Assembly (NCBI RefSeq): GCF_003634315.1
Contig: NZ_RBXL01000001.1
Coordinates: 2,956,501 to 3,020,500, forward strand
DNA: 64,000 nucleotides
DNA from: Thiocapsa rosea
GTDB lineage: Bacteria > Pseudomonadota > Gammaproteobacteria > Chromatiales > Chromatiaceae
Direction: 5' to 3'
A program made the position numbers and the translations under genes. The notes below the pieces were generated by a model, which ran no database searches, was not told where the DNA came from, and worked only from the letters and a program-made list of their open reading frames with translations. Position 1 is the stretch's first letter, and each line of letters starts with the position of its first letter. Shown piece after piece: positions 1 through 64,000 of the stretch.

Positions 1-1
1 G

Positions 2-238
2 CTCATTTTTCGAGGTTGTAGAATCTCCTTCGTAGAGAAAAGCTTGCTCCTTTGGCTTGTTTTCTACGTGGTGTCGGTGTCTGGCGCTCCGAATGCCGCA
101 GCGTATCACACACAGATGACATACTTCTTTGTAGTCGGTCTTTCGTTGCATGTCGCGTATGTCAGAATTTACGTATATGGACTCTCAGCTGGGGGGCGCT
201 TGGTAAATTCAAACAGGTGGAAGGCAAGCGTTATCTGA
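2..238 (+). CDS. C-terminal end of a membrane protein, partial at window edge
   Basis: An open frame enters from the left edge and stops at 238, giving about 78 residues. They are hydrophobic and aromatic (FYVVSVSG, FFVVGLSLHVAYVRIYVYG) with a short basic tail, as expected for the last one or two membrane helices of an integral membrane protein. A polysaccharide polymerase or flippase tail is plausible because the next genes are polysaccharide genes, but no family motif is visible. Base composition is AT-rich like the next 3.4 kb and unlike the rest of the window. Confidence 0.45.
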   Translation, partial: LIFRGCRISFVEKSLLLWLVFYVVSVSGAPNAAAYHTQMTYFFVVGLSLHVAYVRIYVYGLSAGGRLVNSNRWKASVI

Positions 239-239
239 A

Positions 240-562
240 TACGAGATAGTAGTGCCGGAATCAGCGATCCCGCAGACGTATATAATAGATGCGATTGTGA
301 TTAAATCAGTCGATAACTCTACTCTATTTGACGCTCCAAATTTTTTGCCAAACTAGCCGAAAGCGATATTAGACTTTATCAGCGTTTGGACCACCTGCGG
401 GTTAGTCAGGCGGCATCAGACGTTAACATTTCGATCCGCAACGCAATGCGTTGTCGCGACCTACTTGTGAATAAGGTTTTTGGCGAAATGAATATCCCGA
501 CCGCGATATACACTTTCCCGGAGGTGAAAATTCGTCTGAATAGGGAGTTACGTCGCCCTTAA
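240..562 (+). other. coding-like but frame-interrupted stretch
   Basis: No intact gene is present between 240 and 631. One frame reads openly to a TAG at 354-356 (it includes YIIDAIVIKSVDNSTLFDAP). A second frame then continues to a TAA at 560-562 (LYQRLDHLRVSQAASDVNIS). Both have natural-looking residue content, so this may be a small gene broken by a frameshift near 345. The product is not recognised. It could equally be non-coding AT-rich DNA. Confidence 0.22.
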
Positions 563-631
563 AAACTTTGTCGCTAGTCACAAGTCAGGGGATTTTTCAG
601 ATGAGCTAAATTCTCCAATTGGGAGTTGCCT

Positions 632-1132
632 ATGTTTCCTCGTTACGCTGCAAATCTAATCTCAACCATTATGCCTCCCACCAGGGCGTTTTGGTTGAAG
701 CGGTGGTTGTTTAAATCCGCTGGCCTTGATCTTGGTCAAAAGGTGAAGATCACATCAGAGATGAAGGTGTTCGGGCGCGGAAGTGTCGTAATAGGTGACG
801 AGACCTGGATCGGTGTCGGCACAGAATTCCAAGTTCCAGCCGGAAAGAAGGTACTGATCGGGCGATGTTGTGACATCGCGCCGAGGGTCAGATTCCTATG
901 CGGCACTCATATGGTTGGGGATAGTAGTCGACGTGCTGGTCCTGGCGCGAGTGAGGATATCGAGGTAGGTGACGGGGCCTGGATTGGGGCGGGCGCCATG
1001 CTTTTGCCGGGCGTTTCAATTGGTGATGGCTGCGTTGTGGCTGCGGCAACGGTTGTTCTGAAAGGGCATTATCCTCCGAATGTTCTTCTGGCTGGAAACC
1101 CCGCAAGAATAGCGAAGTACTATGAGCAATAA
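632..1132 (+). CDS. LbH (hexapeptide-repeat) acyltransferase, polysaccharide O-acetyltransferase type
   Basis: This 166-residue protein resembles CysE/LacA/WbbJ-type acyltransferases. Irregular hexapeptide turns (VVIGDETWIG, IEVGDGAWIGAGAMLLPG, VSIGDGCVVAAATVV) form a left-handed beta-helix, and the protein ends with the family's GNPAR tail. A CGTH motif may hold the catalytic His. It probably acetylates a sugar of a surface polysaccharide. The ATG at 632 is preferred over a TTG at 626 because GGGAG at 621-625 lies six bases upstream. The 3' end overlaps the following glycosyltransferase by 11 bases, so the two are translationally linked. Confidence 0.85.
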   Translation: MFPRYAANLISTIMPPTRAFWLKRWLFKSAGLDLGQKVKITSEMKVFGRGSVVIGDETWIGVGTEFQVPAGKKVLIGRCCDIAPRVRFLCGTHMVGDSSRRAGPGASEDIEVGDGAWIGAGAMLLPGVSIGDGCVVAAATVVLKGHYPPNVLLAGNPARIAKYYEQ

Positions 1133-2399
1133 GTCGGTAGCAAGAATAATCTATGTCGGAATGGTTAATACGACGGCTTACTGCGATCATATCGGCCTGC
1201 CTCTGCACGTGGGGCCAGGTTCAAATAAAATGACTAGCGTTATCAGGGCGATGCGAAGCGTCGGGGTGAGAAGCTACCTAGTTTCCTTTCCGGTGTTAGG
1301 AAGAGGGGCGAAAATTAGTGTAACCGGTACTGTGAGGCTCAGGGGTGGGGGAATCCCTCAGTTATACTTTCCTGGGATTCGTGATAGGTATTTCAGGAAA
1401 ATTGCATCTTTGTTTCTCTTCGGTTTGTATTGCTTGTTTCGTGTGCGTCCTTCGGATCATATAGTTGTTTATAATTTCGCGTTCGAGTACATTTTGGGAG
1501 TGATGGTCCTGTACTTTAGGAGGCAGCCAGCTATCCTAGATATCGAGGATAGTCCGCGTATTGACGAGACTGGCTTCAGAGGAGCGGTGAACCGGATACT
1601 ATTTCCTCTTTTCTGCCGAATTACAGCAACAAGAAAGCTCGTAGTCTCAGAACGGTTAGCAAAAGATTTACATCTTAAGGATTATTGCGTTGTTTATGGC
1701 GCTATTGAGTCTGTTCCGGTGAGTAGGCAGATTGATGTTGCGTCGCACTGGAGCCAGGTTGCCGGTGGCGCACCACTGTCGCTACATTATGGCGGGTCTC
1801 TATGCGTGGAAACGGGATTGGATTTATTTTGTGGAGCTGTGGAGCGCTTGTTTCGAGTTGTTCCGCGTGACCGCTGTTATCTACGCATTGTTGTGACGGG
1901 TTTTGGTGGTTTTGGTAGTTCTGACCGGATAAAGAAGTTGCAGGCTCTTTCTAAGCACACAGGTATTAGTGTCGAGTTTTACGGAGAACTTACACGGCCT
2001 GAGTATCTTCGTCTTATGATATCATGTCATGCTGCATTGGCTTTGAAGTTACCGGATTCCGAAATGGGTAAGACAACGTTTCCCTCAAAGGTTGTCGAGA
2101 TTACTAGCCTTGGACTGCTTTTGATTTCAACCTCCGTTAGCGATGTACCTCAGCTTTTTGATCGAACTAACGCGGTACTGCTGAGTAAGGCTTCAGCTTC
2201 AGAGCTGGCAAGTACGATCTGTTCCGTTCTGAACAATGCTGCCGACATGGCAGGTGTTGCAATCCGCGGACGCGATCGTGCTTATGACCTTTTCGGGCAG
2301 AAGGCGGTAGGGCTCATGGTATCGGATTTCGTTCTTGGTCGTCGAGTTTCCAAGAGACGCGTTTCCGAGAAAATCGCGCAGGGCAGTCGTTTGGTGTGA
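1122..2399 (+). CDS. glycosyltransferase, GT4-like (GT-B fold)
   Basis: The 425-residue product has a C-terminal half typical of GT4-type glycosyltransferases: a LHYGGSL strand-turn, a later FYGELTRPEYLRLM segment, then TTFPSKVVEITSLGLLLIST, where the E and following turn correspond to the nucleotide-sugar binding region. The N-terminal half is less conserved and contains a hydrophobic stretch (LFLFGLYCLF), suggesting membrane association. It probably adds one sugar to a lipid-linked polysaccharide precursor. The start overlaps the acyltransferase stop. Codon use is AT-rich compared with the genes after 5.4 kb, which suggests horizontal acquisition. Confidence 0.75.
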   Translation: MSNKSVARIIYVGMVNTTAYCDHIGLPLHVGPGSNKMTSVIRAMRSVGVRSYLVSFPVLGRGAKISVTGTVRLRGGGIPQLYFPGIRDRYFRKIASLFLFGLYCLFRVRPSDHIVVYNFAFEYILGVMVLYFRRQPAILDIEDSPRIDETGFRGAVNRILFPLFCRITATRKLVVSERLAKDLHLKDYCVVYGAIESVPVSRQIDVASHWSQVAGGAPLSLHYGGSLCVETGLDLFCGAVERLFRVVPRDRCYLRIVVTGFGGFGSSDRIKKLQALSKHTGISVEFYGELTRPEYLRLMISCHAALALKLPDSEMGKTTFPSKVVEITSLGLLLISTSVSDVPQLFDRTNAVLLSKASASELASTICSVLNNAADMAGVAIRGRDRAYDLFGQKAVGLMVSDFVLGRRVSKRRVSEKIAQGSRLV

Positions 2400-2496
2400 G
2401 GTTTGCTTTGGAGAACATGGCTGTCTGTGCAGGCGGTTCCGATCTTACAACATCCTCCTCCAACCTGCCTACCCGTTCAATGAAGTTTGAGGGTTT

Positions 2497-3669
2497 ATGA
2501 GATTCCCACAACTGCGGGATGCTTTTTTGTCGGTCAGTCGAGGGGGGGAGGGGGCGGCTGCAATTGATGATGTGTGGTTTTGGCAGAGAGCGGTGTCTCC
2601 ACATATGGCATATCTGGCGGAGGCACTGGCACAACGCGGATTCAATGTTGTCTATGTGACAGAAATTGCACTCGCTGAAGACCGTGAAAGGCAGGGTTGG
2701 CCGATGCTTGAGCCAAGGGATGTACGCCTTGTTGTCGCACCAACTAAGCCGCAAATTCGGGATCTCATTGAAGGAGCAGCCGCGGGCTCGGTTCATCTGT
2801 GTCAGGGATTAATGAGGAACGGAATGGTAGCCTATGCTCAGTCAAGGTTAGCGAAACGAGGGTTACAGCAATGGGTCTTGATGGAAACTGTTAAAGATAG
2901 CGGGATAAGTGGGCTGCTGAGAAGGCTCGCATATCAGTATTCATTTTTTGTAAAGAAAAGCGGGATCCAAGGCGTGTTGGCGATAGGGCATCGTACACCA
3001 GACTGGGTCGGCGACCGAGGCATCGCTACAGCACGTATCGTGCCTTTCGCCTATTTTCTGAAAGATGTGTGCTTGGACATAAGTGGTGTTAGGGTCGGGG
3101 CTCGGTATAACTTTGTTTTCGTCGGACAGTTTGTTAAGCGAAAGCGGCTATCGCTTCTTCTAGATGCCTTGTCAGAACTACGAGATTATGATTTTGGGTT
3201 AAAAGTCATCGGAGCAGGGCCTTTAGAGATGGAACTTAGGAGAATGGGGTTAAAAATGCTCGGTGATCGCGTCGAGTGGATTGGTGTTGTGCCTATGGAT
3301 GACGTACTGAATCATGTCGCTCGGGCTGATTGCTTGGTTCTTCCGAGTGCACACGACGGGTGGGGAGCGGTCGTTTCCGAGGCATTGATGGTCGGAACTC
3401 CTGCAGTGTGTAGCGATGCATGCGGGTGTGCTGCTGTTGTCACTTCAAGCGGATATGGAGGAGTGTTCGGCACGGATGATTATAGAGGCTTGGTCTGCTT
3501 GCTGCGCACCGTTATTTCGAGGGGGCGCCTGATTGACGAAGAGCGTCACGCATTGGCCGCATGGGCGCGGTGCCTCGGTGCTACCAGGGGGGGGGAATAT
3601 CTTCAGGAGATTCTTGCCGCGAGTAATACTGAGCATTCCCGTCCAACGCCGCCATGGGCAATCGATTAG
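2497..3669 (+). CDS. glycosyltransferase family 4 protein
   Basis: The 390-residue GT-B protein shows the C-terminal GT4 signature: FVFVGQFVKRKRL (start of the donor domain), KVIGAGPLEMELRRM, then VLPSAHDGWGAVVSEALMVG with the EX7E-like acidic pair, and GTPAVCSDACG. It belongs to the same low-GC polysaccharide group as the two preceding genes but is separated from them by about 100 bases. GAGGG lies just upstream of the ATG. The acceptor sugar cannot be told from sequence. An insertion sequence begins roughly 110 bases after the stop. Confidence 0.82.
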   Translation: MRFPQLRDAFLSVSRGGEGAAAIDDVWFWQRAVSPHMAYLAEALAQRGFNVVYVTEIALAEDRERQGWPMLEPRDVRLVVAPTKPQIRDLIEGAAAGSVHLCQGLMRNGMVAYAQSRLAKRGLQQWVLMETVKDSGISGLLRRLAYQYSFFVKKSGIQGVLAIGHRTPDWVGDRGIATARIVPFAYFLKDVCLDISGVRVGARYNFVFVGQFVKRKRLSLLLDALSELRDYDFGLKVIGAGPLEMELRRMGLKMLGDRVEWIGVVPMDDVLNHVARADCLVLPSAHDGWGAVVSEALMVGTPAVCSDACGCAAVVTSSGYGGVFGTDDYRGLVCLLRTVISRGRLIDEERHALAAWARCLGATRGGEYLQEILAASNTEHSRPTPPWAID

Positions 3670-3781
3670 AGCTTTGGTGGTATAACGCGGAAGCTTCCGG
3701 ATTCTAGCGCAGTCAGGCGTCAGTGGTACTGGGGGAAGGCTGCGATTTCGACAGGGTTTGCGCGAATCTCGGCACCCCCCC

Positions 3782-5288
3782 AACTCGACTTTGGCCAATC
3801 TTAGGCGGTCGCCGCGAGTTGCTCCAGCAGGCGATCGAGGCGCTTGGACGAAATTAGGACCATCTCCCCTTGGGCCATGAGTTGGCATCATTCTCCCCGG
3901 CCCAGATCGTGCGCCGTACCAAGGCCAGGCAATCGGAGAAGGTCGCATGGGACTTGAGATACCAGCCGGTGGAGCGCGGCAGCGTCTCCCAGCGCTCGCG
4001 CCACCGGTAGACCATGAGACAGACCAGCGAGAACAGCGCCATCAGCATCGGCGTGGTGCGTGCGATCGCCAGATCGTTCCACTGGCGCTGGGTCTCGACG
4101 CCCAGGTGGCGGCGGACTTCCTCGAAGGTGACCTCGATCGACCAGCGCTGGACGAACAGCTCCACTACGCGCGCCGGCGCCATGTTCAGGTCGGTGGTGA
4201 AGAAGGCTTGCGTCGGCAGCCGGCCCTCGGGATCGACCACGAGCACCCAGCGAATCGGCAACGGCGGCCATCCCGGGGTGTGCCACAGACACACCTCGCT
4301 GAGCAGGCGCAGCGCCTTGGGCCGTCCATACCATCGAACCGCGACCTCCTCGCCCCGGCTGCGCGCCTCCTCCTCGCGCGTGGCGAGCTTGGCCAGCACG
4401 CCGCCTTTCTTGGGCTTGGGACCGCGCCGCCCGGCGGGCACCGGCTCGGGAAAGGCGAACAGGCGTGCGTCCAGGTGCCGGCGCGTGATCAGGGTCACCT
4501 GCGCGGCCAGCACTTCCCAACCCAGCTGGATGCAGGAGTCGCTGCCGTCGCCCAGCAGGATCCAGCGGCGTTGCTTCAGCCAGCGCGACACCAGCCAGAC
4601 CATCCCGATGGTGAGCTCCACGACCGTGCGATGGCGCCGCCCGGCCGCCTCGTCGGCCCGCTTCGATGGTGCCAAGCGGGTGAGAAAGGGCAGCGACCAA
4701 GGCCGCGTGCTCCACGGCACGGGCACCAACACCGCCATGCAGATCCACTCCAGCCCCAAGCAGGTCACCACCGTGCTGCGCGAGGAGCGCACCGCATCGC
4801 GATACATCCCCTTCGCCCGAATGCGCGCACCCTTGCGCCGCTCCAGCGTCTCGTCGACTGCCACCACGATCGGCACCTGCGCCGTCAACATCCCGAGCAA
4901 CAGCCCCAGCAGAATCCGCGCCCCCTGCCGCGACGACCAGCGCGCCCGATTCAGCACCCGATGATAACGCTCGAAGCGCTGCTCCGCGCTCAGCCCCATC
5001 GCCCGCAGCGCCGCCGTCACCGTGCGCGGCCCCTGCGCGAGCAGCGTTCCCGCCAGCAAGACGTGCAGATGCGCCAGGGTCGGCGCGGTGAACAGGCAGG
5101 CAAAGGGCTGCAGAACAGATACACTCGAGGCTGGTAGAGGGAGCATCCGCGGGCAGGTCCGAGGTTTTGGTCGACAGCGGACGATACCGCCCGCGGCCCT
5201 CTGCCGCCAAATCAATCAGGTCCGTCCCTGTAGCTCGGGGCACCTTGCGGTCCTCTCGCCTGGGCTCGGAAATGGCCAAAGCCGCGTT
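3782..5288 (-). mobile_element. DDE insertion sequence, IS4-superfamily/IS701-like, about 1.5 kb
   Basis: A single transposase gene is bracketed by imperfect inverted repeats. The left end reads AACTCGACTTTGGCCAAT and the reverse complement of the right end reads AACGCGGCTTTGGCCATT, 15 of 18 matching. The length fits one-gene elements of this class. No convincing target-site duplication was found, so the outermost bases are uncertain. It separates two glycosyltransferase genes and is much more GC-rich than the DNA to its left. Confidence 0.65.
3854..5146 (-). CDS. IS4-superfamily/IS701-type DDE transposase
   Basis: The 430-residue protein has the DDE catalytic triad in recognisable contexts: VVAVDETLERRKG (first D), WILLGDGSDSC (second D) and SIEVTFEEVRRHLGVETQRQ (E, followed by the Y/R-x-K/R-like helix). 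The start at MLPLPASS is chosen because residues further upstream in the same frame have low-complexity, non-coding character. No frameshift or internal stop is present, so the protein could be active. Confidence 0.8.
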   Translation of the reverse strand: MLPLPASSVSVLQPFACLFTAPTLAHLHVLLAGTLLAQGPRTVTAALRAMGLSAEQRFERYHRVLNRARWSSRQGARILLGLLLGMLTAQVPIVVAVDETLERRKGARIRAKGMYRDAVRSSRSTVVTCLGLEWICMAVLVPVPWSTRPWSLPFLTRLAPSKRADEAAGRRHRTVVELTIGMVWLVSRWLKQRRWILLGDGSDSCIQLGWEVLAAQVTLITRRHLDARLFAFPEPVPAGRRGPKPKKGGVLAKLATREEEARSRGEEVAVRWYGRPKALRLLSEVCLWHTPGWPPLPIRWVLVVDPEGRLPTQAFFTTDLNMAPARVVELFVQRWSIEVTFEEVRRHLGVETQRQWNDLAIARTTPMLMALFSLVCLMVYRWRERWETLPRSTGWYLKSHATFSDCLALVRRTIWAGENDANSWPKGRWS

Positions 5289-5400
5289 TTGTAAAGCTGA
5301 CATGGAACGTCTGCTGTTGTGGTGTTTTCCGGACGACAAAAAAGAACCGACCTGGTCGCGCACCCTGCTGTTGAGGTGCTCGCTGAATGGAGAGAAGAGC

Positions 5401-6606
5401 ATGTCGCGTAACGCCGAACCTTCGGCTCATGGGGTACGCGTGATCCATACGGTTCCCTCCTTGCTTAGGAGTGCCGGCGGTCCTACGCGGACCGTCACAG
5501 CGCTGTGTAGTGAACTCGGCCGGCGTGGAGTGCATGTTGATCTCGTGACCGAGAACTGGATACCCCTAGGAGCCGACGTGAACCTGCTCCCGCCAAGCGA
5601 ATGGGTGACGACTACGTTGGTCCAGGCACATTCCGCGCCCTTTATCAGGACCCTGCGTTCCAGGGTATACCGCACCGCGTTGCGGCAGCGCTGCGAGGCA
5701 GGACGACCCCAGGTTTTTCACAACCATGGGCTCTGGCTGCCAACCAATCATGCCGCCGCAGATGTCGCGAAGGAGCGGGGTCTGCCGCTTATCATCAGTA
5801 CACGCGGAATGCTTGAGCCCTGGGCTCTGAGTCATCGTGCCTGGAAGAAACGCTTGGCTTGGTTTTTGTATCAACAACGTGATTTGCTTACAGCGCGCGT
5901 GCTGCACGCAACTGCACAGCAGGAGGCGGATAGTCTGCGTCGATTGGGGCTACGCCAACCGATTGCCTTGATCCCGAACGGTGTCGAACTTTTTGCTTCG
6001 ACCGAAGAGGCTAAGCCAATTTCGTCGCCGCGGATTGCGCTTTTCGTTGGGCGTATCCATCCGGTCAAGGGTTTGATTCCGCTAGTCGATGCGTGGAGCC
6101 GGGTTCGACCTAGAGGTTGGCTGATGATCATCGCCGGACCAGACGAGGGCGGACATCGCGCGGCGGTTGAAGAGCGCATACAGGGCGCAGATTTGTCCGC
6201 CGCCTTCGAACTCGTGGGTCCAGTGGAGGGTGCCGAGAAGGCGGCACTTTACCGCAGTGCCGAGCTGTTCTTGCTGCCGAGTTTCACCGAGAATTTCGGC
6301 GTAGCGGCGGCGGAGGCATTGGCCGCCGGGGTTCCGGTCATTGCGACTAAGGGTACGCCTTGGGCCGGGTTGGTTCAGCATCGGTGCGGTTGGTGGGTTG
6401 ACTTGGGTGTTGATTCTCTGGTCAGCGCTTTGGAAGAGGCGACGAGGACTCGCCGGGAGGTCCTCCACGAGATGGGCGAGCGCGGGCGCGCCTATGCTGA
6501 GGGTGAGTTCGGCTGGCCGGGTATCGCGCAGGAGATGTTGGCGGTGTATCGGTGGATGTTGGGGCAGGGCGATCGGCCCGAATGCGTGCAGTTGGACTCG
6601 GAATAG
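5401..6606 (+). CDS. glycosyltransferase family 4 protein
   Basis: This 401-residue GT-B protein opens with VRVIHTVPSLLRSAGGPTRTV, a GT4 N-terminal acceptor-domain motif (GGPTR loop). It continues with PNGVEL, FVGRIHPVKGLIPLVDAW and PSFTENFGVAAAEALAAG, the donor-binding EX7E region. The ATG at 5401 follows a GGAGAGA ribosome-binding site. A longer open frame upstream reads through IS-end sequence and is not credible. It is followed 10 bases later by a WcaF-like acetyltransferase, so the two are probably co-transcribed. The likely role is polysaccharide repeat-unit assembly at the inner membrane. Confidence 0.87.
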   Translation: MSRNAEPSAHGVRVIHTVPSLLRSAGGPTRTVTALCSELGRRGVHVDLVTENWIPLGADVNLLPPSEWVTTTLVQAHSAPFIRTLRSRVYRTALRQRCEAGRPQVFHNHGLWLPTNHAAADVAKERGLPLIISTRGMLEPWALSHRAWKKRLAWFLYQQRDLLTARVLHATAQQEADSLRRLGLRQPIALIPNGVELFASTEEAKPISSPRIALFVGRIHPVKGLIPLVDAWSRVRPRGWLMIIAGPDEGGHRAAVEERIQGADLSAAFELVGPVEGAEKAALYRSAELFLLPSFTENFGVAAAEALAAGVPVIATKGTPWAGLVQHRCGWWVDLGVDSLVSALEEATRTRREVLHEMGERGRAYAEGEFGWPGIAQEMLAVYRWMLGQGDRPECVQLDSE

Positions 6607-6616
6607 ACTGGCCACT

Positions 6617-7213
6617 ATGACCCTCAGGCGCTCTTTGAACGAGCTCGATATCGAAACATGTCGTGGCCGTCGGCCTTACAGTCGCAGCGAGTACCTCGGT
6701 CGCGTCCTCTGGACGTTAACAACCCCACTATTTCGGTTCAGCCCGCGGCCATTGTTTGGTTGGCGGCGCACACTGCTTCGGCTCTTCGGCGCAAAGGTGG
6801 CACGTGATGCCCATGTCTACCCAAGCGCACGTATTTACCTCCCCTGGAACCTTCGGCTTGGTGAGCATGCGAGCATCGGCGAGTGGGCGCTGATCTACAA
6901 CCTCGGCCCGGTGACAATCGGCGATCGGGCAACCATCTCCCATCGCGCCCATCTGTGCGCCGGCACGCATGACTATCGCGACCCAAGCTTACCGCTGTTA
7001 CGCCTGCCGATCGAGATCGGAGCCCAAGCCTGGGTATGCGCCGATTCCTTTATCGGCCCCGGCAGCCGAGTCGGCGAAGGTGCCATCGTCGGTGCGGCCG
7101 CAGTCGTCGTCCATGATGTCCCGCCCTGGCAAATTGTTGCAGGCAATCCGGCGCGGGTCGTGAAGAGACGCGAGATGCATCCACCGACAGGAGCAGGCAG
7201 GAATGAAGGGTAA
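6617..7213 (+). CDS. WcaF-like hexapeptide acetyltransferase
   Basis: The 198-residue protein matches the colanic-acid acetyltransferase WcaF/maltose O-acetyltransferase pattern. It has a basic amphipathic N-terminus (FRFSPRPLFGWRRTLLRLFG), hexapeptide repeats (RIYLPWNLRLGEHASIGEWA, VTIGDRATISHRAHLCAGTH with the catalytic-type His, SRVGEGAIVGAAAVVVHDV) and a final AGNPARVVKRR. Acetyl-CoA would be the donor. It probably forms an operon with the preceding glycosyltransferase. Confidence 0.87.
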   Translation: MTLRRSLNELDIETCRGRRPYSRSEYLGRVLWTLTTPLFRFSPRPLFGWRRTLLRLFGAKVARDAHVYPSARIYLPWNLRLGEHASIGEWALIYNLGPVTIGDRATISHRAHLCAGTHDYRDPSLPLLRLPIEIGAQAWVCADSFIGPGSRVGEGAIVGAAAVVVHDVPPWQIVAGNPARVVKRREMHPPTGAGRNEG

Positions 7214-7370
7214 TGCACTTTGGGATAACGGGTGGGTCAAGGTCAGGTCGAAGCTATCGCTGGTTGAGTTGTTACGAGACACTGGGTCTTTAAACATCCC
7301 TTACGGCGTGCGAGTTGGAAGGTTTCCGACGTTGGTGAATTCGATGATTGCGATGGTGAGGAAGCCTTGA
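7203..7370 (+). CDS. possible small protein, 55 residues
   Basis: An ATG overlapping the end of the acetyltransferase by 11 bases opens a 55-codon frame that stops 6 bases before the next gene. The translation includes WVKVRSKLSLVELLRD and SLNIPYGVRVGRFPTL. The tight packing between two operon genes argues for a real gene or the remains of one. The family is not recognised. Confidence 0.35.
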   Translation: MKGNALWDNGWVKVRSKLSLVELLRDTGSLNIPYGVRVGRFPTLVNSMIAMVRKP

Positions 7371-7376
7371 TTCGAG

Positions 7377-8276
7377 ATGACAGATTCGGTCGAAAAACTG
7401 CCAATAACCATCCTACTCGCAGCAAAGAACGAGTCGGTCAACCTGCCTCGTTGTCTTGCTGCGCTTGAGCCGGCACAACGTATCCTTGTGTTGGACTCGC
7501 ACAGTACGGACGCTACCGCCGTAATCGCGCTGGATTATGGCGCCGAGGTGGTGCAATTCGACTACCACGGCGGATATCCAAAAAAGCGCCAATGGGCGCT
7601 GGATCACGTCACCATCGACACGCCTTGGGTCTTTTTCCTGGATGCCGATGAGGTGGTGCCCGATGCGCTGTGGACGGAGATCGCTGCCGTCATCCGCCAG
7701 CCAGACGCCTGCGACGCCTACCTCATCCGCAAGGGCTTTCACTTTTTCGGCCGACGCATGCGGTATGGCGGTTTCTCGCACATGGCTGTGCTGCTCCTTC
7801 GCACCGGCAAGGGGCGCTTCGAGCATCTCTTCGACGATGCGGCGGACAGTCTGGATATGGAAATCCACGAGCGTGTGGTGGTGAAGGGTCGGATCGGGGG
7901 TCTTAGGACACCTTTGATCCACGAAGACTTCAAGGGACTGGAGGCCTACATCACCCGCCATAACAAGTATTCGACATGGGAGGCGCGGGTACGCCATCAC
8001 TATCTGACTACTGGCCGCTATGGCGAGGACACCATCGCGCCGCGATTGTTCGGCAATTCGCAGGAGCGGCGGCGCTTCATCAAGGCCGTGATCATCCGGC
8101 TGCCGTTCGAACATTGGATGTGGTTTATCTATCACTACGTCATTCGGCTGGGCTTTCTGGAGGGACGACCGGGGCTGATCGCCTGCCAGATTCGCGCGAG
8201 CTATATCGCGCAGGTGCGGGCGAAAATCTATGAATTGCGGGTGCTCTCTGGTAAGACCGAGAGTTCACGTCAGTAA
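7377..8276 (+). CDS. glycosyltransferase family 2, WaaE/KdtX-like
   Basis: The 299-residue GT-A protein has the early strand PITILLAAKNESVNLPRCL, the nucleotide-binding VLDSHSTDAT and the DXD-type motif VFFLDADEVV. A basic PKKRQWAL segment between them is typical of WaaE/KdtX-like GT2 proteins. The C-terminal part is rich in aromatic and basic residues (HWMWFIYHYVIRLGFLEG), suggesting peripheral membrane contact. It closes the first group of polysaccharide genes, and gene debris begins immediately afterwards. Confidence 0.85.
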   Translation: MTDSVEKLPITILLAAKNESVNLPRCLAALEPAQRILVLDSHSTDATAVIALDYGAEVVQFDYHGGYPKKRQWALDHVTIDTPWVFFLDADEVVPDALWTEIAAVIRQPDACDAYLIRKGFHFFGRRMRYGGFSHMAVLLLRTGKGRFEHLFDDAADSLDMEIHERVVVKGRIGGLRTPLIHEDFKGLEAYITRHNKYSTWEARVRHHYLTTGRYGEDTIAPRLFGNSQERRRFIKAVIIRLPFEHWMWFIYHYVIRLGFLEGRPGLIACQIRASYIAQVRAKIYELRVLSGKTESSRQ

Positions 8277-8291
8277 TGGAAGCGGTACCGA

Positions 8292-8450
8292 ATTGAACTA
8301 CGCACTGCGCAAACGCATCCTTCTGACCGGCGGCGGCTTGCTTGGCAGTCACACCTGTGCGACCGTCGGCTCGCCGAAGGACGCGACACCGGGACTAAGG
8401 ACAACATCACCCATCTGCTTGATATCAAGGTTTCCGAGTTGAGGCGCTTT
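8292..8450 (+). pseudogene. decayed 5' fragment of a UDP-glucuronate decarboxylase gene (copy A)
   Basis: The DNA from the TTG codon onward follows the 5' end of the intact gene at 30668: the first codons (NYALRKRI), the TGACCGGCGG nucleotide-binding loop and GACTAAGGACAACATC are recognisable. There are many substitutions and an internal deletion of about 35 bases. Similarity fades near TTTCCGAGTTGAGGCG. It cannot encode a functional protein. The next 85 bases up to 8535 have no recognised content. Confidence 0.7.
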
Positions 8451-8535
8451 ATGATGGATTCAGGGTGCGATGTGGTCACGGCCATCGAACGAGTTCTGGA
8501 GATTGAGTTGAAATTCCGGGGCACCTCACTGAGTC

Positions 8536-9539
8536 ATGAGAGTAATTCTGACCATGGGTCCTAAGCGCATCTTTTTTTTGGTCGTAGTTGTTGTGATCCT
8601 GCTCGGGGCGGGGGAGTTGTTTGCCCGCTATGGGCTGGGCTTGGGTACGCCGCCCTTGACTCTGGCGCATCCCGAGATCGAGTATTTGTTCGCACCTAAT
8701 CAGGACGTTCAGCGCTTCGGAAACCGCGTTTTGGTCAACGCATATGGTATGGTATGCGCAGCGCGAACTTCGCTGCTGAGAAGCCGGCTGGCGAGTTTCG
8801 AGTGATGGTCTTTGGCGACTCGGTCCTGAACGGGGGTAACCTGACCGATCACGGCAAGCTGGCGACGACCCTGGTTGCCGATCGGCTGGCGGCGGCGAAG
8901 GGCAGGCCGGTGGCAGTCGGCAACATTTCGGCAGGGAGCTGGGGGCCGGGTAACTGGTTGGCCTATGCGCGCGAGTTTGGGTTTTTCGACGCCGACGTTG
9001 TCCTTTTGTTGATCTCCAGTCACGACATTGGTGACAACCCGACCTTTGCACCCTTGGATCCAAACACCCACCCTCAAAAGCAGCCTTTGTCGGCGCTGGC
9101 AGAGGGGATTGGGCGCTATCTGCCGAGGTATCTGCCTGCCTGGGCTTCTGGGCCGACGAAGGTTGCCGTGGTAGACCCAATGGCACAACCGATTGTTACG
9201 AATGACGATCAGGCCGTCGCGCAAGGCGGTGAGGATTTGCGGACGTTTCTGGACCTTGCCCGGTCGCAGGTGCCGCGGGTCTTGGTGGTCCAATTTCCGG
9301 ATCACACCGAGTTCGGGGCAGGTGGCCTCCAGCCCGGCTATGAGTTGGTCAAGTCTATCGCTCAGGAAAGCGGGGTCGAGGTTATTTCCGTTTTCCCGGA
9401 GATGAAGGCTGCGTTGGACAGGGGTGCGAATCCGTACCGGGACAATATCCATATCAATGATTTGGGTCAGGCGATCTTAGCGGATGCTTTTTTTGATGCG
9501 CTGGCGGGCCGGGAGGTCACTCGAAAGGTAGACAACTGA
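8536..9539 (+). pseudogene. SGNH/GDSL-type hydrolase gene broken by a 5-bp duplication
   Basis: Two overlapping frames make one protein. The first gives an N-terminal membrane anchor (FFLVVVVVILLGAGELFARY) followed by YLFAPNQDVQRFGNRVLVNAYGM. The second continues RSANFAAEKPAGEFRVMVFG and the GDS block (FGDSVLNGG) through to NIHINDLGQ with the catalytic-type D-x-x-H. The break is at 8743-8754, where GGTAT occurs twice in tandem; removing one copy restores N-A-Y-G-M-R-S. The family acts as periplasmic esterases or acetyltransferase partners in polysaccharide loci. The stop overlaps the start of the next (also broken) gene as TGATG, showing former translational coupling. Confidence 0.8.
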
Positions 9540-10222
9540 TGAACTACGCACTGCGCAAACGCATCCTGGTGACCGGCGGTGCCGGCTTCCTCGGCAGTCA
9601 CCTCTGCGACCGTCTGCTCGCCGAAGGCACGACGTCATCTGTCTGGACAACTTCTTCACCGGGACCAAGGACAACATCGCCTATCTGCTTGAGAATCGCT
9701 ACTTCGAGTTGATGCGTCACGACGTCACCTTTCCGCTCTACGTCGAGGTCGACGAGATCTACAACCTCGCCTGCCCGGCATCCCCGATCCACGATCAGTT
9801 CGATCCGGTGCAAACCACCAAGATCAGCGTGCATGGCGCCATCAACATGCTCTGCCTGGCCAAGCGGGTGAAGGCCAAGATCTTTCAAACCTCTACCAGC
9901 GAGGTCTACGGCAACCCCGCCATTCACCCCCAACCCGAGCACGACTGGGGTCAGGTCAACCCCATCGGTCCGCGCCCCTGCTACGACGAGGGTAAGCGCT
10001 GCGCCGAGACGCTGTTCTTCGACGACCGCCGCCAAAACAATCTTAATCGGCTACCCCGGCGAGTTCACCATGATCGAGCTGGCCGAGGCCGTGCTGGAGC
10101 TGACCGGCTCGCGCTCGGCGCTGGTGCATGTGGCGTTGCCGCAGGATGACCCCAAGCAGCGGCAACCGGACATCGGCTTGGCTCGGGCGCGGCTCGGGTG
10201 GGAGCCGCGGGTGGCGTTGCGG
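9539..10222 (+). pseudogene. UDP-glucuronate decarboxylase gene, frameshifted and internally deleted (copy B)
   Basis: It is nearly identical to the intact gene at 30668 over its first 500 bases, with a one-base deletion near 9628 (GAAGGCACGACG where the intact copy has GAAGGCCACGACG). After CGCCGCCAAAACAATCTTA it jumps over roughly 230 bases and resumes at the sequence encoding [10 protein letters not shown]. It continues to VALR and is then cut by a half copy of the AAACCGCG repeat. The missing middle section matches the separate fragment at 23157, which shares the diagnostic AATCTTA variant. Confidence 0.9.
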
Positions 10223-10225
10223 AAA

Positions 10226-10253
10226 TGACGCATACCGCACCGGGCGCGGTTTA
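10226..10253 (-). repeat. single end of the AAACCGCG/CGCGGTTT element
   Basis: TGACGCATACCGCACCGG followed by GCGCGGTTTA is the reverse complement of the first third of the complete elements at 40771, 43949 and 61067. The partner arm is missing. It forms the exact junction between the truncated decarboxylase copy B and the TnpB-like remnant. Confidence 0.75.
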
Positions 10254-10712
10254 GGATCCCGACGGATCACTCGATGCCTCGCTCGGTGCGCATGCGGGGC
10301 TGTATGGGCAGGTCGAGCGCGCATTGTTCGCCGACATCGCGCGCGGCGCCGATCCGGCCGCACTCAAGTCCGAGGACCTGATTCGCGATGGTCTGACGGC
10401 GCGGCAGTACAACACCATCGCGATGAACCTCAAGGGAAAGATCGACGCGATCAAGGCGCGCTGCGTCGGGCTGATCAGCGAAGCGCGAGCGCGGATCAAA
10501 AAAGCCAAGCAGGTCATCACCAAGCTCGACCTGGCGATCACCCGGGCGGATCACGACGCCGAGCGGCGGCGCTTGCGGGCCAAGCGTCACCGGAAGTGCC
10601 GCCGGCTGGCACGTCAGTCGGCACGGCTCGCGCGAATGCAGTCCGACCAGGATACCGACACCGTGCGGCTGTGCTTCGGCGGCCGCAAAGGCTTCCGCGC
10701 GCAGTTCGACCC
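10254..10712 (+). pseudogene. N-terminal part of a TnpB-related (IS200/IS605-type) protein, truncated at both ends
   Basis: The open frame contains DGLTARQYNTIAMNLKGKI, a long basic helix-rich stretch (RRLRAKRHRKCRRLARQSAR) and VRLCFGGRKGFRAQFD. This resembles the region before the catalytic core in TnpB-related proteins, where a C-F-G-S-R-K type motif is usual. The frame follows a TAG with no start codon, and similarity ends abruptly near 10712. There the DNA switches to an unrelated gene on the other strand. No RuvC-like motifs remain. Confidence 0.5.
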
Positions 10713-10719
10713 CGATCGC

Positions 10720-10951
10720 CTCCTGCACGATACCGCTTGCGACCTACGGGCTGGATCGCGATCAGGCCGCGGCGCGCATCGGCATCGATGCGCTGCTTTG
10801 TCACGCGTGCGCGGACCGCAGCCTGCCACTCGGCGCGGCTCACGTCCTTGCCGGCAACGCGCAGCCGTGCTTGATCGACATCAGCCTGACTGAGCGCCGG
10901 AGCCTCGTCGTCCGAGGTAGCCTGCGTTTTGGAAGAAAAGGTCTGTTTCAT
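10720..10951 (-). pseudogene. antitoxin-like small gene, 3' truncated
   Basis: The frame starts at an ATG at 10951 and gives a polar, Asp/Ala-rich N-terminus (DDEAPALSQADVDQARLRVA) and a basic KQRI motif of the kind seen in BrnA-type or other ribbon-helix-helix antitoxins. After that the reading enters the TnpB-like remnant from the opposite strand and loses coding character. Family assignment is weak. The position beside a helix-turn-helix fragment fits a broken toxin-antitoxin or regulator pair. Confidence 0.3.
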
Positions 10952-11008
10952 CGCTGGTTGCCTTGCGCATGGAGATGACGCGGAGTCAAGCTCCCCCGGT
11001 CGCCGTCT

Positions 11009-11336
11009 TCATGAGGAAACGCGCATGGGCAGCTCGCGTCCCTGCGGTCGAACGGCTTCCCAGCCCAAGCAGGCCAGCCAGATGGAACGCGGGATGGGCT
11101 TTTCGCCATTGCGGTAGTCGATCAGCATGCGCCGCGAGATCCCCGATGCCTCGGCGGCTTGTTCGAGCGTCAGCCCGGTGTCGTGCAGCCAAGTCCAGAT
11201 GCGCTCGTGGCCGATACCGCCAGCCTGTTCGACGGCAAGGTTGCGCAGAGTCGCCGCCCCGAGGTCGAGTTCGTCCTCGATCCAGTCGACGCGATGGCCG
11301 CAGAATGGCTTGACGCTCGGCCGCCCAAGGCAGGAC
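11009..11336 (-). pseudogene. C-terminal fragment of a helix-turn-helix protein
   Basis: Reading from the array edge at 11336 leftwards, one frame stays open for about 108 codons to a TGA. It contains WIEDELDLGAATLRNLAVEQ, LTLEQAAEASGISRRMLIDY and PRSIWLACLGWE. The central part is a clear helix-turn-helix. The N-terminus is missing and the frame begins exactly where the hairpin array begins. It is probably a regulator or antitoxin component. Confidence 0.55.
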
Positions 11337-11337
11337 T

Positions 11338-12300
11338 TAGCTCGCTCCTACGCTCTGCGTGGGAGTGTCGCCCCGACGCTCCGCGTCGCGAGGCCAGAGC
11401 AGGCGGCTCGGCGCATGGCGGGATCCGCGGTGTCGGTGGCAGGGACGCGGAGCGTCCCGAAGAGGCTCCCACGCAGAGCGTGGGAGCCAGTTGGGGGGGA
11501 GCGTGGGAGCCAGTTGGGGGGGAAGCGTGGGAGCCAGCGCGAGCTCGCTCCCACGCTCTGCGTGGGAGTGTCGCCCCGACGCTCCGCGTCGCGAGGCCGG
11601 AGCAGGCGGCTCGGCGCATGGCGGGATCCGCGGCGTTGGTGGCAGGGACGCGGAGCGTCCCGAAGAGGCTCCCACGCAGAGCGTGGGAGCCAGTTGGGGG
11701 GGAGCGTGGGAGCCAGTTGGGGGGGAGCGTGGGAGCCAGTTGGGGGGAAGCGTGGGAGCCAGTTGGGGGAAGCGTGGGAGCGAGTTGGGGGGAAGCGTGG
11801 GAGCCCAGCGCTAGCTCGCTCCCACGCTCTGCGTGGGAGTGTCGCCCCGACGCTCCGCGTCGCGAGGGCGGAGCAGGCGCCTCGGCGCATGGCGGGATCC
11901 GCGGTGTCGGTGGCAGGGACGCCGAGCGTCCCGAAGAGGCTCCCACGCAGAGCGTGGGAGCCAGTTGGGGGGGAGCGTGGGAGCCAGTTGGGGGGGAAGC
12001 GTGGGAGCCAGTTGGGGGGGAAGCGTGGGAGCCCAGCGCGAGCTCGCTCCCACGCTCTGCGTGGGAGTGTCGCCCCGACGCTCCGCGTCGCGAGGCCGGA
12101 GCAGGCGGCTCGGCGCATGGCGGGATCCGCGGCGTTGGTGGCAGGGACGCGGAGCGTCCCGAAGAGGCTCCCACGCAGAGCGTGGGAGCCAGTTGGGGGG
12201 GGAGCGTGGGAGCCAGTTGGGGGGAAGCGTGGGAGCCAGTTGGGGGGGAAGCGTGGGAGCCCAGCGCTAGCTCGCTCCTACGCTCTGCGCGCCGCCGAAT
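11338..12300. repeat. BIME-like hairpin array 1 (four units)
   Basis: There are four tandem units of 200-270 bases. Each has hairpin A (stem CTCCCACGC/GCGTGGGAG), hairpin B (CGACGC-TCC-GCGTCG), a spacer of about 50 bases containing GGATCCGCGGTG, then B and A inverted (GGGACGCGGAGCGTCCC, then the A stem again), and two to four short tails of the form GAGCCAGTTGGGGGG. Units start near 11338, 11541, 11812 and 12041. The left edge abuts a truncated helix-turn-helix gene and the right edge a truncated GT2 gene. The repeats contain almost no stop codons in several frames, which creates long artefactual reading frames. Confidence 0.95.
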
Positions 12301-12327
12301 GGGGCAGGCGAGGGCAGGGTGCACTAT

Positions 12328-12501
12328 CCCCCGCGGGTGCTGGTGCGCATGCGCCTGGGCGGGGTGAGCAATCGCTCGCTGCGCACGATGGCGCGCAAGT
12401 CCTGGGAAGATTACCGGGCCTTGCGGGCGAATGGCGTCGGTGGGCTTGGCGCCTTGGCGTGGAAGAACCTCTCCAAGCTGCCGCAGTTTGTGCGGCGGTG
12501 A
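12328..12501 (+). pseudogene. C-terminal fragment of a GT2 glycosyltransferase, duplicate of the gene at 33020
   Basis: The translation LVRMRLGGVSNRSL, RKSWEDYRALRANG and GGLGALAWKNLSKLPQF matches the last 55 residues of the intact GT2 at 33020-33769 with few differences, and the stop is retained. The 5' part is replaced by hairpin array 1. It stands in the same order after a decarboxylase copy as the intact gene does, which points to a decayed segmental duplicate. Confidence 0.88.
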
Positions 12502-12549
12502 GGCGTTGGTCATTGCGGCCGGCACCGAGCGCGATAAGGCCAACTCATA

Positions 12550-12587
12550 GGTTTAAAATTTTGTTAGGATACGCCCTTATTTAAACC
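12550..12587. promoter_or_regulatory. probable operator: GGTTTAAA inverted repeat
   Basis: A perfect inverted repeat GGTTTAAA...TTTAAACC (22-base gap) lies in an AT-rich stretch directly upstream of the XRE/ImmA gene. An AAGGAGG ribosome-binding site follows at about 12592. Autoregulation by the XRE domain is the likely use, as is common for such antitoxins. Confidence 0.45.
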
Positions 12588-12604
12588 AAACCCAAGGAGG
12601 CGCC

Positions 12605-13684
12605 ATGATTTCAGATCGCATCCGTCAAGCACGACTGGCGGCAGGTCTGACGCTGGGTGCTTTGGGCGAGAAGGTCGGTGTATCGCACACCGCAATCCAG
12701 AAGTACGAGAAGGGTCTGCTAACGCCATCCTCGTTTCAGCTGCTCAAGTTGGCGCGTGCATGCGGCATCCGCACCGAGTATTTTTTTCGCACGCACAGGG
12801 TCGAGCTGCTGCAGCCGGAGTTCCGCAAGCTCTCCTCCTTTGGCAAGAAGGCGCAGGAGGCGCTCAAGCTCAAGGTCGTGGAGTTGGTGGAAAAGCGTGT
12901 CGAGTTGCTCGGTGCCTTTCCTGAGTCGCCGCTGCTGGCGTTCTCTGCGCCCGAAGGGTTGCCCGAACGCATCGCGTCGCTCGATGAGATCGAGGCCTTC
13001 TCGGATCAGGTGCGCAATGCCTGGCAACTGGGCATGAATCCCATTACTGATCTGATCGGCACCCTCGAAGCGGTCGGCTTGCTGGTCATCGTGGTTGATG
13101 AAGAAAACCCCAAGTTCTCAGGATTGACCGCCAAGGCGCGTACCGACGACGGTCGCGTCTATCCCGTGGTGGCGGTGTCCCAGCGCTGGCCCGGAGATCG
13201 CCAGCGTTTCACCCTGGCCCACGAGCTTGGGCATCTACTGCTGGCCGACAGGCTGGTCGACGGCCTCGACGAGGAGAAGGCCTGTGACCGATTCGCCGGG
13301 GCTTTCCTGGCCCCGCGTGTCGCGGTGCTTCACCTGTTGGGGCAACAGCGTCAGGCGCTGGAATGGCAAGAGCTCTATGCGCTCAAGCACGAGTTCGGAC
13401 TGTCGATGACTGGGTGGCTGCAACGGGCGAAGCAGTGTGGCGTGATCAGCGAAGCGGTTCATCTGTCGATGTTCAAGTGGTTTTCAGCCAAGGGCTGGCG
13501 CAAAAATGAGCCGGGCGACTGCTTACCACAGGAACATCCACAGATTTTCGATCAGTTAGTCTATCGAGCCTTGGCCGAGCAGTACATCTCCGAAGGCAAG
13601 GCCGCGGAGCTGTTGGGCATCCCGATGATGCGCTTCCACAAACAACGCCAGCTGGAGTCATCGGATGCGGTTGCTGATCAGTGA
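12605..13684 (+). CDS. XRE-family helix-turn-helix protein with ImmA/IrrE metallopeptidase domain
   Basis: The 359-residue protein has an N-terminal XRE domain (about residues 4-58; IRQARLAAGLTLGALGEKVG, HTAIQKYEKG). A COG2856/ImmA-IrrE domain follows, with the zinc motif HELGH at 206-210 and a following E in DEEKACDRFAGAFLAP. This architecture serves as the antitoxin/regulator half of type II-like modules or as a phage-type repressor protease. It overlaps the next gene, a PIN-like protein, by 20 bases, which supports a toxin-antitoxin pair. A consensus AAGGAGG precedes the ATG. Confidence 0.88.
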   Translation: MISDRIRQARLAAGLTLGALGEKVGVSHTAIQKYEKGLLTPSSFQLLKLARACGIRTEYFFRTHRVELLQPEFRKLSSFGKKAQEALKLKVVELVEKRVELLGAFPESPLLAFSAPEGLPERIASLDEIEAFSDQVRNAWQLGMNPITDLIGTLEAVGLLVIVVDEENPKFSGLTAKARTDDGRVYPVVAVSQRWPGDRQRFTLAHELGHLLLADRLVDGLDEEKACDRFAGAFLAPRVAVLHLLGQQRQALEWQELYALKHEFGLSMTGWLQRAKQCGVISEAVHLSMFKWFSAKGWRKNEPGDCLPQEHPQIFDQLVYRALAEQYISEGKAAELLGIPMMRFHKQRQLESSDAVADQ

Positions 13685-14027
13685 TGCCAATGTCCTGATC
13701 GACATGGAGGCTGGGGCGTTGCTGGAAAGGCTGTTTCGGCTTCCAATGGAGTTTGGCATCCCGGATTTGCTGTATTACGAAGAGATTGAAGAGGGCAGCC
13801 CTGGGCTTGAGCAACTCGGCCTGCAGATCATGGAGGTCAGTGGTGACTTCGTGAAATACGCTGAACAGTTGCCTGGCCAGTACAATCATCAGCTGCCCGC
13901 CAAGAGGGGCGCCAAACCGAGTTACCACGACTACTTGGCGCTGGCACTGGCGAAACAGGAATCCTGCACGTTGCTTAACGGGTGATGCCAACCTGCGGAT
14001 TGTGGCTACTCAGGAACCGCCACGATC
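13665..14027 (+). pseudogene. PIN-domain toxin partner, frameshifted near its C-terminus
   Basis: The first 106 codons give a PIN-like fold: ISDANVLIDMEAG (first acidic residue), later YHDYLALALAKQESCTLL. At about 13978 the frame hits a stop (AACGGGTGATGCC). Removing one G restores NGDANLRIVATQE, the expected D-x-N/R motif of the domain's end. Similarity stops soon afterwards without a normal C-terminus. The toxin is therefore probably inactive while its XRE/ImmA partner is intact. Confidence 0.7.
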
Positions 14028-14056
14028 CGGAAAGACGGCCTCGGTAGAATGACGTT

Positions 14057-14119
14057 CTCGAGAAGGGCGACGAAGTCCACGGCATCAACCGCCGCGCCTC
14101 GCGGTTCAACACCCGGGGA
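14057..14119 (+). pseudogene. shard of a GDP-mannose 4,6-dehydratase gene
   Basis: About 20 codons read LEKGDEVHGINRRASRFNT, which is the conserved segment after the Rossmann motif of Gmd (L-x-x-G-Y-x-V-H-G-I-x-R-R-A-S-x-F-N-T). Nothing of the rest of the gene is present. It is a very small piece of sugar-nucleotide gene debris between two toxin-antitoxin modules. Confidence 0.6.
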
Positions 14120-14163
14120 GAATCAACCTTCGTTCTAGCCAAATCACCCATTTAGGGGGCACC

Positions 14164-14364
14164 ATGATCGTGGCGACTTCCGTCGAAGACCAGAGCCGTT
14201 TCGGAGAGTTGATCGATCGGGCGCAGCGGGAGCTTATCGAGATGACGCGCCGCGCGCCGCCGGTTGCCGACGTGGTTTCTGAACACGACCTCAGAGAGCT
14301 GGGCGACGTACGCAGGCGGAGAGAAGAAGCGGTGCGATGGTATTCAAGCGATCGGCGAGCCTGA
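14164..14364 (+). pseudogene. Phd/YefM-type antitoxin, C-terminally truncated copy
   Basis: The first 62 residues copy the intact antitoxin at 23617 (TSVEDQSRFGELIDRAQRE, SEHDLRELGDVRRRREEAVR), including about 30 bases upstream (CTAGCCAAATCACCC, TTTAGGGGG). The copy ends at YSSDRRA, losing the last 25 residues that would contact a toxin, and no toxin follows. It may still bind DNA. Confidence 0.75.
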
Positions 14365-14403
14365 GTGATTCCTGGTGTGGAAGCATGACCGAGGAGGCCT
14401 TTG

Positions 14404-14628
14404 ATGAACGCGGTGTTACAACTTCCCGATGATATCGACCTTACACCGTCTGACCTCGCCCTGACCCTGGCTGCTCGGTTATACGAGCAGGGCCGTCTGT
14501 CGGCTGGTCAGGCTGCGCAGTTGGCGGGACTGTCAAAACGCGGGTTTGTTGAACTGCTTGGCAGTCAGCAAGTGGCTCTGTTCAATTACCCGGCGGAGGA
14601 CTTGGCCCGGGATATCGAACGTGCCTGA
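14404..14628 (+). CDS. UPF0175-family antitoxin
   Basis: The 74-residue protein has the UPF0175 pattern: LAARLYEQGRLSAGQAAQLA, then GLSKRGFVELL (helix-turn-helix-like) and a C-terminal DLARDIERA. ATG 14404 follows a strong GAGGAGG; a TTG three bases earlier is less likely. Its end overlaps the GTG of the downstream DUF3368 toxin by 8 bases. UPF0175/DUF3368 is a known type II toxin-antitoxin pairing, and two more copies occur at 18299 and 26927. Confidence 0.85.
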   Translation: MNAVLQLPDDIDLTPSDLALTLAARLYEQGRLSAGQAAQLAGLSKRGFVELLGSQQVALFNYPAEDLARDIERA

Positions 14629-15073
14629 CACCATCTGTAACACGAGCCCCCTGATCGCGCTGGATAACATCGGGTTGTTGGGGCTGCTTGAAGGCGTTTA
14701 CGGCCGTGTTCTCGTTGCCGAGGAGGTGCGCAACGAGTTTGGTTCCGGGCTTCCTGGCTGGATCGATGTGGTGCCTGTTCAAAACCGCAATCTTATCCGT
14801 GCCTTGCAACTTTCAATCGACCTCGGGGAATCAGCTACCCTGGCTCTGGCGATGGAACGCCAGGATGCACGCGTGATTTTGGATGATTTGAAGGGGCGCA
14901 AGGCCGCTCAGCGGCTCGGTGTGTCCTTTACGGGACTCCTCGGGGTGGCGATCAAGGGCAAACAGATGGGCGTGATCGAGTCGGTGGACAACGTGATGAC
15001 CCGTCTGAAGCAAGAGGCTCCCACGCAGAGCGTGGGAGCCAGTTGGGGGGAACCTCAGGGAGCCCAGCGCTAG
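14621..15073 (+). CDS. DUF3368 PIN-like toxin with its C-terminus replaced by repeat-encoded residues
   Basis: From a GTG overlapping the antitoxin, the protein reads CNTSPLIALDNIGLLGLLE, ESATLALAMER and LDDLKGRKAAQRLG, the acidic positions of DUF3368 PIN-like toxins. The family part continues to MTRLKQEA. The last 20 or so residues ([17 protein letters not shown]) are encoded by the start of hairpin array 2. The normal C-terminal helix is therefore lost and swapped for a repeat-derived tail, so activity is uncertain. Confidence 0.8.
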   Translation: MPDTICNTSPLIALDNIGLLGLLEGVYGRVLVAEEVRNEFGSGLPGWIDVVPVQNRNLIRALQLSIDLGESATLALAMERQDARVILDDLKGRKAAQRLGVSFTGLLGVAIKGKQMGVIESVDNVMTRLKQEAPTQSVGASWGEPQGAQR

Positions 15074-15880
15074 CTCGCTCCCACGCTCTGCGTGGGAGTG
15101 TCGCCCCGACGCTCCGCGTCGCGAGGCCAGAGCAGGCGCCTCGGCGCATGGCGGGATCCGCGTTGTCGGTGGCAGGGACGCGGAGCGTCCCGAAGCGGCT
15201 CCCACGCAGAGCGTGGGAGCCAGTTGGGGGGAAGCGTGGGAGCCCAGCGCGAGCTCGCTCCCACGCTCTGCGTGGGAGTGTCGCCCCGACGCTCCGCGTC
15301 GCGAGGCCAGAGCAGGCGCCTCGGCGCATGGCGGGATCCGCGGTGTCGGTGGCAGGGACGCGGAGCGTCCCGAAGAGGCTCCCACGCAGAGCGTGGGAGC
15401 CAGTTGGGGGGGAGCGTGGGAGCCAGTTGGGGGGGAAGCGTGGGAGCCCAGCGCTAGCTCGCTCCCACGCTCTGCGTGGGAGTGTCGCCCCGACGCTCCG
15501 CGTCGCGAGGCCGGAGCAGGCGGCTCGGCGCATGGCGGGATCCGCGGTGTCGGTGGCAGGGACGCCGAGCGTCCCGAAGAGGCTCCCACGCAGAGCGTGG
15601 GAGCCAGTTGGGGGGGAAGCGTGGGAGCCAGTTGGGGGAAGCGTGGGAGCGAGTTGGGGGGAAGCGTGGGAGCCCAGCGGTAGCTCGCTCCCACGCTCTG
15701 CGTGGGAGTGTCGCCGCGACGCTCCGCGTCGCGAGGCCGGAGCAGGCGGCTCGGCGCATGGCGGGATCCGCGGTGTCGGTGGCAGGGACGCGGAGCGTCC
15801 CGAAGAGGCTCCCACGCAGAGCGTGGGAGCCAAGTTGGGGGGAAGCGTGGGAGCCAGTTGGGGGGGAAGCGTGGGAGCGA
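15013..15880. repeat. BIME-like hairpin array 2 (about four units)
   Basis: It has the same unit architecture as array 1: hairpins A and B, a spacer with GGATCCGCG, inverted B and A, and GAGCCAGTTGGGGGG tails. Units begin near 15071, 15251, 15458 and 15688 after a partial unit that fuses to the DUF3368 toxin gene. Units differ from each other by scattered single substitutions (for example GTGTCGCCCCGAC versus GTGTCGCCGCGAC) and by tail number, suggesting growth by unequal exchange. Confidence 0.95.
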
Positions 15881-15922
15881 GAACGTGTACGGGACGTGGG
15901 TCAAACCCCGTTCCGCATCGAA

Positions 15923-16234
15923 TCAGCGATCAGTTCTGTTCTTGGTTAGAAGCCGCTCAATGGCTTGCAGGTAGGCCGCCATCTCCTCTCGCTTGCCGAC
16001 CGAGAGTACCAGGACGACCAGCACATCATTTTCAACGGCGTAGATGAGCCGGTAGCCGATCTTGCGCAGTTTGATCTTGTAACAGTCGCGAAGCTCTGCG
16101 TGAAGTTCAGAACCCGGGACACGCGGCTGCTCCAGCCGTTTTTTGAGGGCCTTGCGCAGCAAGGTCTTGACACTTCCATCAAGCGTCCGCCATTCCTCGA
16201 GCGCCTCGGGTAAGAACTGAAGTCGGTAAGTCAC
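15923..16234 (-). CDS. RelE/ParE-family toxin
   Basis: The 103-residue product has the RelE fold pattern: YRLQFLPEALEEWRTLD, VKTLLRKALKKRLEQP, DCYKIKLRKIGYRLIYAVEN and VLVLSVGKREEMAAYLQAIE. It would cleave mRNA on the ribosome. The GTG at 16234, 8 bases beyond the antitoxin stop, is preferred to an ATG inside the antitoxin gene because family proteins start at about this point. A short shard of a related relE gene occurs at 19875. Confidence 0.87.
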   Translation of the reverse strand: MTYRLQFLPEALEEWRTLDGSVKTLLRKALKKRLEQPRVPGSELHAELRDCYKIKLRKIGYRLIYAVENDVLVVLVLSVGKREEMAAYLQAIERLLTKNRTDR

Positions 16235-16241
16235 AACGGCT

Positions 16242-16493
16242 TCAGATCTGGTCGATCTCGACATCAATGGCCGTGTGCCTGCGCGTCAAGCGCTCCCGGG
16301 CAATCTCCACCAAGTCGTGGTCGGCCAGTTCGTCGACGAGCAGCTGGAACAACTTGGGTGTCACCATGTAGAAGGCGGGGCGGTTGTGGCTGAGAACCGC
16401 CACGGGCTTATCGCCTGCCGTGCGCAGCACTTGAGCCGGATTCTTCTTGAACTCGGACATGCTGATGGTTTGGTCAGCGTAGATTGTGTCCAT
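16242..16493 (-). CDS. Phd/YefM (RelB/StbD)-family antitoxin
   Basis: The 83-residue antitoxin has the N-terminal DNA-binding pattern ISMSEFKKNPAQVLRTAGDK followed by PVAVLSHNRPAFYMVTPKLF, typical of YefM/StbD. The C-terminal toxin-binding part is ELADHDLVEIARERLTRR. It is the promoter-proximal gene of the pair. The adjacent AT-rich DNA at 16494-16550 (minus strand) would carry the promoter. Confidence 0.87.
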   Translation of the reverse strand: MDTIYADQTISMSEFKKNPAQVLRTAGDKPVAVLSHNRPAFYMVTPKLFQLLVDELADHDLVEIARERLTRRHTAIDVEIDQI

Positions 16494-16758
16494 CGTTGGC
16501 TCCAGAATAAGCTACAAGATAGGCTCTCATTTTAGGTCTGATGAGATCTAGGCGCAACGAGAGAACCGCAGGAGCTTATGAGGCGATATTGCAGGCACCG
16601 GAACAACGGCACGCTAGAGGCCCTTGAAGACGAAGAGGCGCCCCGCCGCCGTGCCGATTCTAGATTGGCCCAGTTGCACTGGTAGCACTGGTTCCCAAGC
16701 TCTGCTTGGGAACGAGGGAAGGGAACGAGAGAAACGAGGGAGTACGCCGTTCAGCACT
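16494..16758. other. intergenic stretch with a TTCCCAAGC hairpin
   Basis: No gene was found. At about 16690-16714 a hairpin GTTCCCAAGC-TCT-GCTTGGGAAC is followed by GAGGGAAGGGAACGAGAGAA. A diverged relative with AGCTTGGGAACGAGAGGAACGAG lies at 28110-28140. Part of the promoter region of the relBE-like pair lies at the left end. Confidence 0.5.
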
Positions 16759-16908
16759 TATGGCGAGGGGTCGCAGACCCGGTGCTTCTGTTCGGTCGAC
16801 GATCTGAGCGAGGGCTTCGTTCGTCTGATGAACAGCCTCGATGAGCTGGCCGGGCCGCTGAACCTCGGCAATCCGGTTGAGTTCACCATGATCGAGCTGG
16901 CCGAGAGA
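16759..16908 (+). pseudogene. internal fragment of a UDP-glucuronate decarboxylase gene (copy C)
   Basis: About 50 codons correspond to the intact gene's [20 protein letters not shown] through FTMIELAE, with more substitutions than the other copies (here [20 protein letters not shown]). The right end is cut exactly at hairpin array 3 (GCTGGCCGAGAGAGCGTGGG). It is the most diverged of the copies and so perhaps the oldest or from a different source. Confidence 0.85.
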
Positions 16909-18298
16909 GCGTGGGAGCCAGTTGGGGGGAAGCGTGGGAGCCCAGCGCGAGCTCGCTCCCACGCTCTGCGTGGGAGTGTCGCCCCGACGCTCCGCGTCGC
17001 GAGGCCGGAGCAGTCACCTCGGCGCTTGGCGGGATCGGCGATGTCGGTGGCAGGGACGCGGAGCGTCCCGAAGCGGCTCCCACGCAGAGCGTGGGAGCCA
17101 GTTGGGGGGAAGCGTGGGAGCCAGTTGGGGGGGAAGCGCGCTCTGCGTGGGAGTGTCGCCCCGACGCTCCGCGTCGCGAGGCCGGAGCAGGCGGCTCGGC
17201 GCATGGCGGGATCCGCGGTGTCGGTGGCAGGGACGCGGAGCGTCCCGAAGAGGCTCCCACGCAGAGCGTGGGAGCCAGTTGGGGGGGAGCGTGGGAGTGT
17301 CGCCCCGACGCTCCGCGTCGCGAGGCCAGAGCAGGCGCCTCGGCGCATGGCGGGATCCGCGGTGTCGGTGGCAGGGACGCGGAGCGTCCCGAAGAGGCTC
17401 CCACGCAGAGCGTGGGAGCCAGTTGGGGGTGGAGCGTGGGAGCGAGTTGGGGGGGAAGCGTGGGAGCCCAGCGCTAGCTCGCTCCCACGCTCTGCGTGGG
17501 AGTGTCGCCGCGACGCTCCGCGTCGCGTGGCCGGAGCAGGCGGCTCGGCGCATGGCGGGATCCGCGGTGTCGGTGGCAGGGACGCGGAGCGTCCCGAAGC
17601 GGCTCCCACGCAGAGCGTGGGAGCCAGTTGGGGGGAAGCGTGGGAGCCAGTTGGGGGGGAAGCGTGGGAGCCCAGCGCTAGCTCGCTCCCACGCTCTGCG
17701 TGGGAGTGTCGCCGCGACGCTCCGCGTCGCGAGGCCGGAGCAGGCGCCTCAGCGCATGGCGGGATCCGCGGTGTCGGTGGCAGGGACGCGGAGCGTCCCG
17801 AAGCGGCTCCCACGCAGAGCGTGGGAGCCAGTTGGGGGGGAGCGTGGGAGCCAGTTGGGGGGGAGCGTGGGAGCCAGTTGGGGGGGAAGCGTGGGAGCCC
17901 AGCGCGAGCTCGCTCCCACGCTCTGCGTGGGAGTGTCGCCCCGACGCTCCGCGTCGCGAGGCCGGAGCAGGCGCCTCGGCGCATGGCGGGATCCGCGGTG
18001 TCGGTGGCAGGGACGCGGAGCGTCCCGAAGAGGCTCCCACGCAGAGCGTGGGAGCCAGTTGGGGGGGAGCGTGGGAGCCCAGCGCGAGCTCGCTCCCACG
18101 CTCTGCGTGGGAGTGTCGCCGCGACGCTCCGCGTCGCGAGGCCGGAGCAGGCGCCTCGGCGCATGGCGGGATCGGCGATGTCGGTGGCAGGGACGCGGAG
18201 CGTCCCGAAGCGGCTCCCACGCAGAGCGTGGGAGCCAGTTGGGGGGGAAGCGTGGGAGCGAGTTGGGGGGGAAGCGTGGGAGCCAGTTGGGGGGAAGC
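16909..18298. repeat. BIME-like hairpin array 3 (about eight units, some partial)
   Basis: The largest array in the window repeats the unit of arrays 1 and 2, with full or partial units beginning near 16950, 17140, 17285, 17478, 17690, 17908 and 18088. Two units lack hairpin A at their left end, which looks like the product of recombination between units. It joins a decarboxylase fragment (left) to an antitoxin fragment (right). Frames of up to about 600 codons cross it on both strands and are not genes. Confidence 0.95.
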
Positions 18299-18390
18299 GG
18301 TACCTGGGAGATTTGGGTATCGACGTCGTCCGCTGCGACGAAACCACCGGGCACGATGCCGCTGACCTGGATCGATGGCTCGCGTCGTAA
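18299..18390 (+). pseudogene. C-terminal fragment of a UPF0175-type antitoxin
   Basis: The last 30 codons ([29 protein letters not shown]) are nearly identical to the end of the intact antitoxin at 26927-27265. Everything upstream has been replaced by hairpin array 3. The toxin that follows is intact, so it has lost its cognate antitoxin here; cross-neutralisation by the 26927 copy is possible. Confidence 0.88.
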
Positions 18391-18854
18391 TCGCCGACGC
18401 GGGGCCACTGATCGCCTTTGCCGGTATCAACGGGCTTTTTGTCCTGCGGACATTGTTTTCGCGGATCCGGATCACCGGTTCGGTACGCAACGAATGCTTG
18501 GTGGCCGAGGGAGTGGACGCGCAACGGATCGCAGCAGCGATCCGGGCTGGCTGGCTGGTCGTCGAGGCGCATGGAACGGAATCAGTTCCCCTGACCCCCA
18601 GCCTCGGGCTTGGTGAAAGCGATTCGATCCGACTGGCTCTGGAGGATCCCGAGAATGCATTGCTGATCATGGATGACCGGTTAGCGAGGCGCTATGCCTT
18701 ACGCAAGGGGCTGAATATCGTCGGATCGGTTCGGCTGCTCGATATGGCGGAACGCAGAGGGCTGATCCCGAGCGCGGAAGGGTGCATTCGGCAGATGTCG
18801 GATTTCGGCTATCGAGTCTCCCTGCACCTGTTGGAGCAGATTCGATCCGGTTAG
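18375..18854 (+). CDS. DUF3368 PIN-like toxin
   Basis: The 159-residue protein starts [20 protein letters not shown] (first acidic residue). It continues [20 protein letters not shown] and [20 protein letters not shown] with the later acidic residues, and [13 protein letters not shown] near the end. This is the full-length version of the toxin that is frameshifted at 27250. It overlaps the antitoxin fragment by 16 bases. A GTTAGCTCGCTCCC hairpin start coincides with its stop codon (GGT TAG), so the natural C-terminus may have been trimmed. Confidence 0.82.
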
Positions 18855-18870
18855 CTCGCTCCCACGCTCC

Positions 18871-18888
18871 GAGACTGTGCAAGTATTC
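18871..18888 (+). repeat. single end of a putative MITE within a half hairpin
   Basis: GAGACTGTGCAAGTATTC follows directly after a half hairpin A (CCCACGCTCC). The same 18 bases form the left end of the 153-bp element at 29192. No opposite end was found here, so this may be a solo end or a deletion derivative. Confidence 0.5.
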
Positions 18889-18995
18889 GCCGTAGTCGTG
18901 TTAGCGCAGCGTAACCCGATATCACGGCGCCGCATGTCGGGTTACGGTGTGCGGCAGTGCCGTGGGTTGGGGTTCAGCCCGATCTCGGCGCGGCT
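18889..18995. repeat. intergenic palindrome with TAACCCGA/TCGGGTTA arms
   Basis: AGCGTAACCCGATATC and ATGTCGGGTTACGGTG form imperfect inverted arms around a GC-rich loop. This resembles palindromes scattered in many proteobacterial genomes. No reading frame is supported. Confidence 0.5.
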
Positions 18996-19150
18996 CTAAT
19001 CGTGAGCCACCGAGCGCAGTTCTTCACGGATGATCTGACGCAGGTCGGCTTCCAGGTGTCCGATCTCGATCACGCGGCGCAGCGTGGCGTTGATGGGTGT
19101 CTGATAGCCGCGCTCTCCCGCCAGCGATTTGAAGTGCTCGACTACTGCGT
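18996..19150 (-). pseudogene. BrnA-like antitoxin, N-terminally truncated
   Basis: The open stretch ends at a TAG (minus strand) at 18996 and encodes VVEHFKSLAGERGYQTPINA, then TLRRVIEIGHLEADLRQIIR. The GYQT-x-INxxLR signature belongs to BrnA/ribbon-helix-helix antitoxins. No start codon or N-terminal part is present, and no BrnT toxin is nearby. It is read in the same direction as the higBA-type pair to its right. Confidence 0.6.
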
Positions 19151-19191
19151 TTTCTAGCCCATGGCCTGTTTCGGGCCGGCGGCCGGCTGAG

Positions 19192-19506
19192 TCAGCCGCC
19201 GGCGTGAGGGCGTACGAGTGGTTCGACGGTCAGGCGCAGTCCCAACGCGGTGACGACCTTGCTGATTGTGGAAAATGCCGGGTTGCCTTCACCGGAGAGC
19301 GCTTTGTAGAGGCCCTCGCGGCTCATGCCGACCTCTTTCGCCAGTTGGCTCATGTTGCGCGCCCGGGCGATATCGCCCAACGCGGCGGCCAGTAGCGATG
19401 GGTCATTAACTTCCATGACGGCCTCCAGGTAAGCGGCAATATCGTCCTCTGTCTGAAGGTAGTCAGCGGTATCGTAGTGGCTAAAAGTCACCTTATGGTC
19501 GGTCAT
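19192..19506 (-). CDS. higA: HigA-type antidote (putative addiction module antidote protein)
   Basis: The 104-residue protein has DIAAYLEAVMEVNDPSLLAA followed by a helix-turn-helix, MSQLAKEVGMSREGLYKALS, and NPAFSTISKVVTALGLRL. This is the COG3636 antidote pattern, distinct from longer XRE antitoxins. The ATG at 19506 is chosen because it overlaps the upstream toxin end by 14 bases and gives the family length. It lies downstream of its toxin, the usual higBA order. Confidence 0.87.
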   Translation of the reverse strand: MTDHKVTFSHYDTADYLQTEDDIAAYLEAVMEVNDPSLLAAALGDIARARNMSQLAKEVGMSREGLYKALSGEGNPAFSTISKVVTALGLRLTVEPLVRPHAGG

Positions 19507-19807
19507 GGGTTCGCTCCTTCCATTGCGCGGCAATGGCCTTGGCTTGTTCGATGTCGTTTGACTGGGTGCTCTTGTCGCCGCCGCAAAGGAGCACGACGAC
19601 AATAGGCCCTTTGGTGATGTAGTAGACGCGATACCCGGGGCCGTAGGGAATGCGCATCTCCGAGACGCCTTCGCCTACGGGCTTGACGTCTCCCGGATGA
19701 CCCGGGCTCAGGCGCTTTATGCGGGCGGCAACTTTGGCACGAGCCCGTGTGTCACGCAGGTCCCGCAACCATCGATCGAAGACATCCGTTTTGATCAACT
19801 CGATCAT
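19493..19807 (-). CDS. higB: HigB-like RelE/ParE-family toxin (addiction module killer protein)
   Basis: The 104-residue protein contains FDRWLRDLRDTRARAKVAAR, KRLSPGHPGDVKPVGEGVSE, MRIPYGPGYRVYYITKG and VVLLCGGDKSTQSNDIEQAK. The last block (G-G-D-K-x-T/S-Q) is diagnostic of this killer-protein subfamily. It is the promoter-proximal gene of the pair. The transcription start predicted from the promoter falls on or next to the ATG, so the mRNA may be leaderless. Confidence 0.88.
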   Translation of the reverse strand: MIELIKTDVFDRWLRDLRDTRARAKVAARIKRLSPGHPGDVKPVGEGVSEMRIPYGPGYRVYYITKGPIVVVLLCGGDKSTQSNDIEQAKAIAAQWKERTHDRP

Positions 19808-19809
19808 TT

Positions 19810-19850
19810 GTCAACTGTAGTTGGCAACCCCCAAGATGTCAACTCTAGTT
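19810..19850 (-). promoter_or_regulatory. higBA promoter with two operator-like repeats
   Basis: On the minus strand TTGACA (19842-19837), a 17-base spacer and TACAGT (19819-19814) form a near-consensus sigma-70 promoter. Two copies of GTCAACT[G/C]TAGTT (plus strand 19810-19822 and 19838-19850) cover the -10 and -35 boxes. The first contains the dyad CAACT-GTAGTTG. This is the layout expected for autorepression by HigA. Confidence 0.7.
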
Positions 19851-19874
19851 ATCAGGTCATCGGATCAGCCGAGT

Positions 19875-19917
19875 TCACATCATCCTCAAGGGCGTAGACG
19901 AGCCGGTAACCGATCTT
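19875..19917 (-). pseudogene. relE-type toxin shard
   Basis: Some 13 codons read KIGYRLVYALEDD on the minus strand, matching KIGYRLIYAVEND-type sequence in RelE toxins such as the gene at 15923. The DNA changes to a TAGCTCGCTCCC hairpin immediately at the shard's upstream end. Confidence 0.55.
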
Positions 19918-20078
19918 TAGCTCGCTCCCACGCTCCGCGTGGGAGTGTGGTGTGGACGCTCCGCGTCCGACGCCCGATGAAAGCGTCGGCGTCTCGATCG
20001 GGCCCGGTTTCCCCGCCTGCGGGATCGCGACGCGGAGCGTCGGGGCTACACTCCCACGCGGAGCGTGGGAGCGAGTTA
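19918..20078. repeat. REP/BIME variant with a different spacer
   Basis: Hairpin A (CTCCCACGC-TCC-GCGTGGGAG) and hairpin B (GGACGC-TCC-GCGTCC) are followed by a unique spacer (GATGAAAGCGTCGGCG onward), then inverted B and A ending GTGGGAGCGAGTT. The hairpins are conserved while the spacer differs from those in arrays 1-3. Confidence 0.85.
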
Positions 20079-20154
20079 CAGATTTAGGTTTCAGGTGTTC
20101 TGGGGATTTCCGGAGAATCCTATCGCATACCTCGTCGCCTCGGTCGATGGTCCG

Positions 20155-20365
20155 CGACGCGTTGTGGTTCGGACTTCAGTCCGACGCGACGGTATCGCCG
20201 TCCCTCGGCGTCCTTGTTGGGCTGAAGTCGACCCACACTGCGGGCGTTGTCGGGCTGAGGCCCGACCCTCAGTGGGTATAGGGTTCTCGGGGAATCGCCT
20301 CAGGTGATTTCGGGGGAAGAATTTACCGTCGGGTAGGGGCGAATGAATTCGCCCCTACCCGGCTT
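20155..20365. repeat. intergenic palindromes: GTCGGACTTCAGTCCGAC-type and a GGGTAGGGGCGAAT hairpin
   Basis: A stem around TCGGACTTCAGTCCGA is followed by GTCGGGCTGAGGCCCGAC; a close relative of this two-hairpin element occurs at 50935-51020. At 20332-20361 GGGTAGGGGCGAAT/ATTCGCCCCTACCC forms a long perfect stem. The 700 bases between the higB promoter and the IS21 element hold only such repeats. Confidence 0.65.
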
Positions 20366-20533
20366 GCAGTAGTAACGGTTCAGAAGCCACTTTGCCATTG
20401 CGGTTTGCGTATTCCGGCGAAAGTGGCCACCCGGTCCGAAGGAAAGTGGCCACTGGTTCTGATTCAATCCAGCCAGTCAGTCCGAAGGAAAGCGGCCGGT
20501 CCGAAGCGGCCCCGCGACACGGGATGGGTGTAG

Positions 20534-21289
20534 TTACGCGAGGGCGGGATCGTCTGTCAACCCGGTGGAGTGTTTGCGCATCGAGTCTCCGGTCAAATTG
20601 ATCTTGTAGGCGCAGTGCACGAGGCGATCGAGGATGGCGTCGGCGAGGGTCGGATCGCCGAGGTAGTCATGCCAAAGGGCGACCGGGAGTTGGCTGGTGA
20701 CCAGGGTGGCGCGCGTCTTGAAGCGGTCGTCGAGGATTTCGAGCAGATCGCGCCGCTGCTCGTCGTTCAAAGGGGCCAATCCCCAGTCATCCAGGACCAG
20801 CAGCTCAGTGCGCGCCAGTTCGGCGAGCAGCTTGGTGTAGCGGCCCTCGGCGCGGGCCATCGCCAGATCCTGCAGCAGCCGGGGCAGGCGCAGATAGCGC
20901 ACGGTGAAGCCGTCGCGGCAGGCCTTGTGGGCCAGTGCGCACGCGATCCACGTTTTTCCGACGCCGGTCGGCCCGGTGAGGATGACGTTGAGGTGCTCGC
21001 CGATCCACTGACCGGTCGCCAGGCGGCTCATCAGGGCTTTGTCCAGGCCGCGGTGCGTGCGGTAGTCGAGATCTTCGATGGCGGCCGGCTCACGCAGCTT
21101 GGCCTGTTTCAGCCGGGTCTTGAGGCGTCGATTCTCGCGCGTGCTCAGCTCGCGATCGAGCAGCAGGCCGAGGCGCTCCTCGAAGCTCAGGGTTTGAATC
21201 TCCGGCATCTCGAGTTGTTCCTGCAGAGCCTTGAGCATGCCGTCGAGGCGCAGTTGCGCGAGGGTCTCCAGGGTGGGGTGAAGCAACAT
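20534..21289 (-). CDS. istB: IS21 helper ATPase IstB
   Basis: The 251-residue AAA+ protein has Walker A GPTGVGKT at 106-113, Walker B LLVLDDWGLAPL, and RATLVTSQLPVALWHDYLGD as the sensor region. IstB assembles with IstA and stimulates transposition. It lies 57 bases downstream of istA. Its C-terminus (ALA) lies about 130 bases inside the element's left end. Confidence 0.95.
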   Translation of the reverse strand: MLLHPTLETLAQLRLDGMLKALQEQLEMPEIQTLSFEERLGLLLDRELSTRENRRLKTRLKQAKLREPAAIEDLDYRTHRGLDKALMSRLATGQWIGEHLNVILTGPTGVGKTWIACALAHKACRDGFTVRYLRLPRLLQDLAMARAEGRYTKLLAELARTELLVLDDWGLAPLNDEQRRDLLEILDDRFKTRATLVTSQLPVALWHDYLGDPTLADAILDRLVHCAYKINLTGDSMRKHSTGLTDDPALA

Positions 21290-21346
21290 GGCGCTGGTCT
21301 CCGTAACGGGTGAGGACCCCGTCGTTCGACGGGGTCATGGTGACGG

Positions 21347-22888
21347 TTAGTGGTAGTAGTCGGCGCCGCGCAGATTGGCGTGATCCAGCGGCAAACTCTG
21401 CTGATCGGGGGTCGGCAAGGGCCGCTGATCAAGCCCTTTCTCCAGGATCGTGGCGAGGCTTTTGTAGCTGACGGTGCCGAGGGTGAGCGCGCGTGCACAG
21501 GCCGCCTCCAGGCGGGCCTCGCTGTAGGCCGTGCTCAGGCGCAGCACCCCGAAACAGGCATTGAAGGCCTGTTGTGGATGGCGCCGCGCGCCGAGCAGTT
21601 GCGTGGTGACGGCAGCGGTGGCCGGGCCGATGGTGTGCGCCCAGCGCTGCAGGCGTTCCGGGGTCCACTCCAGGGCGCGTTGATGGCGCTCCGGCATGTG
21701 GTCGGTCACCGTGGTATAGCCGCCCCGACGGGCGCTGCGGACATGGCTGGCGACCCGCTGGCCTTGGTGCATGACCTCCACTGTGGTGGTGGTCATGCGC
21801 ACGTCGACCTGGCGCTTGACCAGGGCGTGCGGGACCGAATAGTGGTGCCCGTCGACCTCGATGTGAATGTTCGGCGCCACCCGTGCCTTGCGCCATTCGG
21901 CGTACTCGTAGGGAGTTGCCGGCAGCGCGCGCAGGGCCGGGCGATCGATCGCCTCGAATTGGCTCAGGCGCGAGCCGTCGAGCTTTTTGAAGGGACGGGT
22001 ATTGAGCGCCTGCAGGTGGGTGGCAATGACCCCGTTGAGCTCGGCAAGGGAGAAGAACTCCTGATGGCGCAGGCGCGCCAGGATCCAACGTTCGACCAAC
22101 AGCACGCCGCCCTCGGCCTTGGCCTTATCCCGAGGTTTGCGCACCCGTGCCGGGATCACCGCCAGCCCGTAATGGGCGGCGAAATCCTGGTAGGTCGGAT
22201 TCAGATCCGGCTCGTAACGGTGGGCCTTGCTGACGGCGCTTTTCAGATTGTCGGGAACGATGATGTCCGGGCAACCGCCGAGAAAGTTCAGCGCGCGCAC
22301 CTGCGCGCCGATCCAGTCGGGGAGCGTCTGCGTCCAGGTCGCCTCGGCATAGGTGTAGTTGGAGGCCCCGAGCACCGCCACGAAGATCTGCGCGGTGCGG
22401 ATCTCCCCGCTGTCGGGGTCGATCACCGCCGCCGTCTGCCCGGCGTAGTCGACGAAGAGCTTCTCCCCGGCCCGATGGGTTTGGCGCATGACCACATCCA
22501 CCCGACCCTTCCAGACGCTGTAGCGGGCGCAGAATTGGCTGTAGGAATAGCCCTCGGGATGGCGCTCGCGGTACTCCTGCCAGAGCAGGAACAGCGTGAC
22601 GCCTTTGCGCCGCAGCTCCCGGTGAACGACATCGAAGTCGGGCTCGACCAGCCCGCGCTCGGCGGGGCGCCCGCCCGGCTTGAACAGCCGCCGCTCCAAC
22701 TCGCCCGCACTCAGACCCTCGGGCAACGGCCAGGACAGCCCTGCCGCCTCGGCCCGATCCAAGTACTCCGACACCGTTGTTCGCCCGATACCGAGCGCAC
22801 GGGCGATCTCCCGCACCGACCGCCCGGAACCCCATTTCAACCGCAACACCTCTTCGACTTTTCGCATGGATAACCTCTGTCTTGGCAT
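21347..22888 (-). CDS. istA: IS21 transposase IstA
   Basis: The 513-residue protein has an N-terminal helix-turn-helix (VREIARALGIGRTTVSEYLD), an rve integrase core with the DDE acidic residues (KLFVDYAGQTAAVIDPDSGE for the first D; PDIIVPDNLKSAV for the second; RDKAKAEGGVLLVERWI for the E) and a C-terminal Mu-transposase-like domain. The frame is intact. A SWIM-type VHRELRRKGVTLFLLWQEYR region lies between helix-turn-helix and core, as usual in IstA. Confidence 0.95.
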   Translation of the reverse strand: MPRQRLSMRKVEEVLRLKWGSGRSVREIARALGIGRTTVSEYLDRAEAAGLSWPLPEGLSAGELERRLFKPGGRPAERGLVEPDFDVVHRELRRKGVTLFLLWQEYRERHPEGYSYSQFCARYSVWKGRVDVVMRQTHRAGEKLFVDYAGQTAAVIDPDSGEIRTAQIFVAVLGASNYTYAEATWTQTLPDWIGAQVRALNFLGGCPDIIVPDNLKSAVSKAHRYEPDLNPTYQDFAAHYGLAVIPARVRKPRDKAKAEGGVLLVERWILARLRHQEFFSLAELNGVIATHLQALNTRPFKKLDGSRLSQFEAIDRPALRALPATPYEYAEWRKARVAPNIHIEVDGHHYSVPHALVKRQVDVRMTTTTVEVMHQGQRVASHVRSARRGGYTTVTDHMPERHQRALEWTPERLQRWAHTIGPATAAVTTQLLGARRHPQQAFNACFGVLRLSTAYSEARLEAACARALTLGTVSYKSLATILEKGLDQRPLPTPDQQSLPLDHANLRGADYYH

Positions 22889-23156
22889 CTGAGCACCTCC
22901 TGAAAAGAGGAGGCACCCTACGCAGGGTTATCCCGTGTGGCGAGACCCCGGCCGGGGTGGCCGGATCAACCGGAATCGGTGGCCGGATTCAGCCGGAATC
23001 GGTGGCCGGTTTGAACCAGAATGGGTGGCCGCTTTCAATCAGAATGGGTGGCCGGATTGGGCCGGAATACGCAATTGCGGTTCATTCTCCCCCTCTCCGC
23101 AACCCCTCTCCCGCGAGGGGAGGGGGGCTAAGGTTGATCACTTGTTATTGAACGGT

Positions 23157-23372
23157 TGCCTACCGCCGCCAAAACAATCTTAGGATCAAGGTCGCGCGCA
23201 TCTTCAACACCTACGGGCCGCAGATGCACCCCAACGACGGCCGGGTGGTCTTGAGCTTCATCGTTCAGGCGTTGCGCAACGAGCCGATCACCATCTACGG
23301 CGAGGGGACGCAGACGCGTTCCTTCTGCTATGTCGGCGATCTGATCGAGGGCTACGTCCGGCTGATGGTCTG
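23157..23372 (+). pseudogene. internal fragment of a UDP-glucuronate decarboxylase gene (copy D)
   Basis: The fragment starts CTACCGCCGCCAAAACAATC and continues through the codons for [36 protein letters not shown] and [11 protein letters not shown]. It breaks off where the intact gene continues SPDDLTG. Its start overlaps the deletion junction of copy B, and both share AACAATCTTA where the intact gene has AACAACCTGA. It therefore carries the segment that copy B has lost. Downstream DNA to 23600 has no recognised gene. Confidence 0.9.
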
Positions 23373-23616
23373 ATCTTGGGTGCCGGCTTGATCGTCGGCT
23401 AGGGGTTTGCGGTGACGGAACTGGGCTTAGGCTCGGTTTTTTTGGTTTGGGCTGGGTGATTTCCGTGTGTGTAGTGAGGTGGCGGCGTTGAATCGGGCCG
23501 CCGGCGCGAGCACTAACGAGACGGCGCATCGGCCTGCCCCAGCGCCGTTGTTGTAGCTAAGGACAATCCTCACTAAAATAGCCGTTCTAGCCAAATCACC
23601 CATTTAGGGGGGCAGC

Positions 23617-23886
23617 ATGATCGTGGTGACTTCGGTCGAAGCCCAGAGCCGTTTCGGGGAGCTGATCGATCGGGCGCAGCGGGAGCCGATCGAGATTACG
23701 CGACGCGGGCGGCCGGTAGCCTACGTGGTTTCGGAACACGACCTCAGAGAGCTGGGCGACGTGCGCAGGCGCAGGGAAGAAGCGGTGCGATGGTATGCAA
23801 GCTATCGGCGAGCGACCGCCGCCTCACCTGAGGCAGCGGCCCTGACCGACGAGGATATCGATCGACTCGTCCATGAGCTTCGCTAG
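23617..23886 (+). CDS. Phd/YefM-type antitoxin
   Basis: The 89-residue antitoxin reads TSVEAQSRFGELIDRAQREP and IEITRRGRPVAYVVSEHDL, then a helical C-terminus ending DEDIDRLVHELR. AGGGGGG lies before the ATG. It overlaps the PIN toxin by 14 bases. The upstream sequence (CTAGCCAAATCACCC) is shared with the truncated copy at 14164, so both descend from one module. Confidence 0.88.
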   Translation: MIVVTSVEAQSRFGELIDRAQREPIEITRRGRPVAYVVSEHDLRELGDVRRRREEAVRWYASYRRATAASPEAAALTDEDIDRLVHELR

Positions 23887-24289
23887 GCGGATCGTTCTGG
23901 ACACGGGTGTTCTGGTGAGCGCCGCGATTCGCCCGGATTCCGTCCCGGCCTTGGCCTTGGAGAAGGCCCTGCTCAACTTTGACGTGTGCGTCAGCCGGGA
24001 CACCCTCGCCGAGCTGGTGACTGTGCTGAGTCGGCCGAAGTTCGATCGCTATGCGCCGCCACGGCAACGGGAAGATTTCGCGGCGGGGTTTCGCGCTCGG
24101 GCCGTTGTCGTGGAGGTGACGACGACGGTCTCGGATTGCGTCGACCCCAAGGACAACATGTTTCTGGCACTGGCCGAGACGGCCGAGGCGGACCTGATCG
24201 TTTCCAGCGATCCACACCTGACAAATCTGCATCCCTGGCATGGGATTCCCATACTCCTGCCGGCCGCGTTCCTCGTCGGGATTCGCTAG
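23873..24289 (+). CDS. PIN-domain toxin (COG1569 family)
   Basis: The 138-residue protein shows RRIVLDTGVLVSAAIRPDSV (first D), SRDTLAELVTVLSRPKFDRY, DCVDPKDNMFLALAETAEAD and LIVSSDPHLTNL, the four acidic positions of this PIN family. It probably cleaves RNA. It is paired with the overlapping Phd-type antitoxin. The module is complete, in contrast to its decayed relative at 14164. Confidence 0.9.
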   Translation: MSFARRIVLDTGVLVSAAIRPDSVPALALEKALLNFDVCVSRDTLAELVTVLSRPKFDRYAPPRQREDFAAGFRARAVVVEVTTTVSDCVDPKDNMFLALAETAEADLIVSSDPHLTNLHPWHGIPILLPAAFLVGIR

Positions 24290-24331
24290 GGTCGCCGCGC
24301 TCCCATGCGGGACAAACGGCGTAATCCCGGA

Positions 24332-24459
24332 GATGTGGTTGCGCGTACCCGCACGGAATCAGACCGTCAGGCCGGTGTGGCGTCGTCGTTCGATCGCGAC
24401 GTGCTGTCGCGTGGGATCGTGTCGTATGGCTGACGCCGCAGCCGTCGTGGTTGGTGCTT
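24332..24459 (+). pseudogene. duplicate shard of an MNT-HEPN module junction
   Basis: The DNA copies 25608-25735 almost base for base: the last 30 codons of the nucleotidyltransferase (RTRTESDRQAGVASSFDRDV) and the first 13 codons of the HEPN gene (MADAAAVVV). It diverges on both sides. It shows that the MNT-HEPN pair, or part of it, was duplicated and then cut down. Confidence 0.85.
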
Positions 24460-24464
24460 CGCTC

Positions 24465-24488
24465 GTGACACCCGCTCTGCGGTGTCAC
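24465..24488. repeat. REP-like hairpin variant (GTGACACC stem)
   Basis: GTGACACC and GGTGTCAC pair perfectly around CGCTCTGC, preceded by GCTC. The surrounding GCTCG...CGCTCTGCG matches hairpin A of the arrays while the stem is a different, compensated sequence. It starts exactly where the MNT-HEPN shard ends. Confidence 0.5.
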
Positions 24489-24570
24489 GCATGCCCCTGG
24501 CGCTCTGCTCCACGTGCCACGATGGCCGGAGTGACGAGCAAGGCCCCGGAGATGAGACCTGAGCGTTTGC

Positions 24571-24978
24571 CTACGCCATCTTGCCGGCTGCGACCCCGCC
24601 AAGCCGCTGAACCGAGTAAAGGCTGATCAGCGGGTCATCGGTCATCAACAGCAGCGGCTCGGTTTGCGCCTGGACGATCAGCAGGCGGTCAAACGGATCG
24701 CGATGGTGAACCGGCAAGTGACGGACGGCAGCGGCATGGACGGCGGAAATCGGTAGCTCGCGAAAGCCGGTTTCCAGTGCCGCGCGATGGATCGCATCAG
24801 GCTCCACGTCGAAATCCGGGCGGTCGAGGGCGCGCTTGATCGCGATCTCCCAGATATTGACGGCGCTGAAGAAGATCCGATGATCGGGTGATTCCAGCAC
24901 GTCCCTGCACGCTGCATCGAGTTGCGCGGGCCGCAACAAGGCCCACAGCAGAATGTGGGTGTCGGTCAGCACCCGCAT
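24571..24978 (-). CDS. VapC-type PIN-domain toxin
   Basis: The 135-residue protein begins MRVLTDTHILLWALLRP (first D) and contains IFFSAVNIWEIAIKRAL (E), LPVHHRDPFDRLLIVQAQ (D) and LLMTDDPLISLY (D). This is the standard PilT/VapC quartet for an RNase that cleaves tRNA or rRNA. It touches its antitoxin: its ATG overlaps the last base of the antitoxin stop. C-terminal residues after SVQRLG are short but normal. Confidence 0.92.
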   Translation of the reverse strand: MRVLTDTHILLWALLRPAQLDAACRDVLESPDHRIFFSAVNIWEIAIKRALDRPDFDVEPDAIHRAALETGFRELPISAVHAAAVRHLPVHHRDPFDRLLIVQAQTEPLLLMTDDPLISLYSVQRLGGVAAGKMA

Positions 24979-25226
24979 CAGCGGCCCTCGACGGCGTCGA
25001 TGAAGTCAACCGGGGTCTCCGGGATCGGCGGTGCCTGTTCGTCGGGCAGCTTGAAGCAGCCTTCCAGCCGACCGAGCACGCGCCGCTGCGGTGCCTCACC
25101 GACCAACACCAGGCGCACGACCGGCTTGCCGGCGCGGGCGATGACGGCCTCGCCACCGGCCTCCACCTGTTCGATGAGCCGGGACAAGTGTGACTTGGCC
25201 TCGTGGATGTTGAACTGGGTTTGCAT
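24978..25226 (-). CDS. Phd/YefM-type antitoxin partner of VapC
   Basis: The 82-residue protein has MQTQFNIHEAKSHLSRLIEQ and EAVIARAGKPVVRLVLV, the Phd/YefM DNA-binding fold, and a Pro-rich toxin-binding tail (PDEQAPPIPETPVDFIDAVE). The ATG at 25226 gives the family's usual N-terminus. An in-frame ATG 18 codons earlier would add basic residues not seen in the family. Confidence 0.9.
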   Translation of the reverse strand: MQTQFNIHEAKSHLSRLIEQVEAGGEAVIARAGKPVVRLVLVGEAPQRRVLGRLEGCFKLPDEQAPPIPETPVDFIDAVEGR

Positions 25227-25388
25227 GGTTAGTCTCCGGTTAGCTAATCGGAGGATAAAGGTGCACGGCCGACGCGACAAGAGTCGGGCGGCACGGTCGG
25301 GGTCAGGGAGACTCGCACATCATGTGGTTGACACTCAGTCGATCGGTTTGCAGACTTGGCTCCGGGCGTATTTTCTGACGGTTTCCTA

Positions 25389-25709
25389 ATGCAACTCATT
25401 GACGAGACGAAGATCCGGGAAGTCACTGATCGGATCGTCACGGCGCTCGCGCCGGTCCGGGTCGTGTTGTTTGGTTCCTATGTCTGGGGAGAACCCGACA
25501 GCGACAGCGACCTGGACTTGTATGTGATTGTGCCTGATCAGTCGGAGCCGTCTTATCGCTTGGCGCGGCGTGCTTACCATGCCTTGCATGGCGTGAATGT
25601 CCCCGTGGATGTGGTTGTGCGTACCCGCACGGAATCGGACCGTCAGGCCGGTGTGGCGTCGTCGTTCGATCGCGACGTGCTGTCCCGTGGGATCGTCTTG
25701 TATGGCTGA
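25389..25709 (+). CDS. MNT-domain nucleotidyltransferase (MntA-like antitoxin)
   Basis: The 106-residue protein has the minimal nucleotidyltransferase motif GSYVWGEPDSDSDLDLYV (G-S-x10-S-D-x-D-L), then a third carboxylate in VPVDVVVRT. In MNT-HEPN modules this protein modifies and neutralises the HEPN RNase. ATG 25389 is used; the 11 upstream codons in frame lack support. Its stop overlaps the HEPN start by 8 bases. Confidence 0.88.
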   Translation: MQLIDETKIREVTDRIVTALAPVRVVLFGSYVWGEPDSDSDLDLYVIVPDQSEPSYRLARRAYHALHGVNVPVDVVVRTRTESDRQAGVASSFDRDVLSRGIVLYG

Positions 25710-25858
25710 CGCCGCAGCCGTCGTGGTTGATGCTTGGATCGCAAAGGCTGAGCGAGACCTTGCTTCGGCCTCACGACTGTTGGACGGTACGCTCCCGTAT
25801 CCGGATACAGCGGTCTATCTCTGTCAGCAAGCGGGCGAAAAGGCACTCAAGGCTTTTC
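25702..25858 (+). pseudogene. HEPN-domain toxin gene truncated by a REP hairpin
   Basis: From an ATG overlapping mntA the frame reads AWIAKAERDLASASRLLDG and TAVYLCQQAGEKALKAF, the first two helices of a HEPN protein. The C-terminal helix with the R-x4-6-H RNase motif is absent because the DNA becomes a hairpin repeat (CGCTCGCTCCCACGC) right after KAF. An inactive toxin beside an intact MNT partner is inferred. Confidence 0.85.
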
Positions 25859-26003
25859 GCTCGCTCCCACGCTCTGCGTGGGAGTGTCGCCCCGACGCTC
25901 CGCGTCGCGAGCCCGCAGGCGGGTCCAATCGGTGTGGTCACGCGGCGCCAGTGACCGGGTCGCCGACCGTTCGGGTCCGCCGGATTCATCCGGCATCTGG
26001 GGC
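25859..26003. repeat. REP/BIME variant (CAGGCGGGTCC spacer)
   Basis: Hairpins A and B open as in the arrays, but the spacer is CAGGCGGGTCCAATCGG followed by CCGCCGGATTCATCCGGC. A near-identical block occurs at 29971-30116, and the 28838 site shares its second half. It is followed directly by the GACTTCAGTC palindrome family. Confidence 0.85.
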
Positions 26004-26096
26004 CGGGCGACTTCAGTCGCCCGAGTTCGCCGGCACGGCGGACTGAAGTCCGCCTCCCCAGGTGCCGACTGAAGTCGGCGTACCCGGGCTCGTGTA
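26004..26096. repeat. GACTTCAGTC palindrome cluster
   Basis: Three short palindromes in a row: GGGCGACTTCAGTCGCCC, GGCGGACTGAAGTCCGCC and GCCGACTGAAGTCGGC, with CGTACCCGGGCTCGTG at the end. Further copies lie at 28964, 30117 and 44326. Each pairs perfectly with itself. Confidence 0.85.
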
Positions 26097-26098
26097 TC

Positions 26099-26226
26099 TA
26101 GCTCGCTCCCACGCTCCGCGTCGCGTGGCCGGAGCAGGCACCTCGCCCGGCAGGATCCGCGGCGTCGGCGGCAGGGACGCGGAGCGTCCCGAAGAGGCTC
26201 CCACGCAGAGCGTGGGAGCCAGTTGG
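26099..26226. repeat. REP/BIME variant (short spacer, CACCTCGCCCGG)
   Basis: Starting TAGCTCGCTCCCACGC, this copy lacks part of hairpins A and B (CCCACGCTCCGCGTCGCG) but keeps the inverted half ending GTGGGAGCCAGTTGGG. The spacer with CACCTCGCCCGGCAGG is shared with the copies at 31672-32130 near the RAYT gene. Confidence 0.85.
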
Positions 26227-26297
26227 GTGGTGAAGCGGTGGCTGGGCGCGCGCCGGCAACCGCCGGGAGATCGCCGAGTCTGAGGCTGGGCAACGGC

Positions 26298-26555
26298 TCA
26301 CTGAAGGAGCGCATCCGGGGTGTCGGCGGTCAGGATGCGCACGGACCAGCGGCGCAAGGTGTCGCTGTCGGCCGCTTCGATCCGTTCGCGCAGGGCCTCG
26401 GCGGAGTCGGCACCGAATTTGTTTTCGATCAGCCAGAGCAGGAGGTCGGCCTCGCCCTGGCGATACCCTTTCTCGATCCCGGCGCGCTCGACGGTGGTGA
26501 CGTACGGCATCTGTTTGCTCTCCTCGTAGGTGAAGATCTCTTGGCGGAAGGCGGT
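26298..26555 (-). pseudogene. C-terminal fragment of an Rpn/DUF4351-like protein (copy 1)
   Basis: Eighty-six codons (FRQEIFTYEESKQMPYVTTV, GYRQGEADLLLWLIENKFGA, RWSVRILTADTPDALLQ) are almost identical to the end of copy 2 at 29426, including about 60 bases past the stop. The upstream part is replaced by a TAGCTCGCTCCC hairpin exactly after GGCGGTT, where copy 2 continues. Such proteins often belong to the PD-(D/E)XK 'recombination-promoting nuclease' group; the nuclease part is missing. Confidence 0.75.
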
Positions 26556-26775
26556 TTAGCTCGCTCCCACGCTCTGCGTGGGAGTGTCGCCCCGACGCTC
26601 CGCGTCGCGAGGCCGGAGCAGGCGCCTCGGCGCATGGCGGGATCCGCGGTGTCGGTGGCAGGGACGCGGAGCGTCCCGAAGAGGCTCCCACGCAGAGCTT
26701 GGGAGCCAGTTGGGGGGAGCGTGGGAGCCAGTTGGGATAGGATGGGAGTGGAGCGTGGGAGCGAGTTGTATGAGT
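26556..26775. repeat. REP/BIME unit of the array type
   Basis: One complete unit identical in plan to arrays 1-3 (spacer GGATCCGCGGTGTCGG), with degenerate tails (GAGTGGAGCGTGGGAGCGAG) running towards 26820. It caps Rpn-like fragment copy 1. Confidence 0.9.
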
Positions 26776-26926
26776 TATGTCGCGGAGCGCGGGAGTGAGA
26801 TGGTGGTCGGAGCGTGGGGGTGAGTCGGGAAAGATGGCGTTGCATCGCGACGCCTCGGCGACATCGTGGACTACGCGGCGTAGACTACAGTAAAAGGTCT
26901 AAACAGCCGGTCCCCCTAGGTTAACC

Positions 26927-27265
26927 ATGCACGCCACGAATGTCAGAAACCTGAAAAAGAATCCATCCCTCGCGCTGCGCCAGGCAGAAGAGTCGCCCGT
27001 GCTGGTGTTGAAAGGCGATGAGCCTAACGCGCTGATCGTGCACCTCGACAAGACGATGACCGAGGGGGAACAGTCGGTGAGACCGGTCTTGGCCGCGACG
27101 CTATTCCAAGACGGGACACTCTCGCTGGGCGGTGCGGTCCGTCTGAGCGGTATGGTTCTGCCGGCGTTTCTCCAGTACCTGGGAGATCTGGGTATCGACG
27201 TCGTCCGCTGCGACGAAACCACCGGGCACGATGTCGCTGACCTGGATCGATGGCTCGCGTCGTAA
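26927..27265 (+). CDS. UPF0175-type antitoxin, long form
   Basis: The 112-residue protein starts with a Phd-like DNA-binding region (MHATNVRNLKKNPSLALRQ, SPVLVLKGDEPNALIVHLD) and continues into a UPF0175-type segment (AATLFQDGTLSLGGAVRLSG) ending [17 protein letters not shown]. It overlaps the DUF3368 toxin by 16 bases. It is the only full-length copy; the 18299 fragment keeps just its last 30 codons. An AT-richer stretch (ACAGTAAAAGGTCTAAACAG) upstream probably contains the promoter. Confidence 0.85.
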   Translation: MHATNVRNLKKNPSLALRQAEESPVLVLKGDEPNALIVHLDKTMTEGEQSVRPVLAATLFQDGTLSLGGAVRLSGMVLPAFLQYLGDLGIDVVRCDETTGHDVADLDRWLAS

Positions 27266-27541
27266 TCGCCGACGCGGGGCCACTGATCGCCTTTGCCGGT
27301 ATCAACGGGCTTTTTGTCCTGCGGGGGTTGTTTTCGCGGGTCCGAATTACCGGTTCGGTACGGAACGAATGCTTGGTGACCGATGGAGTGGACGCGCAAC
27401 GGATTGCAGCCGCTATCCGGGCTGGCTGGTCGTCGAGGCGCATGGAACGGAATCAGTTCCCCTGACCCCCAGCCTCGGGCTTGGTGAAAGCGATTCGATC
27501 CGACTAGCTCTGGAGGATCCCGAGAATGCATTGCTGATCAT
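27250..27541 (+). pseudogene. DUF3368 toxin, frameshifted and truncated
   Basis: The sequence is nearly identical to the toxin at 18375 up to the tandem CTGG run. Here one CTGG unit is missing (GGGCTGGCTGGTCG versus GGGCTGGCTGGCTGGTCG), so the frame is lost after AAIRAG. The DNA still follows the intact copy until GCATTGCTGATCAT, where a REP fragment replaces the rest. The antitoxin is intact, so the module is antitoxin-only. Confidence 0.9.
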
Positions 27542-27545
27542 CCGG

Positions 27546-27602
27546 GCGACACTCCCACGCAGAGCGTGGGAGCGAGTTCGGATACTGGCTTGGGGGTGAG
27601 TT
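27546..27602. repeat. REP half unit
   Basis: An inverted hairpin A (CTCCCACGC-AGA-GCGTGGGAG) followed by CGAGTTCGGATAC and a second GAGTTCGGATAC forms the junction between the truncated toxin and an oxidoreductase fragment. Confidence 0.75.
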
Positions 27603-27604
27603 CG

Positions 27605-28010
27605 GATACCACTTCATCGACCTGTTGCGGTTTCTGGCCGACGTACCGATTGCGCGGGCCGAGGCGCTGGCGATGGATTCGTGCACCGGTGATTCGGTCA
27701 GCATCAGTCTGGGTTTTGCCGACGGTTCGATCGGCACGGTGCATGCCCCGCCAACGGTAGCAAGGCGTTCCCGAAGGAGCGGCTTGAGGTCTTCGCCGCC
27801 GGGCGGGGGCTGCAATTGGACAACTACCGTCGGTTAACGGGTTACGGCTGGCCCGGCTTCAAGTCCATGAAACTCTGGCATCAGGACAAGGGACAGAAAG
27901 CCTGCGCCGCCGCCTTCGTCGAAGCGCTGCGCAACGGCGGTCCGGCGCCGATTCCGCTGGAGGAGATTCTGGAGGTCAGTCGGGTGGCGATCGAGGTCGC
28001 GCAGCCGTAG
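27605..28010 (+). pseudogene. C-terminal fragment of a Gfo/Idh/MocA-type oxidoreductase
   Basis: The frame reads HFIDLLRFLADVPIARAEAL, then SISLGFADGSIGTVH. After a deletion near 27748 it continues in another frame with RLEVFAAGRGLQLDNYRRLT, GYGWPGFKSMKLWHQDKGQ and PIPLEEILEVSRVAIEVAQP to a stop. The H-F-I-D-x-L-R motif and the end match bi-domain oxidoreductases of polysaccharide loci. The 5' end is cut by a REP. A 24-base shard of the same gene lies at 32924. Confidence 0.75.
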
Positions 28011-28171
28011 GCGCCAGCACGCTTGCGAAGATTCTCGCTTGCTTCACGTGCCCGAGCGATGTCTGATGAGGTGGCGCGGGGATTCGCGAAGCGGAGCTTT
28101 GCGGACCGCGGTACCAAGCGAAGCTTGGGAACGAGAGGAACGAGGGGAGCCGACACGACGAGGATTGCTGA
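28011..28171. other. intergenic stretch with a diverged AGCTTGGGAAC hairpin
   Basis: No complete gene was found. On the minus strand a short frame reads SSDIARAREASENLRKRAGA, perhaps the end of a lost helical protein. CCAAGCGAAGCTTGGGAACG at about 28113-28132 is a relative of the hairpin at 16690. Confidence 0.35.
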
Positions 28172-28615
28172 ATGACGATGACCAATCTTTACGACCACGA
28201 CATTCATGCCTGGACACAACAGACGGCGGAGCTGCTCCGGCAACGCCGATTCCAGGAGTTGGACATCGAGCATTTAGTCGAGGAGCTGGAAACGATGGGG
28301 CGTCGCGATCGCCAGGAGTTGGTCAGTCGACTGAAAATTCTCCTGGGGCATCTGCTCAAATGGCAGTACCAGCCAGCGCATCGGTCCAGTTCCTGGCGAG
28401 GTTCCATCCTGGAGCAAAGGCTACGCATACGCGACCTGCTTCAGGACTCTCCCAGCCTCAAGCCTCTGTTCGCAGAGGCTGCCGCGTCCGCCTATCGAGA
28501 TGGTGCGACATTGGCGAGCAAGGAAACCGGATTGTCGCCGGCGCACTTCCCCGAGGTGTTGCCTTACGCGATGGATCGTTTGCTGGAGGACGATTGGTTG
28601 CCTGGAGATACCTGA
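28172..28615 (+). CDS. DUF29-family protein
   Basis: The 147-residue protein has the DUF29 signature: LYDHDIHAWTQQTAELLRQR, DIEHLVEELETMGRRDRQEL, LKILLGHLLKWQYQP and ILEQRLRIRDLLQDSPSL. The family is all-helical, common in cyanobacteria and gammaproteobacteria, and has no agreed function; it often lies in toxin-antitoxin-rich regions. The gene looks intact. Confidence 0.88.
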   Translation: MTMTNLYDHDIHAWTQQTAELLRQRRFQELDIEHLVEELETMGRRDRQELVSRLKILLGHLLKWQYQPAHRSSSWRGSILEQRLRIRDLLQDSPSLKPLFAEAAASAYRDGATLASKETGLSPAHFPEVLPYAMDRLLEDDWLPGDT

Positions 28616-28699
28616 CAGGCCACCCTGCGTCCCCTCGCTGAATCCGACCTCAATCCCCTGGCGAGTCACATCATTTCGACTGCTTGGAGTCGGAGAGTG

Positions 28700-28837
28700 A
28701 TGTGCAAGTACGAGACGATGATCTACTGGAGTGAAGAGGACCAAGCCGACGTGGCTGAAGTCCCTGGGCTCCCCGGGTGCATGGCCCATGGCGAGAGCGA
28801 TGAGGCTGCCCAGGTGTGGGCGAGGAGCGGATCTTGT
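28700..28837 (+). pseudogene. HicB-type antitoxin N-terminal fragment
   Basis: CKYETMIYWSEEDQADVAEV, PGLPGCMAHGESDEAA is the partially degraded RNase-H-like fold of HicB. After about 45 codons the DNA turns into a TAGCTCGCTCCC hairpin, removing the C-terminal DNA-binding domain. No hicA gene is adjacent. Confidence 0.75.
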
Positions 28838-28963
28838 AGCTCGCTCCCACGCGGAGCGTGGGAGCGAGTTGTGGTGCGGAGCGGAGCGTGGGAGTGAGTT
28901 GACATCGCCAGTGACCGGGTCGCCGACCGTCCGGGTCCGCCGGATTCATCCGGCACCTGGGGA
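28838..28963. repeat. REP hairpins plus variant spacer
   Basis: Hairpin A (CTCCCACGC-GGA-GCGTGGGAG), degenerate GAGTTGTGGTGCGGAGCG tails and the CCGCCGGATTCATCCGGC spacer element form a bridge between the hicB fragment and a GACTTCAGTC cluster. Confidence 0.8.
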
Positions 28964-29054
28964 CGGGCGACTTCAGTCGCCCGAGTTTGCCGGCACGGCG
29001 GACTGAAGTCCGCCTCCCCGGGTGCCGACTGAAGTCGGCGTACCCGGGCTCGTG
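28964..29054. repeat. GACTTCAGTC palindrome cluster
   Basis: The same three palindromes in the same order as at 26004, nearly identical, ending in CGTACCCGGGCTCGTG. Confidence 0.85.
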
Positions 29055-29191
29055 TAGCTCGCTCCCACGCTCTGCGTGGGAGTGTCGCCGCGACGCTCCG
29101 CGTCGCGAGCGTGCAGGCGGCTCCAAGCGGCGTGGTCATGCGGTGGCGATGAGGCGGGACGCGGAGCGTCCAAACTACACTCCCACGCGGA
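29055..29191. repeat. REP/BIME variant split by an insertion in its last hairpin
   Basis: Hairpins A and B, the GTGCAGGCGGCTCC spacer, inverted B (GGGACGCGGAGCGTCC) and the left arm of the final hairpin A (CTCCCACGCGGA). The right arm (GGAGCGTGGGAGCG) lies beyond 29344, after a 153-bp insert. Confidence 0.85.
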
Positions 29192-29344
29192 GAGACTGTG
29201 CAAGTATTCCCGCTCGGGATCGAAGACGACGGTTCCGCGTCGGTTGGGCCGACGCAGGAGGCCCAACAATCCAGCGGTGACCTCAACCTCATCGATCGGG
29301 CTTCGTTCCTCGGCCCAACCCACAAGGAATTCTTGCACGGTCTC
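29192..29344. mobile_element. putative 153-bp MITE inserted in a REP hairpin loop
   Basis: Terminal inverted repeats GAGACTGTGCAAGTATTC and GAATTCTTGCACGGTCTC match at 16 of 18 positions. The flanks carry a 3-bp direct repeat GGA (29189-29191 and 29345-29347), the loop of hairpin A. Deleting the element plus one GGA restores an ordinary REP hairpin. On the minus strand it has an open frame (FLVGWAEERSPIDEVEVTAG, RRGTVVFDPEREYLHS) that might be part of a gene fragment. A solo end occurs at 18871. Confidence 0.6.
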
Positions 29345-29425
29345 GGAGCGTGGGAGCGAGTACTGGTGGCTGGGCGCGCGCCGGCAACCGCCGGGAGATC
29401 GCCGAGTCCGAGGCTGGGCAACGGC

Positions 29426-29970
29426 TCACTGAAGGAGCGCATCCGGGGTGTCGGCGGTCAGGATGCGCACGGACCAGCGGCGCAAGGTGTCGCTGTCGGC
29501 CGCTTCGATCCGTTCGCGCAGGGCCTCGGCGGAGTCGGCACCGAATTTGTTTTCGATCAGCCAGAGCAGGAGGTCGGCCTCGCCCTGGCGATACCCTTTC
29601 TCGATCCCGGCGCGCTCGACGGTGGTGACGTACGGCATCTGTTTGCTCTCCTCGTAGGTGAAGATCTCTTGGCGGAAGGCGGTTTCCAAGGTTGCGGGTA
29701 ATTGGATCATCCAATCGATGACGCGAAACAGCTCCAGGATGGTCTTGCGCGCGTAGCCACGATCATACATCAGGCGAATCAGGCGAAACTTCCAGGCTTT
29801 ACGGGTTTCGGCATCCGTGGTGGCCTTGGCGCGGATCTGGGCCATGACGACCAGGGCAAACGGGTTCTCGCTGGCCTCCAGCGCGGGCCAGCCTTCGGGG
29901 GTGTCCCAGTCGATGAGCTTGACCACGGGGAAGCGAAAGTCGAGCGCACAGCCCCAGAGGTCGTCGTGAT
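29426..29970 (-). pseudogene. Rpn/DUF4351-like protein lacking its N-terminus (copy 2)
   Basis: About 180 codons remain: LDFRFPVVKLIDWDTPEGWP, NPFALVVMAQIRAKATTDAE, KAWKFRLIRLMYDRGYARKT, ILELFRVIDWMIQLP, then the part shared with copy 1. This pattern matches the middle and end of Rpn-type (PD-(D/E)XK nuclease/'putative transposase') proteins. The catalytic N-terminal region is missing; the frame abuts a TAGCTCGCTCCC hairpin right after GTCGTGATC. Confidence 0.75.
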
Positions 29971-30362
29971 CTAGCTCGCTCCCACGCTCCGCGTGGGAGT
30001 GTCGCCCCGACGCTCCGCGTCGCGAGCCCGCAGGCGGGTCCAATCGGTGTGGTCACGCGGCGCCAGTGACCGGGTCGCCGACCGTCCGGGTCCGCCGGAT
30101 TCATCCGGCACCTGGGGACGGGCGACTTCAGTCGCCCGAGTTTGCCGGCACGGCGGACTGAAGTCCGCCTCCCCAGGTTGCCGACTGAAGTCGGCGTACC
30201 CGGGCTCGTTTAGCTCGCTCCCACGCTCTGCGTGGGAGTGTCGCCCCGACGCTCCGCGTCGCGAGCCCGCAGGCGGCTCCAATCGGCGTGGTCATGCGGT
30301 GGTGGTGAGACGGGACGCGGAGCGTCCAAACGACACTCCCACGCGGAGCGTGGGAGCGAGTT
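29971..30362. repeat. REP variant, GACTTCAGTC cluster, second REP variant
   Basis: This tripartite block combines a REP with the CAGGCGGGTCC spacer, the three GACTTCAGTC palindromes (30115-30210), then a REP with the CAGGCGGCTCCAATCGG spacer and final hairpins ending GTGGGAGCGAGTTG. The first two parts duplicate 25859-26096 almost exactly. The DNA from 30363 to 30480 has no recognised content. Confidence 0.88.
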
Positions 30363-30480
30363 GTCGGCGGGTTCCGGGTTGATGACGCCTCCATCCCACG
30401 CTGGCGCCTCAAGCCCCTTCTACGGCGCTGACCGGGTATCCTTCACCGTGTCGTCGACATGAGGCGAAGGCATCAGAACG

Positions 30481-30563
30481 AAACCGCGTCCAGAGCGAGA
30501 TGCGTCATTGTCACGTGGCGTTTGGCTTCGGAGATGTCCTCGATCTTGGTGAGGCGCGGTTTA
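30481..30563. repeat. AAACCGCG/CGCGGTTT element
   Basis: It starts AAACCGCGTCCAGAGCGA and ends GAGGCGCGGTTTA, with GATGCGTCATTGTCAC inside. It lies about 100 bases upstream of the intact decarboxylase gene. A separate GCCGGCTCCGGCGG/TCGGAGCCGGCG hairpin follows at 30594-30624. Confidence 0.8.
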
Positions 30564-30667
30564 AAAGTTAATATTATTCATAACGTTAAGCTGCGCCGGC
30601 TCCGGCGGTCGTCGGAGCCGGCGTGGCCAAGCCAATCATATGTGATGGAAAGGTAAAGGACGGTACG

Positions 30668-31636
30668 ATGAACTACTCACTGCGCAAACGCATCCTGGTC
30701 ACCGGCGGCGCCGGTTTCCTCGGCAGCCACCTCTGCGAGCGTCTGCTCGCCGAAGGCCACGACGTCATCTGTCTGGACAACTTCTTCACCGGGACCAAGG
30801 ACAACATCGCCCATCTGCTTGAGAATCGCTACTTCGAGCTGATGCGTCACGACGTCACCTTTCCGCTCTACGTCGAGGTCGACGAGATCTACAACCTGGC
30901 CTGCCCGGCATCCCCGATCCACTATCAGTTCGATCCGGTGCAGACCACCAAGACCAGCGTGCATGGCGCCATCAACATGCTCGGCCTGGCCAAGCGTGTG
31001 AAGGCCAAGATCTTTCAAGCCTCCACCAGCGAGGTCTACGGCGATCCCGCCATTCACCCCCAGCCCGAGCACTACTGGGGTCACGTCAACCCCATCGGTC
31101 CGCGCTCCTGCTACGACGAGGGTAAGCGCTGCGCCGAGACGCTCTTCTTCGACTACCGCCGCCAAAACAACCTGAAGATCAAGGTCGCGCGCATCTTCAA
31201 CACCTACGGGCCGCGGATGCACCCCAACGACGGGCGGGTGGTCTCGAACTTCATCGTTCAGGCGCTGCGCAACGAGCCGATCACCATCTACGGCGAGGGG
31301 ACGCAGACGCGCTCCTTCTGCTATGTCGACGACCTGATCGAGGGCTTCATCCGGCTGATGGATAGCCCCGATGATCTGACCGGGCCGGTCAACCTCGGCA
31401 ACCCCGGCGAGTTCACCATGATCGAGTTGGCCGAGACCGTTCTGGAGCTGACCGGCTCGCGCTCGGCGCTTGTGCATGTGGCGTTGCCGCAGGATGACCC
31501 CAAGCAGCGACAACCGGACATCGGCTTGGCTCGGGCGCGGCTCGGGTGGGAGCCGAGGGTGGCGTTGCGGGATGGATTGACGTCGACGATTGAGTATTTT
31601 GATGGGTTTTTGCGGGGGGTGCGGGGGGATGCTTGA
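30668..31636 (+). CDS. UDP-glucuronate decarboxylase (UDP-xylose synthase), NAD-dependent
   Basis: The 322-residue extended SDR enzyme has GGAGFLGSH at 13-21, LDNFFTG, and the catalytic YxxxK in [11 protein letters not shown], then [16 protein letters not shown] and [15 protein letters not shown], the UXS/Uxs1 signature. It converts UDP-glucuronate to UDP-xylose through a 4-keto intermediate, supplying a polysaccharide precursor. ATG 30668 is chosen because broken copy B starts at the same codon and the N-terminus reaches the Rossmann motif at the normal distance. It is the only intact copy of five. Confidence 0.95.
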
Positions 31637-31671
31637 GGCTCGGCACTTGGGTGTTGGGGAGGAGCGTTGCT

Positions 31672-32130
31672 TGCTCTCATGCTCCGCGTGGGAGTGTCGC
31701 CCCGACGCTCCGCGTCGCGTGGCCGAAGCAGGCACCTCGCCCGGCAGGATCCGCGGTGTCGGCGGCAGGGACGCGGAGCGTCCCGAAGAGGCTCCCACGC
31801 AGAGCGTGGGAGCCAGTTGGATAGCTCGTAGCTCACTCCCACGCTCCGTGATAGCTCGTAGCTCGCTCCCACGCTCCGCGTGGGAGTGTCGCCCCGACGC
31901 TCCGCGTCGTGTGGCCGGAGCAGGCGCCTCGCCCGGCAGGATCCGCGGTGTCGGCGGCAGGGACGCGGAGCGTCCCGAAGAGGCTCCCACGCAGAGCGTG
32001 GGAGCCAGTTGGTAGCTCGCTCCCACGCTCCGCGTGGGAGTGTCGCCCCGACGCTCCGCGTCTCGTGGCCGAAGCAGGCACCTCGCCCGGCAGGATCCGC
32101 GGTATCGGCGGCAGGGACGCGGAGCCTGGC
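31672..32130. repeat. REP/BIME cluster downstream of the RAYT gene
   Basis: Three units carry the CACCTCGCCCGGCAGG spacer, separated by short hairpins such as TAGCTCGTAGCTCGCTCCC. The last unit is cut off in its inverted half (GGGACGCGGAGCCTGGC) directly at the RAYT stop. The 5' tetranucleotide GTAG precedes several hairpins, the position where RAYT proteins read REP sequences. Confidence 0.92.
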
Positions 32131-32131
32131 T

Positions 32132-32662
32132 CTACCAATCCGTCACCACGTCAAGCAATCCCTCCAGCCCTTCGTAATTCCGCGCGCTCGAGTATCGCCA
32201 ACATAAGGGATCATCGACATAACCCCGCTTCACCGGGTTATTGTGGATGTAATCGAGCTTCTGCCGCATCATGGTTTCGCCCTCGATCTGCTCGGGGTGC
32301 GATCCCTCCTGCCACACTTGGTGCTCGCGATCGCGCTTGTGCCGGCTCCGGTACCAGACCAAGAGAGAGAGCGCCGGAGAGTTCCGCTCGCGCATCCGAT
32401 CGACCATCTTCCGAGCGGTGAATGATTTGAAGCTACTGATCGAGCGCGCGAGTCCCGGTCCACCGGCAATCAGGTGGCAGTGGTTCTCCATGATGATGTA
32501 GCCGTGGATCATGAGACCGCGCTCGCGTTGGAGGAACCGCAGGGAATCCAGCAAGATCAGTGCGTTGGCTGGTTGAGCGAAAAGCGGCAACCATTTGAGC
32601 GCTGTGCATGTAAGGAAATGCGGCGCGTCTGGCTCGAGGAAATGGTATCGGTCACGGCCCAT
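32132..32662 (-). CDS. REP-associated tyrosine transposase (RAYT, Y1/HUH family)
   Basis: The 176-residue protein starts MGRDRYHFLEPDAPHFLTCT and has MIHGYIIMENHCHLIAGG, in which H-C-H is the HUH metal motif. Y of MMRQKLDYIHNNPVKRGYV is the expected catalytic tyrosine, followed by DPLCWRYSSARNY. This is a single-domain TnpA-REP protein. Such enzymes nick single-stranded REP hairpins and are thought to disperse them. ATG 32662 is used because the in-frame extension upstream is repeat-encoded. REP units flank it on both sides. Confidence 0.9.
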   Translation of the reverse strand: MGRDRYHFLEPDAPHFLTCTALKWLPLFAQPANALILLDSLRFLQRERGLMIHGYIIMENHCHLIAGGPGLARSISSFKSFTARKMVDRMRERNSPALSLLVWYRSRHKRDREHQVWQEGSHPEQIEGETMMRQKLDYIHNNPVKRGYVDDPLCWRYSSARNYEGLEGLLDVVTDW

Positions 32663-32721
32663 GGCTGAAGCGTACACAATTCGGATGTATTTGGCATCTG
32701 CCGTTTCGCGCGCGGTAGCGC

Positions 32722-32925
32722 GTAGCTCGCTCCCACGCTCCGCGTGGGAGTGTCGCCGCGACGCTCCGCGTCGCGAGTGCGCAGGCGGCTCCAATCGGCG
32801 TGGTCATGCGGTGGTGGTGAGACGGGACGCGGAGCGTCCAAACTACACTCCCACGCGGAGCGTGGGAGCGAGTTGTGGTGCGGAGCGTGGGAGCGAGTTG
32901 TGGTGCGGGGCGTGGGAGCGAGTCA
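32722..32925. repeat. REP/BIME unit upstream of the RAYT gene
   Basis: It starts GTAGCTCGCTCCCACGC about 60 bases upstream of the RAYT start codon and contains the GTGCGCAGGCGGCTCC spacer, inverted hairpins and three GAGCGAGTTGTGGTGCG tails. With the cluster at 31672 it gives the flanking-REP arrangement typical of RAYT loci. Confidence 0.9.
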
Positions 32926-32947
32926 TCGACCTGTTGCGGTTTCTTGA
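32924..32947 (+). pseudogene. 24-base shard of the Gfo/Idh/MocA gene
   Basis: TCATCGACCTGTTGCGGTTT is shared exactly with the start of the oxidoreductase fragment at 27612 (coding FIDLLRF). It follows a REP tail immediately and is lost after a few more bases. Confidence 0.5.
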
Positions 32948-33019
32948 TGACGTGCAGGGACGGAACCGGGCCTCGGCTCGGTTTTTGTGTTTTGGGCTTC
33001 GGAGAATTGGTTTGCGCTT

Positions 33020-33769
33020 ATGAAGATTTCGGTCATCACGGCGACCTGGAACTGTGCAGGGACGCTGGGCGACTGTCTGGCCTCGGTGGCCGGGCAGACG
33101 CATGCGGAGCGCGAGCACCTCCTGATCGACGGGGGGAGCACGGACGGGACCTTGGCGGTGCTGGAGGCTCATCGCGCCGGGCTGGCGGTGCTGGTCAGCG
33201 AGCCGGACGGGGGGATCTATGATGCGCTGAACAAGGGAATCGGCCTGGCGAGCGGGGATGTCGTCGGGTTTCTGCATGCGGATGATGTGTATGCCGACAC
33301 CCGGGTGTTGGCGCGCGTGGCGGATGCCTTTGCGGATCCGACGGTGGAAGCGGTCTACGGGGATCTGGCGTATGTGGCCAAGGAGGATACCGGCCGGATG
33401 ATTCGGTATTGGCGGTCCGGGGCGTATCGGCCCGAGCGGCTGCGGTGGGGGTGGATGCCGCCGCATCCGACGCTCTATCTGCGCCGCTCGCTCTACGCGG
33501 ACTTTGGTGTCTTCGATACCCGCTATCGCATCGCGGCGGATTACGACCTGATGCTGCGGATGCTCACCCGGATGACCGGACGGGTGGTCTATGTGCCTGA
33601 GTTGTTGGTGCGGATGCGCGTGGGTGGGGTGAGCAATCGCTCGGTGGGCAAGATCCTGCGGAAGTCTTGGGAGGATTACCGCGCGCTGCGGGCGAACCGG
33701 GTCGGCGGGCTGGGGGCGCTCGCGTGGAAGAACCTGTCGAAGGTGCCGCAGTTCTTTCGGCGGGGGTAA
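33020..33769 (+). CDS. glycosyltransferase family 2
   Basis: The 249-residue GT-A protein reads MKISVITATWNCAGTLGDCL, HLLIDGGSTDGTLAVL (nucleotide binding), SEPDGGIYDALNKGI, and GFLHADDVYAD with the DXD-like motif. R-W-G-W-M-P-P-H-P-T and ADYDLMLRM follow, typical of WcaA/WbbD-like GT2 enzymes that use PP-undecaprenyl acceptors. ATG 33020 gives the canonical N-terminus. The fragment at 12328 is a duplicate of its last 55 codons. Confidence 0.9.
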   Translation: MKISVITATWNCAGTLGDCLASVAGQTHAEREHLLIDGGSTDGTLAVLEAHRAGLAVLVSEPDGGIYDALNKGIGLASGDVVGFLHADDVYADTRVLARVADAFADPTVEAVYGDLAYVAKEDTGRMIRYWRSGAYRPERLRWGWMPPHPTLYLRRSLYADFGVFDTRYRIAADYDLMLRMLTRMTGRVVYVPELLVRMRVGGVSNRSVGKILRKSWEDYRALRANRVGGLGALAWKNLSKVPQFFRRG

Positions 33770-33922
33770 CGGGTGGGCGGTTATACTCGGCTTCGCCGAC
33801 GGATCCTTCGGCCGGTTGATGATGACGAGTACGTCCGGCGCGATCCCGTCAGCTGACCCGGTCATCGTCTACAACGCTCGCACAGGGATCCATGACGACA
33901 CGCCGCAACGGTAAGCCCGCTT

Positions 33923-34008
33923 TTAAACCGCGTCTCACCGAGGTCGCGGACATCTCCGAAGTCAAACGCAACATGAAAATGACGCATGGCGCTCTCGACG
34001 CGGTTTAA
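33923..34008. repeat. AAACCGCG/CGCGGTTT element carrying a start codon
   Basis: It begins TTAAACCGCGTCTCACCG and ends CTCTCGACGCGGTTTAA. Internal GAAAATGACGCATGGCGC aligns with the GATGCGTCATT region of other copies. The predicted ATG of the following O-antigen ligase lies inside it, so codons 1-8 are element-derived. Confidence 0.8.
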
Positions 34009-35452
34009 GGCCGCAATCCCGATCGACTCGACCCCCGCCGCGAACGCCTTGGCCTGGCTGCAGGTCTGGGTCATCGGCTCGGTCGCGGCCGTCTTGATGG
34101 TCATGATGGGTGGGGTGCATCCGGGTCCGCGTGCCTTGGCGGGGGCGGCGATCGCCGGGTTGTTCTTCCTGACCTGGTTCTGGCGTCTTGCGCGCGGCCA
34201 GGGGGCGGATGCCCGGGACCGCGGTTGGTTGTGGGTGTGGCTGGCGGTTTCCGGGTGGATCGGGTTGCAGCTTCTGCCCTTGCCCCGGGAGGTCTTCGAT
34301 TGGATCGGGGTTTATCCGCCGGATCTGCTTGCGCAGTATCCCGAGCTGCCGATCACCCGGCTTTCGCCCAATATCGCCGCAACACTCGGATTCTGGGGGA
34401 TGTTTACAACCTATTGGGCGGCGGCCTACCTGGCGGCGGAGCTGCCGCGGCGGCATCTGGCGGTCTTGGTCGGGATTCTGGTCGGGTTGGTCTTCGCCGA
34501 GGCCCTCTACGGCTTCATCGCCCACATGGGGAGGTTCGAGACGGTCCTTGGGCTTTGGCCGGCGCCTGCCGATCATGCTGTCGTGGTCGGCACCTTTTGG
34601 AACCGCAATCACCTGGCAGGACTCCTGGCGCTCGGCTGGTCACTCGGAATCGCGTATCTCTTGTTCGGCACCCGGATGCGCCCGGTGCGTGTCCATGAGG
34701 TGCGTTACCTGCTTGTCCTCGTTTTCAGTCTGGTCTTGGCCTTGGCCCTGTTCAATTCCTTGTCGCGGTTGGGGACGGCCTCGGCGCTCTTCGGGCTGCT
34801 CGTCTTCGTGCTGCTGGCGCGGGCGAATCGGGTCGGGCGGGTGGCCGGATTGGAGCGGTTCTGGCTGTTCTCGGCGGGTCTGGTGGCCTTGGGATTGGCG
34901 ATCGCCTTCGGGCTTGCACCCCTGTTGCTGAGGTACTCGGCGGTCGTGACCGATACGGGGCGTCTGGAGGCGTTGCTTCCCCTTGCGCATCTGCCGGCGA
35001 AGAGCTGGATCGCCGGCGTCGGCGCCGGCGGGTTCGAGGACATCTTCAAGCTGGTTCAGCCGGCTTCGCTCGCCCCGACCTTCGATTATCTGCACAACGA
35101 CTGGGTGCAGTTCGTACTTGAATTCGGCGTGCTCGGGTCCGTCCTGGTGACGGCGGCGTCGGTGGTTTGGTGGCGCCGGGCGGGACCGAGTCGGCTCAAT
35201 CGGCTGCGCGCCGGCGCGGCCGGCGGGATCGTCGCCATCGCCCTGCACAGCTGGGGCGACTTCAATCTGCAGATCCCGGGGACCGCCTTTGCGTTCTGGG
35301 TGGTCGTGGGGGTGTTGTGCAACCGCGCGCTCGAGCGTGAAGACGTCGCGCTCAGGGGCGCGGACGCAGGAAGCCGAGCCAGCGGCGTCGGGTCTGCGCC
35401 TTTGCGGGAGGGGCGGCGCGGGGCGCGAGGCTCACGAGATCCTCGCCGATAA
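33986..35452 (+). CDS. O-antigen ligase/polymerase (Wzy_C family) membrane protein
   Basis: The 488-residue polytopic protein has about ten hydrophobic segments (for example VWVIGSVAAVLMVMMGGV, LAVLVGILVGLVFAEALYGF, LLVLVFSLVLALALF). The Wzy_C/WaaL loop is GTFWNRNHLAGLLALG, N-S-L-S-R-L-G-T follows, and H-N-D-W-V-Q-F-V-L-E-F-G is near the end. It polymerises or ligates lipid-linked glycans at the periplasmic face. The last 100 bases overlap the convergent phosphatase gene and encode a basic tail, so the true C-terminus is unusual. No better start than the one inside the repeat was found. Confidence 0.85.
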   Translation: MALSTRFKAAIPIDSTPAANALAWLQVWVIGSVAAVLMVMMGGVHPGPRALAGAAIAGLFFLTWFWRLARGQGADARDRGWLWVWLAVSGWIGLQLLPLPREVFDWIGVYPPDLLAQYPELPITRLSPNIAATLGFWGMFTTYWAAAYLAAELPRRHLAVLVGILVGLVFAEALYGFIAHMGRFETVLGLWPAPADHAVVVGTFWNRNHLAGLLALGWSLGIAYLLFGTRMRPVRVHEVRYLLVLVFSLVLALALFNSLSRLGTASALFGLLVFVLLARANRVGRVAGLERFWLFSAGLVALGLAIAFGLAPLLLRYSAVVTDTGRLEALLPLAHLPAKSWIAGVGAGGFEDIFKLVQPASLAPTFDYLHNDWVQFVLEFGVLGSVLVTAASVVWWRRAGPSRLNRLRAGAAGGIVAIALHSWGDFNLQIPGTAFAFWVVVGVLCNRALEREDVALRGADAGSRASGVGSAPLREGRRGARGSRDPRR

Positions 35453-36155
35453 GCAAACGTCGCGGGTTGTCGCGGGTCAGCAGGGTCGCTGCGTCCTCGC
35501 CCAGCCATTCGGCGACGCTTGCGCGCCCGGCGGCCAGGGTGTCCGGGCTGCGCCCCGCGGGGCGATGCGCATCCGAGGCGATCAGGTGTACCCATCCCGA
35601 CTCCAGCCAGCGACGGCACAGGCGCTGCATGCGCTCGCCGAAATCGCCGCTGCAACTCTGTGCCGTAAGCTGCGCTTTACATCCCCAGCCGATCCATTCC
35701 GCCAGTTGCTCCGGTCGGCGCGCGAGCGTCTGATTGCGCTCGGGGTGGGCGATCACGGGCGTCACGCCGCGATAGAGGAGCTGCTCGAGGATGGTCTCCG
35801 CGCCGATCGGGACCGTGGTCTTGGGGAGTTCGACCAGTGCGGCCTTGCCGAGGTCGTTGTAGGTCAGCGCGGTGCCGTCCAAAAGCTGGCTCGGCAGCTC
35901 GGGCACCAGATGCAGCTCTGCGCCGGGGTAGAGCCGAAGCGGGATCCCGGCTTCGAGAAGACGTTCCTGCAGGTCTCCCGAGGCTTGCCGAATCGCGTCG
36001 GCGGAGTTGCTGTAGACCCCGTTCAGGTGATGTGGGGTACAGACGAGATTTTCGATCCCGCTCGCCGACGCGGCGCGGGCCATGTCGAGGGCGACCTCGA
36101 GCGTATGCGCGCCGTCGTCGATGCCGGGGAGGATGTGGCAGTGGCAATCGATCAT
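35352..36155 (-). CDS. CpsB/CapC-type protein-tyrosine phosphatase (PHP fold)
   Basis: The 267-residue protein starts MIDCHCHILPGIDDGAHTLE (H-x-H metal motif), then NLVCTPHHLNGVYSN, LRLYPGAELHL, PVIAHPERNQTLARRPEQLA and VHLIASDAHRPAGRSP, the PHP metal ligands of CpsB. It dephosphorylates the bacterial tyrosine kinase that controls polysaccharide chain length, here presumably the Wzc-like kinase at 38439. It is transcribed against the assembly genes and overlaps the ligase gene by about 100 bases tail to tail. Confidence 0.92.
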   Translation of the reverse strand: MIDCHCHILPGIDDGAHTLEVALDMARAASASGIENLVCTPHHLNGVYSNSADAIRQASGDLQERLLEAGIPLRLYPGAELHLVPELPSQLLDGTALTYNDLGKAALVELPKTTVPIGAETILEQLLYRGVTPVIAHPERNQTLARRPEQLAEWIGWGCKAQLTAQSCSGDFGERMQRLCRRWLESGWVHLIASDAHRPAGRSPDTLAAGRASVAEWLGEDAATLLTRDNPRRLLIGEDLVSLAPRAAPPAKAQTRRRWLGFLRPRP

Positions 36156-36341
36156 CGGTCTCGATTCTTGTCGAATGTGTTGTGGGCAACCGCCCGATGT
36201 GCGGATCCATAGGACTCAGCGGTCGCGATCGTCGCGCATCGCCTCTGACCGGTCGTCGGTTAGCCGGTGCGCGACATGCCTCGAGGATCGGAAAGGCTGC
36301 GTGCCGGTGCGCAACGCACTCAAACCAGACACTTCGTCGGC

Positions 36342-36403
36342 TATACTTGGAAGACAGCACTTCTTCACGTAAGCTCGCGAATACAAATACACGGAAAGGA
36401 GAT
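36342..36403 (+). promoter_or_regulatory. possible promoter -10 and ribosome-binding site of the secreted-protein gene
   Basis: TATACT at 36342-36347 resembles a -10 box in the divergent intergenic region, without a clear -35. AAAGGAGA at about 36396 is a strong ribosome-binding site for the ATG at 36409. Confidence 0.35.
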
Positions 36404-36408
36404 TTGAG

Positions 36409-37170
36409 ATGTCTACGCGTCAATCCCGCGGTCTGTCGGTCGTCGCGCTTCTCGTATCCCTCGGCTTGTCCCTGAACATCGGGGCTGCGGAGATCATCGG
36501 CAACCTGTCGACCGATCAGGCGGCAACCGTGACAGGGCAGGGTCTCGAGGTCCAGGTGCGACCCGGTCAGGACTACGTGGTGTTCTCCGGTGACAATATT
36601 CGATCCAGTGCGGGTGAGGGGTCGTCCGTTCTGACCATCCCGGAGACCGGGATCATCAAGCTCTCTGCGGATTCCGCGGCCGCCGTCGAGCGCTCGGACG
36701 GCCGGTATCTGCTCACGGTCGCGCGCGGCGAGGTCGGATTCGACCTCGTACCGGGCGCGAAGGTCTTTCTCGTGAACGGTGAGGAGCTAATCGACCTGGG
36801 GCAGGGTACGGGCAAGGGTGCCGTGACCGCCTCCGCCAACGGCGAGGGGGGTTACCTGGTCTTGGTCGATGCATCCGGCGGCGTCCGGATCGTTTATCTG
36901 CAAACGAGTGCCTTGGTCTACGAAGGCCAGCCGAAGTTGGAGTTGATCGAGGCTCAAGTCGGTGGTACCGGTGGCGTTGTCGGCGGTGTCGGCGGCTTCG
37001 GTGGTGCAGGCTTCCTCGCGGGTCTCGGAGGTGCTGGTTCGGCTGCCTTGCCGGCGGCCTTGGCGTCGATCTTTGCAGCACTCGCGGTCATCGACACGAA
37101 TACGACCGCATTTCGCAGGACGAGCGACGACGTTGGCCCGGCGAGCCCCGTGACCCCGCCAATCAACTGA
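36409..37170 (+). CDS. secreted FecR-like protein with Gly-rich C-terminus
   Basis: The 253-residue protein has a signal peptide (SVVALLVSLGLSLNIGAAE) and a beta-rich FecR-like middle (VRPGQDYVVFSGDNIRSSAG, VLTIPETGIIKLSADSAA, YLLTVARGEVGFDLVPGA). A Gly/Val/Ala-rich segment follows (GGVVGGVGGFGGAGFLAG), with a hydrophobic stretch and a Pro-Thr tail. FecR-like domains occur in export-associated surface proteins. Its position before wza suggests a role in polysaccharide export or surface attachment, but the function is inferred only from location. Confidence 0.6.
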   Translation: MSTRQSRGLSVVALLVSLGLSLNIGAAEIIGNLSTDQAATVTGQGLEVQVRPGQDYVVFSGDNIRSSAGEGSSVLTIPETGIIKLSADSAAAVERSDGRYLLTVARGEVGFDLVPGAKVFLVNGEELIDLGQGTGKGAVTASANGEGGYLVLVDASGGVRIVYLQTSALVYEGQPKLELIEAQVGGTGGVVGGVGGFGGAGFLAGLGGAGSAALPAALASIFAALAVIDTNTTAFRRTSDDVGPASPVTPPIN

Positions 37171-37359
37171 GTCAAGGCGGGGTGGCGTTCGCGTGATCCG
37201 GAGTCGATCGCGCTGGCGCGCCGCCCCTTGCGGGTGATCGACTCGACCGCCTTTACGTCCTCCGGGTCCTTTGATGTCCTGTACTGCCGGTCCCTCGGCG
37301 TGCCTTGCCGCTCCGACGCATCCGTTCCGAGAACATCTGGTCTAGGAGGTTGCTATTAG

Positions 37360-38415
37360 GTGTCAGAATTTATGAGTCGTTTGATCTTCGCCCGGTGGTC
37401 TGGCGTGTTGCTGGTGTTGGTGGTTGCGCTCATGGGCTGCGCGAGTCCCCGGAGCGATGGATCGGATGCCGCCGCGGCCGGGTCGATCGCTGCGGAGGCG
37501 CAGGCCCGCGCGGAGCAGGCGCGGGTCATGGATCTCAATCGCCAGCTCACACTGGCGGCCACGTCGCAATCCTCGAACCTCTCCACTCACGACTATCGTC
37601 TGGGTCCGGGCGATGTCATCAAGATCGAGGCCCCTCAGGCGCCGGAGATCAATAGTCTCAGCGTGCGCATCACGGGTCCGGGCACCGTGAATCTGCCCCT
37701 GGTCGGGGAGGTTCGCTTGGGCGGTCTTACCACCGCCCAAGCCGAGCAGTCACTGATGCAGAGCCTGAGCAAGTACATCCATTCGCCCCAGGTTGCGATC
37801 TTCATCAACGAATATGCCTCGCAGGAGGTGACGGTGACGGGTGCCGTCGGAAGACCCGGCGTTTATCCGATGCAGCGTCCACGAACCCTCTTCGAGGTGC
37901 TCTCCATGGCCGGAGGCTTGGCGCCGAATGCGGGTTCGACCGTGAGTGTGCGCACCGGGGTACCCGATCCGCAAACCGGCCAGGTCGCGACCCATAATCT
38001 TATCGTCGACCTGCGCGACCTGGTGAAGGATCCGAGCGCGCAGGCATTGGCGCTGCGCGGGGGCGACAGCGTCTATGTCCCCGAGGCCGGCGTCTTCTTC
38101 GTCGAGGGTGCGGTTGCCAAGTCAGGATCTTTCCCGCTGCGCCCGGACATGACCGTCCTGAAGGCGATCGCCATGGCGGGGGGGACGGACTGGACCTCGG
38201 TCGAGAAGAATATCCGGGTGATCCGCCACGACGGGACCGGATCGCCGCGGGAGCTTCCGGTCGATCTGGTGGCGATCCGCGACCTCGGGCAGGAGGACAT
38301 GCGTCTCCAGGACGGCGACGTGGTGGTGGTCGACACCAACTATGCCAAGAAGGGCGCCGTTGTCATGTGGAATCAGGCTCTTAGGGTGCTCTCGTTGGGC
38401 ATTCTTTATCAGTAG
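37360..38415 (+). CDS. Wza-like outer-membrane polysaccharide export lipoprotein
   Basis: The 351-residue protein has a lipoprotein signal (VLLVLVVALMGCAS). Its Poly_export domain reads YRLGPGDVIKIEAPQAPEIN, VRITGPGTVNLPLVGEVRLG, and two SLBB domains follow (EVTVTGAVGRPGVYPM, VFFVEGAVAKSGSFPLRPD). It forms the periplasmic/outer-membrane channel for exopolysaccharide. GTG 37360 lies 10 bases after AGGAGG; ATG 37372 would also give a complete signal peptide. The neighbour downstream is its inner-membrane partner. Confidence 0.92.
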   Translation: MSEFMSRLIFARWSGVLLVLVVALMGCASPRSDGSDAAAAGSIAAEAQARAEQARVMDLNRQLTLAATSQSSNLSTHDYRLGPGDVIKIEAPQAPEINSLSVRITGPGTVNLPLVGEVRLGGLTTAQAEQSLMQSLSKYIHSPQVAIFINEYASQEVTVTGAVGRPGVYPMQRPRTLFEVLSMAGGLAPNAGSTVSVRTGVPDPQTGQVATHNLIVDLRDLVKDPSAQALALRGGDSVYVPEAGVFFVEGAVAKSGSFPLRPDMTVLKAIAMAGGTDWTSVEKNIRVIRHDGTGSPRELPVDLVAIRDLGQEDMRLQDGDVVVVDTNYAKKGAVVMWNQALRVLSLGILYQ

Positions 38416-38438
38416 GCCACCCGAAACAGGATGATCGC

Positions 38439-40766
38439 GTGAAACCATTGCCGCCGCCCAGTCCATCCGCCTCGGCGCGGGTCCCTCAGTTGCGCCAGCC
38501 GGATCGGTTGGCGACCTACGAGCCGCCGCATTACCCGGAGGCGGTCGACGACGACGGTCTCGATCTGCGCGAACTCTGGCGGATCGCGCTCAAGTATCGG
38601 CGCACCATCCTGCTGTTCGCCGCCATCGTCATCGTGACCGTGGTGTCCGCGACCCTGATCATGCGCCCGATGTATCGGGCCACGACGGTGCTCGAGGTCT
38701 CGCCGAAGAGTGAGGGAATCGTTCAATTCCAGAACGTTCAGAGCACCCAACAAGACTCGGCCACCTTCCAGCGTACCCAGATCGAGATCATCAAGAGCCG
38801 AGTCGTCGCCGAGGCCGTGGTGAAGCGGTTGAATCTCGGCGAGCACCCGGCCTTCAACGGCGAGCTTCGGCAACGCGATCTCGCGGCCGGGCTCCGCGAG
38901 ATCTCCGGGATGCTGCTTCATCCGCTGAAAGACGGCTTATCCGCGCTCTTCGGCGGGGCAGAGGATCAGGCCGCGGACGCCGATGGGCTCGGGAGCAATG
39001 CGACCCCGCCCGAGGACGCCGAGTTGCGTGCCCTCGTGGGCCAGGTCCAACGTGGGCTCACGGTGAACCCGATCCGCGCCTCCAATCTGATCGAGATCAG
39101 TTTCGAGAGCCTCGATCGTCACCTCGCGGCCACGGTGACCAACGCGGTTGCCGATGCCTATCTCGCGCTCAGTGCTCGCAAGCGATTCGAACTCTCGAGC
39201 GGTGCCGAGTCCTATCTAAAGGCCGAAATCGAGGACCTACAGGGCAAGCTCGAGACCTCCGAAAAGGATCTTTACGCCTTCGCGCGCCAAAATCAGGTCG
39301 TGGATCTGGAGGACCGCAACAACATCATCTCGACCCGTCTGACCGAGCTCAACATGAACCTCTCCAAGGTGAAGGGGGAGAGGATTGCGGCCGAGTCGCT
39401 CTACCAGCAGTTGGCGCAGGCGAACGTCGACAGTCTGCCGACCGTCCTGCAGGATAGCCGTATCACGGATCTCAGGGGGCAACTCTCCAGCCTGCGCGCC
39501 GAGTATGCGCGTTTGGGCCAGACCTACACCTCCGAGTACCCGCGTATGCAGGAGCTGCGGCGTCAGATGGACGATATTCGCGTGACCCTGGAGAAGGAGC
39601 TCGGCAATCTCGTGGAGAGTCTGGAGGTGAATTTCCGCCAGCTCACCGATCGCGAGGAGCGGCTGACCCTGGCGGTCGAGCAGCAGAAGCAGGATCTCCT
39701 GGAGCTCCAGGATCGCGCGGTGCAATACAACATCCTCAAGCGCGAATGGGAAACCAACAGCCAGCTCTACAGCGGTCTGCTCGAACGCATGAAGGAGGTC
39801 GGAGTCGCCGCCGGCATGGAGCGGGACACGGCCTCGGTGATCGACCGTGCGCTCGTGCCCTATGGTCCTTTCGCGCCCAGTCTCAGTCGTAATCTCGCGA
39901 TCGCGACCGTGCTGGGTCTGATGGGCGGGATCGGTCTCGCGCTGCTCCTGAATCTTCTCGACAACAGTGTCCGAGACCCCGAGGAGGTGGAGCGCTTGGT
40001 GCATCTGGCCAGTCTCGGTTTGTTGCCGCGCGTGGATCCCAAGGGGACAGCACCCGCCGTGCCGATCGAGCTGATGGCCCATCTGCAACGCGACCAGGGT
40101 CTCTCCGAGGCGTTTCGGTCCATCCGCACCAGCCTCATGTTCGCGACACCCGGGGGTGCACCGAAGGTGCTGATGATCACCAGTGCCGTGCCGGGCGAAG
40201 GCAAGAGCACCGCCGCGACCAGTCTGAGCATCGTCCTGGCGCAGACCGGTGCCTCCGTCCTCCTGATCGATGGCGATCTGCGCAAACCGCGTCTCCACAA
40301 GATCTTCAGCGTGCCGCGCGGCCCGGGGCTGACGGAGTATCTAGTGCAGGGCGATTCCGACGCCTTTTACTCGACGCCCGTCGAAAATCTGACCCTGATG
40401 GTCGCCGGAACGCCGCCTCCGAATCCCGCCGAGCTCCTGAGCTCGGGCGCGACCGATCGCATGCTCGAGGAGATGTCGCGCCGATACGACTACGTCATCA
40501 TCGACAGCAGCCCCGTCATGGGTCTCGCCGACCCCATCGTGCTTGCGACCAAGGTCAAGGGTGTGCTTTTGGTCTCGGCTGCAGGGGTGGTGAGCCGCGG
40601 CGCTCTGCGTGAGGCCGTCAAGCGCTTGCGGGCGGTGGATGCGCCTTTGGTCGGCTCCGTGCTCAACATGGTCGAGCCGCACAGCAGCGAGTACAGCTAC
40701 TACAACCGTTACTACTACAATTACGGTTCGTCCGCCGAGACGGCCCTGCACCGCGAGGCGGCTTGA
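38439..40766 (+). CDS. Wzc-like polysaccharide co-polymerase/tyrosine autokinase
   Basis: The 775-residue protein contains a Wzz domain with TM1 (TILLFAAIVIVTVVSATLIM, about residues 64-83), a long periplasmic coiled coil (about 240-460), a GNVR-type segment ending in TM2 (AIATVLGLMGGIGLALLLNL) and a BY-kinase domain. The kinase has Walker A SAVPGEGKST, Walker A' VLLIDGDLRKPRLHKI, Walker B YVIIDSSPV, and a C-terminal tyrosine cluster (YSYYNRYYYNYG) for autophosphorylation. It controls chain length with the ligase/polymerase and is counteracted by the CpsB-type phosphatase. The start is GTG. Confidence 0.95.
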   Translation: MKPLPPPSPSASARVPQLRQPDRLATYEPPHYPEAVDDDGLDLRELWRIALKYRRTILLFAAIVIVTVVSATLIMRPMYRATTVLEVSPKSEGIVQFQNVQSTQQDSATFQRTQIEIIKSRVVAEAVVKRLNLGEHPAFNGELRQRDLAAGLREISGMLLHPLKDGLSALFGGAEDQAADADGLGSNATPPEDAELRALVGQVQRGLTVNPIRASNLIEISFESLDRHLAATVTNAVADAYLALSARKRFELSSGAESYLKAEIEDLQGKLETSEKDLYAFARQNQVVDLEDRNNIISTRLTELNMNLSKVKGERIAAESLYQQLAQANVDSLPTVLQDSRITDLRGQLSSLRAEYARLGQTYTSEYPRMQELRRQMDDIRVTLEKELGNLVESLEVNFRQLTDREERLTLAVEQQKQDLLELQDRAVQYNILKREWETNSQLYSGLLERMKEVGVAAGMERDTASVIDRALVPYGPFAPSLSRNLAIATVLGLMGGIGLALLLNLLDNSVRDPEEVERLVHLASLGLLPRVDPKGTAPAVPIELMAHLQRDQGLSEAFRSIRTSLMFATPGGAPKVLMITSAVPGEGKSTAATSLSIVLAQTGASVLLIDGDLRKPRLHKIFSVPRGPGLTEYLVQGDSDAFYSTPVENLTLMVAGTPPPNPAELLSSGATDRMLEEMSRRYDYVIIDSSPVMGLADPIVLATKVKGVLLVSAAGVVSRGALREAVKRLRAVDAPLVGSVLNMVEPHSSEYSYYNRYYYNYGSSAETALHREAA

Positions 40767-40770
40767 CCAC

Positions 40771-40857
40771 TTAAACCGCGCCCGGTGCGGTATGCGTCAT
40801 TTTTTGAAATGGATTGGCCGCGCCAGCTCCGACGACTGCCGGAGCTGGCGCGGTTTA
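40771..40857. repeat. AAACCGCG/CGCGGTTT element
   Basis: Starts TTAAACCGCGCCCGGTGCGG, contains TATGCGTCATTTTTTG and an internal hairpin CCAGCTCCGAC/GCCGGAGCTGG, and ends GCGCGGTTTA, five bases after the wzc stop. It could act as a terminator-like structure. Confidence 0.88.
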
Positions 40858-40878
40858 GGTGATTCCCGGAAATCGCCT

Positions 40879-40905
40879 TGAACCGCCTCGCTGAGACGCG
40901 GTTTA
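40879..40905. repeat. short AAACCGC element relic
   Basis: TTGAACCGCCTCGCTGAGAC followed by GCGGTTTA forms a mini-hairpin with the same ends as the full element but only a few loop bases. Confidence 0.6.
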
Positions 40906-40969
40906 GTGTCGGCACGACGGCTATCGAGTCTTTCTGAATCCATCCCCTTCGACAAGGCTTCCGTAACCC

Positions 40970-42268
40970 GTGTCTCGCGCTCTCGCCCTCGTTGTCTTGA
41001 CCGTCGTTAGCCTGCTCTGGGCGACGGCCGCCCTTCAGGGTTGGTGGGTGGGTCGCCTGGCGGGCGGGTCGACGCATGGCACTCTCCCCGGCGATGCACT
41101 CGTCGACCCTGCGATGCTGCCGATCCCGCCGCGTCTGCCTTGGAGCGGCGGCGACGCCGCACGCGAGTGGGCGCGCCGCCTTCTGCCCCTGTCCGGAGAC
41201 GCGTCCGAGCCTCGCAAGCTGTTGGAGGTGAGCCTGCGCGAACGCCCCCTCTACGCCCCGACCTGGCTCGACCTGGGCGAGCTGCTCGCCTCGTCGGGCG
41301 ATCGGGAGGGCGCCGCACGGAGCATCCGCGTCGCACGCGCATTGTGGCCCGAGCGTGCGACCTTGCAGCAGCGCGCCGCCTGGATGCAGGTCGCTTTGGG
41401 ACCCCCGGACGCGGCACTCGCCGCGCTCATGGACTATTGGGCGGTTGCCCCGCAGGACGGGCTGCGGACATTGGGGCTTGCACGCCGTTTCGAGCCGGCG
41501 CCCGAGGCATTGGTCGATGCTGCGGCGCAGGTCTGGTCGAGCGGGCCGCACGACGCCTTGGTGTATCAGCGTGGCCTCCTCGACGTCGCTCGCCGGGCCC
41601 GCGATCCGGCGTTGGCGCAGGCCCTCTGGGCTCGGCTCGACGATGAGAGTCGCGCCCTGGAGGACCTCCTGTTTCCCTACCTGCAAATCCTCGCGGCCCA
41701 AGGGCGTCACGCGCAGGCCGATGCGGTTTGGGAGGATGCGCTCGGTGAGCCGCCGGGACTCGTCAACGGCCGCTTCGAGGAGCCGCTTGTTCCGCTCGGT
41801 CCCGACTTCAGGCCCGGTTGGGCCACGCCCGGCTGGCGCTACAACGCGAGCGGCGACGGTTTCAGGATCGGCGTCGAAGGGCCGCAGGGCGATGCTGAAT
41901 ACAGCAGTCTGCGCATCGACTTTCTCGGCACCGCGAATGTCGACCTCGCTCAACCCAGCCAGATCATGCGCGTGCGGCCGGGCACCTCCTACCGTCTCCA
42001 CGGCTACTGGGCGGGCGAGGGCATCACGACGCGCTCGGGGGTCTTCGTGGAGCTTTACACCGTTGAGACAAACCCGGTTGTCCGGGTGCGGACCCCCTCG
42101 CGCTGGGGAAGCTGGGCTCGGGAGCCCTTTGAGCTCGACATCCAGATTCCGGAAGACGGTCTGCTTGTCGCCGTAAGGGTCCGGCGCACCGCGACCACCG
42201 CGCTGGACCGACTCTTGAGCGGGACACTCCGGCTCGATACGCTGGAATTTCAGCCCACGCAACCATGA
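40970..42268 (+). CDS. TPR-like periplasmic or membrane-anchored protein with C-terminal beta domain
   Basis: The 432-residue protein has an N-terminal signal anchor (ALALVVLTVVSLLWATAALQ). Helical TPR-like repeats follow (PTWLDLGELLASSGDREGAA, DALVYQRGLLDVARRARDPA, LEDLLFPYLQILAAQGRHAQ), then a beta-rich carbohydrate-binding-like C-terminal domain (VNGRFEEPLV, YRLHGYWAGEGITTRSGVFV). TPR proteins in exopolysaccharide loci often organise the assembly complex. The start is GTG. It sits 7 bases before the next gene, so the two form an operon. Confidence 0.65.
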   Translation: MSRALALVVLTVVSLLWATAALQGWWVGRLAGGSTHGTLPGDALVDPAMLPIPPRLPWSGGDAAREWARRLLPLSGDASEPRKLLEVSLRERPLYAPTWLDLGELLASSGDREGAARSIRVARALWPERATLQQRAAWMQVALGPPDAALAALMDYWAVAPQDGLRTLGLARRFEPAPEALVDAAAQVWSSGPHDALVYQRGLLDVARRARDPALAQALWARLDDESRALEDLLFPYLQILAAQGRHAQADAVWEDALGEPPGLVNGRFEEPLVPLGPDFRPGWATPGWRYNASGDGFRIGVEGPQGDAEYSSLRIDFLGTANVDLAQPSQIMRVRPGTSYRLHGYWAGEGITTRSGVFVELYTVETNPVVRVRTPSRWGSWAREPFELDIQIPEDGLLVAVRVRRTATTALDRLLSGTLRLDTLEFQPTQP

Positions 42269-42275
42269 TTCCGGG

Positions 42276-43952
42276 ATGAACGACGACTGGCCACGACATC
42301 TGGCGCGGACCCTGGTGTCCGGTAGGGCCACTGCCACGCTCGAGCAACAGCTCGATGCGCTCCTCATCTGGCTGGGCAACCCGGACAACCCGAACGTCGC
42401 TGTCCTCGACGAGGCAATCGCAGGCACGGGGCTCACGCGTTTGGAAGCCGCGGGCCGTGCCTACGACATCCTGGATCGTTTTCTCTTCGCCGTGCCGAAC
42501 GGGTCTCCCGAACAGATCCTCGGCCTGCGCGACACGGCCGACCTCGCTGCCGCGAAGCTGCGTTACCGGTGTCTGATCCAGGCCTACCACCCGGATCGCC
42601 ATCCCGCGCGGGTCCTCGTGCACAACGAGCGCACCGAGCAGATCAACATCGCCTATGCTGCCTTCGAGCGTGGCGTGCGCGAATCGGCGTCGCGCGGCGC
42701 CGCGGCGCCCCACCCCGGCTCGACGCGAAAAACGCCCCGCGCTCGTCGGCGTCGACCTCCGAAACAGGTCGATCCCTACCCCTTGGGTGCAGCACCGTCG
42801 CGCCAAGTATTCGGGGCGCGGCTGCGCCGATGGCTGGGTGGTGCCGAGTCCTTCCAAGCACGTTTTTTCGTCGGCCTGATCCTGCTCTGCGCCTTGCTGC
42901 TGGCATCGCTGCTCTACCCCGAGCCGGCTCCGCAAAGGCTTTTGGCGAGGCTCGATGTGCCGGCGCTGCCGGCGTCCGAGGCACGGTTCGACGGCGTCGA
43001 GCGAGCGCAAGCCCCGTCGGATGCTGCGGAGCTGCGCCTCGTTGCGCGGCCGACGGCGATCGCCCCGGTACAGACGCCGCCCCGCCTGCTCGCTGTATCG
43101 CCCCCGTCGCTGCTCGGTCAATCCCGATCCGAAGCGGCAAGCCTCCCCGATGTACCGGCTCTGCCGGTCCGGATCGCGCCGATTCCCCCGGTGCAGGCGA
43201 TCGAGCACGCGCCAGCTCTGACCCGCTCGTCGGATTCTTCCACCGACCCGTCCATCGCCCCGTCCATCGCAGAGTTTGACGCGACGATGCACGCGTCGGC
43301 GGCAACACCCGTGATCCCGCCGGTTGCGATGACCAAAACGGCCGAGGATCCTACCGGCCTCGCCGCAACCGAAAGGGCGCGTCGGATCAGTCCGCCGGCG
43401 AGCGCCGCAGCGCCGGCATCGGCGCGAGCGAATGCCTCCCCCGACGCGCCCGTCCAGCCGCTTCGCAATCGCCCCCCTTCGGTCGACGAGACATCGATCA
43501 AGGCGGCCGCCAAGACGTCTCCCGCTGCGGACACGTCCAAGGGCGCTCCATCGCCACCGGGCAGATCGTTCTCCCCGGCACCCGAGTCCTCCAAGGCGGT
43601 GGGCTGCGAACCGATAGCCGGTGCACTGGATCGCTTCCGCCGGGCTTACAATCAAGGTTCACTCGAGATCCTCATGGCCCTCTACAGTCCGGATGCGCAA
43701 GAGAACGAGACGCGCGGCTGGTCGGGGATCCGCCGGCTCTACCTGCGTTGGTTCGATGAAACCAGCGATCGCCGAATCACTTTTTCCGGCATCCGCATCG
43801 TTCCGGAAGGAAAAAAGCGTTGCGGCGCGCGGGCGGGGTTCAGCGTGAGCTATCGCGACACCCAGGGCCGCAGCGTCGAACGCACAGGCACCATCGCCAT
43901 CCTGTTCGACGGCCGCGGGGAGGACGCTCGGATTGTACGGATCTCGTATTAA
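42276..43952 (+). CDS. membrane protein with N-terminal J-like domain and C-terminal NTF2/SnoaL-like domain
   Basis: The 558-residue protein has a J-domain-like helical hairpin with the HPD motif (LRYRCLIQAYHPDRHPARVL, residues about 90-109), a transmembrane helix (FFVGLILLCALLLASLLYPE) and a long Ala/Pro-rich low-complexity linker. The C-terminal domain (CEPIAGALDRFRRAYNQGSL, LMALYSPDAQENETRGWSGI) looks like a SnoaL/NTF2-type fold. A J domain implies interaction with a DnaK-type chaperone on the cytoplasmic side. The stop codon TAA is formed by the first bases of the following repeat. Confidence 0.7.
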   Translation: MNDDWPRHLARTLVSGRATATLEQQLDALLIWLGNPDNPNVAVLDEAIAGTGLTRLEAAGRAYDILDRFLFAVPNGSPEQILGLRDTADLAAAKLRYRCLIQAYHPDRHPARVLVHNERTEQINIAYAAFERGVRESASRGAAAPHPGSTRKTPRARRRRPPKQVDPYPLGAAPSRQVFGARLRRWLGGAESFQARFFVGLILLCALLLASLLYPEPAPQRLLARLDVPALPASEARFDGVERAQAPSDAAELRLVARPTAIAPVQTPPRLLAVSPPSLLGQSRSEAASLPDVPALPVRIAPIPPVQAIEHAPALTRSSDSSTDPSIAPSIAEFDATMHASAATPVIPPVAMTKTAEDPTGLAATERARRISPPASAAAPASARANASPDAPVQPLRNRPPSVDETSIKAAAKTSPAADTSKGAPSPPGRSFSPAPESSKAVGCEPIAGALDRFRRAYNQGSLEILMALYSPDAQENETRGWSGIRRLYLRWFDETSDRRITFSGIRIVPEGKKRCGARAGFSVSYRDTQGRSVERTGTIAILFDGRGEDARIVRISY

Positions 43953-44035
43953 ACCGCCCCGGTGCGGTATGCGTCATTTGTTGCAATGGCTTGGCCGCGC
44001 CGGCTCCGACGACGGTCGGAGCCGGCGCGGTTTAA
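43949..44035. repeat. AAACCGCG/CGCGGTTT element forming a stop codon
   Basis: ATTAAACCGCCCCGGTGCGG through CATTTGTTGCAATGG, internal hairpin GCCGGCTCCGAC/GTCGGAGCCGGC, end GCGCGGTTTAA. Nearly identical to copies at 40771 and 61067. The first TAA terminates the upstream reading frame. Confidence 0.9.
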
Positions 44036-44134
44036 CGTCTTTCCAGCGGCGGATACGGATCTGCGCTTAGGTGATTGACGGGAAAGGATCGACTTTTCCC
44101 TTACGCCGTAAATTCCAGGTAAACAATCACAGAG

Positions 44135-44228
<94 letters not shown>

Positions 44229-44267
44229 AAGCCGAAGCCGAAGCCGAAGCCGAAGCCGAAGCCGAAG
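44229..44267 (+). repeat. (GAAGCC)n microsatellite
   Basis: Six tandem GAAGCC hexamers follow the left GTTGTC arm. Read on the minus strand the repeat encodes alternating Gly-Phe, but no gene context supports translation. Confidence 0.8.
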
Positions 44268-44325
44268 TGAACCTCGATCATCGTTTCGGCCACATCGGCA
44301 GTATCCAAGTCGCCGACCGCGACCG

Positions 44326-44500
44326 CCCGGGTACGCCGACTTCAGTCGGCCCCCGGGGAGGCGGACTTCAGTCCGCCGTGCCGGCCCACTCGGGCGGCTG
44401 AAGTCGCCCGCCCCCGGGGCCGACTGAAGTCGGCGTACCGGGGGCCGACTGAAGTCGGCGTACCTGGGTGCCGACTGAAGTCGGCGTACCTGGGTCTGGG
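44326..44500. repeat. GACTTCAGTC palindrome cluster, expanded
   Basis: Six palindromes of the type GCCGACTTCAGTCGGC, GGCGGACTTCAGTCCGCC and GGGCGGCTGAAGTCGCCC, interspersed with GTACCTGGGT/GTACCGGGGG. It is the longest cluster of this family in the window and occupies the loop between the two inverted microsatellite arms. Confidence 0.85.
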
Positions 44501-44591
44501 GCCGAAGTTTTGCGTTCGGTCGGGGAATACAAGAGGGATGGGCGAGAGGATGACCAAAGCCTCGTTGTCGTGGTCGTTGCTGTCTGGAATC

Positions 44592-44665
<74 letters not shown>

Positions 44666-44790
44666 TCAGCAACAGCAACGAACAGAGCCTTCGACCACTT
44701 TTCCTGGTTCCGGCTCTGCCGGTAGTTCCTGTTCCGGAAATCAGCTTGAATGCAGCGCAGCGTCAACAAGACCCTCCCAGCGGGTCGATC

Positions 44791-44806
44791 ATTGCGTATT
44801 CGCAAT
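44791..44806. promoter_or_regulatory. ATTGCG-TATT-CGCAAT palindrome, possible operator
   Basis: A perfect six-base inverted repeat around TATT is followed by AT-rich AATAATTCACGAC, about 165 bases upstream of the leader ORF of the WecA-like gene. It is the only operator-like feature in the 44.7-44.97 kb gap, which otherwise holds no recognised gene. Confidence 0.3.
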
Positions 44807-44972
44807 AATAATTCACGACTTGTGGTTTTTCCCTGAACACGGTTAAATGCCGACGATGTGTTCCGGGGACCTGATCCCCGTCGCCGCGAGGACGGGATCG
44901 AAACGGAGTATTCGAGGCTATTGATGGGCGGGTTCTTGGAAACGTGTTGAAGGATTTAGCAAGGAGACGGAT

Positions 44973-45029
44973 ATGGTCGCGCATGTGCTGAAGGCGGTTC
45001 CCGGATGCACGCAGGAGTGCATCCGGTGA
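44973..45029 (+). CDS. 18-residue leader peptide coupled to the WecA-like gene
   Basis: ATG 44973 follows a strong AAGGAG at 44961-44966. The frame MVAHVLKAVPGCTQECIR ends in TGA at 45027-45029, whose last base is the A of the next gene's ATG (TGATG). The peptide's last codons run through a hairpin that holds the downstream ribosome-binding site in its loop. The stop/start overlap indicates translational coupling. A regulatory leader is inferred. Confidence 0.6.
   Translation: MVAHVLKAVPGCTQECIR
45001..45026 (+). promoter_or_regulatory. hairpin presenting the ribosome-binding site of the WecA-like gene
   Basis: CCGGATGCA and TGCATCCGG pair perfectly (9 bp) around the loop CGCAGGAG, which contains the AGGAG ribosome-binding site lying 11 bases from the ATG at 45029. 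Translation of the leader peptide would melt this stem. Confidence 0.6.
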
Positions 45030-46093
45030 TGGCGATTCTGGACATGGTTGTCGCGTTTCTCATCTGCAGCGTCGTTCTCGCTGCACTCTACCCCCTGGCG
45101 CCCATGATCGGCTTGATGGATCACCCGGGCGAACGTCGCAAGGTCCACCGCAATTCCGTTCCGCCGATCGGCGGGATCGCGATCTTTTCGGGTCTCGCCG
45201 CGAGCACCCTGCTCGCTTTGCCGTTCACCGCGCCGCATCTCTACGGGATGGCCGGTGCCGCGCTCCTGGTGGTGGTCGGTGCCTTTGACGACCGCTTCGG
45301 TCTCGGTCCGAGGGTGCGCCTCGTGGCCCAAGTCGCTGCAGCACTGTTGCTGACCCTCGGGTGCGGTGTCACGCTCACCTCGCTCGGTAATCTCCTGGGC
45401 TTCGGACCGATCGACCTCGGAGTGTTTTCGGTGCCTTTCACGGTGTTTGCGATGGTCGGCGTCATCAACGCCGTCAACATGATCGACGGCATCGATGGCT
45501 TGGCCGGCGGTCTGATCCTGATCGCGCTCGGAACGCTGCTGCTCCTCGCACCCGAGATCGGACCGATCCAGATCCTGTTGCTTACCACGATCGCGGCGCT
45601 GATTCCTTATTTGGTCTGCAATCTGGAGCTTTTCGGCGTGACCGGGCGCAAGATCTTCCTCGGCGACGCGGGCAGCCTCCTGCTGGGCTACATCCTGGTC
45701 TGGGCCTTGGTCGATGCCGCAGGGCCGTCCGGGAGCATCGATCCGGTGACGGCACTCTGGCTCGTCGCCATCCCGCTGATGGATACCCTGCGCGTGATGG
45801 GTCGGCGGATCCTGCAAGGGGTCTCTCCCTTCAGTGCGGATGCCGGGCATCTCCACCACTTCCTATCCCGCGTCTTCCACAGTACACGCAAGGCCCTGCT
45901 CGTGATGCTGGCCACCGCGATCCTGTTGACCGGAGTCGGTGTCTTCGGCCTTCTGAATCAGATCGGGGAAACGGTCATGTTCTACGCGGCCTTGTCGATC
46001 TTCGTCGCTTACCTGCTGGTTGCGCGCTACGTGCACAGTCTGTCGCAGGCATTGGAGCAGCAAAGCCGACAGATGGTCGGTGAGGCGACCTGA
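45029..46093 (+). CDS. WecA-like undecaprenyl-phosphate sugar-1-phosphate transferase
   Basis: The 354-residue polytopic protein of the MraY/WecA family has hydrophobic helices throughout, VGAFDDRFGLGPRVRLVAQV (Mg-binding DDxxG), VINAVNMIDGIDGLAGG (N-x3-N-x2-D-G-x-D-G), FLGDAGSLLLGY and the cytoplasmic FSADAGHLHHFLSR. It transfers a HexNAc-1-phosphate to undecaprenyl phosphate, the first committed step of polysaccharide synthesis. The ATG at 45029 is preferred over 45005 because of the TGATG coupling with the leader. Confidence 0.9.
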   Translation: MAILDMVVAFLICSVVLAALYPLAPMIGLMDHPGERRKVHRNSVPPIGGIAIFSGLAASTLLALPFTAPHLYGMAGAALLVVVGAFDDRFGLGPRVRLVAQVAAALLLTLGCGVTLTSLGNLLGFGPIDLGVFSVPFTVFAMVGVINAVNMIDGIDGLAGGLILIALGTLLLLAPEIGPIQILLLTTIAALIPYLVCNLELFGVTGRKIFLGDAGSLLLGYILVWALVDAAGPSGSIDPVTALWLVAIPLMDTLRVMGRRILQGVSPFSADAGHLHHFLSRVFHSTRKALLVMLATAILLTGVGVFGLLNQIGETVMFYAALSIFVAYLLVARYVHSLSQALEQQSRQMVGEAT

Positions 46094-46108
46094 TCGAGGC
46101 GCGATAAG

Positions 46109-46624
46109 ATGAACGGCGAGACCGGCGTGGAAGCCGCGCCCCAATGGTATCTGGTGCAATCCAAGCCGCGGCAGGCCGAGCGTGCCGAGGTGAATCTCGT
46201 CCAGCAGGGCTACAGGGTCTTTCACCCGCAATGGATGGTCGAACGTATCTATCGCGGGCGGCGCGTGGTGGTCGAGGAGTCGCTTTTCCCCAACTATCTG
46301 TTCATCTCCCTGCGTCGTTGGGTCGACAACTGGTATCCGTTGCGCTCCACTCGCGGTGTCGCACGCCTGGTTGCCTTCGGCCGCGAGCCCTTACCCGTCC
46401 AAGACGCCATGATCGCGGAGATTCAGCGTCGTCTCGACGTCCGTACCCTGCAGTCCGAACTCTGTCCGGGGCAGAAGGTCGAGATCATCGAAGGCCCCTT
46501 CCGCGGGCTTGAAGCCATCTTCAACGTCCACCAAGGCGAGCGCCGAGCCCAACTCCTGATCGAGCTGCTGCATCGCGAAGTCACCCTGACGATACCCATC
46601 GCAGACATCCGCCGCTCCGCCTGA
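46109..46624 (+). CDS. rfaH: transcription antitermination protein RfaH
   Basis: The 171-residue NusG-family protein reads QWYLVQSKPRQAERAEVNLV, GYRVFHPQWMVE, ESLFPNYLFISLRRWVDNWY and GVARLVAFGREPLPV, then a KOW-type C-terminus (PGQKVEIIEGPFRGLEAIFN). The short linker and sequence match RfaH rather than NusG. It promotes elongation through long surface-polysaccharide operons by binding RNA polymerase at ops sites. It follows the WecA-like gene by 15 bases and probably regulates the loci in this window. Confidence 0.92.
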   Translation: MNGETGVEAAPQWYLVQSKPRQAERAEVNLVQQGYRVFHPQWMVERIYRGRRVVVEESLFPNYLFISLRRWVDNWYPLRSTRGVARLVAFGREPLPVQDAMIAEIQRRLDVRTLQSELCPGQKVEIIEGPFRGLEAIFNVHQGERRAQLLIELLHREVTLTIPIADIRRSA

Positions 46625-46749
46625 GCCCTCGGTGATCACCCACGCCCCATCCCCGGGAATCCCGCCCGCCATGCGGGCTGCCGCGCGGGACGGGTAGGGT
46701 GTAACCTGTCGTCTCGGCGGATCGACGACGGCTTCACGAGGACAATCGA

Positions 46750-47361
46750 ATGCAGATCGCTCTTTTCGGCGCGACCGGGGGAACCGGACGCCAGGTTTTG
46801 GATCAAGCGCTTGCGCAGGGACACGACGTCTCGGCGCTGGTGCGCGACCCCTCGAAGCTTGCGGAGCAGACAGGATTGACCTTGGTCGTTGGGGATGTCC
46901 TGGATCAGGCTGCGACAACGCGCTGCATCCAAGGTGCCGACGCCGTGATCTGCGTGCTGGGCTCGCGCGGGAGCCGAGAACCGATCGAGGCGATCGGCAC
47001 TCGAACCATTCTCGACGCCATGGGCGAAACCGGTGTGCGCCGTCTCGTGGCGGTGACCTCGCTGGGCGTCGGAGAGAGTCGCGAGCAGATCGGCTGGGCG
47101 TTCCGCGTCATCATGGACCTGACATTGAAACCGATCATGATGGCCAAGGAAGAGCAGGAGAGGCTCATCAAGGCGAGCGGGCTCGACTGGACCATCGTGC
47201 GCCCCGGCGGATTGACCGATGGTCCCCGCACCGGCGCTTACCGTTTCGGCCGCGACCGTTCGATCAAAGGCGGGCGCATCAGCCGCGCCGACGTGGCTGA
47301 TTTCGTGTTGCGCCAGTTGACCGACCCGACCTTCATTCACCAGACACCCGCGGTGAGCTGA
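46750..47361 (+). CDS. NAD(P)H-binding atypical SDR oxidoreductase
   Basis: The 203-residue protein reads MQIALFGATGGTGRQVLDQA (GxTGxxGR Rossmann motif), HDVSALVRDPSKL, DAVICVLGSRGS and WTIVRPGGLTDGPRTGAYRF, the SDR_a5/NmrA-like pattern (flavin-reductase or NAD(P)-dependent epimerase-like). No catalytic YxxxK is evident. It is separated by 15 bases from a classical SDR and may be co-transcribed with it. The function is unknown beyond nucleotide binding. Confidence 0.85.
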   Translation: MQIALFGATGGTGRQVLDQALAQGHDVSALVRDPSKLAEQTGLTLVVGDVLDQAATTRCIQGADAVICVLGSRGSREPIEAIGTRTILDAMGETGVRRLVAVTSLGVGESREQIGWAFRVIMDLTLKPIMMAKEEQERLIKASGLDWTIVRPGGLTDGPRTGAYRFGRDRSIKGGRISRADVADFVLRQLTDPTFIHQTPAVS

Positions 47362-47376
47362 CCGCAGGAGCACACG

Positions 47377-48087
47377 ATGTCCGAGAAACCCGTCGCCGTC
47401 GTCACCGGCGCCAATCGCGGCCTGGGCCTTGAAACCAGCCGTCGACTGGCGGCCCTGGGCTATACCGTGATCCTCACCGCCCGGCGCGAGCAAGAGGGCC
47501 ACGCCGCCGCGCAGTCCCTGGCGTCGGCGGGTGGGGATGTCCGCTTTCAAGCGCTGGACGTGACCGATGAAGCATCCGTTCAGGCCCTCGCCGAAACGGT
47601 TCGCGGCATCGGGCGGCTGGACGTCTTGGTCAACAACGCCGGAATCGTCCCCGATCCCAAGCCCGGAACAGAGGAGGCCAGCGTCTTTGTGGCAGACCTC
47701 GAGACGGTGCGCCGCGGGATGGAGACCAATGCCCTGGCGCCGCTAAGGCTCTGCCAGGTGTTGATCCCCTTGATGAACGGCCGAGGCCGCGTGGTCAATG
47801 TGTCGTCCGGAATGGGCCAGCTCGACGAGATGAACGGCTGCTGCCCGGGCTACCGACTCTCCAAGGTCTCGCTCAATGCACTCACCCGGATCTTCGCCGA
47901 CGAGTTGCGCGACACGGGCGTGAAGGTCAACGCGGTCTGTCCGGGCTGGGTCCGCACGAACTTGGGCGGCGAACGAGCACCCCTGTCGGTCGAGGAAGGG
48001 GCGGAGGGCATCGTCTGGGCGGCGACGCTGCCGGATGACGGGCCGAGCGGCGGCTTTTTCCGGCATGGAGAGCCGATTCCCTGGTGA
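47377..48087 (+). CDS. classical SDR oxidoreductase, carbonyl-reductase-like
   Basis: The 236-residue enzyme has VVTGANRGLGLETSRRLAAL (TGxxxGxG), LDVLVNNAGIVPDP (NNAG), RVVNVSSGMGQLDEM (catalytic Ser), GYRLSKVSLNALTRIFADEL (YxxxK) and VCPGWVRTNLGGE. It resembles NADPH carbonyl reductases of the SDR21 type. Its stop TGA is formed at the edge of an AAACCGCG-type repeat (TGGTGAACCGCGCCC). Confidence 0.9.
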   Translation: MSEKPVAVVTGANRGLGLETSRRLAALGYTVILTARREQEGHAAAQSLASAGGDVRFQALDVTDEASVQALAETVRGIGRLDVLVNNAGIVPDPKPGTEEASVFVADLETVRRGMETNALAPLRLCQVLIPLMNGRGRVVNVSSGMGQLDEMNGCCPGYRLSKVSLNALTRIFADELRDTGVKVNAVCPGWVRTNLGGERAPLSVEEGAEGIVWAATLPDDGPSGGFFRHGEPIPW

Positions 48088-48203
48088 ACCGCGCCCGGCG
48101 CGGTATGCGATGTTTTTTGGATGGGATCGGCCCGGGCAGACTTGACGATTTCACGTTGTGTTCAGCGTCGGGGGCTTCCTCGATCCTGGCGAGACGCGGT
48201 TTA
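48085..48203. repeat. AAACCGCG/CGCGGTTT element, extended form
   Basis: Starts TGAACCGCGCCCGGCGCGG, contains TATGCGATGTTTTTTGG, ends GAGACGCGGTTTA. It is longer than the usual 85 bases because of an internal insertion. It supplies the stop codon of the upstream SDR gene. Confidence 0.75.
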
Positions 48204-48264
48204 GCCCGGGCTCGGCGATCCGGTCCGTCGGTGTTCACCGCACGAGGCGCCGGGCCATCAGACC

Positions 48265-48744
48265 CTACTGAAACCGGTCATCCGATCGGTGGCTGGAGAC
48301 CGCCGAGGTGACGTTCTCGAACCAGCCGGTGCGCACGTCTTTCGGCGTGTCGAACGCCGGGACATAGGGTTTGATGTCCAAGAGCGGGGTTCCGTCGAGA
48401 ATATCCACGTTCGTGATGAACAGCACACTGCCCTCGATCTTGTCCAATCGCACGACCGACAAGCCGATCGCGTTCGGGCGTTTGGGTGCGCGGGTCGCGA
48501 ACAGCCCGCGCGGCTCCCGATCCAGAAACGGGATCGGTCGAAGCGTGAATCCGCGGCTGTGGTGAAAGTGGTAGAGCAGGATCAGGTGCGAGAAGCCGTC
48601 GAGATCCTTCAGGCCCTCTCGGTATGCCTCGAGCATCTCGATCGTTCCCTGGATGCCGAGCGCACCGGTCGGTTGAATCGGCATCTCTGTGGGCTCCGCA
48701 AACGGAGAGTGGATGGTGCCGATCGGCGTGTATTCGATAGTCAT
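48265..48744 (-). CDS. trmO: tRNA (N6-threonylcarbamoyladenosine37-N6)-methyltransferase TrmO
   Basis: The 159-residue protein of the TsaA/YaeB family reads YTPIGTIHSPFAEPTEMPIQ, GLKDLDGFSHLILLYHFHHS, LFATRAPKRPNAIGLSVVRL and ILDGTPLLDIKPYVPAFD. These are the family's substrate and S-adenosylmethionine-binding blocks. ATG 48744 is the natural start; the upstream extension is not conserved-looking. Convergent with the SDR gene. Confidence 0.93.
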   Translation of the reverse strand: MTIEYTPIGTIHSPFAEPTEMPIQPTGALGIQGTIEMLEAYREGLKDLDGFSHLILLYHFHHSRGFTLRPIPFLDREPRGLFATRAPKRPNAIGLSVVRLDKIEGSVLFITNVDILDGTPLLDIKPYVPAFDTPKDVRTGWFENVTSAVSSHRSDDRFQ

Positions 48745-48794
48745 AAATCCTCGATGACGGTGACCGTGTCTACCTGAGCGGCCTGATTTAAACC

Positions 48795-48925
48795 GTGTCC
48801 AGCGGCGTAGGATGGGTAGAGCCTCGGCGAAACCCATCCTTCAAACCGCTACGCTGCCGGGTTTCGGTCCGATGCCTTTGGCGCGGGTTGGATGGGTTTC
48901 GCTTCGCTCTACCCATCCTACGTGT
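48795..48925. repeat. GTAGGATGGGTAGAGC inverted-repeat element
   Basis: GTAGGATGGGTAGAGC and CGAAACCCATCC at the left pair with GGATGGGTTTCG and GCTCTACCCATCCTAC at the right, around a central CCGGGTTTCGGTCCGATGCC. A second copy lies at 53645-53785. A partial AAACCGTGTCCAGCG end (48788-48802) precedes it. Confidence 0.8.
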
Positions 48926-49019
48926 TTCGGGTGTTTTTGAATGGTGTCCAGTCGATACCTTTTGGTCGCCTGGTGCCGTCGCCCCACGGCGAACCGATAT
49001 CGACCGCTCGGGACGCGAT

Positions 49020-49652
49020 TCAGAAGCCGAGGCCGATGCCGCCGCCGATGCCACCGAAGCCTCCGCTGCCGAATCCGATCCCGAGATAAGGTCTCAGGCG
49101 CGGCGTCCATCCGCCGCCGTCGTCGCCGGCCTCGTCGGGCCAGAGGCGCACCACGCTGTCCTCCAAGACCGGAAAACGGTAGCTTGCTTCGCCGACCTGA
49201 CCGTCGCGCACGCCTGCGATGCGGCCGGTGACCGTGATACGGCGGCCGGGGCGATAGTCCGATGGCTCCAAGAAGCCGGTTTGGCTGGCAATGAACCGAC
49301 CGATGGGTTGTCCGCTTGTCGTCGGTTTCCCGCAGCGATCGAGCCGGTAGCCGATCGTCTCGATCTCGGTCTCTCGGGGGAGGTTGCGGGTGGCGGCGAT
49401 CACGCCTCCCCAGGTGACGACGGCGCCTTCGCCTTGACCGAGCGCGCCGACGCCCTCGGGCGTCAGTCCCGAGGCGCCGACCGGTTCGACGCAGCCTTGC
49501 CGGCTTGCACAGCCGCCGAGCACGGCGAGCACGAGGAGAAGCCCTGCGAGCATCCATAGCGTCCGCCCGGCGGCGCTTCCGCGCGCGGACAGGCGTCTTT
49601 TCGGCCGGGATCGCGTCGGCCAAGCCGGGCTTGATCGTGGGTGTGTGCTCAT
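49020..49652 (-). CDS. Slp-family outer-membrane lipoprotein
   Basis: The 210-residue product has a hydrophobic stretch ending in the lipobox LGGCAS (LAGLLLVLAVLGGCAS), then VTWGGVIAATRNLPRETEIE, RFIASQTGFLEPSDYRPGRR and GRIAGVRDGQVGEASYRFPV, the Slp pattern. The Gly-rich end (IGFGSGGFGGIGGGIGLGF) is typical. The 33 residues before the hydrophobic stretch are long for a lipoprotein signal, so a downstream start is possible. A second Slp gene follows upstream on the same strand. Confidence 0.88.
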   Translation of the reverse strand: MSTHPRSSPAWPTRSRPKRRLSARGSAAGRTLWMLAGLLLVLAVLGGCASRQGCVEPVGASGLTPEGVGALGQGEGAVVTWGGVIAATRNLPRETEIETIGYRLDRCGKPTTSGQPIGRFIASQTGFLEPSDYRPGRRITVTGRIAGVRDGQVGEASYRFPVLEDSVVRLWPDEAGDDGGGWTPRLRPYLGIGFGSGGFGGIGGGIGLGF

Positions 49653-49664
49653 CTGTGCGTCACC

Positions 49665-50213
49665 TCAATACCAGGGGCCGTACCAGGGACCCGACCAAGG
49701 CCCGTACCAGGGGCCGTACCAAGGTCGATACCAGGGATAGTCGTACGGCGACGGGGTGGCGACGGTCGGCGGGTCCGGCCAGAGATACCAGACATCGCCC
49801 GCGACGACCGGATAGGGGTAGGGGTATTCGCCGACATCGCGGGTTTCTATCCGAACCAGCGGGCCGACCACCGTCAAACGACGTTGTTTCGGATACTCCG
49901 CGGGGTCCTTGAAGCCGGGTAGCTCGACGATGAAGCGACCCTGGCCGCGGGCGGCGTCGGGCTCGCCGCTCCTGTTCAGGGTGCGGGCGAGGATCTCGAT
50001 CCGTGTGGAGTCCGGCGCGTTGTGCACGTTCAGGATGTTCCCGCCCCAGCGCACGCGTTGTCCGATGAAGGTCTCCGGCCGTTGCTGGACCTCGGTCACG
50101 GCGGGCGAGGGCAGTGCCGAGTCGCGGATCGCCTCGGGCACGCGGCCGGTGGCGCATCCGCCGAGCACGAGCAGGGCGAGGCCGGCGATCCGGAGTCTGC
50201 GCAGGCGGGACAT
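49665..50213 (-). CDS. Slp-family outer-membrane lipoprotein with aromatic C-terminal repeats
   Basis: The 182-residue protein has a signal/lipobox (LRIAGLALLVLGGCATG) and the Slp core (VRWGGNILNVHNAPDSTRIE, RFIVELPGFKDPAEYPKQRR, VGEYPYPYPVVAGDVWYLWP). The tail is built of Trp-Tyr-Gly-Pro repeats (RPWYGPWYGPWSGPWYGPWY). It stands 12 bases upstream of the other slp gene, forming a pair. Starvation/envelope-stress lipoproteins of this kind have no enzymatic role. Confidence 0.88.
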   Translation of the reverse strand: MSRLRRLRIAGLALLVLGGCATGRVPEAIRDSALPSPAVTEVQQRPETFIGQRVRWGGNILNVHNAPDSTRIEILARTLNRSGEPDAARGQGRFIVELPGFKDPAEYPKQRRLTVVGPLVRIETRDVGEYPYPYPVVAGDVWYLWPDPPTVATPSPYDYPWYRPWYGPWYGPWSGPWYGPWY

Positions 50214-50295
50214 CAGGTCCCGGGCCGAACCCTGGTCGGCCATCCGAGCCGAAACCGCATCGGGAGGCCCCTCGGAGCCGGTCGCGCCCCCGGCG

Positions 50296-50523
50296 TCACG
50301 GATGGCTGGTTCTGGCCGAGCCGGAGCGGCGCTCACGGTAGACCTCCAGCTCGTCGGCCGAAAGTGGCCGGGCCTCATCCTCCAACATCACCGGGATATC
50401 GTCGCGAATCGGATAGGCAAGCTGCGCCGAGATCGAGATCAGCTCCCCGCGCGCCTTGTCGAAGATCAGCGGACCCTTGGTGATCGGGCAGACGAGGATG
50501 TCGAGCAATTGTTTGTCCAGCAT
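50296..50523 (-). CDS. Trm112-family zinc-ribbon-like protein
   Basis: The 75-residue protein reads [40 protein letters not shown] and [15 protein letters not shown], the UPF0434/Trm112 pattern (one Cys pair member present, CPITKGPL). Trm112 proteins activate methyltransferases; bacterial versions are often linked to LpxK/KdsB genes. ATG 50523 is chosen to match family length. Confidence 0.9.
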
Positions 50524-50545
50524 GTGGATCTCCGTAAGGCTGTAA

Positions 50546-50630
50546 TGAAACCGTGTCCCCACTGAGGGTCGTGGATGCAGCACACGTCGAGCGCATTGGA
50601 ACGCGAGCATTTCGCTCCGGACGCGGTTTA
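50546..50630. repeat. AAACCGCG/CGCGGTTT element
   Basis: ATGAAACCGTGTCCCCACTG to GCTCCGGACGCGGTTTA. It lies 22 bases upstream of the Trm112-like start codon. Confidence 0.8.
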
Positions 50631-50756
50631 GGTCGATCCTTGATTCTACCGCTCCGGAAGGACACACAACCAGCAGTGGTTGTCCGCGATGCGTTGAAAA
50701 GCCGACGGTGTCCCTGCATCTCCCGGAAACAAACGCGTGTTGCCGAACGTAGCGCT

Positions 50757-50841
50757 CTAAACCGCGTCCAGAGCGCGATGCTCACTTTTGAGTGAGTTCG
50801 ACGTCTGCTGCACCCGCTGCTGTTAGCGGGGACGCGGTTTA
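50757..50841. repeat. AAACCGCG/CGCGGTTT element
   Basis: CTAAACCGCGTCCAGAGCGC to GCGGGGACGCGGTTTA, containing GATGCTCACTTTTGAG. With 50546-50630 it makes two copies within 300 bases. The DNA between them has no recognised gene. Confidence 0.85.
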
Positions 50842-50934
50842 GAATAATATATATTTCAATGTCTTGGGCGATTTCTTGAGAATCTTGACCCCGACCACAG
50901 TAAACTTGTCGCCTCGAACGACGTTTCCCGACCC

Positions 50935-51055
50935 ACTGTGGGTCGGACTTGAGTCCGACCCGGCGGTTTCGCCATCCTGATGCGTTCTTGTCGGGCTGAA
51001 GCCCGACCCGCAATGGGTCTGTCGTACCCCGGAAATCGCCTTAAACCGCGCCAAC
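50935..51055. repeat. GTCGGACTTGAGTCCGAC palindromes and a half AAACCGCG element
   Basis: GGGTCGGACTTGAGTCCGAC and GTCGGGCTGAAGCCCGAC repeat the two-hairpin element seen at 20155. Then CTTAAACCGCGCCAACTCC is a single end of the AAACCGCG family. Confidence 0.75.
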
Positions 51056-51173
51056 TCCAGAGGTCGTGAAATCCGCCGGGGCCGATCCCGTTCCAAAACA
51101 TCTAATCCGCGCTCGATGTCGGCCGATCCGCCGCGTGGGGATCCGCCCCGATCGTTTTTCAGCCCGAGATCCT

Positions 51174-52805
51174 ATGCCTCCTTCAGACACAACCCCCGTC
51201 GGGCAGAAGCGCGAGCGCATCCTCGGCGTGATGATCGCTCCGGTGGTCGCTCCGGTGATCGTTGCCGTGATTGCCGTGTGTCTGTTGGCAGCCGGACTTC
51301 TGAAGCTCGAGTCCGCCACTCATGGGCTGTCGATCGTCCAGGTGCGCGAGGCCGGCGTGCCCATGACCCTCTATCGCCCCGCAGGAGAGGCGCCTGCCCC
51401 GGTCGTGGTCATCGCGCACGGGTTTGCCGGGTCTCGTCAGATGATGCAGGCGTACGCGGTCACCTTGGCGCGTAATGGCTATATCGCCGTCACCTTCGAT
51501 TTTCCGGGACATGGGCGCAACGCCACGCCGTTCGTTGCCGACCTGGAAGACCAGGCAACGCGCTTGCGCATACTGACGGATGCGCTTGAGCCCGCGGTGG
51601 CTCTGGGCTTGCGGCAGCCCGGAGCGGACGGCCGCCTGGCCTTGCTCGGGCATTCGATGGCGGGTGACGTCCTGGTGCGTTTCGCCCAGTCCGCCCAGTC
51701 CGCCGAGTCCTCCCAGTCCTCCCAGTCCGCCGATATGCCGGTTGCCGCCTCCGTGCTCGTTTCGCCCTATCTCTCGACAGACACGGACACGGCATCCCTG
51801 CGCAATCTGCTCTTCGTCTACGGTGATCTGGAGCCCGAGATGCTCCATGGGCAAGGGCGGGCGGCGATCGCCGAGGCGACGGGGAGCGAGGTGGAGGCGG
51901 GACAGACCTACGGCGATCCGGGCGACGGCAGTGCGCGGCGTCTGGTGCTCGCGCCCGGCGTCGAGCACATCGGGGTGTTGTATGCCGAGCGTGCACTGGC
52001 CGAGTCGCTGGCGTGGCTGGACGCGGCCTTTGCGCGCAGCGGAAGCGGCTTCCTCGACCGGCGCGGAGCGGGCCTGGGGCTTCTCTTTCTCGGGATCCTC
52101 GCACTCGCGTGGCCCTTGTCCCGACTCCTGCCTCGGGTGGCCGACCGGCCCCTCGGCGCGGGCCTGAGCTGGCGGCGGTTGCTGCCGGTCGCCATCGCGC
52201 CGGCCGTGTTGACGCCGCTCGTCCTGTGGCGTGTCCCGAGCGATTTCCTCTCGATCATGCTTGGGGACTATCTGGCGCTCCACTTCGGGGTCTACGGCAT
52301 CCTGACCGCAATCGGCGTGTGGTTGATGCGCCCGGCGGTGCCGGCTCCGCACGGATCGGTAAGCCGATCGGCGACGGCGATCGCGATCCTCGCGGCCTCG
52401 GTCTATGCGACACTCGCGTTTGCCGTGCCGACGGATCGGTTCGTGACCGCCTTGATTCCGGGTTTGGAGCGTCTGCACCTGGTGCTTGCGATCTTTGCCG
52501 GCACACTCGTCTATTGTCTCGCGGACGAGTGGGCGACTCGTGGATCCGGTGCGGCACGGGGCGGATATTGGTTGACCAAACTCCTGTTTCTATTCTCGCT
52601 GCTCGCCGCGGTGGCGCTGAATCTCAACGAATTGTTCTTTCTGGTCATCATTGTGCCGGCGATACTGGTGCTGTTCTTGATCTACGGCCTCCTGAGCGGT
52701 TGGGTGTACCGTCGCACCCGCCATCCGGCCGTCGCCGCCGTTGCGAATGCGATTGCATTCGCGTGCGCCGTTGCTGTCACCTTTCCGCTCGTCGCGGTTC
52801 GATGA
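51174..52805 (+). CDS. alpha/beta hydrolase fused to a polytopic membrane domain
   Basis: The 543-residue protein has an N-terminal membrane helix (VIVAVIAVCLLAAGLLKLES) and an alpha/beta-hydrolase domain with VVVIAHGFAGSRQMMQAYAV, FDFPGHGRNATPF, LLGHSMAGDVLVRFA (GHSMAG nucleophile elbow) and PGVEHIGVLYAE (His). Six or seven membrane helices follow (LGLLFLGILALAWPLSRLL to VANAIAFACAVAVTFPLVAV). A Ser-Gln-Ala repeat (SAQSAESSQSSQS) sits after the elbow and is encoded by tandem 9-base units. ATG 51174 is chosen; ATG 51228 is possible. The substrate is unknown. Confidence 0.8.
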   Translation: MPPSDTTPVGQKRERILGVMIAPVVAPVIVAVIAVCLLAAGLLKLESATHGLSIVQVREAGVPMTLYRPAGEAPAPVVVIAHGFAGSRQMMQAYAVTLARNGYIAVTFDFPGHGRNATPFVADLEDQATRLRILTDALEPAVALGLRQPGADGRLALLGHSMAGDVLVRFAQSAQSAESSQSSQSADMPVAASVLVSPYLSTDTDTASLRNLLFVYGDLEPEMLHGQGRAAIAEATGSEVEAGQTYGDPGDGSARRLVLAPGVEHIGVLYAERALAESLAWLDAAFARSGSGFLDRRGAGLGLLFLGILALAWPLSRLLPRVADRPLGAGLSWRRLLPVAIAPAVLTPLVLWRVPSDFLSIMLGDYLALHFGVYGILTAIGVWLMRPAVPAPHGSVSRSATAIAILAASVYATLAFAVPTDRFVTALIPGLERLHLVLAIFAGTLVYCLADEWATRGSGAARGGYWLTKLLFLFSLLAAVALNLNELFFLVIIVPAILVLFLIYGLLSGWVYRRTRHPAVAAVANAIAFACAVAVTFPLVAVR

Positions 52806-52856
52806 CCCCAATAACCCTGTTTATAGCGTGGACGCTGGCCCTGCCGACAGGCCGGT

Positions 52857-52879
52857 GCCGGATCTTTTTTTGATCCGGC
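52857..52879 (+). terminator. GCCGGATC hairpin with T7 loop
   Basis: GCCGGATC and GATCCGGC pair around seven T residues 52 bases after the hydrolase stop. The U-run is in the loop rather than after the stem, so it is not a classical intrinsic terminator, but it probably marks the transcript end. Confidence 0.4.
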
Positions 52880-53052
52880 GCAGACTACTCTTGGGTTGTC
52901 GTTTCGCGTAAACTACCAAAAGCGCTATGGTTTACTGGAGCTGCGACATCGACCGCAGCCTGTACCATAGGTCACTACAAGAGCATCCGGCCGCCCGGCC
53001 GAACTGCCTCGAACCACCAAATTTGTTACCTATCGACCGGAGGAGTCTTAAC

Positions 53053-53499
53053 ATGGTCGCATTCGCCGAATTACACGCGCAGAACCACAAGATTACGGAG
53101 CTCTCGAATGTCTTTCTCTATTTGGTTCGAGACCGCTCGATGTGCGATACGGATGTCACCTGCGACGTCTTCTTTGATCTGACCAATCGCGTCAAGGAAC
53201 ATATGGAGCTTGTCGATCGGGAGATCTGCAGCCAGCTCATCTCTAATCCGGATCAGAAGGTCAAGAACACTGCGAATCGTTTTCTTTCCGGATCGACCGA
53301 GATCAAACGAATCTTCAATTCCTATGTGAAGCAGTGGTGTTCGCAGAAGCGTCGTTCCTTGACCATCGATGATCACCCTTCGTTTCTGCAGGATACCGAG
53401 CAGATGTTCGCGCTGGTGATGGACCGCATTCAGCGCGAGACGGAGCATCTCTATCCGCTGATCCGCAAGCTCGAAGGGTCGGATAAGAAGGTGGCGTAG
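53053..53499 (+). CDS. hemerythrin-like HHE-domain protein
   Basis: The 148-residue four-helix protein has spaced His/Glu/Asp ligands (LHAQNHKITELSNVFLYL, VKEHMELVDREI, HPSFLQDTEQMFALVMDRI, ETEHLYPLIRK) consistent with a diiron HHE cation-binding domain. It probably senses or stores oxygen or buffers iron, which would suit its place beside the oxygen-sensitive nif genes. ATG 53053 follows GGAGGAG; an upstream in-frame ATG is not supported. It is convergent with nifM, about 460 bases away. Confidence 0.65.
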   Translation: MVAFAELHAQNHKITELSNVFLYLVRDRSMCDTDVTCDVFFDLTNRVKEHMELVDREICSQLISNPDQKVKNTANRFLSGSTEIKRIFNSYVKQWCSQKRRSLTIDDHPSFLQDTEQMFALVMDRIQRETEHLYPLIRKLEGSDKKVA

Positions 53500-53644
53500 C
53501 GGGGGGTGATTTCGGCCGGTATCCGGTCGCGTGTGCGCTCGGGTTGATATCCGGCCGGGCATGCTCGGAAAACCGGTAGAGGCGAATTTACGCGCCCCTA
53601 CACGCCGGTGGATCCTGTTCCGGAAATCGGCCGGAGACAAAAAA

Positions 53645-53785
53645 CATACCAAACACGTAGGATGGGTAGAGCGAAGCGAAACCCATCCTCCAAAACTCTG
53701 CGTTGCCGCCTCTGCGTTGCCGGGTTTCGCCTGATGCCTTTGGTGCGGGCTGGATGGGTTTCGCTGTCGCTCTACCCATCCTACC
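53645..53785. repeat. GTAGGATGGGTAGAGC inverted-repeat element
   Basis: Left arm GTAGGATGGGTAGAGCGAAG, right arm GTCGCTCTACCCATCCTAC, core GCCGGGTTTCGCCTGATGCC. The same element as at 48795. The gap between the HHE gene and nifM contains no other recognised feature. Confidence 0.85.
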
Positions 53786-53963
53786 GGTGCGGTCAGCAAC
53801 GTGGCCGGGTCAATGAGCGAGGACCAAGGTCGCGAAGCGGCGTGCCCCCGGGAGGTGTCGCCGCTTCGCGACGACCGTTGGCGTCACTGCCGACCGATCG
53901 TCTGCGCAGTTGGGATGTCGATTCCCGGAAATCGCCTAAGTGGTTTACTGTCTTTGAGAATCG

Positions 53964-54848
53964 TCACTCGCTTTGGCGTAAGGACGCGATCCAGTCTTTT
54001 TGGGCCTCGCGTCGGCGTCGTTGTTCGAGTGCCGATCGGATCTTCTGCCGAGCCTGGTCGAAGTCTACTGAACTTGCCGGCTCGATACGCTCGCAGAGCA
54101 GCAGATGAAAGCCAAGGTCGGACTCCAGGGGTCCGCTCACGTCTCCCGCCTGCAATCCGAAGAGGCATTTGTCCAACTGCGGGAAGAGTTGGCCGGGTCT
54201 CACGAGTCCGAGGTTGCCGTCCTCTGTTGCCGTCGGGCACTCGGAATGCCGACGGGCCAGCTCGCCGAACCGCTCGAGATGGCCCTTCAGCTCGGCCGCG
54301 ATCCGTTCGATCCGTGCGAGCGCTGCGTCGCGGGCGTTCTCTGGATAATCGTCGTTGACGGTGATGAGGATGTGGCGGGCGGCGCGGCGCTCAGGGGTCT
54401 GGAAACGCTCGCGATGCAGCTCGTAGAAGAGCCGCTCCTCGATCTCGGTGATCGGCTCGGCATAGGCGCCGACCCGCTGCATGACGGCGTCGAAGGTCAG
54501 CTCGCGTTGGAGGGCGCGGCGCATGACGTCCTCGGCTAGACCGTTGCGCGCCATGTCCTCTTCGAAGGCGTCCGTGTCGGGATAACGGCCCCGCAGCTCC
54601 TGCAGCGCCTCCTCGATCCGCTGCTCCGGCACGACCGCATCCAGCGCCTCGCACGAGGAGAGCACCAGGCTTTCCAGATCGAATGTCCGGCGTGCCTGGC
54701 TTTCGACCTCGGCCATACGCTGCGCATCCAAGCCGACCAGATCGCATTGAAACCGCTCGATGGCCGCGCGCAGCAGGTGATAGCGATATTCGTCGTCCAT
54801 TGACGCGACCGGTGCGACCGGCGGTTGTCGAAGAGATGTCGTGGTCAC
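53964..54848 (-). CDS. nifM: nitrogenase maturation peptidyl-prolyl isomerase NifM
   Basis: The 294-residue protein has a helical N-terminal SurA/NifM region (YRYHLLRAAIERFQCDLVGL) and a C-terminal parvulin-type rotamase domain (ARHILITVNDDYPENARDAA, FGELARRHSECPTATEDGNL, GLVRPGQLFPQLDKCLFGLQ, LGFHLLLCERIEPA). NifM is needed for correct folding of the nitrogenase Fe protein. It overlaps nifZ by 4 bases and is the last gene of the nifV-to-nifM run. Confidence 0.95.
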   Translation of the reverse strand: MTTTSLRQPPVAPVASMDDEYRYHLLRAAIERFQCDLVGLDAQRMAEVESQARRTFDLESLVLSSCEALDAVVPEQRIEEALQELRGRYPDTDAFEEDMARNGLAEDVMRRALQRELTFDAVMQRVGAYAEPITEIEERLFYELHRERFQTPERRAARHILITVNDDYPENARDAALARIERIAAELKGHLERFGELARRHSECPTATEDGNLGLVRPGQLFPQLDKCLFGLQAGDVSGPLESDLGFHLLLCERIEPASSVDFDQARQKIRSALEQRRRREAQKDWIASLRQSE

Positions 54849-55336
54849 GGCGCTTCGGCCTCCCGCTCCGGCGTGTCCGGTGTCACGCCTTCGGTGGGGG
54901 CGGACTCGATCAATGCGGATTCGGGTACCTGCAGCGTCGGCCTATCCGCGAAATGAACCTCGTAGACGACTCCGGCCGGATGATCGCGCAGGACACGCAT
55001 GACCTCGCCGATCTCGCCGGCCTCGACCAAGACCTTGCCCTGAATCCCGAGCGGCATGCGGCTGGCGACCTTCTCGCGTGCCTCGAAGCGGCTCGGCGTC
55101 CAGGGTGCCGCGGCGGCTTGAAGCTCCTCCTCGCGGCAGCCCACGACCAGGTCATGCTCCAGAAAATGCACCGAGTAGATGATCTGGTCTTGAAGAAAGG
55201 TCCCGATGTCGCGCACGAATCCGGTGCTGCCGCGCCGGATCAAGAGGTTTCCGGTTTGGCGCCCCGGAAAGGTGCCGTCGTTGCGCACGTTGCGCACGAC
55301 GCGCACCTCGTCGCCATAGTCAAAGCCGGGCCGCAT
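54845..55336 (-). CDS. nifZ: nitrogen fixation protein NifZ
   Basis: The 163-residue protein reads FDYGDEVRVVRNVRNDGTFP, GNLLIRRGSTGFVRDIGTFL, QDQIIYSVHFLEHDLVVGC (NifZ domain) and a C-terminal region ending TPDTPEREAEAP. NifZ assists P-cluster formation in the MoFe protein. The start overlaps the end of nifW by 17 bases, and the order nifW-nifZ-nifM is the same as in Azotobacter. Confidence 0.95.
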   Translation of the reverse strand: MRPGFDYGDEVRVVRNVRNDGTFPGRQTGNLLIRRGSTGFVRDIGTFLQDQIIYSVHFLEHDLVVGCREEELQAAAAPWTPSRFEAREKVASRMPLGIQGKVLVEAGEIGEVMRVLRDHPAGVVYEVHFADRPTLQVPESALIESAPTEGVTPDTPEREAEAP

Positions 55337-55664
55337 TGGGCATCTGCTCCGTCAGGTCGCTGAGCGCGACCCGCACGCTCTTGGGCTCGTTCATTCGAAA
55401 GACGCGGAAGACCTTCTCGGTGGCGGCATCCGAGACCACGAAATCGTGATAGGCCGATTCGAGGAGATCCGCATACAGGGCGCGACGGGCAATCCCCGAA
55501 TCGGGCATCTCGTCGACCTGCTCCAGATAATCGTGGAAGCGCTGAAGGATATGCAGACGATTGACATGCACCACGGCGGGATCGAAATCGATCTCGAAGT
55601 AGGTCAGAAAGTCCTCGGCGCTGGAGAGCTCCTCGAGGTCGAGGTCGAATTCATTGTCGGTCAT
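55320..55664 (-). CDS. nifW: nitrogenase stabilising/protective protein NifW
   Basis: The 114-residue protein reads LDLEELSSAEDFLTYFEIDF, VVHVNRLHILQRFHDYLEQV and YADLLESAYHDFVVSDAATE, KVFRVFRMNEP, the NifW pattern. It binds MoFe protein and is thought to protect it from oxygen. ATG 55664 lies behind a GGAGACGACC-type site; an ATG 8 codons earlier is possible. It is separated from the preceding nif-associated gene by about 290 bases containing two palindromic elements. Confidence 0.95.
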   Translation of the reverse strand: MTDNEFDLDLEELSSAEDFLTYFEIDFDPAVVHVNRLHILQRFHDYLEQVDEMPDSGIARRALYADLLESAYHDFVVSDAATEKVFRVFRMNEPKSVRVALSDLTEQMPNAARL

Positions 55665-55731
55665 GGTCGTCTCCTTCATTAACGTCACGGTGGCATGATT
55701 GAGTCGCGGGCCTTTTCATAAAACCGGCCGG

Positions 55732-55808
55732 TAGGGTGGACGAGCGAGAGCGAAGTCCACCGAGCCCTGCGCCGGCGCTGGTGGACTGCGCTGCGCTTGT
55801 CCACCCTA
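55732..55808. repeat. GTAGGGTGGAC inverted-repeat element
   Basis: GTAGGGTGGACGAGCGAGAG and GCGCTGCGCTTGTCCACCCTAC form long imperfect arms around GCGCCGGCGC. It is related in plan to the GTAGGATGGGTAGAGC elements. GATCC direct repeats follow. Confidence 0.75.
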
Positions 55809-55870
55809 CCGATCCGATCCGATCCGATCGGCGACGTGGCTGTTCGAATCTCTGAAAAATCCTTTCAATC

Positions 55871-55955
55871 CTAAATCGCGTCCGGCGCAGACCAACCGGG
55901 GTGCACCGGGCGTCAGGGTAAGCGCGACATCGACCATTGCACAGGACGCGATTTA
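55871..55955. repeat. AAATCGCG/CGCGATTT variant of the AAACCGCG element
   Basis: CTAAATCGCGTCCGGCGCAG to GCACAGGACGCGATTTAG. Both ends carry the same C-to-T change (AAATCGCG and CGCGATTT), so the terminal pairing is preserved by compensation. On the minus strand its first TAA is the stop codon of the upstream nif-associated gene. Confidence 0.8.
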
Positions 55956-56495
55956 GCCCTTGAAGTACCGCACATTCCCCCCCGCGCCCTCGAGCGCGGA
56001 TCGCGTCACCGCAGACCGCGCCATGGCATGCAGCTCGCCGATGCCGAGCCGATCGCTGGTGTCGACCTCGGCGATCTTTTCGAAGCGTTTCAGTGCCCCT
56101 GCTGCATCGCCGAGGCGAAACAGGAGGTATCCCGAGCCCTTGAGCGCCAGCAAGAGGAATCGCGTCAGGCTCATCGAGATCAGCACGGACTGCCCGAGAT
56201 CGGACTCGCGCAGGTCGCGCCAGTCGGTCGGCAGGTCGAGCCGGGCCGCGGTGAGTGCGATCGCACGCTCGGCGGTGATGAGGGCCTCGCGGTATCTATG
56301 TCGGTAGTAGAAATAGCGATAGAGCGCGACCAGAACCGTGAGGTGCTCGGGCTGGAGGAAATAGGCGAGCAGCAGGCGATCCTCGGCGGTGTCTTCGCCG
56401 TAGCCCTCCGCGGCCTCCTCGAGGAGTCGCTCCACCTCCGGCGAGACGGGCTCGTCGAAGTACATGGCCTCGCCGTCGAAATCCAAGAAATCCAT
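55953..56495 (-). CDS. TPR-like nif-associated protein of unknown function
   Basis: The 180-residue acidic helical protein reads VSPEVERLLEEAAEGYGEDT, LTVLVALYRYFYYRHRYREA, LITAERAIALTAARL and GYLLFRLGDAAGALKRFEKI, a TPR-like pattern. It lies 19 bases after nifV in the same direction and is translated before nifW, so it belongs to the nif operon. The role is unknown; a chaperone or assembly factor is a guess from the TPR pattern. Confidence 0.8.
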   Translation of the reverse strand: MDFLDFDGEAMYFDEPVSPEVERLLEEAAEGYGEDTAEDRLLLAYFLQPEHLTVLVALYRYFYYRHRYREALITAERAIALTAARLDLPTDWRDLRESDLGQSVLISMSLTRFLLLALKGSGYLLFRLGDAAGALKRFEKIAEVDTSDRLGIGELHAMARSAVTRSALEGAGGNVRYFKG

Positions 56496-56514
56496 AAGGC
56501 GTCTCCTCTCCGGC

Positions 56515-57675
56515 CTACTGGACCCGGACGGCCCAAGGATTGCCGATCTCGGCGAGGAAGCCCATCAGCTCCGGTGCCTCGGGCGCGCGTTTGCTCTCGG
56601 TCGCAAAGCGCCGGACCAAGGGCAGCAGCCGGTCGGCATCGTCGAGACCCAGCTCGCAGCGCAAGAGATCGGCATAGGCTTGGCGGACCGCGTGGCGGCC
56701 GGAATGCTTGCCCAGCACCAGGTGATGCCGACGCCCGACCTCGGCCGGATCGATGCCTTGATAGTTCCGCGGATCCTTCAGGAGCCCGTCGACATGGATC
56801 CCGGACTCATGGGTAAAGGCACCGTCTCCAACCAGGCTCTTGTGCCAGGCGACCGGTTTGCCGGAGGCCCGCGCGACCAGCCCGGAGAGCTCCGCGAAGG
56901 TGTGCAGGTCGATCCCGCTGTCGATGCCGTGGATGTGCTTGAGCCCCATCACCACCTCTTCCAGCGCGGCGTTGCCGGCGCGCTCGCCGAGCCCGTGGAC
57001 GGTGGTGTTCAGATGCGTCGCGCCCCCGCGCACCGCCGCCAGGCTGTTGGCGGTGGCCAGCCCGAGGTCGTCGTGGGCGTGCATCTCGATCTCGATGTCC
57101 ACGATGGCGCGCAGGTCCCGCATGCGCTCGTAGATCGCGAAGGGATCCATCAGGCCGACCGTGTCGGCGAAGCGAAAGCGACGGGCCCCGGCGTTCTGGG
57201 CGGCCTCCGCGGCGAGCCAGAGCAGCTCCGGATCGGCGCGCGAGGCGTCCTCGGCACCGACGCAGACCTCGAGCCCCATGTCCAGAGCGACCGCGACCTG
57301 GTGTTGGATCTGCGCGATGACCCAGGCGCGGTCGCGTCCGAGCTTGTGGGTGATCTGCTGATCGGAGACCGGGATGGACAGATCCACCATGTCGACGCCC
57401 AGATCACGGCACTGTGCGATATCGCCGGGGCGCATCCGGGTCCAGACCATCAGGCGTGCGCGCAGCCCAAGCGCGGCGACGGCGCGGATCGACTCGCGCT
57501 CCTCGTCTCCCATTGCCGGGATGCCGACCTCGAGCTCGGGCACGCCGAGCGCATCGAGACCGCGGGCGATCGCGAGTTTTTCATCGATCGAGAAGGCGAC
57601 GCCGGCGGACTGCTCGCCGTCGCGCAGCGTGGTGTCGTTGATCGTGACCTGTCGGGTGATCTGTTGCGGTTCCAT
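56515..57675 (-). CDS. nifV: homocitrate synthase NifV
   Basis: The 386-residue enzyme of the DRE-TIM family reads [20 protein letters not shown] (signature and metal binding), [40 protein letters not shown]-like sequence (here [15 protein letters not shown]) and [19 protein letters not shown]. It makes homocitrate from acetyl-CoA and 2-oxoglutarate for FeMo-cofactor. It is the first gene after the -24/-12 promoter. The 2-oxoacid:ferredoxin oxidoreductase genes diverge from it. Confidence 0.95.
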
Positions 57676-57711
57676 GCCCGGTTCCTCGAAGGACGTTTGA
57701 ATTCTTTTCTA

Positions 57712-57727
57712 AGCAAACACCGGGCCA
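57712..57727 (-). promoter_or_regulatory. sigma-54 (-24/-12) promoter of the nifV operon
   Basis: On the minus strand TGGCCCGGTGTTTGCT has the required GG-N10-GC spacing (consensus TGGCACG-N4-TTGCA). The -12 element lies about 38 bases upstream of the nifV ATG. Only a weak NifA-like upstream site (TGT-N10-ACG at about 57809) was found; consensus is TGT-N10-ACA. Confidence 0.75.
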
Positions 57728-57918
57728 TTTGATATTAGTCTGCATGAACAGAGTCTTGCGCGTATCCGGGTCTCGCAATGGAGCCTTTGCGACAGCGCCC
57801 TGCCGGGGTGCTGTCGCAGATTCAACGGCATTGCCGCACCCCGGACCGCGAAAGCCTTTGCGCCGGTCGCGCCTTTGCGGTTCCAATAGTCGGCGACATT
57901 TCAACGAGCGGAGTGCGG

Positions 57919-59673
57919 ATGACCGAACGATCGACCCTCGCCGGGGGCGCCACCCTCGCCATCACGGGCTCCGGCGGCAGCGGAGCGGTCACGGCGGGGC
58001 TCATCCTGCTCGCCGCCGTCGGGCGCGCCGGCTATTACGGTCTGCTCGGCCGCTCGGCCGGTCCGCAGATTCGCGGCGGTGAGTCCGCGGCCATGCTGCG
58101 CTTCGGGACGCAGCCGATCGAGTGCATGGGCGATTGCTTCGACCTGCTTGTCGGTCTGGACTGGGAGAACGTCGCCCGCTTTGCCGACGAGCTGCCGCTG
58201 GATCGCAACAGTCTCATCCTCACGGACGCGCAGGCCGAGCCGATCCCCGAGATTCTCCTGCGCTCGGGCGCGCAGGTGCGCAGCCTGCCCTGGAAGGCGC
58301 TCGCCGATGCCCAGACCGAGGGGCGCGTGAACATGGTCGCGCTCGGCATGGTCGGCGCGATGCTCGGTCTGCCGCTGGATGCGCTCGAAGCAGGCGCGCG
58401 TGCGACGCTCGGCGGCAAGAGTGCTCGGGTGTTGAGCCACTCGCTCGATTGCGTCCGCTCCGGCTATGCCGCCGCCGACGCCTCGAGCGTGCCCTCATCG
58501 GCAAGCGCCCCGGCCGTCGCGCGCTGGAACATCAGCGGCAACGAGGCGGCGGGACTGGGTGCGGTGCGCGGCGGGGTGCGGTTCGTCGCGGCCTATCCCA
58601 TCACCCCGGCGAGCGAGGTGTTGGAATGGCTCGCGCCCCGCTTGGAGCTGCTCGGCGGCTCCTTGCTCCAGGCCGAGGACGAGCTGGCCTCGATCAACAT
58701 GATCATCGGCAGCTCCTTCGGCGGCGTGCCCTCGCTGACGGCGACCTCCGGCCCGGGCTTAAGCCTGATGGTCGAAGGCTTGGGTCTGGCGGTGGCGAGC
58801 GAGACCCCGGTCGTGGTGGTCAACGTTCAGCGCGGCGGTCCTTCGACGGGCATCCCGACCAAGTCCGAGCAGTCCGATCTGAACATTGCACTCCACGGAC
58901 TGCACGGGGACGCCCCGCATCTGGTCCTGGCCGCCTTGGGGATCCGCGATTGCGTCGACACGGTTGAATGGGCGGTCGGTCTGGCCGAGCACCTGCAGAC
59001 GGTCGCGATCGTGCTGTCGGATCAGATGCTGGGCCAGTCGCGCGCGATCATCGACCCGCCCGGCGACCGGCCGTTCGGGGCAGGGCAGAGGCCGCATCTG
59101 CAACGCCTGATCGCGCAGGAGGCGGACCCCGATCATCGTCGCTATCGGCCGACGCCGGACGGCGTCTCGCCGATGGCGCTCCCCGGACTGGCGGGCGGGA
59201 TGTATACGGGCGAGGGTCTGGAGCACGGCCCGGGCGGCGCGCCTTCGAGTCGTGCGATCGACCACGCCGAGCAGCTCGAGAAGCGTCTGCGTAAGCTGAC
59301 CGGATTCGACTACGGGCCGGGTTGGGCCGAGATCCGGGGCGAGGGCGACCATTTGCTTCTGACCTGGGGTTCCTCCGCGGGTCCGGTCTTCGAGGCCGCG
59401 CAGCGTCTGCGTGACGCGGGGATTCCGACGCGGGCGATCGCCCTGCGCCTGCTCGCACCGCTGCAACGCGAGGCGTTGCTCGAAGCGATCGGCTCGGCCG
59501 GCTCGATCCTGGTCGTGGAGCAAAACCAGACCGCACAATGCTTCGCCTATCTCCATTCACAACGCGCGCTCCCGACGCATGCCCGGTCTTTTGCCCGACC
59601 CGGCCCTCTGCCGTTGCGACCCGCCGAGATCATGCGCGCGCTGACCGAGCGTCATGAGCGCCAGGAGACTTGA
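57919..59673 (+). CDS. korA: 2-oxoacid:ferredoxin oxidoreductase, fused gamma-alpha subunit
   Basis: The 584-residue protein has an N-terminal gamma domain (LAITGSGGSGAVTAGLILLA, GRSAGPQIRGGESAAMLRFG, about residues 8-180). The alpha domain starts near NISGNEAAGLGAVRGG (about 200) and contains AAYPITPASEVLEWLAPRLE, LQAEDELASINMIIGSSFGG, TATSGPGLSLMVEGLGLAVA and VQRGGPSTGIPTKSEQSDL. With KorB it oxidises a 2-oxoacid, probably 2-oxoglutarate, to the acyl-CoA and reduces ferredoxin. ATG 57919 begins the Rossmann-like start. It diverges from nifV. Confidence 0.93.
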   Translation: MTERSTLAGGATLAITGSGGSGAVTAGLILLAAVGRAGYYGLLGRSAGPQIRGGESAAMLRFGTQPIECMGDCFDLLVGLDWENVARFADELPLDRNSLILTDAQAEPIPEILLRSGAQVRSLPWKALADAQTEGRVNMVALGMVGAMLGLPLDALEAGARATLGGKSARVLSHSLDCVRSGYAAADASSVPSSASAPAVARWNISGNEAAGLGAVRGGVRFVAAYPITPASEVLEWLAPRLELLGGSLLQAEDELASINMIIGSSFGGVPSLTATSGPGLSLMVEGLGLAVASETPVVVVNVQRGGPSTGIPTKSEQSDLNIALHGLHGDAPHLVLAALGIRDCVDTVEWAVGLAEHLQTVAIVLSDQMLGQSRAIIDPPGDRPFGAGQRPHLQRLIAQEADPDHRRYRPTPDGVSPMALPGLAGGMYTGEGLEHGPGGAPSSRAIDHAEQLEKRLRKLTGFDYGPGWAEIRGEGDHLLLTWGSSAGPVFEAAQRLRDAGIPTRAIALRLLAPLQREALLEAIGSAGSILVVEQNQTAQCFAYLHSQRALPTHARSFARPGPLPLRPAEIMRALTERHERQET

Positions 59674-59674
59674 G

Positions 59675-60511
59675 ATGGATGTTGCCGGTATCACCCCGAC
59701 CCTCCGAGCCAAGGACTACAAGTCCGATGTCGCACCCGTCTGGTGTCCCGGCTGCGGACACTTCGCGGTGCTGTCCGCCGTCACCAAGGCGCTGGCGCAT
59801 CTGAAGCTCGCCAAGGAGCGCGTCGCCATGATCTCCGGCATCGGCTGCTCGTCGCGCTTGCCGGCCTATGTCGATGCCTACGGCTTCCACGGCATTCACG
59901 GCCGCGCGCTGCCGATCGCCTCGGGGCTCAAGGCGGCCCGGCCTGACCTCACCGTGATCGTGGCCGGCGGCGACGGCGACGGCTTCTCGATCGGGGGGAA
60001 CCACTTTCTGCACGCCTGCCGACGCAACATGGACCTGACCTACATCGTCATGGACAACGAGGTCTACGGCATGACCAAGGGCCAGGCCTCGCCGACCACA
60101 CAGCCGGATTGGGCCAAGAGCAAGCTCACGCCGCACGGCACCGGCATGCGCCCCTTCCTGCCCACGGCGATCGCGCTCGCGGCCGGTGCGAGCTTCATCG
60201 CCCGTGGTTTCGCGGGTGATCCCAACGGATTGACCAAGCTGCTGGTGGAGGCGATCGAGCATCCCGGATTCGCCTTTCTGCAGGTCTTGAGTCCCTGCCA
60301 GACCTTCCGCCCGGAGCAGAAGGAGTGGAAGCACCTGGTCCACCCGAGCGACATGGCGCCGACCGACGATCCGGTCGAGGCCGCCCGCTTTATCCAGGCC
60401 GACGACGGCATGGCGCTCGGCCTGCTCTATGTCCGGCGGCTCCCGGTCTGGCAGCCGCAAAACCAGGCGACCGCGACCACCGCGGATCTGGAACGGGAGT
60501 TTGCCTTATGA
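59675..60511 (+). CDS. korB: 2-oxoacid:ferredoxin oxidoreductase beta subunit
   Basis: The 278-residue protein has the ThDP-binding motif VIVAGGDGDGFSIGGNHFLH, preceded by WCPGCGHFAVLSAV and ISGIGCSSRLPAYVDAYGFH. YIVMDNEVYGMTKGQASPTT follows. The two Cys of WCPGCGH and a later C (CSSRL) are the usual iron-sulfur ligands. ATG 59675 (AGGAG six bases upstream) is preferred over an ATG inside korA. The C-terminus overlaps the next gene by 4 bases (ATGA). Confidence 0.95.
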   Translation: MDVAGITPTLRAKDYKSDVAPVWCPGCGHFAVLSAVTKALAHLKLAKERVAMISGIGCSSRLPAYVDAYGFHGIHGRALPIASGLKAARPDLTVIVAGGDGDGFSIGGNHFLHACRRNMDLTYIVMDNEVYGMTKGQASPTTQPDWAKSKLTPHGTGMRPFLPTAIALAAGASFIARGFAGDPNGLTKLLVEAIEHPGFAFLQVLSPCQTFRPEQKEWKHLVHPSDMAPTDDPVEAARFIQADDGMALGLLYVRRLPVWQPQNQATATTADLEREFAL

Positions 60512-61050
60512 GCACGCCATCGAGCACGCCATCGACGCAGCGGATCGAGTCCGTCGCCGAGTTCTTGGTGCATGCGCTCGAGCTCGAGCACGAATCCGCC
60601 GAGCGTTATCGCCAGCTCGCCGAGTCCATGACCGTGCACCACAACCACACGGTCGCCGCTGTTTTTCGACTCCTCGCCGACATGAGCGCCGCACATGCCT
60701 CCGAGGTGACAGCCCGCGCCGAGGGCCTCCGGCTCCCCGAGATCGCCCCCTGGGACTTCAAATGGGCCTGCCCCGGCAGCCCCGAGGTCGATTGCGACGA
60801 CTTCGACGTCAGCTATTTGATGACCCCGCTTCAAGCCTTGGAGCTGGCGCTCTTCAACGAGATCCGCGGTCGCGATTTCTATGCCTTCGTCGCCACCGAC
60901 TCACCGCAGCCGCGGGTCCGCGCGCTCGCTGCGGAGATGGCCGCCGAGGAGAACGAGCACGTCGAGCTGGTCGCCACCTGGGTCGAGCGCGAGCGCCTGG
61001 CCCCGACCCGGACGCCCGAAGATCTGGATCCGCCCAATCAGTTGGGCTGA
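60508..61050 (+). CDS. ferritin-like/rubrerythrin-like diiron protein
   Basis: The 180-residue protein shows repeated E-x-x-H motifs in helices: FLVHALELEHESAERYRQLA, AAVFRLLADMSAAHASEV, LELALFNEIRGRDFYAFVAT and MAAEENEHVELVATWVER. This is the rubrerythrin-like ferritin-superfamily diiron site, without a C-terminal rubredoxin domain. It is coupled to korB by an ATGA overlap and may protect the oxygen-sensitive oxidoreductase, an inference from context. Confidence 0.85.
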   Translation: MSTPSSTPSTQRIESVAEFLVHALELEHESAERYRQLAESMTVHHNHTVAAVFRLLADMSAAHASEVTARAEGLRLPEIAPWDFKWACPGSPEVDCDDFDVSYLMTPLQALELALFNEIRGRDFYAFVATDSPQPRVRALAAEMAAEENEHVELVATWVERERLAPTRTPEDLDPPNQLG

Positions 61051-61066
61051 AGTCCGACCCTCGGGA

Positions 61067-61154
61067 TTAAACCGCGCCCGGTGCGGTATGCGTCATTCGT
61101 TGGAATGGCTTGGCCGCACCGGCTCCGACGACTGTCGGATCTGGCGCGGTTTAA
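61067..61154. repeat. AAACCGCG/CGCGGTTT element
   Basis: TTAAACCGCGCCCGGTGCGG, TATGCGTCATTCGTTGG, hairpin CACCGGCTCCGAC/GTCGGATCTGG, end GCGCGGTTTAA. It lies 16 bases after the ferritin-like gene. Confidence 0.9.
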
Positions 61155-61173
61155 GTTATTAAGAAAATTAGAT

Positions 61174-61260
61174 TTTAAACCGCGTCTCGGCAAGATCGAG
61201 GAAGCCCCCGACTCTGAACACCATGTGAAAACGACGTATTTCGCTCTGGACGCGGTTTAA
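61174..61260. repeat. AAACCGCG/CGCGGTTT element, second subtype
   Basis: TTTAAACCGCGTCTCGGCAA to CGCTCTGGACGCGGTTTAA with GTGAAAACGACGTATT inside, resembling the 33923 copy. Two subtypes of the element thus stand in tandem within 200 bases. Confidence 0.88.
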
Positions 61261-61443
61261 GACCATCCTTTTTTTCCGGTTCGAAGCGGAGTGCCTGGTC
61301 GGTACGCGAGAGCAGGCCGAGAATCGGCTCGACGAGAGCGAGAGAGAAGCGGGCAAGGGTGCGGGGTGATCAACCCGCCGCCGAGCCCCGCCGACAACCC
61401 CCGCAGTTGATACGAACGCAATTGGAGGGCAACGCACGTGAAG

Positions 61444-62019
61444 ATGTTTGGAATCGATGTGTTGAATCGACGCTTCAACTCGGTATTGCCGGTCGCGATG
61501 CTCACGGCAATGAGCGCGGGGGCTGCGTTGGCGACGACTGTCGGGAACATGCCGGCTCGTCCACTCGACGCATTCCTCTCCGGCTTGGATGCGCAATGCA
61601 CCGCCAGTGCGCAATTCGATGCATTTCTTCGGGCACTAAGAGAGCATGAAGGCGAGGTGTATCGTTTGACGCCTGCGGCGGCGAAAGCAGTTCTCGACGC
61701 GCCGATTCGATCCGCGATCGGTGATATTCGGATCGTCGAAGAGACAGGTGAGTATCAACTGATCGAGGTGGATGTGACGGGAACCTGGCGTGAGGTTCCC
61801 GTGGAATCCATCCAATTCTGGCTTGGAAAGTCCAACGGGATTGCGGGCACGGCCGTGATCTTTTCGCCCCCGAGTGAACCGGCATTGAAGGTCTTCCAGA
61901 CGCGGATCGAGACATCGGCGACACAGATGGCCGACGATCCCGACAACGATATCGAGGCGTCGACGGGTCTCAAGGTCGAAGACGGCAGAGCCCAGATGTG
62001 GTGTGACTGGTCGACTTGA
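61444..62019 (+). CDS. secreted protein of unknown function
   Basis: The roughly 191-residue protein has a signal peptide (VLPVAMLTAMSAGAALA) and no recognised domain. Visible segments are LDAFLSGLDAQCTASAQFDA, YRLTPAAAKAVLDAPIRSAI, YQLIEVDVTGTWREVPVESI and IEASTGLKVEDGRAQMWCDW, a mixed alpha/beta pattern with two Cys. A GTG two codons earlier (61438) is an alternative start. It lies in front of the DUF6398 gene by 42 bases but is probably independent. Confidence 0.6.
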   Translation: MFGIDVLNRRFNSVLPVAMLTAMSAGAALATTVGNMPARPLDAFLSGLDAQCTASAQFDAFLRALREHEGEVYRLTPAAAKAVLDAPIRSAIGDIRIVEETGEYQLIEVDVTGTWREVPVESIQFWLGKSNGIAGTAVIFSPPSEPALKVFQTRIETSATQMADDPDNDIEASTGLKVEDGRAQMWCDWST

Positions 62020-62061
62020 TTGGTTTGCGATGCAACGACAAGTCCAACGAGGTGAAACGAG

Positions 62062-62565
62062 ATGACAGGACAACAAACAGAGCGGGTGCCGACCGCGCTC
62101 CAGGGTCAGTACGACGCGATCACCGCGTTGACCGACCCGTTCTGCGAGGCCCATTTGAATACGGAGTACAGGGATCTCTGTCGACGGATGGTCGCGAAAC
62201 TCTGCCGGAAACGACCCTCGCCGCTTGCCACGGGCAAACCGAGCACCTGGGCCTGCGGGGTCGTTTACTCGGCTGGACGCGTCAACTTTCTGTTCGACAA
62301 AAGCCAGACACCGACCATGACTGCCGAGGAGCTGTGCTCACCCTTCGGCGTCAGTAAGAGCACAGGCTCGGCGAAATCGACCGCGATCCTCAAATGGCTC
62401 AATTCCCATCAAGGCGATCCCAATTGGACACTCCCCAGCCGGATTGGCGACAACCCGCTGGCCTGGATGATTCAGGTGAAAGGCTTTATCCTCGATGCTC
62501 GGACGGCCCCTCGCGAGATTCAAGAAGAAGCGTTTCGGCTTGGGTTGATCCCCTATCTGCCGTGA
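62062..62565 (+). CDS. DUF6398-type protein
   Basis: The 167-residue protein reads YRDLCRRMVAKLCRKRPSPL, STWACGVVYSAGRVNFLFDK and MTAEELCSPFGVSKSTGSAK, then DNPLAWMIQVKGFILDART and EEAFRLGLIPYLP. This matches the DUF6398 pattern with an internal helix-turn-helix-like segment (SVSKSTGSAKS region). The function is not known; the family is sporadic and often associated with mobile or stress genes. Confidence 0.75.
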   Translation: MTGQQTERVPTALQGQYDAITALTDPFCEAHLNTEYRDLCRRMVAKLCRKRPSPLATGKPSTWACGVVYSAGRVNFLFDKSQTPTMTAEELCSPFGVSKSTGSAKSTAILKWLNSHQGDPNWTLPSRIGDNPLAWMIQVKGFILDARTAPREIQEEAFRLGLIPYLP

Positions 62566-62589
62566 GCGGCAACGAGGAGACGAAGAGGG

Positions 62590-63216
62590 ATGGATCCGGT
62601 TGTCGTGATCGATTTCGAGACCACCGGCCTGTCGCCGGACATGGGCGACCGTGCAACCGAGATCGCGGCCGTCTTCATCCGCGACGGGCGCATCGTCGAT
62701 CAGTACCAGAGCCTGATGAATGCCGGTGTTCGCATCCCATCCTTTATCGAGCACCTCACCGGGATCAGCAACGCCATGGTGCGCGAGGCACCGCCGGCCA
62801 GCCAAGTCATGGCGGAGGTCGCGGACTTCGTCGGCGACTATCCCCTGGTCGCCCACAACGCCTCGTTCGACCGCAAGTTCTGGGATGCCGAGTTGGCACG
62901 CATCGGGCGCAGGACACCCCAAGCCTTCGCCTGCTCCATGTTGGTCTCCCGTCGCGTCTTACCTCAAGCACCCAATCACAAGCTCGGCACCCTGGTCGAG
63001 TACGCCGGATTACCGGTCACCGGCCGCTATCATCGAGCGCAGGCCGACGCCGAGATGGCGGCGTATCTGACCCTGTATCTGGAGCGGGCCTTGATGGAGC
63101 GGTTCGGGCTTCAGGCCGTCTCGCATGATCTCCTTGGCAGGATTCAGCGGACGGCGAAGACGCAGCTTGAAAACTGCATCGCGCGTTACGGCGGGGCGGC
63201 AGCGGGAAGCGGATGA
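62590..63216 (+). CDS. DEDDh-type 3'-5' exonuclease
   Basis: The 208-residue protein has VVIDFETTGLSPDMGDRATE (ExoI: D-E), YPLVAHNASFDRKFWDAEL (ExoII: N-x-x-x-F-D) and YHRAQADAEMAAYLTLYLER (ExoIII: H-x4-D), as in DnaQ/PolC epsilon-type or TREX-like exonucleases. It is a stand-alone proofreading-type exonuclease with unknown partner. It is followed 22 bases later by the restriction-like gene. Confidence 0.88.
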   Translation: MDPVVVIDFETTGLSPDMGDRATEIAAVFIRDGRIVDQYQSLMNAGVRIPSFIEHLTGISNAMVREAPPASQVMAEVADFVGDYPLVAHNASFDRKFWDAELARIGRRTPQAFACSMLVSRRVLPQAPNHKLGTLVEYAGLPVTGRYHRAQADAEMAAYLTLYLERALMERFGLQAVSHDLLGRIQRTAKTQLENCIARYGGAAAGSG

Positions 63217-63238
63217 GCGTTGCGACAGGGGTGTTTTG

Positions 63239-64000
63239 ATGCCAACCGAGGGCGTATCACGGAACTTCGGATTTCTTCGGGCCTATGAGCAACAGCTTGA
63301 TCGCCTCGGCGCCCTGGCGGAACGTTATTTCGCCGATGATCCCTCGACCTGCCTCATCAAGCTCCGCCAGTTCGGCGAGGAGCTGGCCCGCCAAGTGGCC
63401 GCTCGGAGCGGTCTTCTCGCGACCCCGGACGAGCTGCAATCGGACCTGTTGCGTCGTCTCAAGTTCGAGCGTGCGGTGCCTCCCGAGGTCCTCGATCTGT
63501 TTCATCAGGTCCGGATTGTCGGCAACCGCGCGACGCACCATGGGGACGGTGATCACCGGGATGCCCTGACGACGCTCAAGATCGCCCGGCAACTGGCGAT
63601 CTGGTTTCACCGGACGTTTGGAAAAGATGCGGGTTTCAAGCCCGGCCCTTTCGTGCCGCCGACCGCGCCGCAGGCGGCTTCGGAATCACTCATGGAGGAG
63701 CTGGAACAGTTGCGCGCCGAACGGGCTCAACTGCTCGGCAAGGCCGAGAAGTCGCGGGAAGCGGCCAAGGCGGCGAGGGTCGCCCATGAAACCGCCGAGG
63801 CCCGCGCCCGCCGGATCGACGAGGAGCGAGAGTTGTGGGCCGTGATTGCGCAGGACGCGGAGGACCAGAAAAACGCAGCACTGGCCGACCTGCTTGTCCT
63901 CCAGACGGCCGCCGCCCAAGCCACGCCGCAGCAGAAGGCCCGCCGGCAGCAACAGGCCGAGCAAGCCGCCAAAGGGATCGATCTCGACGAGGCCGCGACG
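63239..64000 (+). CDS. type I restriction R-subunit-like protein, N-terminal part (partial)
   Basis: The frame runs from ATG 63239 to the window end (254 codons). It starts with an R-protein/DUF4145-like helical region (FLRAYEQQLDRLGALAERYF, LKFERAVPPEVLDLFHQVRI, VGNRATHHGDGDHRDALTTL) and a long coiled coil (about residues 148-238). It ends at IDLDEAAT, where HsdR-type proteins begin their endonuclease domain. Helicase motifs would lie beyond the window. The DEAD-box restriction assignment is an inference from this N-terminal pattern. Confidence 0.75.
   Translation, partial: MPTEGVSRNFGFLRAYEQQLDRLGALAERYFADDPSTCLIKLRQFGEELARQVAARSGLLATPDELQSDLLRRLKFERAVPPEVLDLFHQVRIVGNRATHHGDGDHRDALTTLKIARQLAIWFHRTFGKDAGFKPGPFVPPTAPQAASESLMEELEQLRAERAQLLGKAEKSREAAKAARVAHETAEARARRIDEERELWAVIAQDAEDQKNAALADLLVLQTAAAQATPQQKARRQQQAEQAAKGIDLDEAAT

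Follow-up and report, generated by a model that had tools for sequence, protein, structure and literature searches.

How do RAYTs choose their REPs, and why do their repeats persist? A locus of the purple sulphur bacterium Thiocapsa rosea in which a RAYT gene lies amid arrays of hairpins makes both questions concrete: are these the usual GTAG-tagged REPs, or does the protein read something else? In the 64,000-nucleotide stretch of the genome analysed here (the window, to whose first letter all coordinates refer unless stated otherwise), the locus is probably a non-GTAG, paired-hairpin variant of the REP/RAYT system that has been locally amplified, a reading drawn from sequence comparison.

The RAYT gene (32132..32662, minus strand) encodes 176 amino acids, and its translation contains the HuH motif NHCH, WQ, YIHNNP (77 residues from the first H to the Y) and SS in the C-terminal tail; the ATG start is common to six close copies. 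With 94.1 bits, where the cut-off is 80, the protein matches NCBIfam NF047646 (REP_Tyr_transpos; E 7e-27), which confirms the single-domain Y1/HUH transposase that the preliminary description placed here and assigns it to the REP-associated family. No Pfam family scored above its cut-off, Y1_Tnp being sub-threshold at E 0.016. An IS200/IS605 insertion sequence, of which several near-identical copies per genome are expected, was rejected, as the gene is single copy; the next best match in the genome is a second RAYT, 48% identical, and the hairpins around it differ from those in the window. The hairpins flanking the window RAYT do recur elsewhere in the genome, and the protein, a domesticated transposase, is encoded amid dozens of copies of the hairpins that it probably recognises.

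Each REP is made up of an outer hairpin A and, next to it, a shorter inner hairpin B; the three base pairs nearest the loop are the same in both, and CTCG or CTGG stands at the outer foot. Two REPs, inverted around a spacer and able to form one long hairpin, make up a REPIN of roughly 150 bp, and REPINs lie on either side of the RAYT gene. In the arrays the unit (A-B-spacer-B'-A') measures 148 bp, and one such unit folds far better than its shuffles (z -6.05, 0/200). There are 13 full units in three arrays, head to tail and in a single orientation throughout. The first array (11338..12289, plus strand) has four full units with tails of 22-24 bp and a partial unit at its end. The second (15012..15880, plus strand) has four full units and a partial one, its left edge lying inside an open reading frame without family match (14546-15073). 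The third (16906..18299, plus strand) has seven units, five of them full, and adjoins a fragment of a nucleotide-sugar epimerase gene on its left and a stretch that is unbroken in relative L083 on its right.

Between 19918 and 32900 strong half-unit matches mark 11 smaller sites. They include a single REPIN (19918..20079); a half-unit, another short repeat and then more REP units (25859..26225), whose left edge breaks a stretch that continues in relative L084; a REPIN with tails (26557..26768), at whose left edge a copy of the segment that ends at 29684 is cut short (the two are 99.7% identical over 300 bp); a minus-strand half-unit at a truncation point (27527..27580); a half-unit with tail followed by a REPIN with incomplete right half (28837..29192); and a half-unit plus REPIN (29971..30363), whose left edge truncates a stretch unbroken in L084. 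Two REPINs and one half-unit (31669..32069) stand on the 3' side of the RAYT gene, and a REPIN with tail repeats (32723..32900) on its 5' side. The three arrays, the layout of the unit, hairpins on both sides of the gene and at least eight smaller sites had all been described beforehand, correctly. The earlier figure of about 4 kb of hairpins is also fair, because the 3,165 bases of 11338-32930 covered by a half-unit model (E <= 0.1) leave the spacers uncounted. This model has 84 matches at E < 1e-3 in the surrounding 184 kb, and two weak hits (E 0.31 and 0.34) in the reversed sequences of everything searched; Rfam has nothing at gathering thresholds within the window.

Is the double hairpin peculiar to this locus? 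From 65 RAYT match rows (leaving out G161:C75, G180:C22, G157:C28 and G154:C65, as well as a broken G004 copy; L062, L076, L077), 68 loci were taken, some of them the same gene twice, and 40 non-redundant loci were kept. In 28 of the 40, paired GC-closed hairpins lie no more than 350 bp from the RAYT (0/1000 shuffles; 4/38 control stretches 700-1050 bp away), the related loci with pairs occurring in Chromatiales, a Gallionellaceae MAG and cyanobacteria. With the first two loop-proximal pairs (GC) fixed by the filter, the third is the same in the outer and the inner hairpin in all 28 loci and in 86/86 instances; permutation gives a mean of 15.7, and none of 100,000 permutations, which ignore relatedness, reaches 28. 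When the whole apex is compared, loop included and with at most one mismatch, 16/40 loci pass. Apex type tracks the RAYT tree, in which L132 (majority AGGC/AGGC) stands beside L071 (AAGC/AAGC) with support 98/80. In the proteins themselves, alignment columns 103, 104, 111 and 112 consistently distinguish the A-type from the C-type. By the criterion used, 12/40 related RAYTs have no hairpin pair; eight of these group in one clade, where a lone A-like hairpin precedes ATGCATAC, and hairpin B is therefore dispensable in the wider family.

The genome-wide search for hairpin A that the preliminary description had proposed gives 78 exact copies, of which 71 lie within 59 kb. Many dispersed copies genome-wide, as is usual for REPINs, are thus not what is seen here; Marinomonas is an exception in print (PMC8266576). 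A second cluster of the same repeat family, missed in the first inspection, lies immediately upstream of the window, with 30 strong half-units at -30 to -13 kb. Across 210 genomes of the order, in each of which a 24-base hairpin pattern was counted, a RAYT at least 93% identical is found in five, with 56, 35, 15, 12 and 4 pattern copies, and the other 205 have 0-3. Because at least four copies occur only in these five carriers, the RAYT and the hairpin repeat, on the evidence of copy counts, belong together. As a general rule, confinement by distance from the RAYT was dropped because of the copy positions in relative G009, where 32/41 copies fall in the interval 1.27-1.57 Mb and the close RAYT is a long way off, at 5.49 Mb; a 52% RAYT with AAGC hairpins is present in that interval. 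The repeat cluster (2.93-2.99 Mb, near the middle of the contig) was considered as a replication terminus, an idea rejected since it is far from both dnaA (1.602 Mb) and a dif-like site (4.564 Mb).

Have these repeats moved? A REPIN sits inside copies of a gene read from its translation as a nucleotide-sugar dehydrogenase, replacing about 56 bp, at a point that is uninterrupted in relatives L089, L090, L091, L094, L095 and L100. At this same insertion point, two gene copies have one REPIN and a third has two REPINs plus tail repeats, which points to unit number changing in place after insertion, by growth or loss. The preliminary claim that this RAYT made and spread the arrays stands as regards the link between protein and hairpins; for the making of arrays, the single and double REPINs suggest change in place instead. 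Gene fragments and duplications lie all around the arrays, and the hairpins have accumulated in a single unstable region of the chromosome, where they break gene copies.

The hairpins were at first taken for ordinary GTAG REPs or BIMEs that a standard RAYT had made and spread. The protein does score above the RAYT cut-off, and GTAGCTCGCTCCC, the sequence with which the units were said to start, is present in REP groups on both sides of the gene (31858, 32012 and 32722, three of its six occurrences). These six, all inside the window, compare with 78 exact copies of hairpin A, and 11 of the 13 full array units start with GCGAGCTCG or GCTAGCTCG, so that GTAGCTCGCTCCC is not the usual start. A GTAG REP has GTAG or GTGG 0-2 nt from the foot of one (or bulged) hairpin; here each REP has two hairpins, as in 28/40 related loci, the GT[AG]G is 4 nt from the foot, and the foot itself has CTCG immediately ahead of the stem on the left (12/12 exact array hairpins) and CTGG on the right (15/16). 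Near the outer foot GT[AG]G is found in 1/28 related loci, namely the present one (random 12-mers 0.071), so GTAG is not supported as the tetranucleotide that the protein recognises. CT[CG]G occurs among the 12 bases surrounding that foot in 22/28 loci, compared with 0.145 of random 12-mers; with ATCG counted as well, the figure is 27/28 (0.183). An ordinary GTAG system is accordingly very improbable.

The arrays might instead be debris left by recombination: slippage and unequal crossing-over would have multiplied dispersed repeats in a decaying region, the RAYT being a bystander today. Head-to-tail units with partial tails and the gene fragments and duplications around them fit such a history, which is nonetheless unlikely: copy number follows carriage of the RAYT clade (5/5 carriers and 0/205 non-carriers with at least four copies), apex type follows the RAYT tree, and a REPIN interrupts gene copies at a point that is whole in relatives. 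A further possibility is that the hairpins delimit integron-like mobile gene cassettes, the RAYT moving REP-gene-REP units. The window from 9.5 to 33 kb is indeed a mosaic of 0.2-1 kb blocks seen at other REP-rich places in relatives, and one site holds a REP-flanked RAYT in two species and lacks it in five. Many block ends, however, are over 300 bp away from the nearest REP (24336, 24485, 25299 and 25324 among them), and for that reason the cassettes stand as an alternative that seems improbable. A single stretch of relative L096 also contains several of these blocks, all oriented alike, and part of the mosaic is therefore a scrambled old locus.

Under the preferred reading of a locally amplified paired-hairpin variant, the RAYT would bind single-stranded DNA at the apex that A and B have in common, CT[CG]G taking the guide position held elsewhere by GTAG, and would insert REPINs in trans. 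A REPIN with its 22-24 bp right-end piece could then multiply head to tail via slippage or unequal recombination, recombination between copies would scramble neighbouring genes, and relaxed selection in a region of polysaccharide and toxin-antitoxin-family genes may allow the local pile-up. Two observations weigh against parts of this scheme. Unit identity between arrays is as high as within them (0.960-0.977), a result that independent slippage at three places does not account for on its own and from which it follows that one array was copied or homogenised; and one versus two REPINs at one point may also be loss. More tentatively, and with somewhat less than even confidence, the loci of Chromatiales, the Gallionellaceae MAG and cyanobacteria could form a separate REP/RAYT class, in which the protein reads two hairpins at once, the outer and inner apex are the same and change together, and CT[CG]G serves as guide in place of GTAG; its Thiocapsa members would have moved, REPINs into genes and the RAYT with its REPs into a new site at least once. 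The biochemical models treated in PMC8266576 (E. coli, Stenotrophomonas, Marinomonas) use GTAG-tagged REPs. The natural variants of the third pair (C, A or G), matched to protein clades, offer ready protein-DNA pairs for recognition swaps, and the single and double REPINs at one point, together with the presence/absence site of the REP-flanked RAYT, offer concrete cases of insertion and of change in array size.

How does this locus compare with known systems? In text passages of PMC3116915, PMC2817692, PMC8266576, PMC3733652 and PMC6006769, no common apex for the two hairpins of one REP was found, and the feature is therefore not claimed as unpublished; a search for literature on Thiocapsa with repetitive extragenic palindromic elements found none. 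Tandem REPIN clusters and REPs concentrated near a RAYT are already in print (PMC3116915, PMC3733652, PMC8266576), and the extent of expansion, at first called unusual, is therefore a matter of degree. In Pseudomonas fluorescens SBW25, as here, REPINs are two inverted REPs with a spacer, clusters lie beside RAYTs and tandem clusters take in flanking sequence; the largest ordered tandem cluster has four REPINs over more than 700 bp, and Table 4 gives clusters of up to 12 REPs. There, however, the REP is described as one palindrome and doublets are random across extragenic space (PMC3116915). The Marinomonas REPtrons Ma and Mb share the concentration of REPs near the RAYT gene, whereas their RAYTs belong to groups 2 and 3 and the Mb REP has a 5-bp stem with a GTAG tag (PMC8266576). 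GTAG REPs and TIRtrons likewise have tandem-reiterated clusters and REPs inside genes, Thauera MZ1T arrays adjoin exopolysaccharide genes, and some RAYT-like genes have double palindromic ends, while no shared-apex rule was found in text passages; unlike the present locus they carry the tag GTAG, or TIRs sharing GGGGWSAS, and REPtrons are described as unable to self-propagate (PMC3733652). In its motifs the protein resembles TnpA-Y1 subclass 2.6, which is RAYT group 5 of Bertels et al. and is listed in Table 1 with NH[LIV]H, WQ, YIH[QN]NP, an SS tail and a median length of 179 aa; the present RAYT has WQ, YIHNNP and the SS tail, whereas its HuH residue is C, which is not among the listed L/I/V (PMC6006769). 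The flanking structures of that subclass, found manually, also lack GT[AG]G and have copies elsewhere in the genome, but they are termed atypical and weaker and are mostly from Bacteroidetes (PMC6006769), whereas here the hairpins are strong, paired and share a common apex.

The RAYT gene of the window (32132-32662, minus strand) matches NCBIfam NF047646 at 94.1 bits against a cut-off of 80, and its product carries the motifs NHCH, WQ and YIHNNP plus SS in the C-terminal tail; from HuH to Y it counts 77 residues. The closest named RAYT loci, two in Thiocapsa marina, one in T. roseopersicina and one in a Thiocapsa MAG, are 93-95% identical over the whole protein length. Within the genus (n = 11), the five genomes with a RAYT at least 93% identical (the close type) contain 78, 42, 20, 17 and 5 copies of hairpin A, the outer hairpin of the repeat, and the six without it contain 0, 0, 0, 1, 1 and 3. 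Across the 210 genomes of the order, the 24-base pattern CTCCCACGCTCYGCGTGGGAGTGT occurs 56, 35, 15, 12 and 4 times in these same five carriers; among the 205 non-carriers, seven have 1-3 copies and 198 have none. The close-type RAYT and the hairpin repeat thus go together. Since three of the six Thiocapsa non-carriers possess a more distant RAYT (48-55% identical), a RAYT as such is insufficient for the repeats.

The repeat unit runs hairpin A (CTCCCACGC-TCC/TCT-GCGTGGGAG), about 9 bases, the shorter hairpin B (GACGC-TCC-GCGTC), a spacer, B inverted and A inverted, and one unit folded as single-stranded DNA gives z = -6.05 against shuffles. Thirteen full 148-bp units, all in a single orientation, lie across array 1 (11338-12289), array 2 (15012-15880) and array 3 (16906-18299), linked by tails of 22-24 bp that typically combine the 3' arm of A with GCCAGTTGGGGGG and have 37 matches in the window. 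Mean unit identity inside the arrays is 0.974, 0.977 and 0.969, respectively, and 0.960-0.976 between them; because units are as alike between arrays as within, the three have a common recent source or are homogenised. I think that the arrays are by-products for the cell. Strong matches to a half-unit (REP, one A plus one B) number 84 in the surrounding 184 kb, with 52 in the window and 30 at -30 to -13 kb, upstream of it. Other repeats are also present. A short-repeat family that contains several small palindromes (GACTTCAGTCGCC, GGACTGAAGTCCGCC) is nested amid REP units at 25914-26090, 28902-29050 and 30030-30205 and recurs inverted at 44325-44442; a 23-bp tandem repeat, GGGTGGCCGGATTCAACCGGAAT, fills 22955-23058 in 4.6 copies, and simple repeats (TTGTCG, CGAAGC, ACAACG) are dense at 44136-44681.

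In the T. rosea genome (6.11 Mb, two contigs), where the window spans 2,956,501-3,020,500 of contig C1, 71 of the 78 exact copies of hairpin A fall at 2,930,423-2,989,367. A related pattern occupies 41 places in another carrier, G009 (32 at 1.27-1.57 Mb, 3 near 4.25 Mb and 6 adjoining the close RAYT at 5.49 Mb), and all 20 places in T. roseopersicina are on one contig, at most 75 kb from the RAYT. Concentration of the repeat is therefore common, yet not always beside the RAYT. The surroundings in T. rosea are a polysaccharide region with numerous small toxin-antitoxin-family genes (Phd/YefM, PIN, ParE, UPF0175, a nucleotidyltransferase) and an IS21-type pair. A nucleotide-sugar epimerase gene is intact at 30623-31636 and has fragments at 9538-10222, 16746-16906 and 23185-23368, of which the first is without its middle part and the third holds most of that part.

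Full units (REPINs, two inverted REPs plus spacer) also stand inside copies of a gene. The interrupted gene upstream of the window, read from its sequence as a putative nucleotide-sugar dehydrogenase, has an intact copy at -22413 to -20971, and the insertion point is uninterrupted in six loci fetched from relatives. In the copies at -14800 and -13733, a REPIN of about 155 bp with a decayed-looking right half takes the place of about 56 bp of gene sequence; in a third (-20496) a stretch of about 452 bp, made of two REPINs and tails, lies between those same edges. The step between one and two REPINs may be growth or loss. Five further REP edges (25859, 26557, 27527, 29971 and 16906) cut gene stretches at base precision, but at none of the five was the rest of the gene found beyond the REP, so these are junctions rather than clean insertions. 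In G009, locus L084 (C1:1280001-1300000) carries at 636-8267 four spaced copies of a segment homologous to window 29346-29970, each beginning at a short REP match.

Whether the RAYT itself moves was examined at one site, scored in seven of the 11 genomes. In T. roseopersicina and T. marina a RAYT, flanked by REPs on both sides, lies upstream of a putative CBS-domain gene. The same anchors are 81-252 bp apart, with no RAYT between them, in G000, G006, G009, G001 and G005. Because G001 and G005 are without a close-type RAYT, gain in T. roseopersicina and T. marina is favoured, and because their two copies are each other's closest of six compared (94.5%), this was probably a single old event. By eye in the alignment, about 50 bp of target flanks the insert on both sides, which IS200/IS605 chemistry would not predict. 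The alternative is that the other lineages lost the RAYT by deletion between these ~50-bp target repeats. The reading of a moving RAYT is weakened by the statement of PMC3733652 that REPtrons are unable to self-propagate.

The hairpin plan itself extends beyond this RAYT. Of 68 RAYT loci fetched, 40 were retained, all below 90% identity, with 140 or more aligned residues, free of stops and with flanks of 500 bp or more. These were searched within 350 bp of the gene for an outer stem of at least 8 and an inner stem of 5-8 pairs, both GC-closed and 2-15 nt apart. Such a pair was found at 28 of 40 loci, compared with 0/1000 shuffled flanks and 4/38 control stretches at 700-1050 bp; requiring the same apex including the loop, with at most one mismatch, left 16/40 loci against 0/800 shuffles and 2/38 control stretches. 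The filter fixes two GC pairs and leaves the third loop-proximal pair free, and this third pair is identical in the outer and inner hairpins at 28/28 loci (20 C, 6 A and 2 G) and in 86/86 instances. Permutation gave a mean of 15.7 loci and reached 28 in none of 100,000 trials, a result that relatedness among loci inflates. The fourth pair also matches at 18/28 loci. The second RAYT of T. rosea, 48% identical to that of the window, is surrounded by different hairpins and has a pair of the same plan at its 5' side.

On the RAYT tree the six A-type loci (those with A at the third pair, as in AAGC) fall in one clade of eight (support 100/97). The G-type L132 lies within this clade beside L071 (98/80), the third pair differing between the two jointly in both hairpins; the other G-type locus, L141, is on a long branch of unsure placement. 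Three changes on the tree account for all apex labels. Alignment columns 103, 104, 111 and 112 distinguish A-type from C-type proteins, differences that may reflect descent alone. A lone AAGC-apex hairpin, GGTTCCCAAGCTCTGCTTGGGAACGAG, lies at 16687-16711, and the RAYT matches of the T. rosea genome include none of the type that goes with AAGC hairpins, present in G009 at 52% identity. Eight of the 12 pairless loci group in one clade (99/96), where just one hairpin, of the same apex, is followed by ATGCATAC; here ATGCAT seems to occupy the place that hairpin B has elsewhere. In the flanks of this clade (L130, L133, L135, L138, L139, L143, L144 and L156) the single hairpin resembles TCGTTCCCACGC..GCGTGGGAATGCATAC, with an inverted copy across the gene.

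A tag at the foot of the outer stem was sought in 12 bases (8 before the stem and 4 within), with random 12-mers from the same flanks as control. CT[CG]G occurs at 22/28 loci (control 0.145), and CT[CG]G or ATCG at 27/28 (0.183). GT[AG]G is found at one of the 28, namely the window RAYT (chance 0.071). In the window arrays, CTCG stands at the left ends of 12/12 exact hairpins and CTGG at 15/16 right ends; outside the arrays CTCG is common at right ends. Classes 2.6 and 3 are described as without GT[AG]G in PMC6006769.

By the motifs listed in Table 1 of that paper, TnpA-Y1 subclass 2.6 is the best-fitting row for the window RAYT, which differs from it in having C as the middle HuH residue. The locus is a REP/RAYT system of known kind: REPs with RAYTs, REPINs, tandem clusters, REPs in genes, arrays adjacent to EPS genes and REPs near RAYTs are already described in PMC3116915, PMC3733652 and PMC8266576. 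As far as the literature could be read, what is new is hairpin pairs that share an apex corresponding to the RAYT clades, together with CT[CG]G as the tag of these pairs. The window arrays reach seven units, more than the four REPINs of the ordered cluster described for SBW25, a difference of degree.
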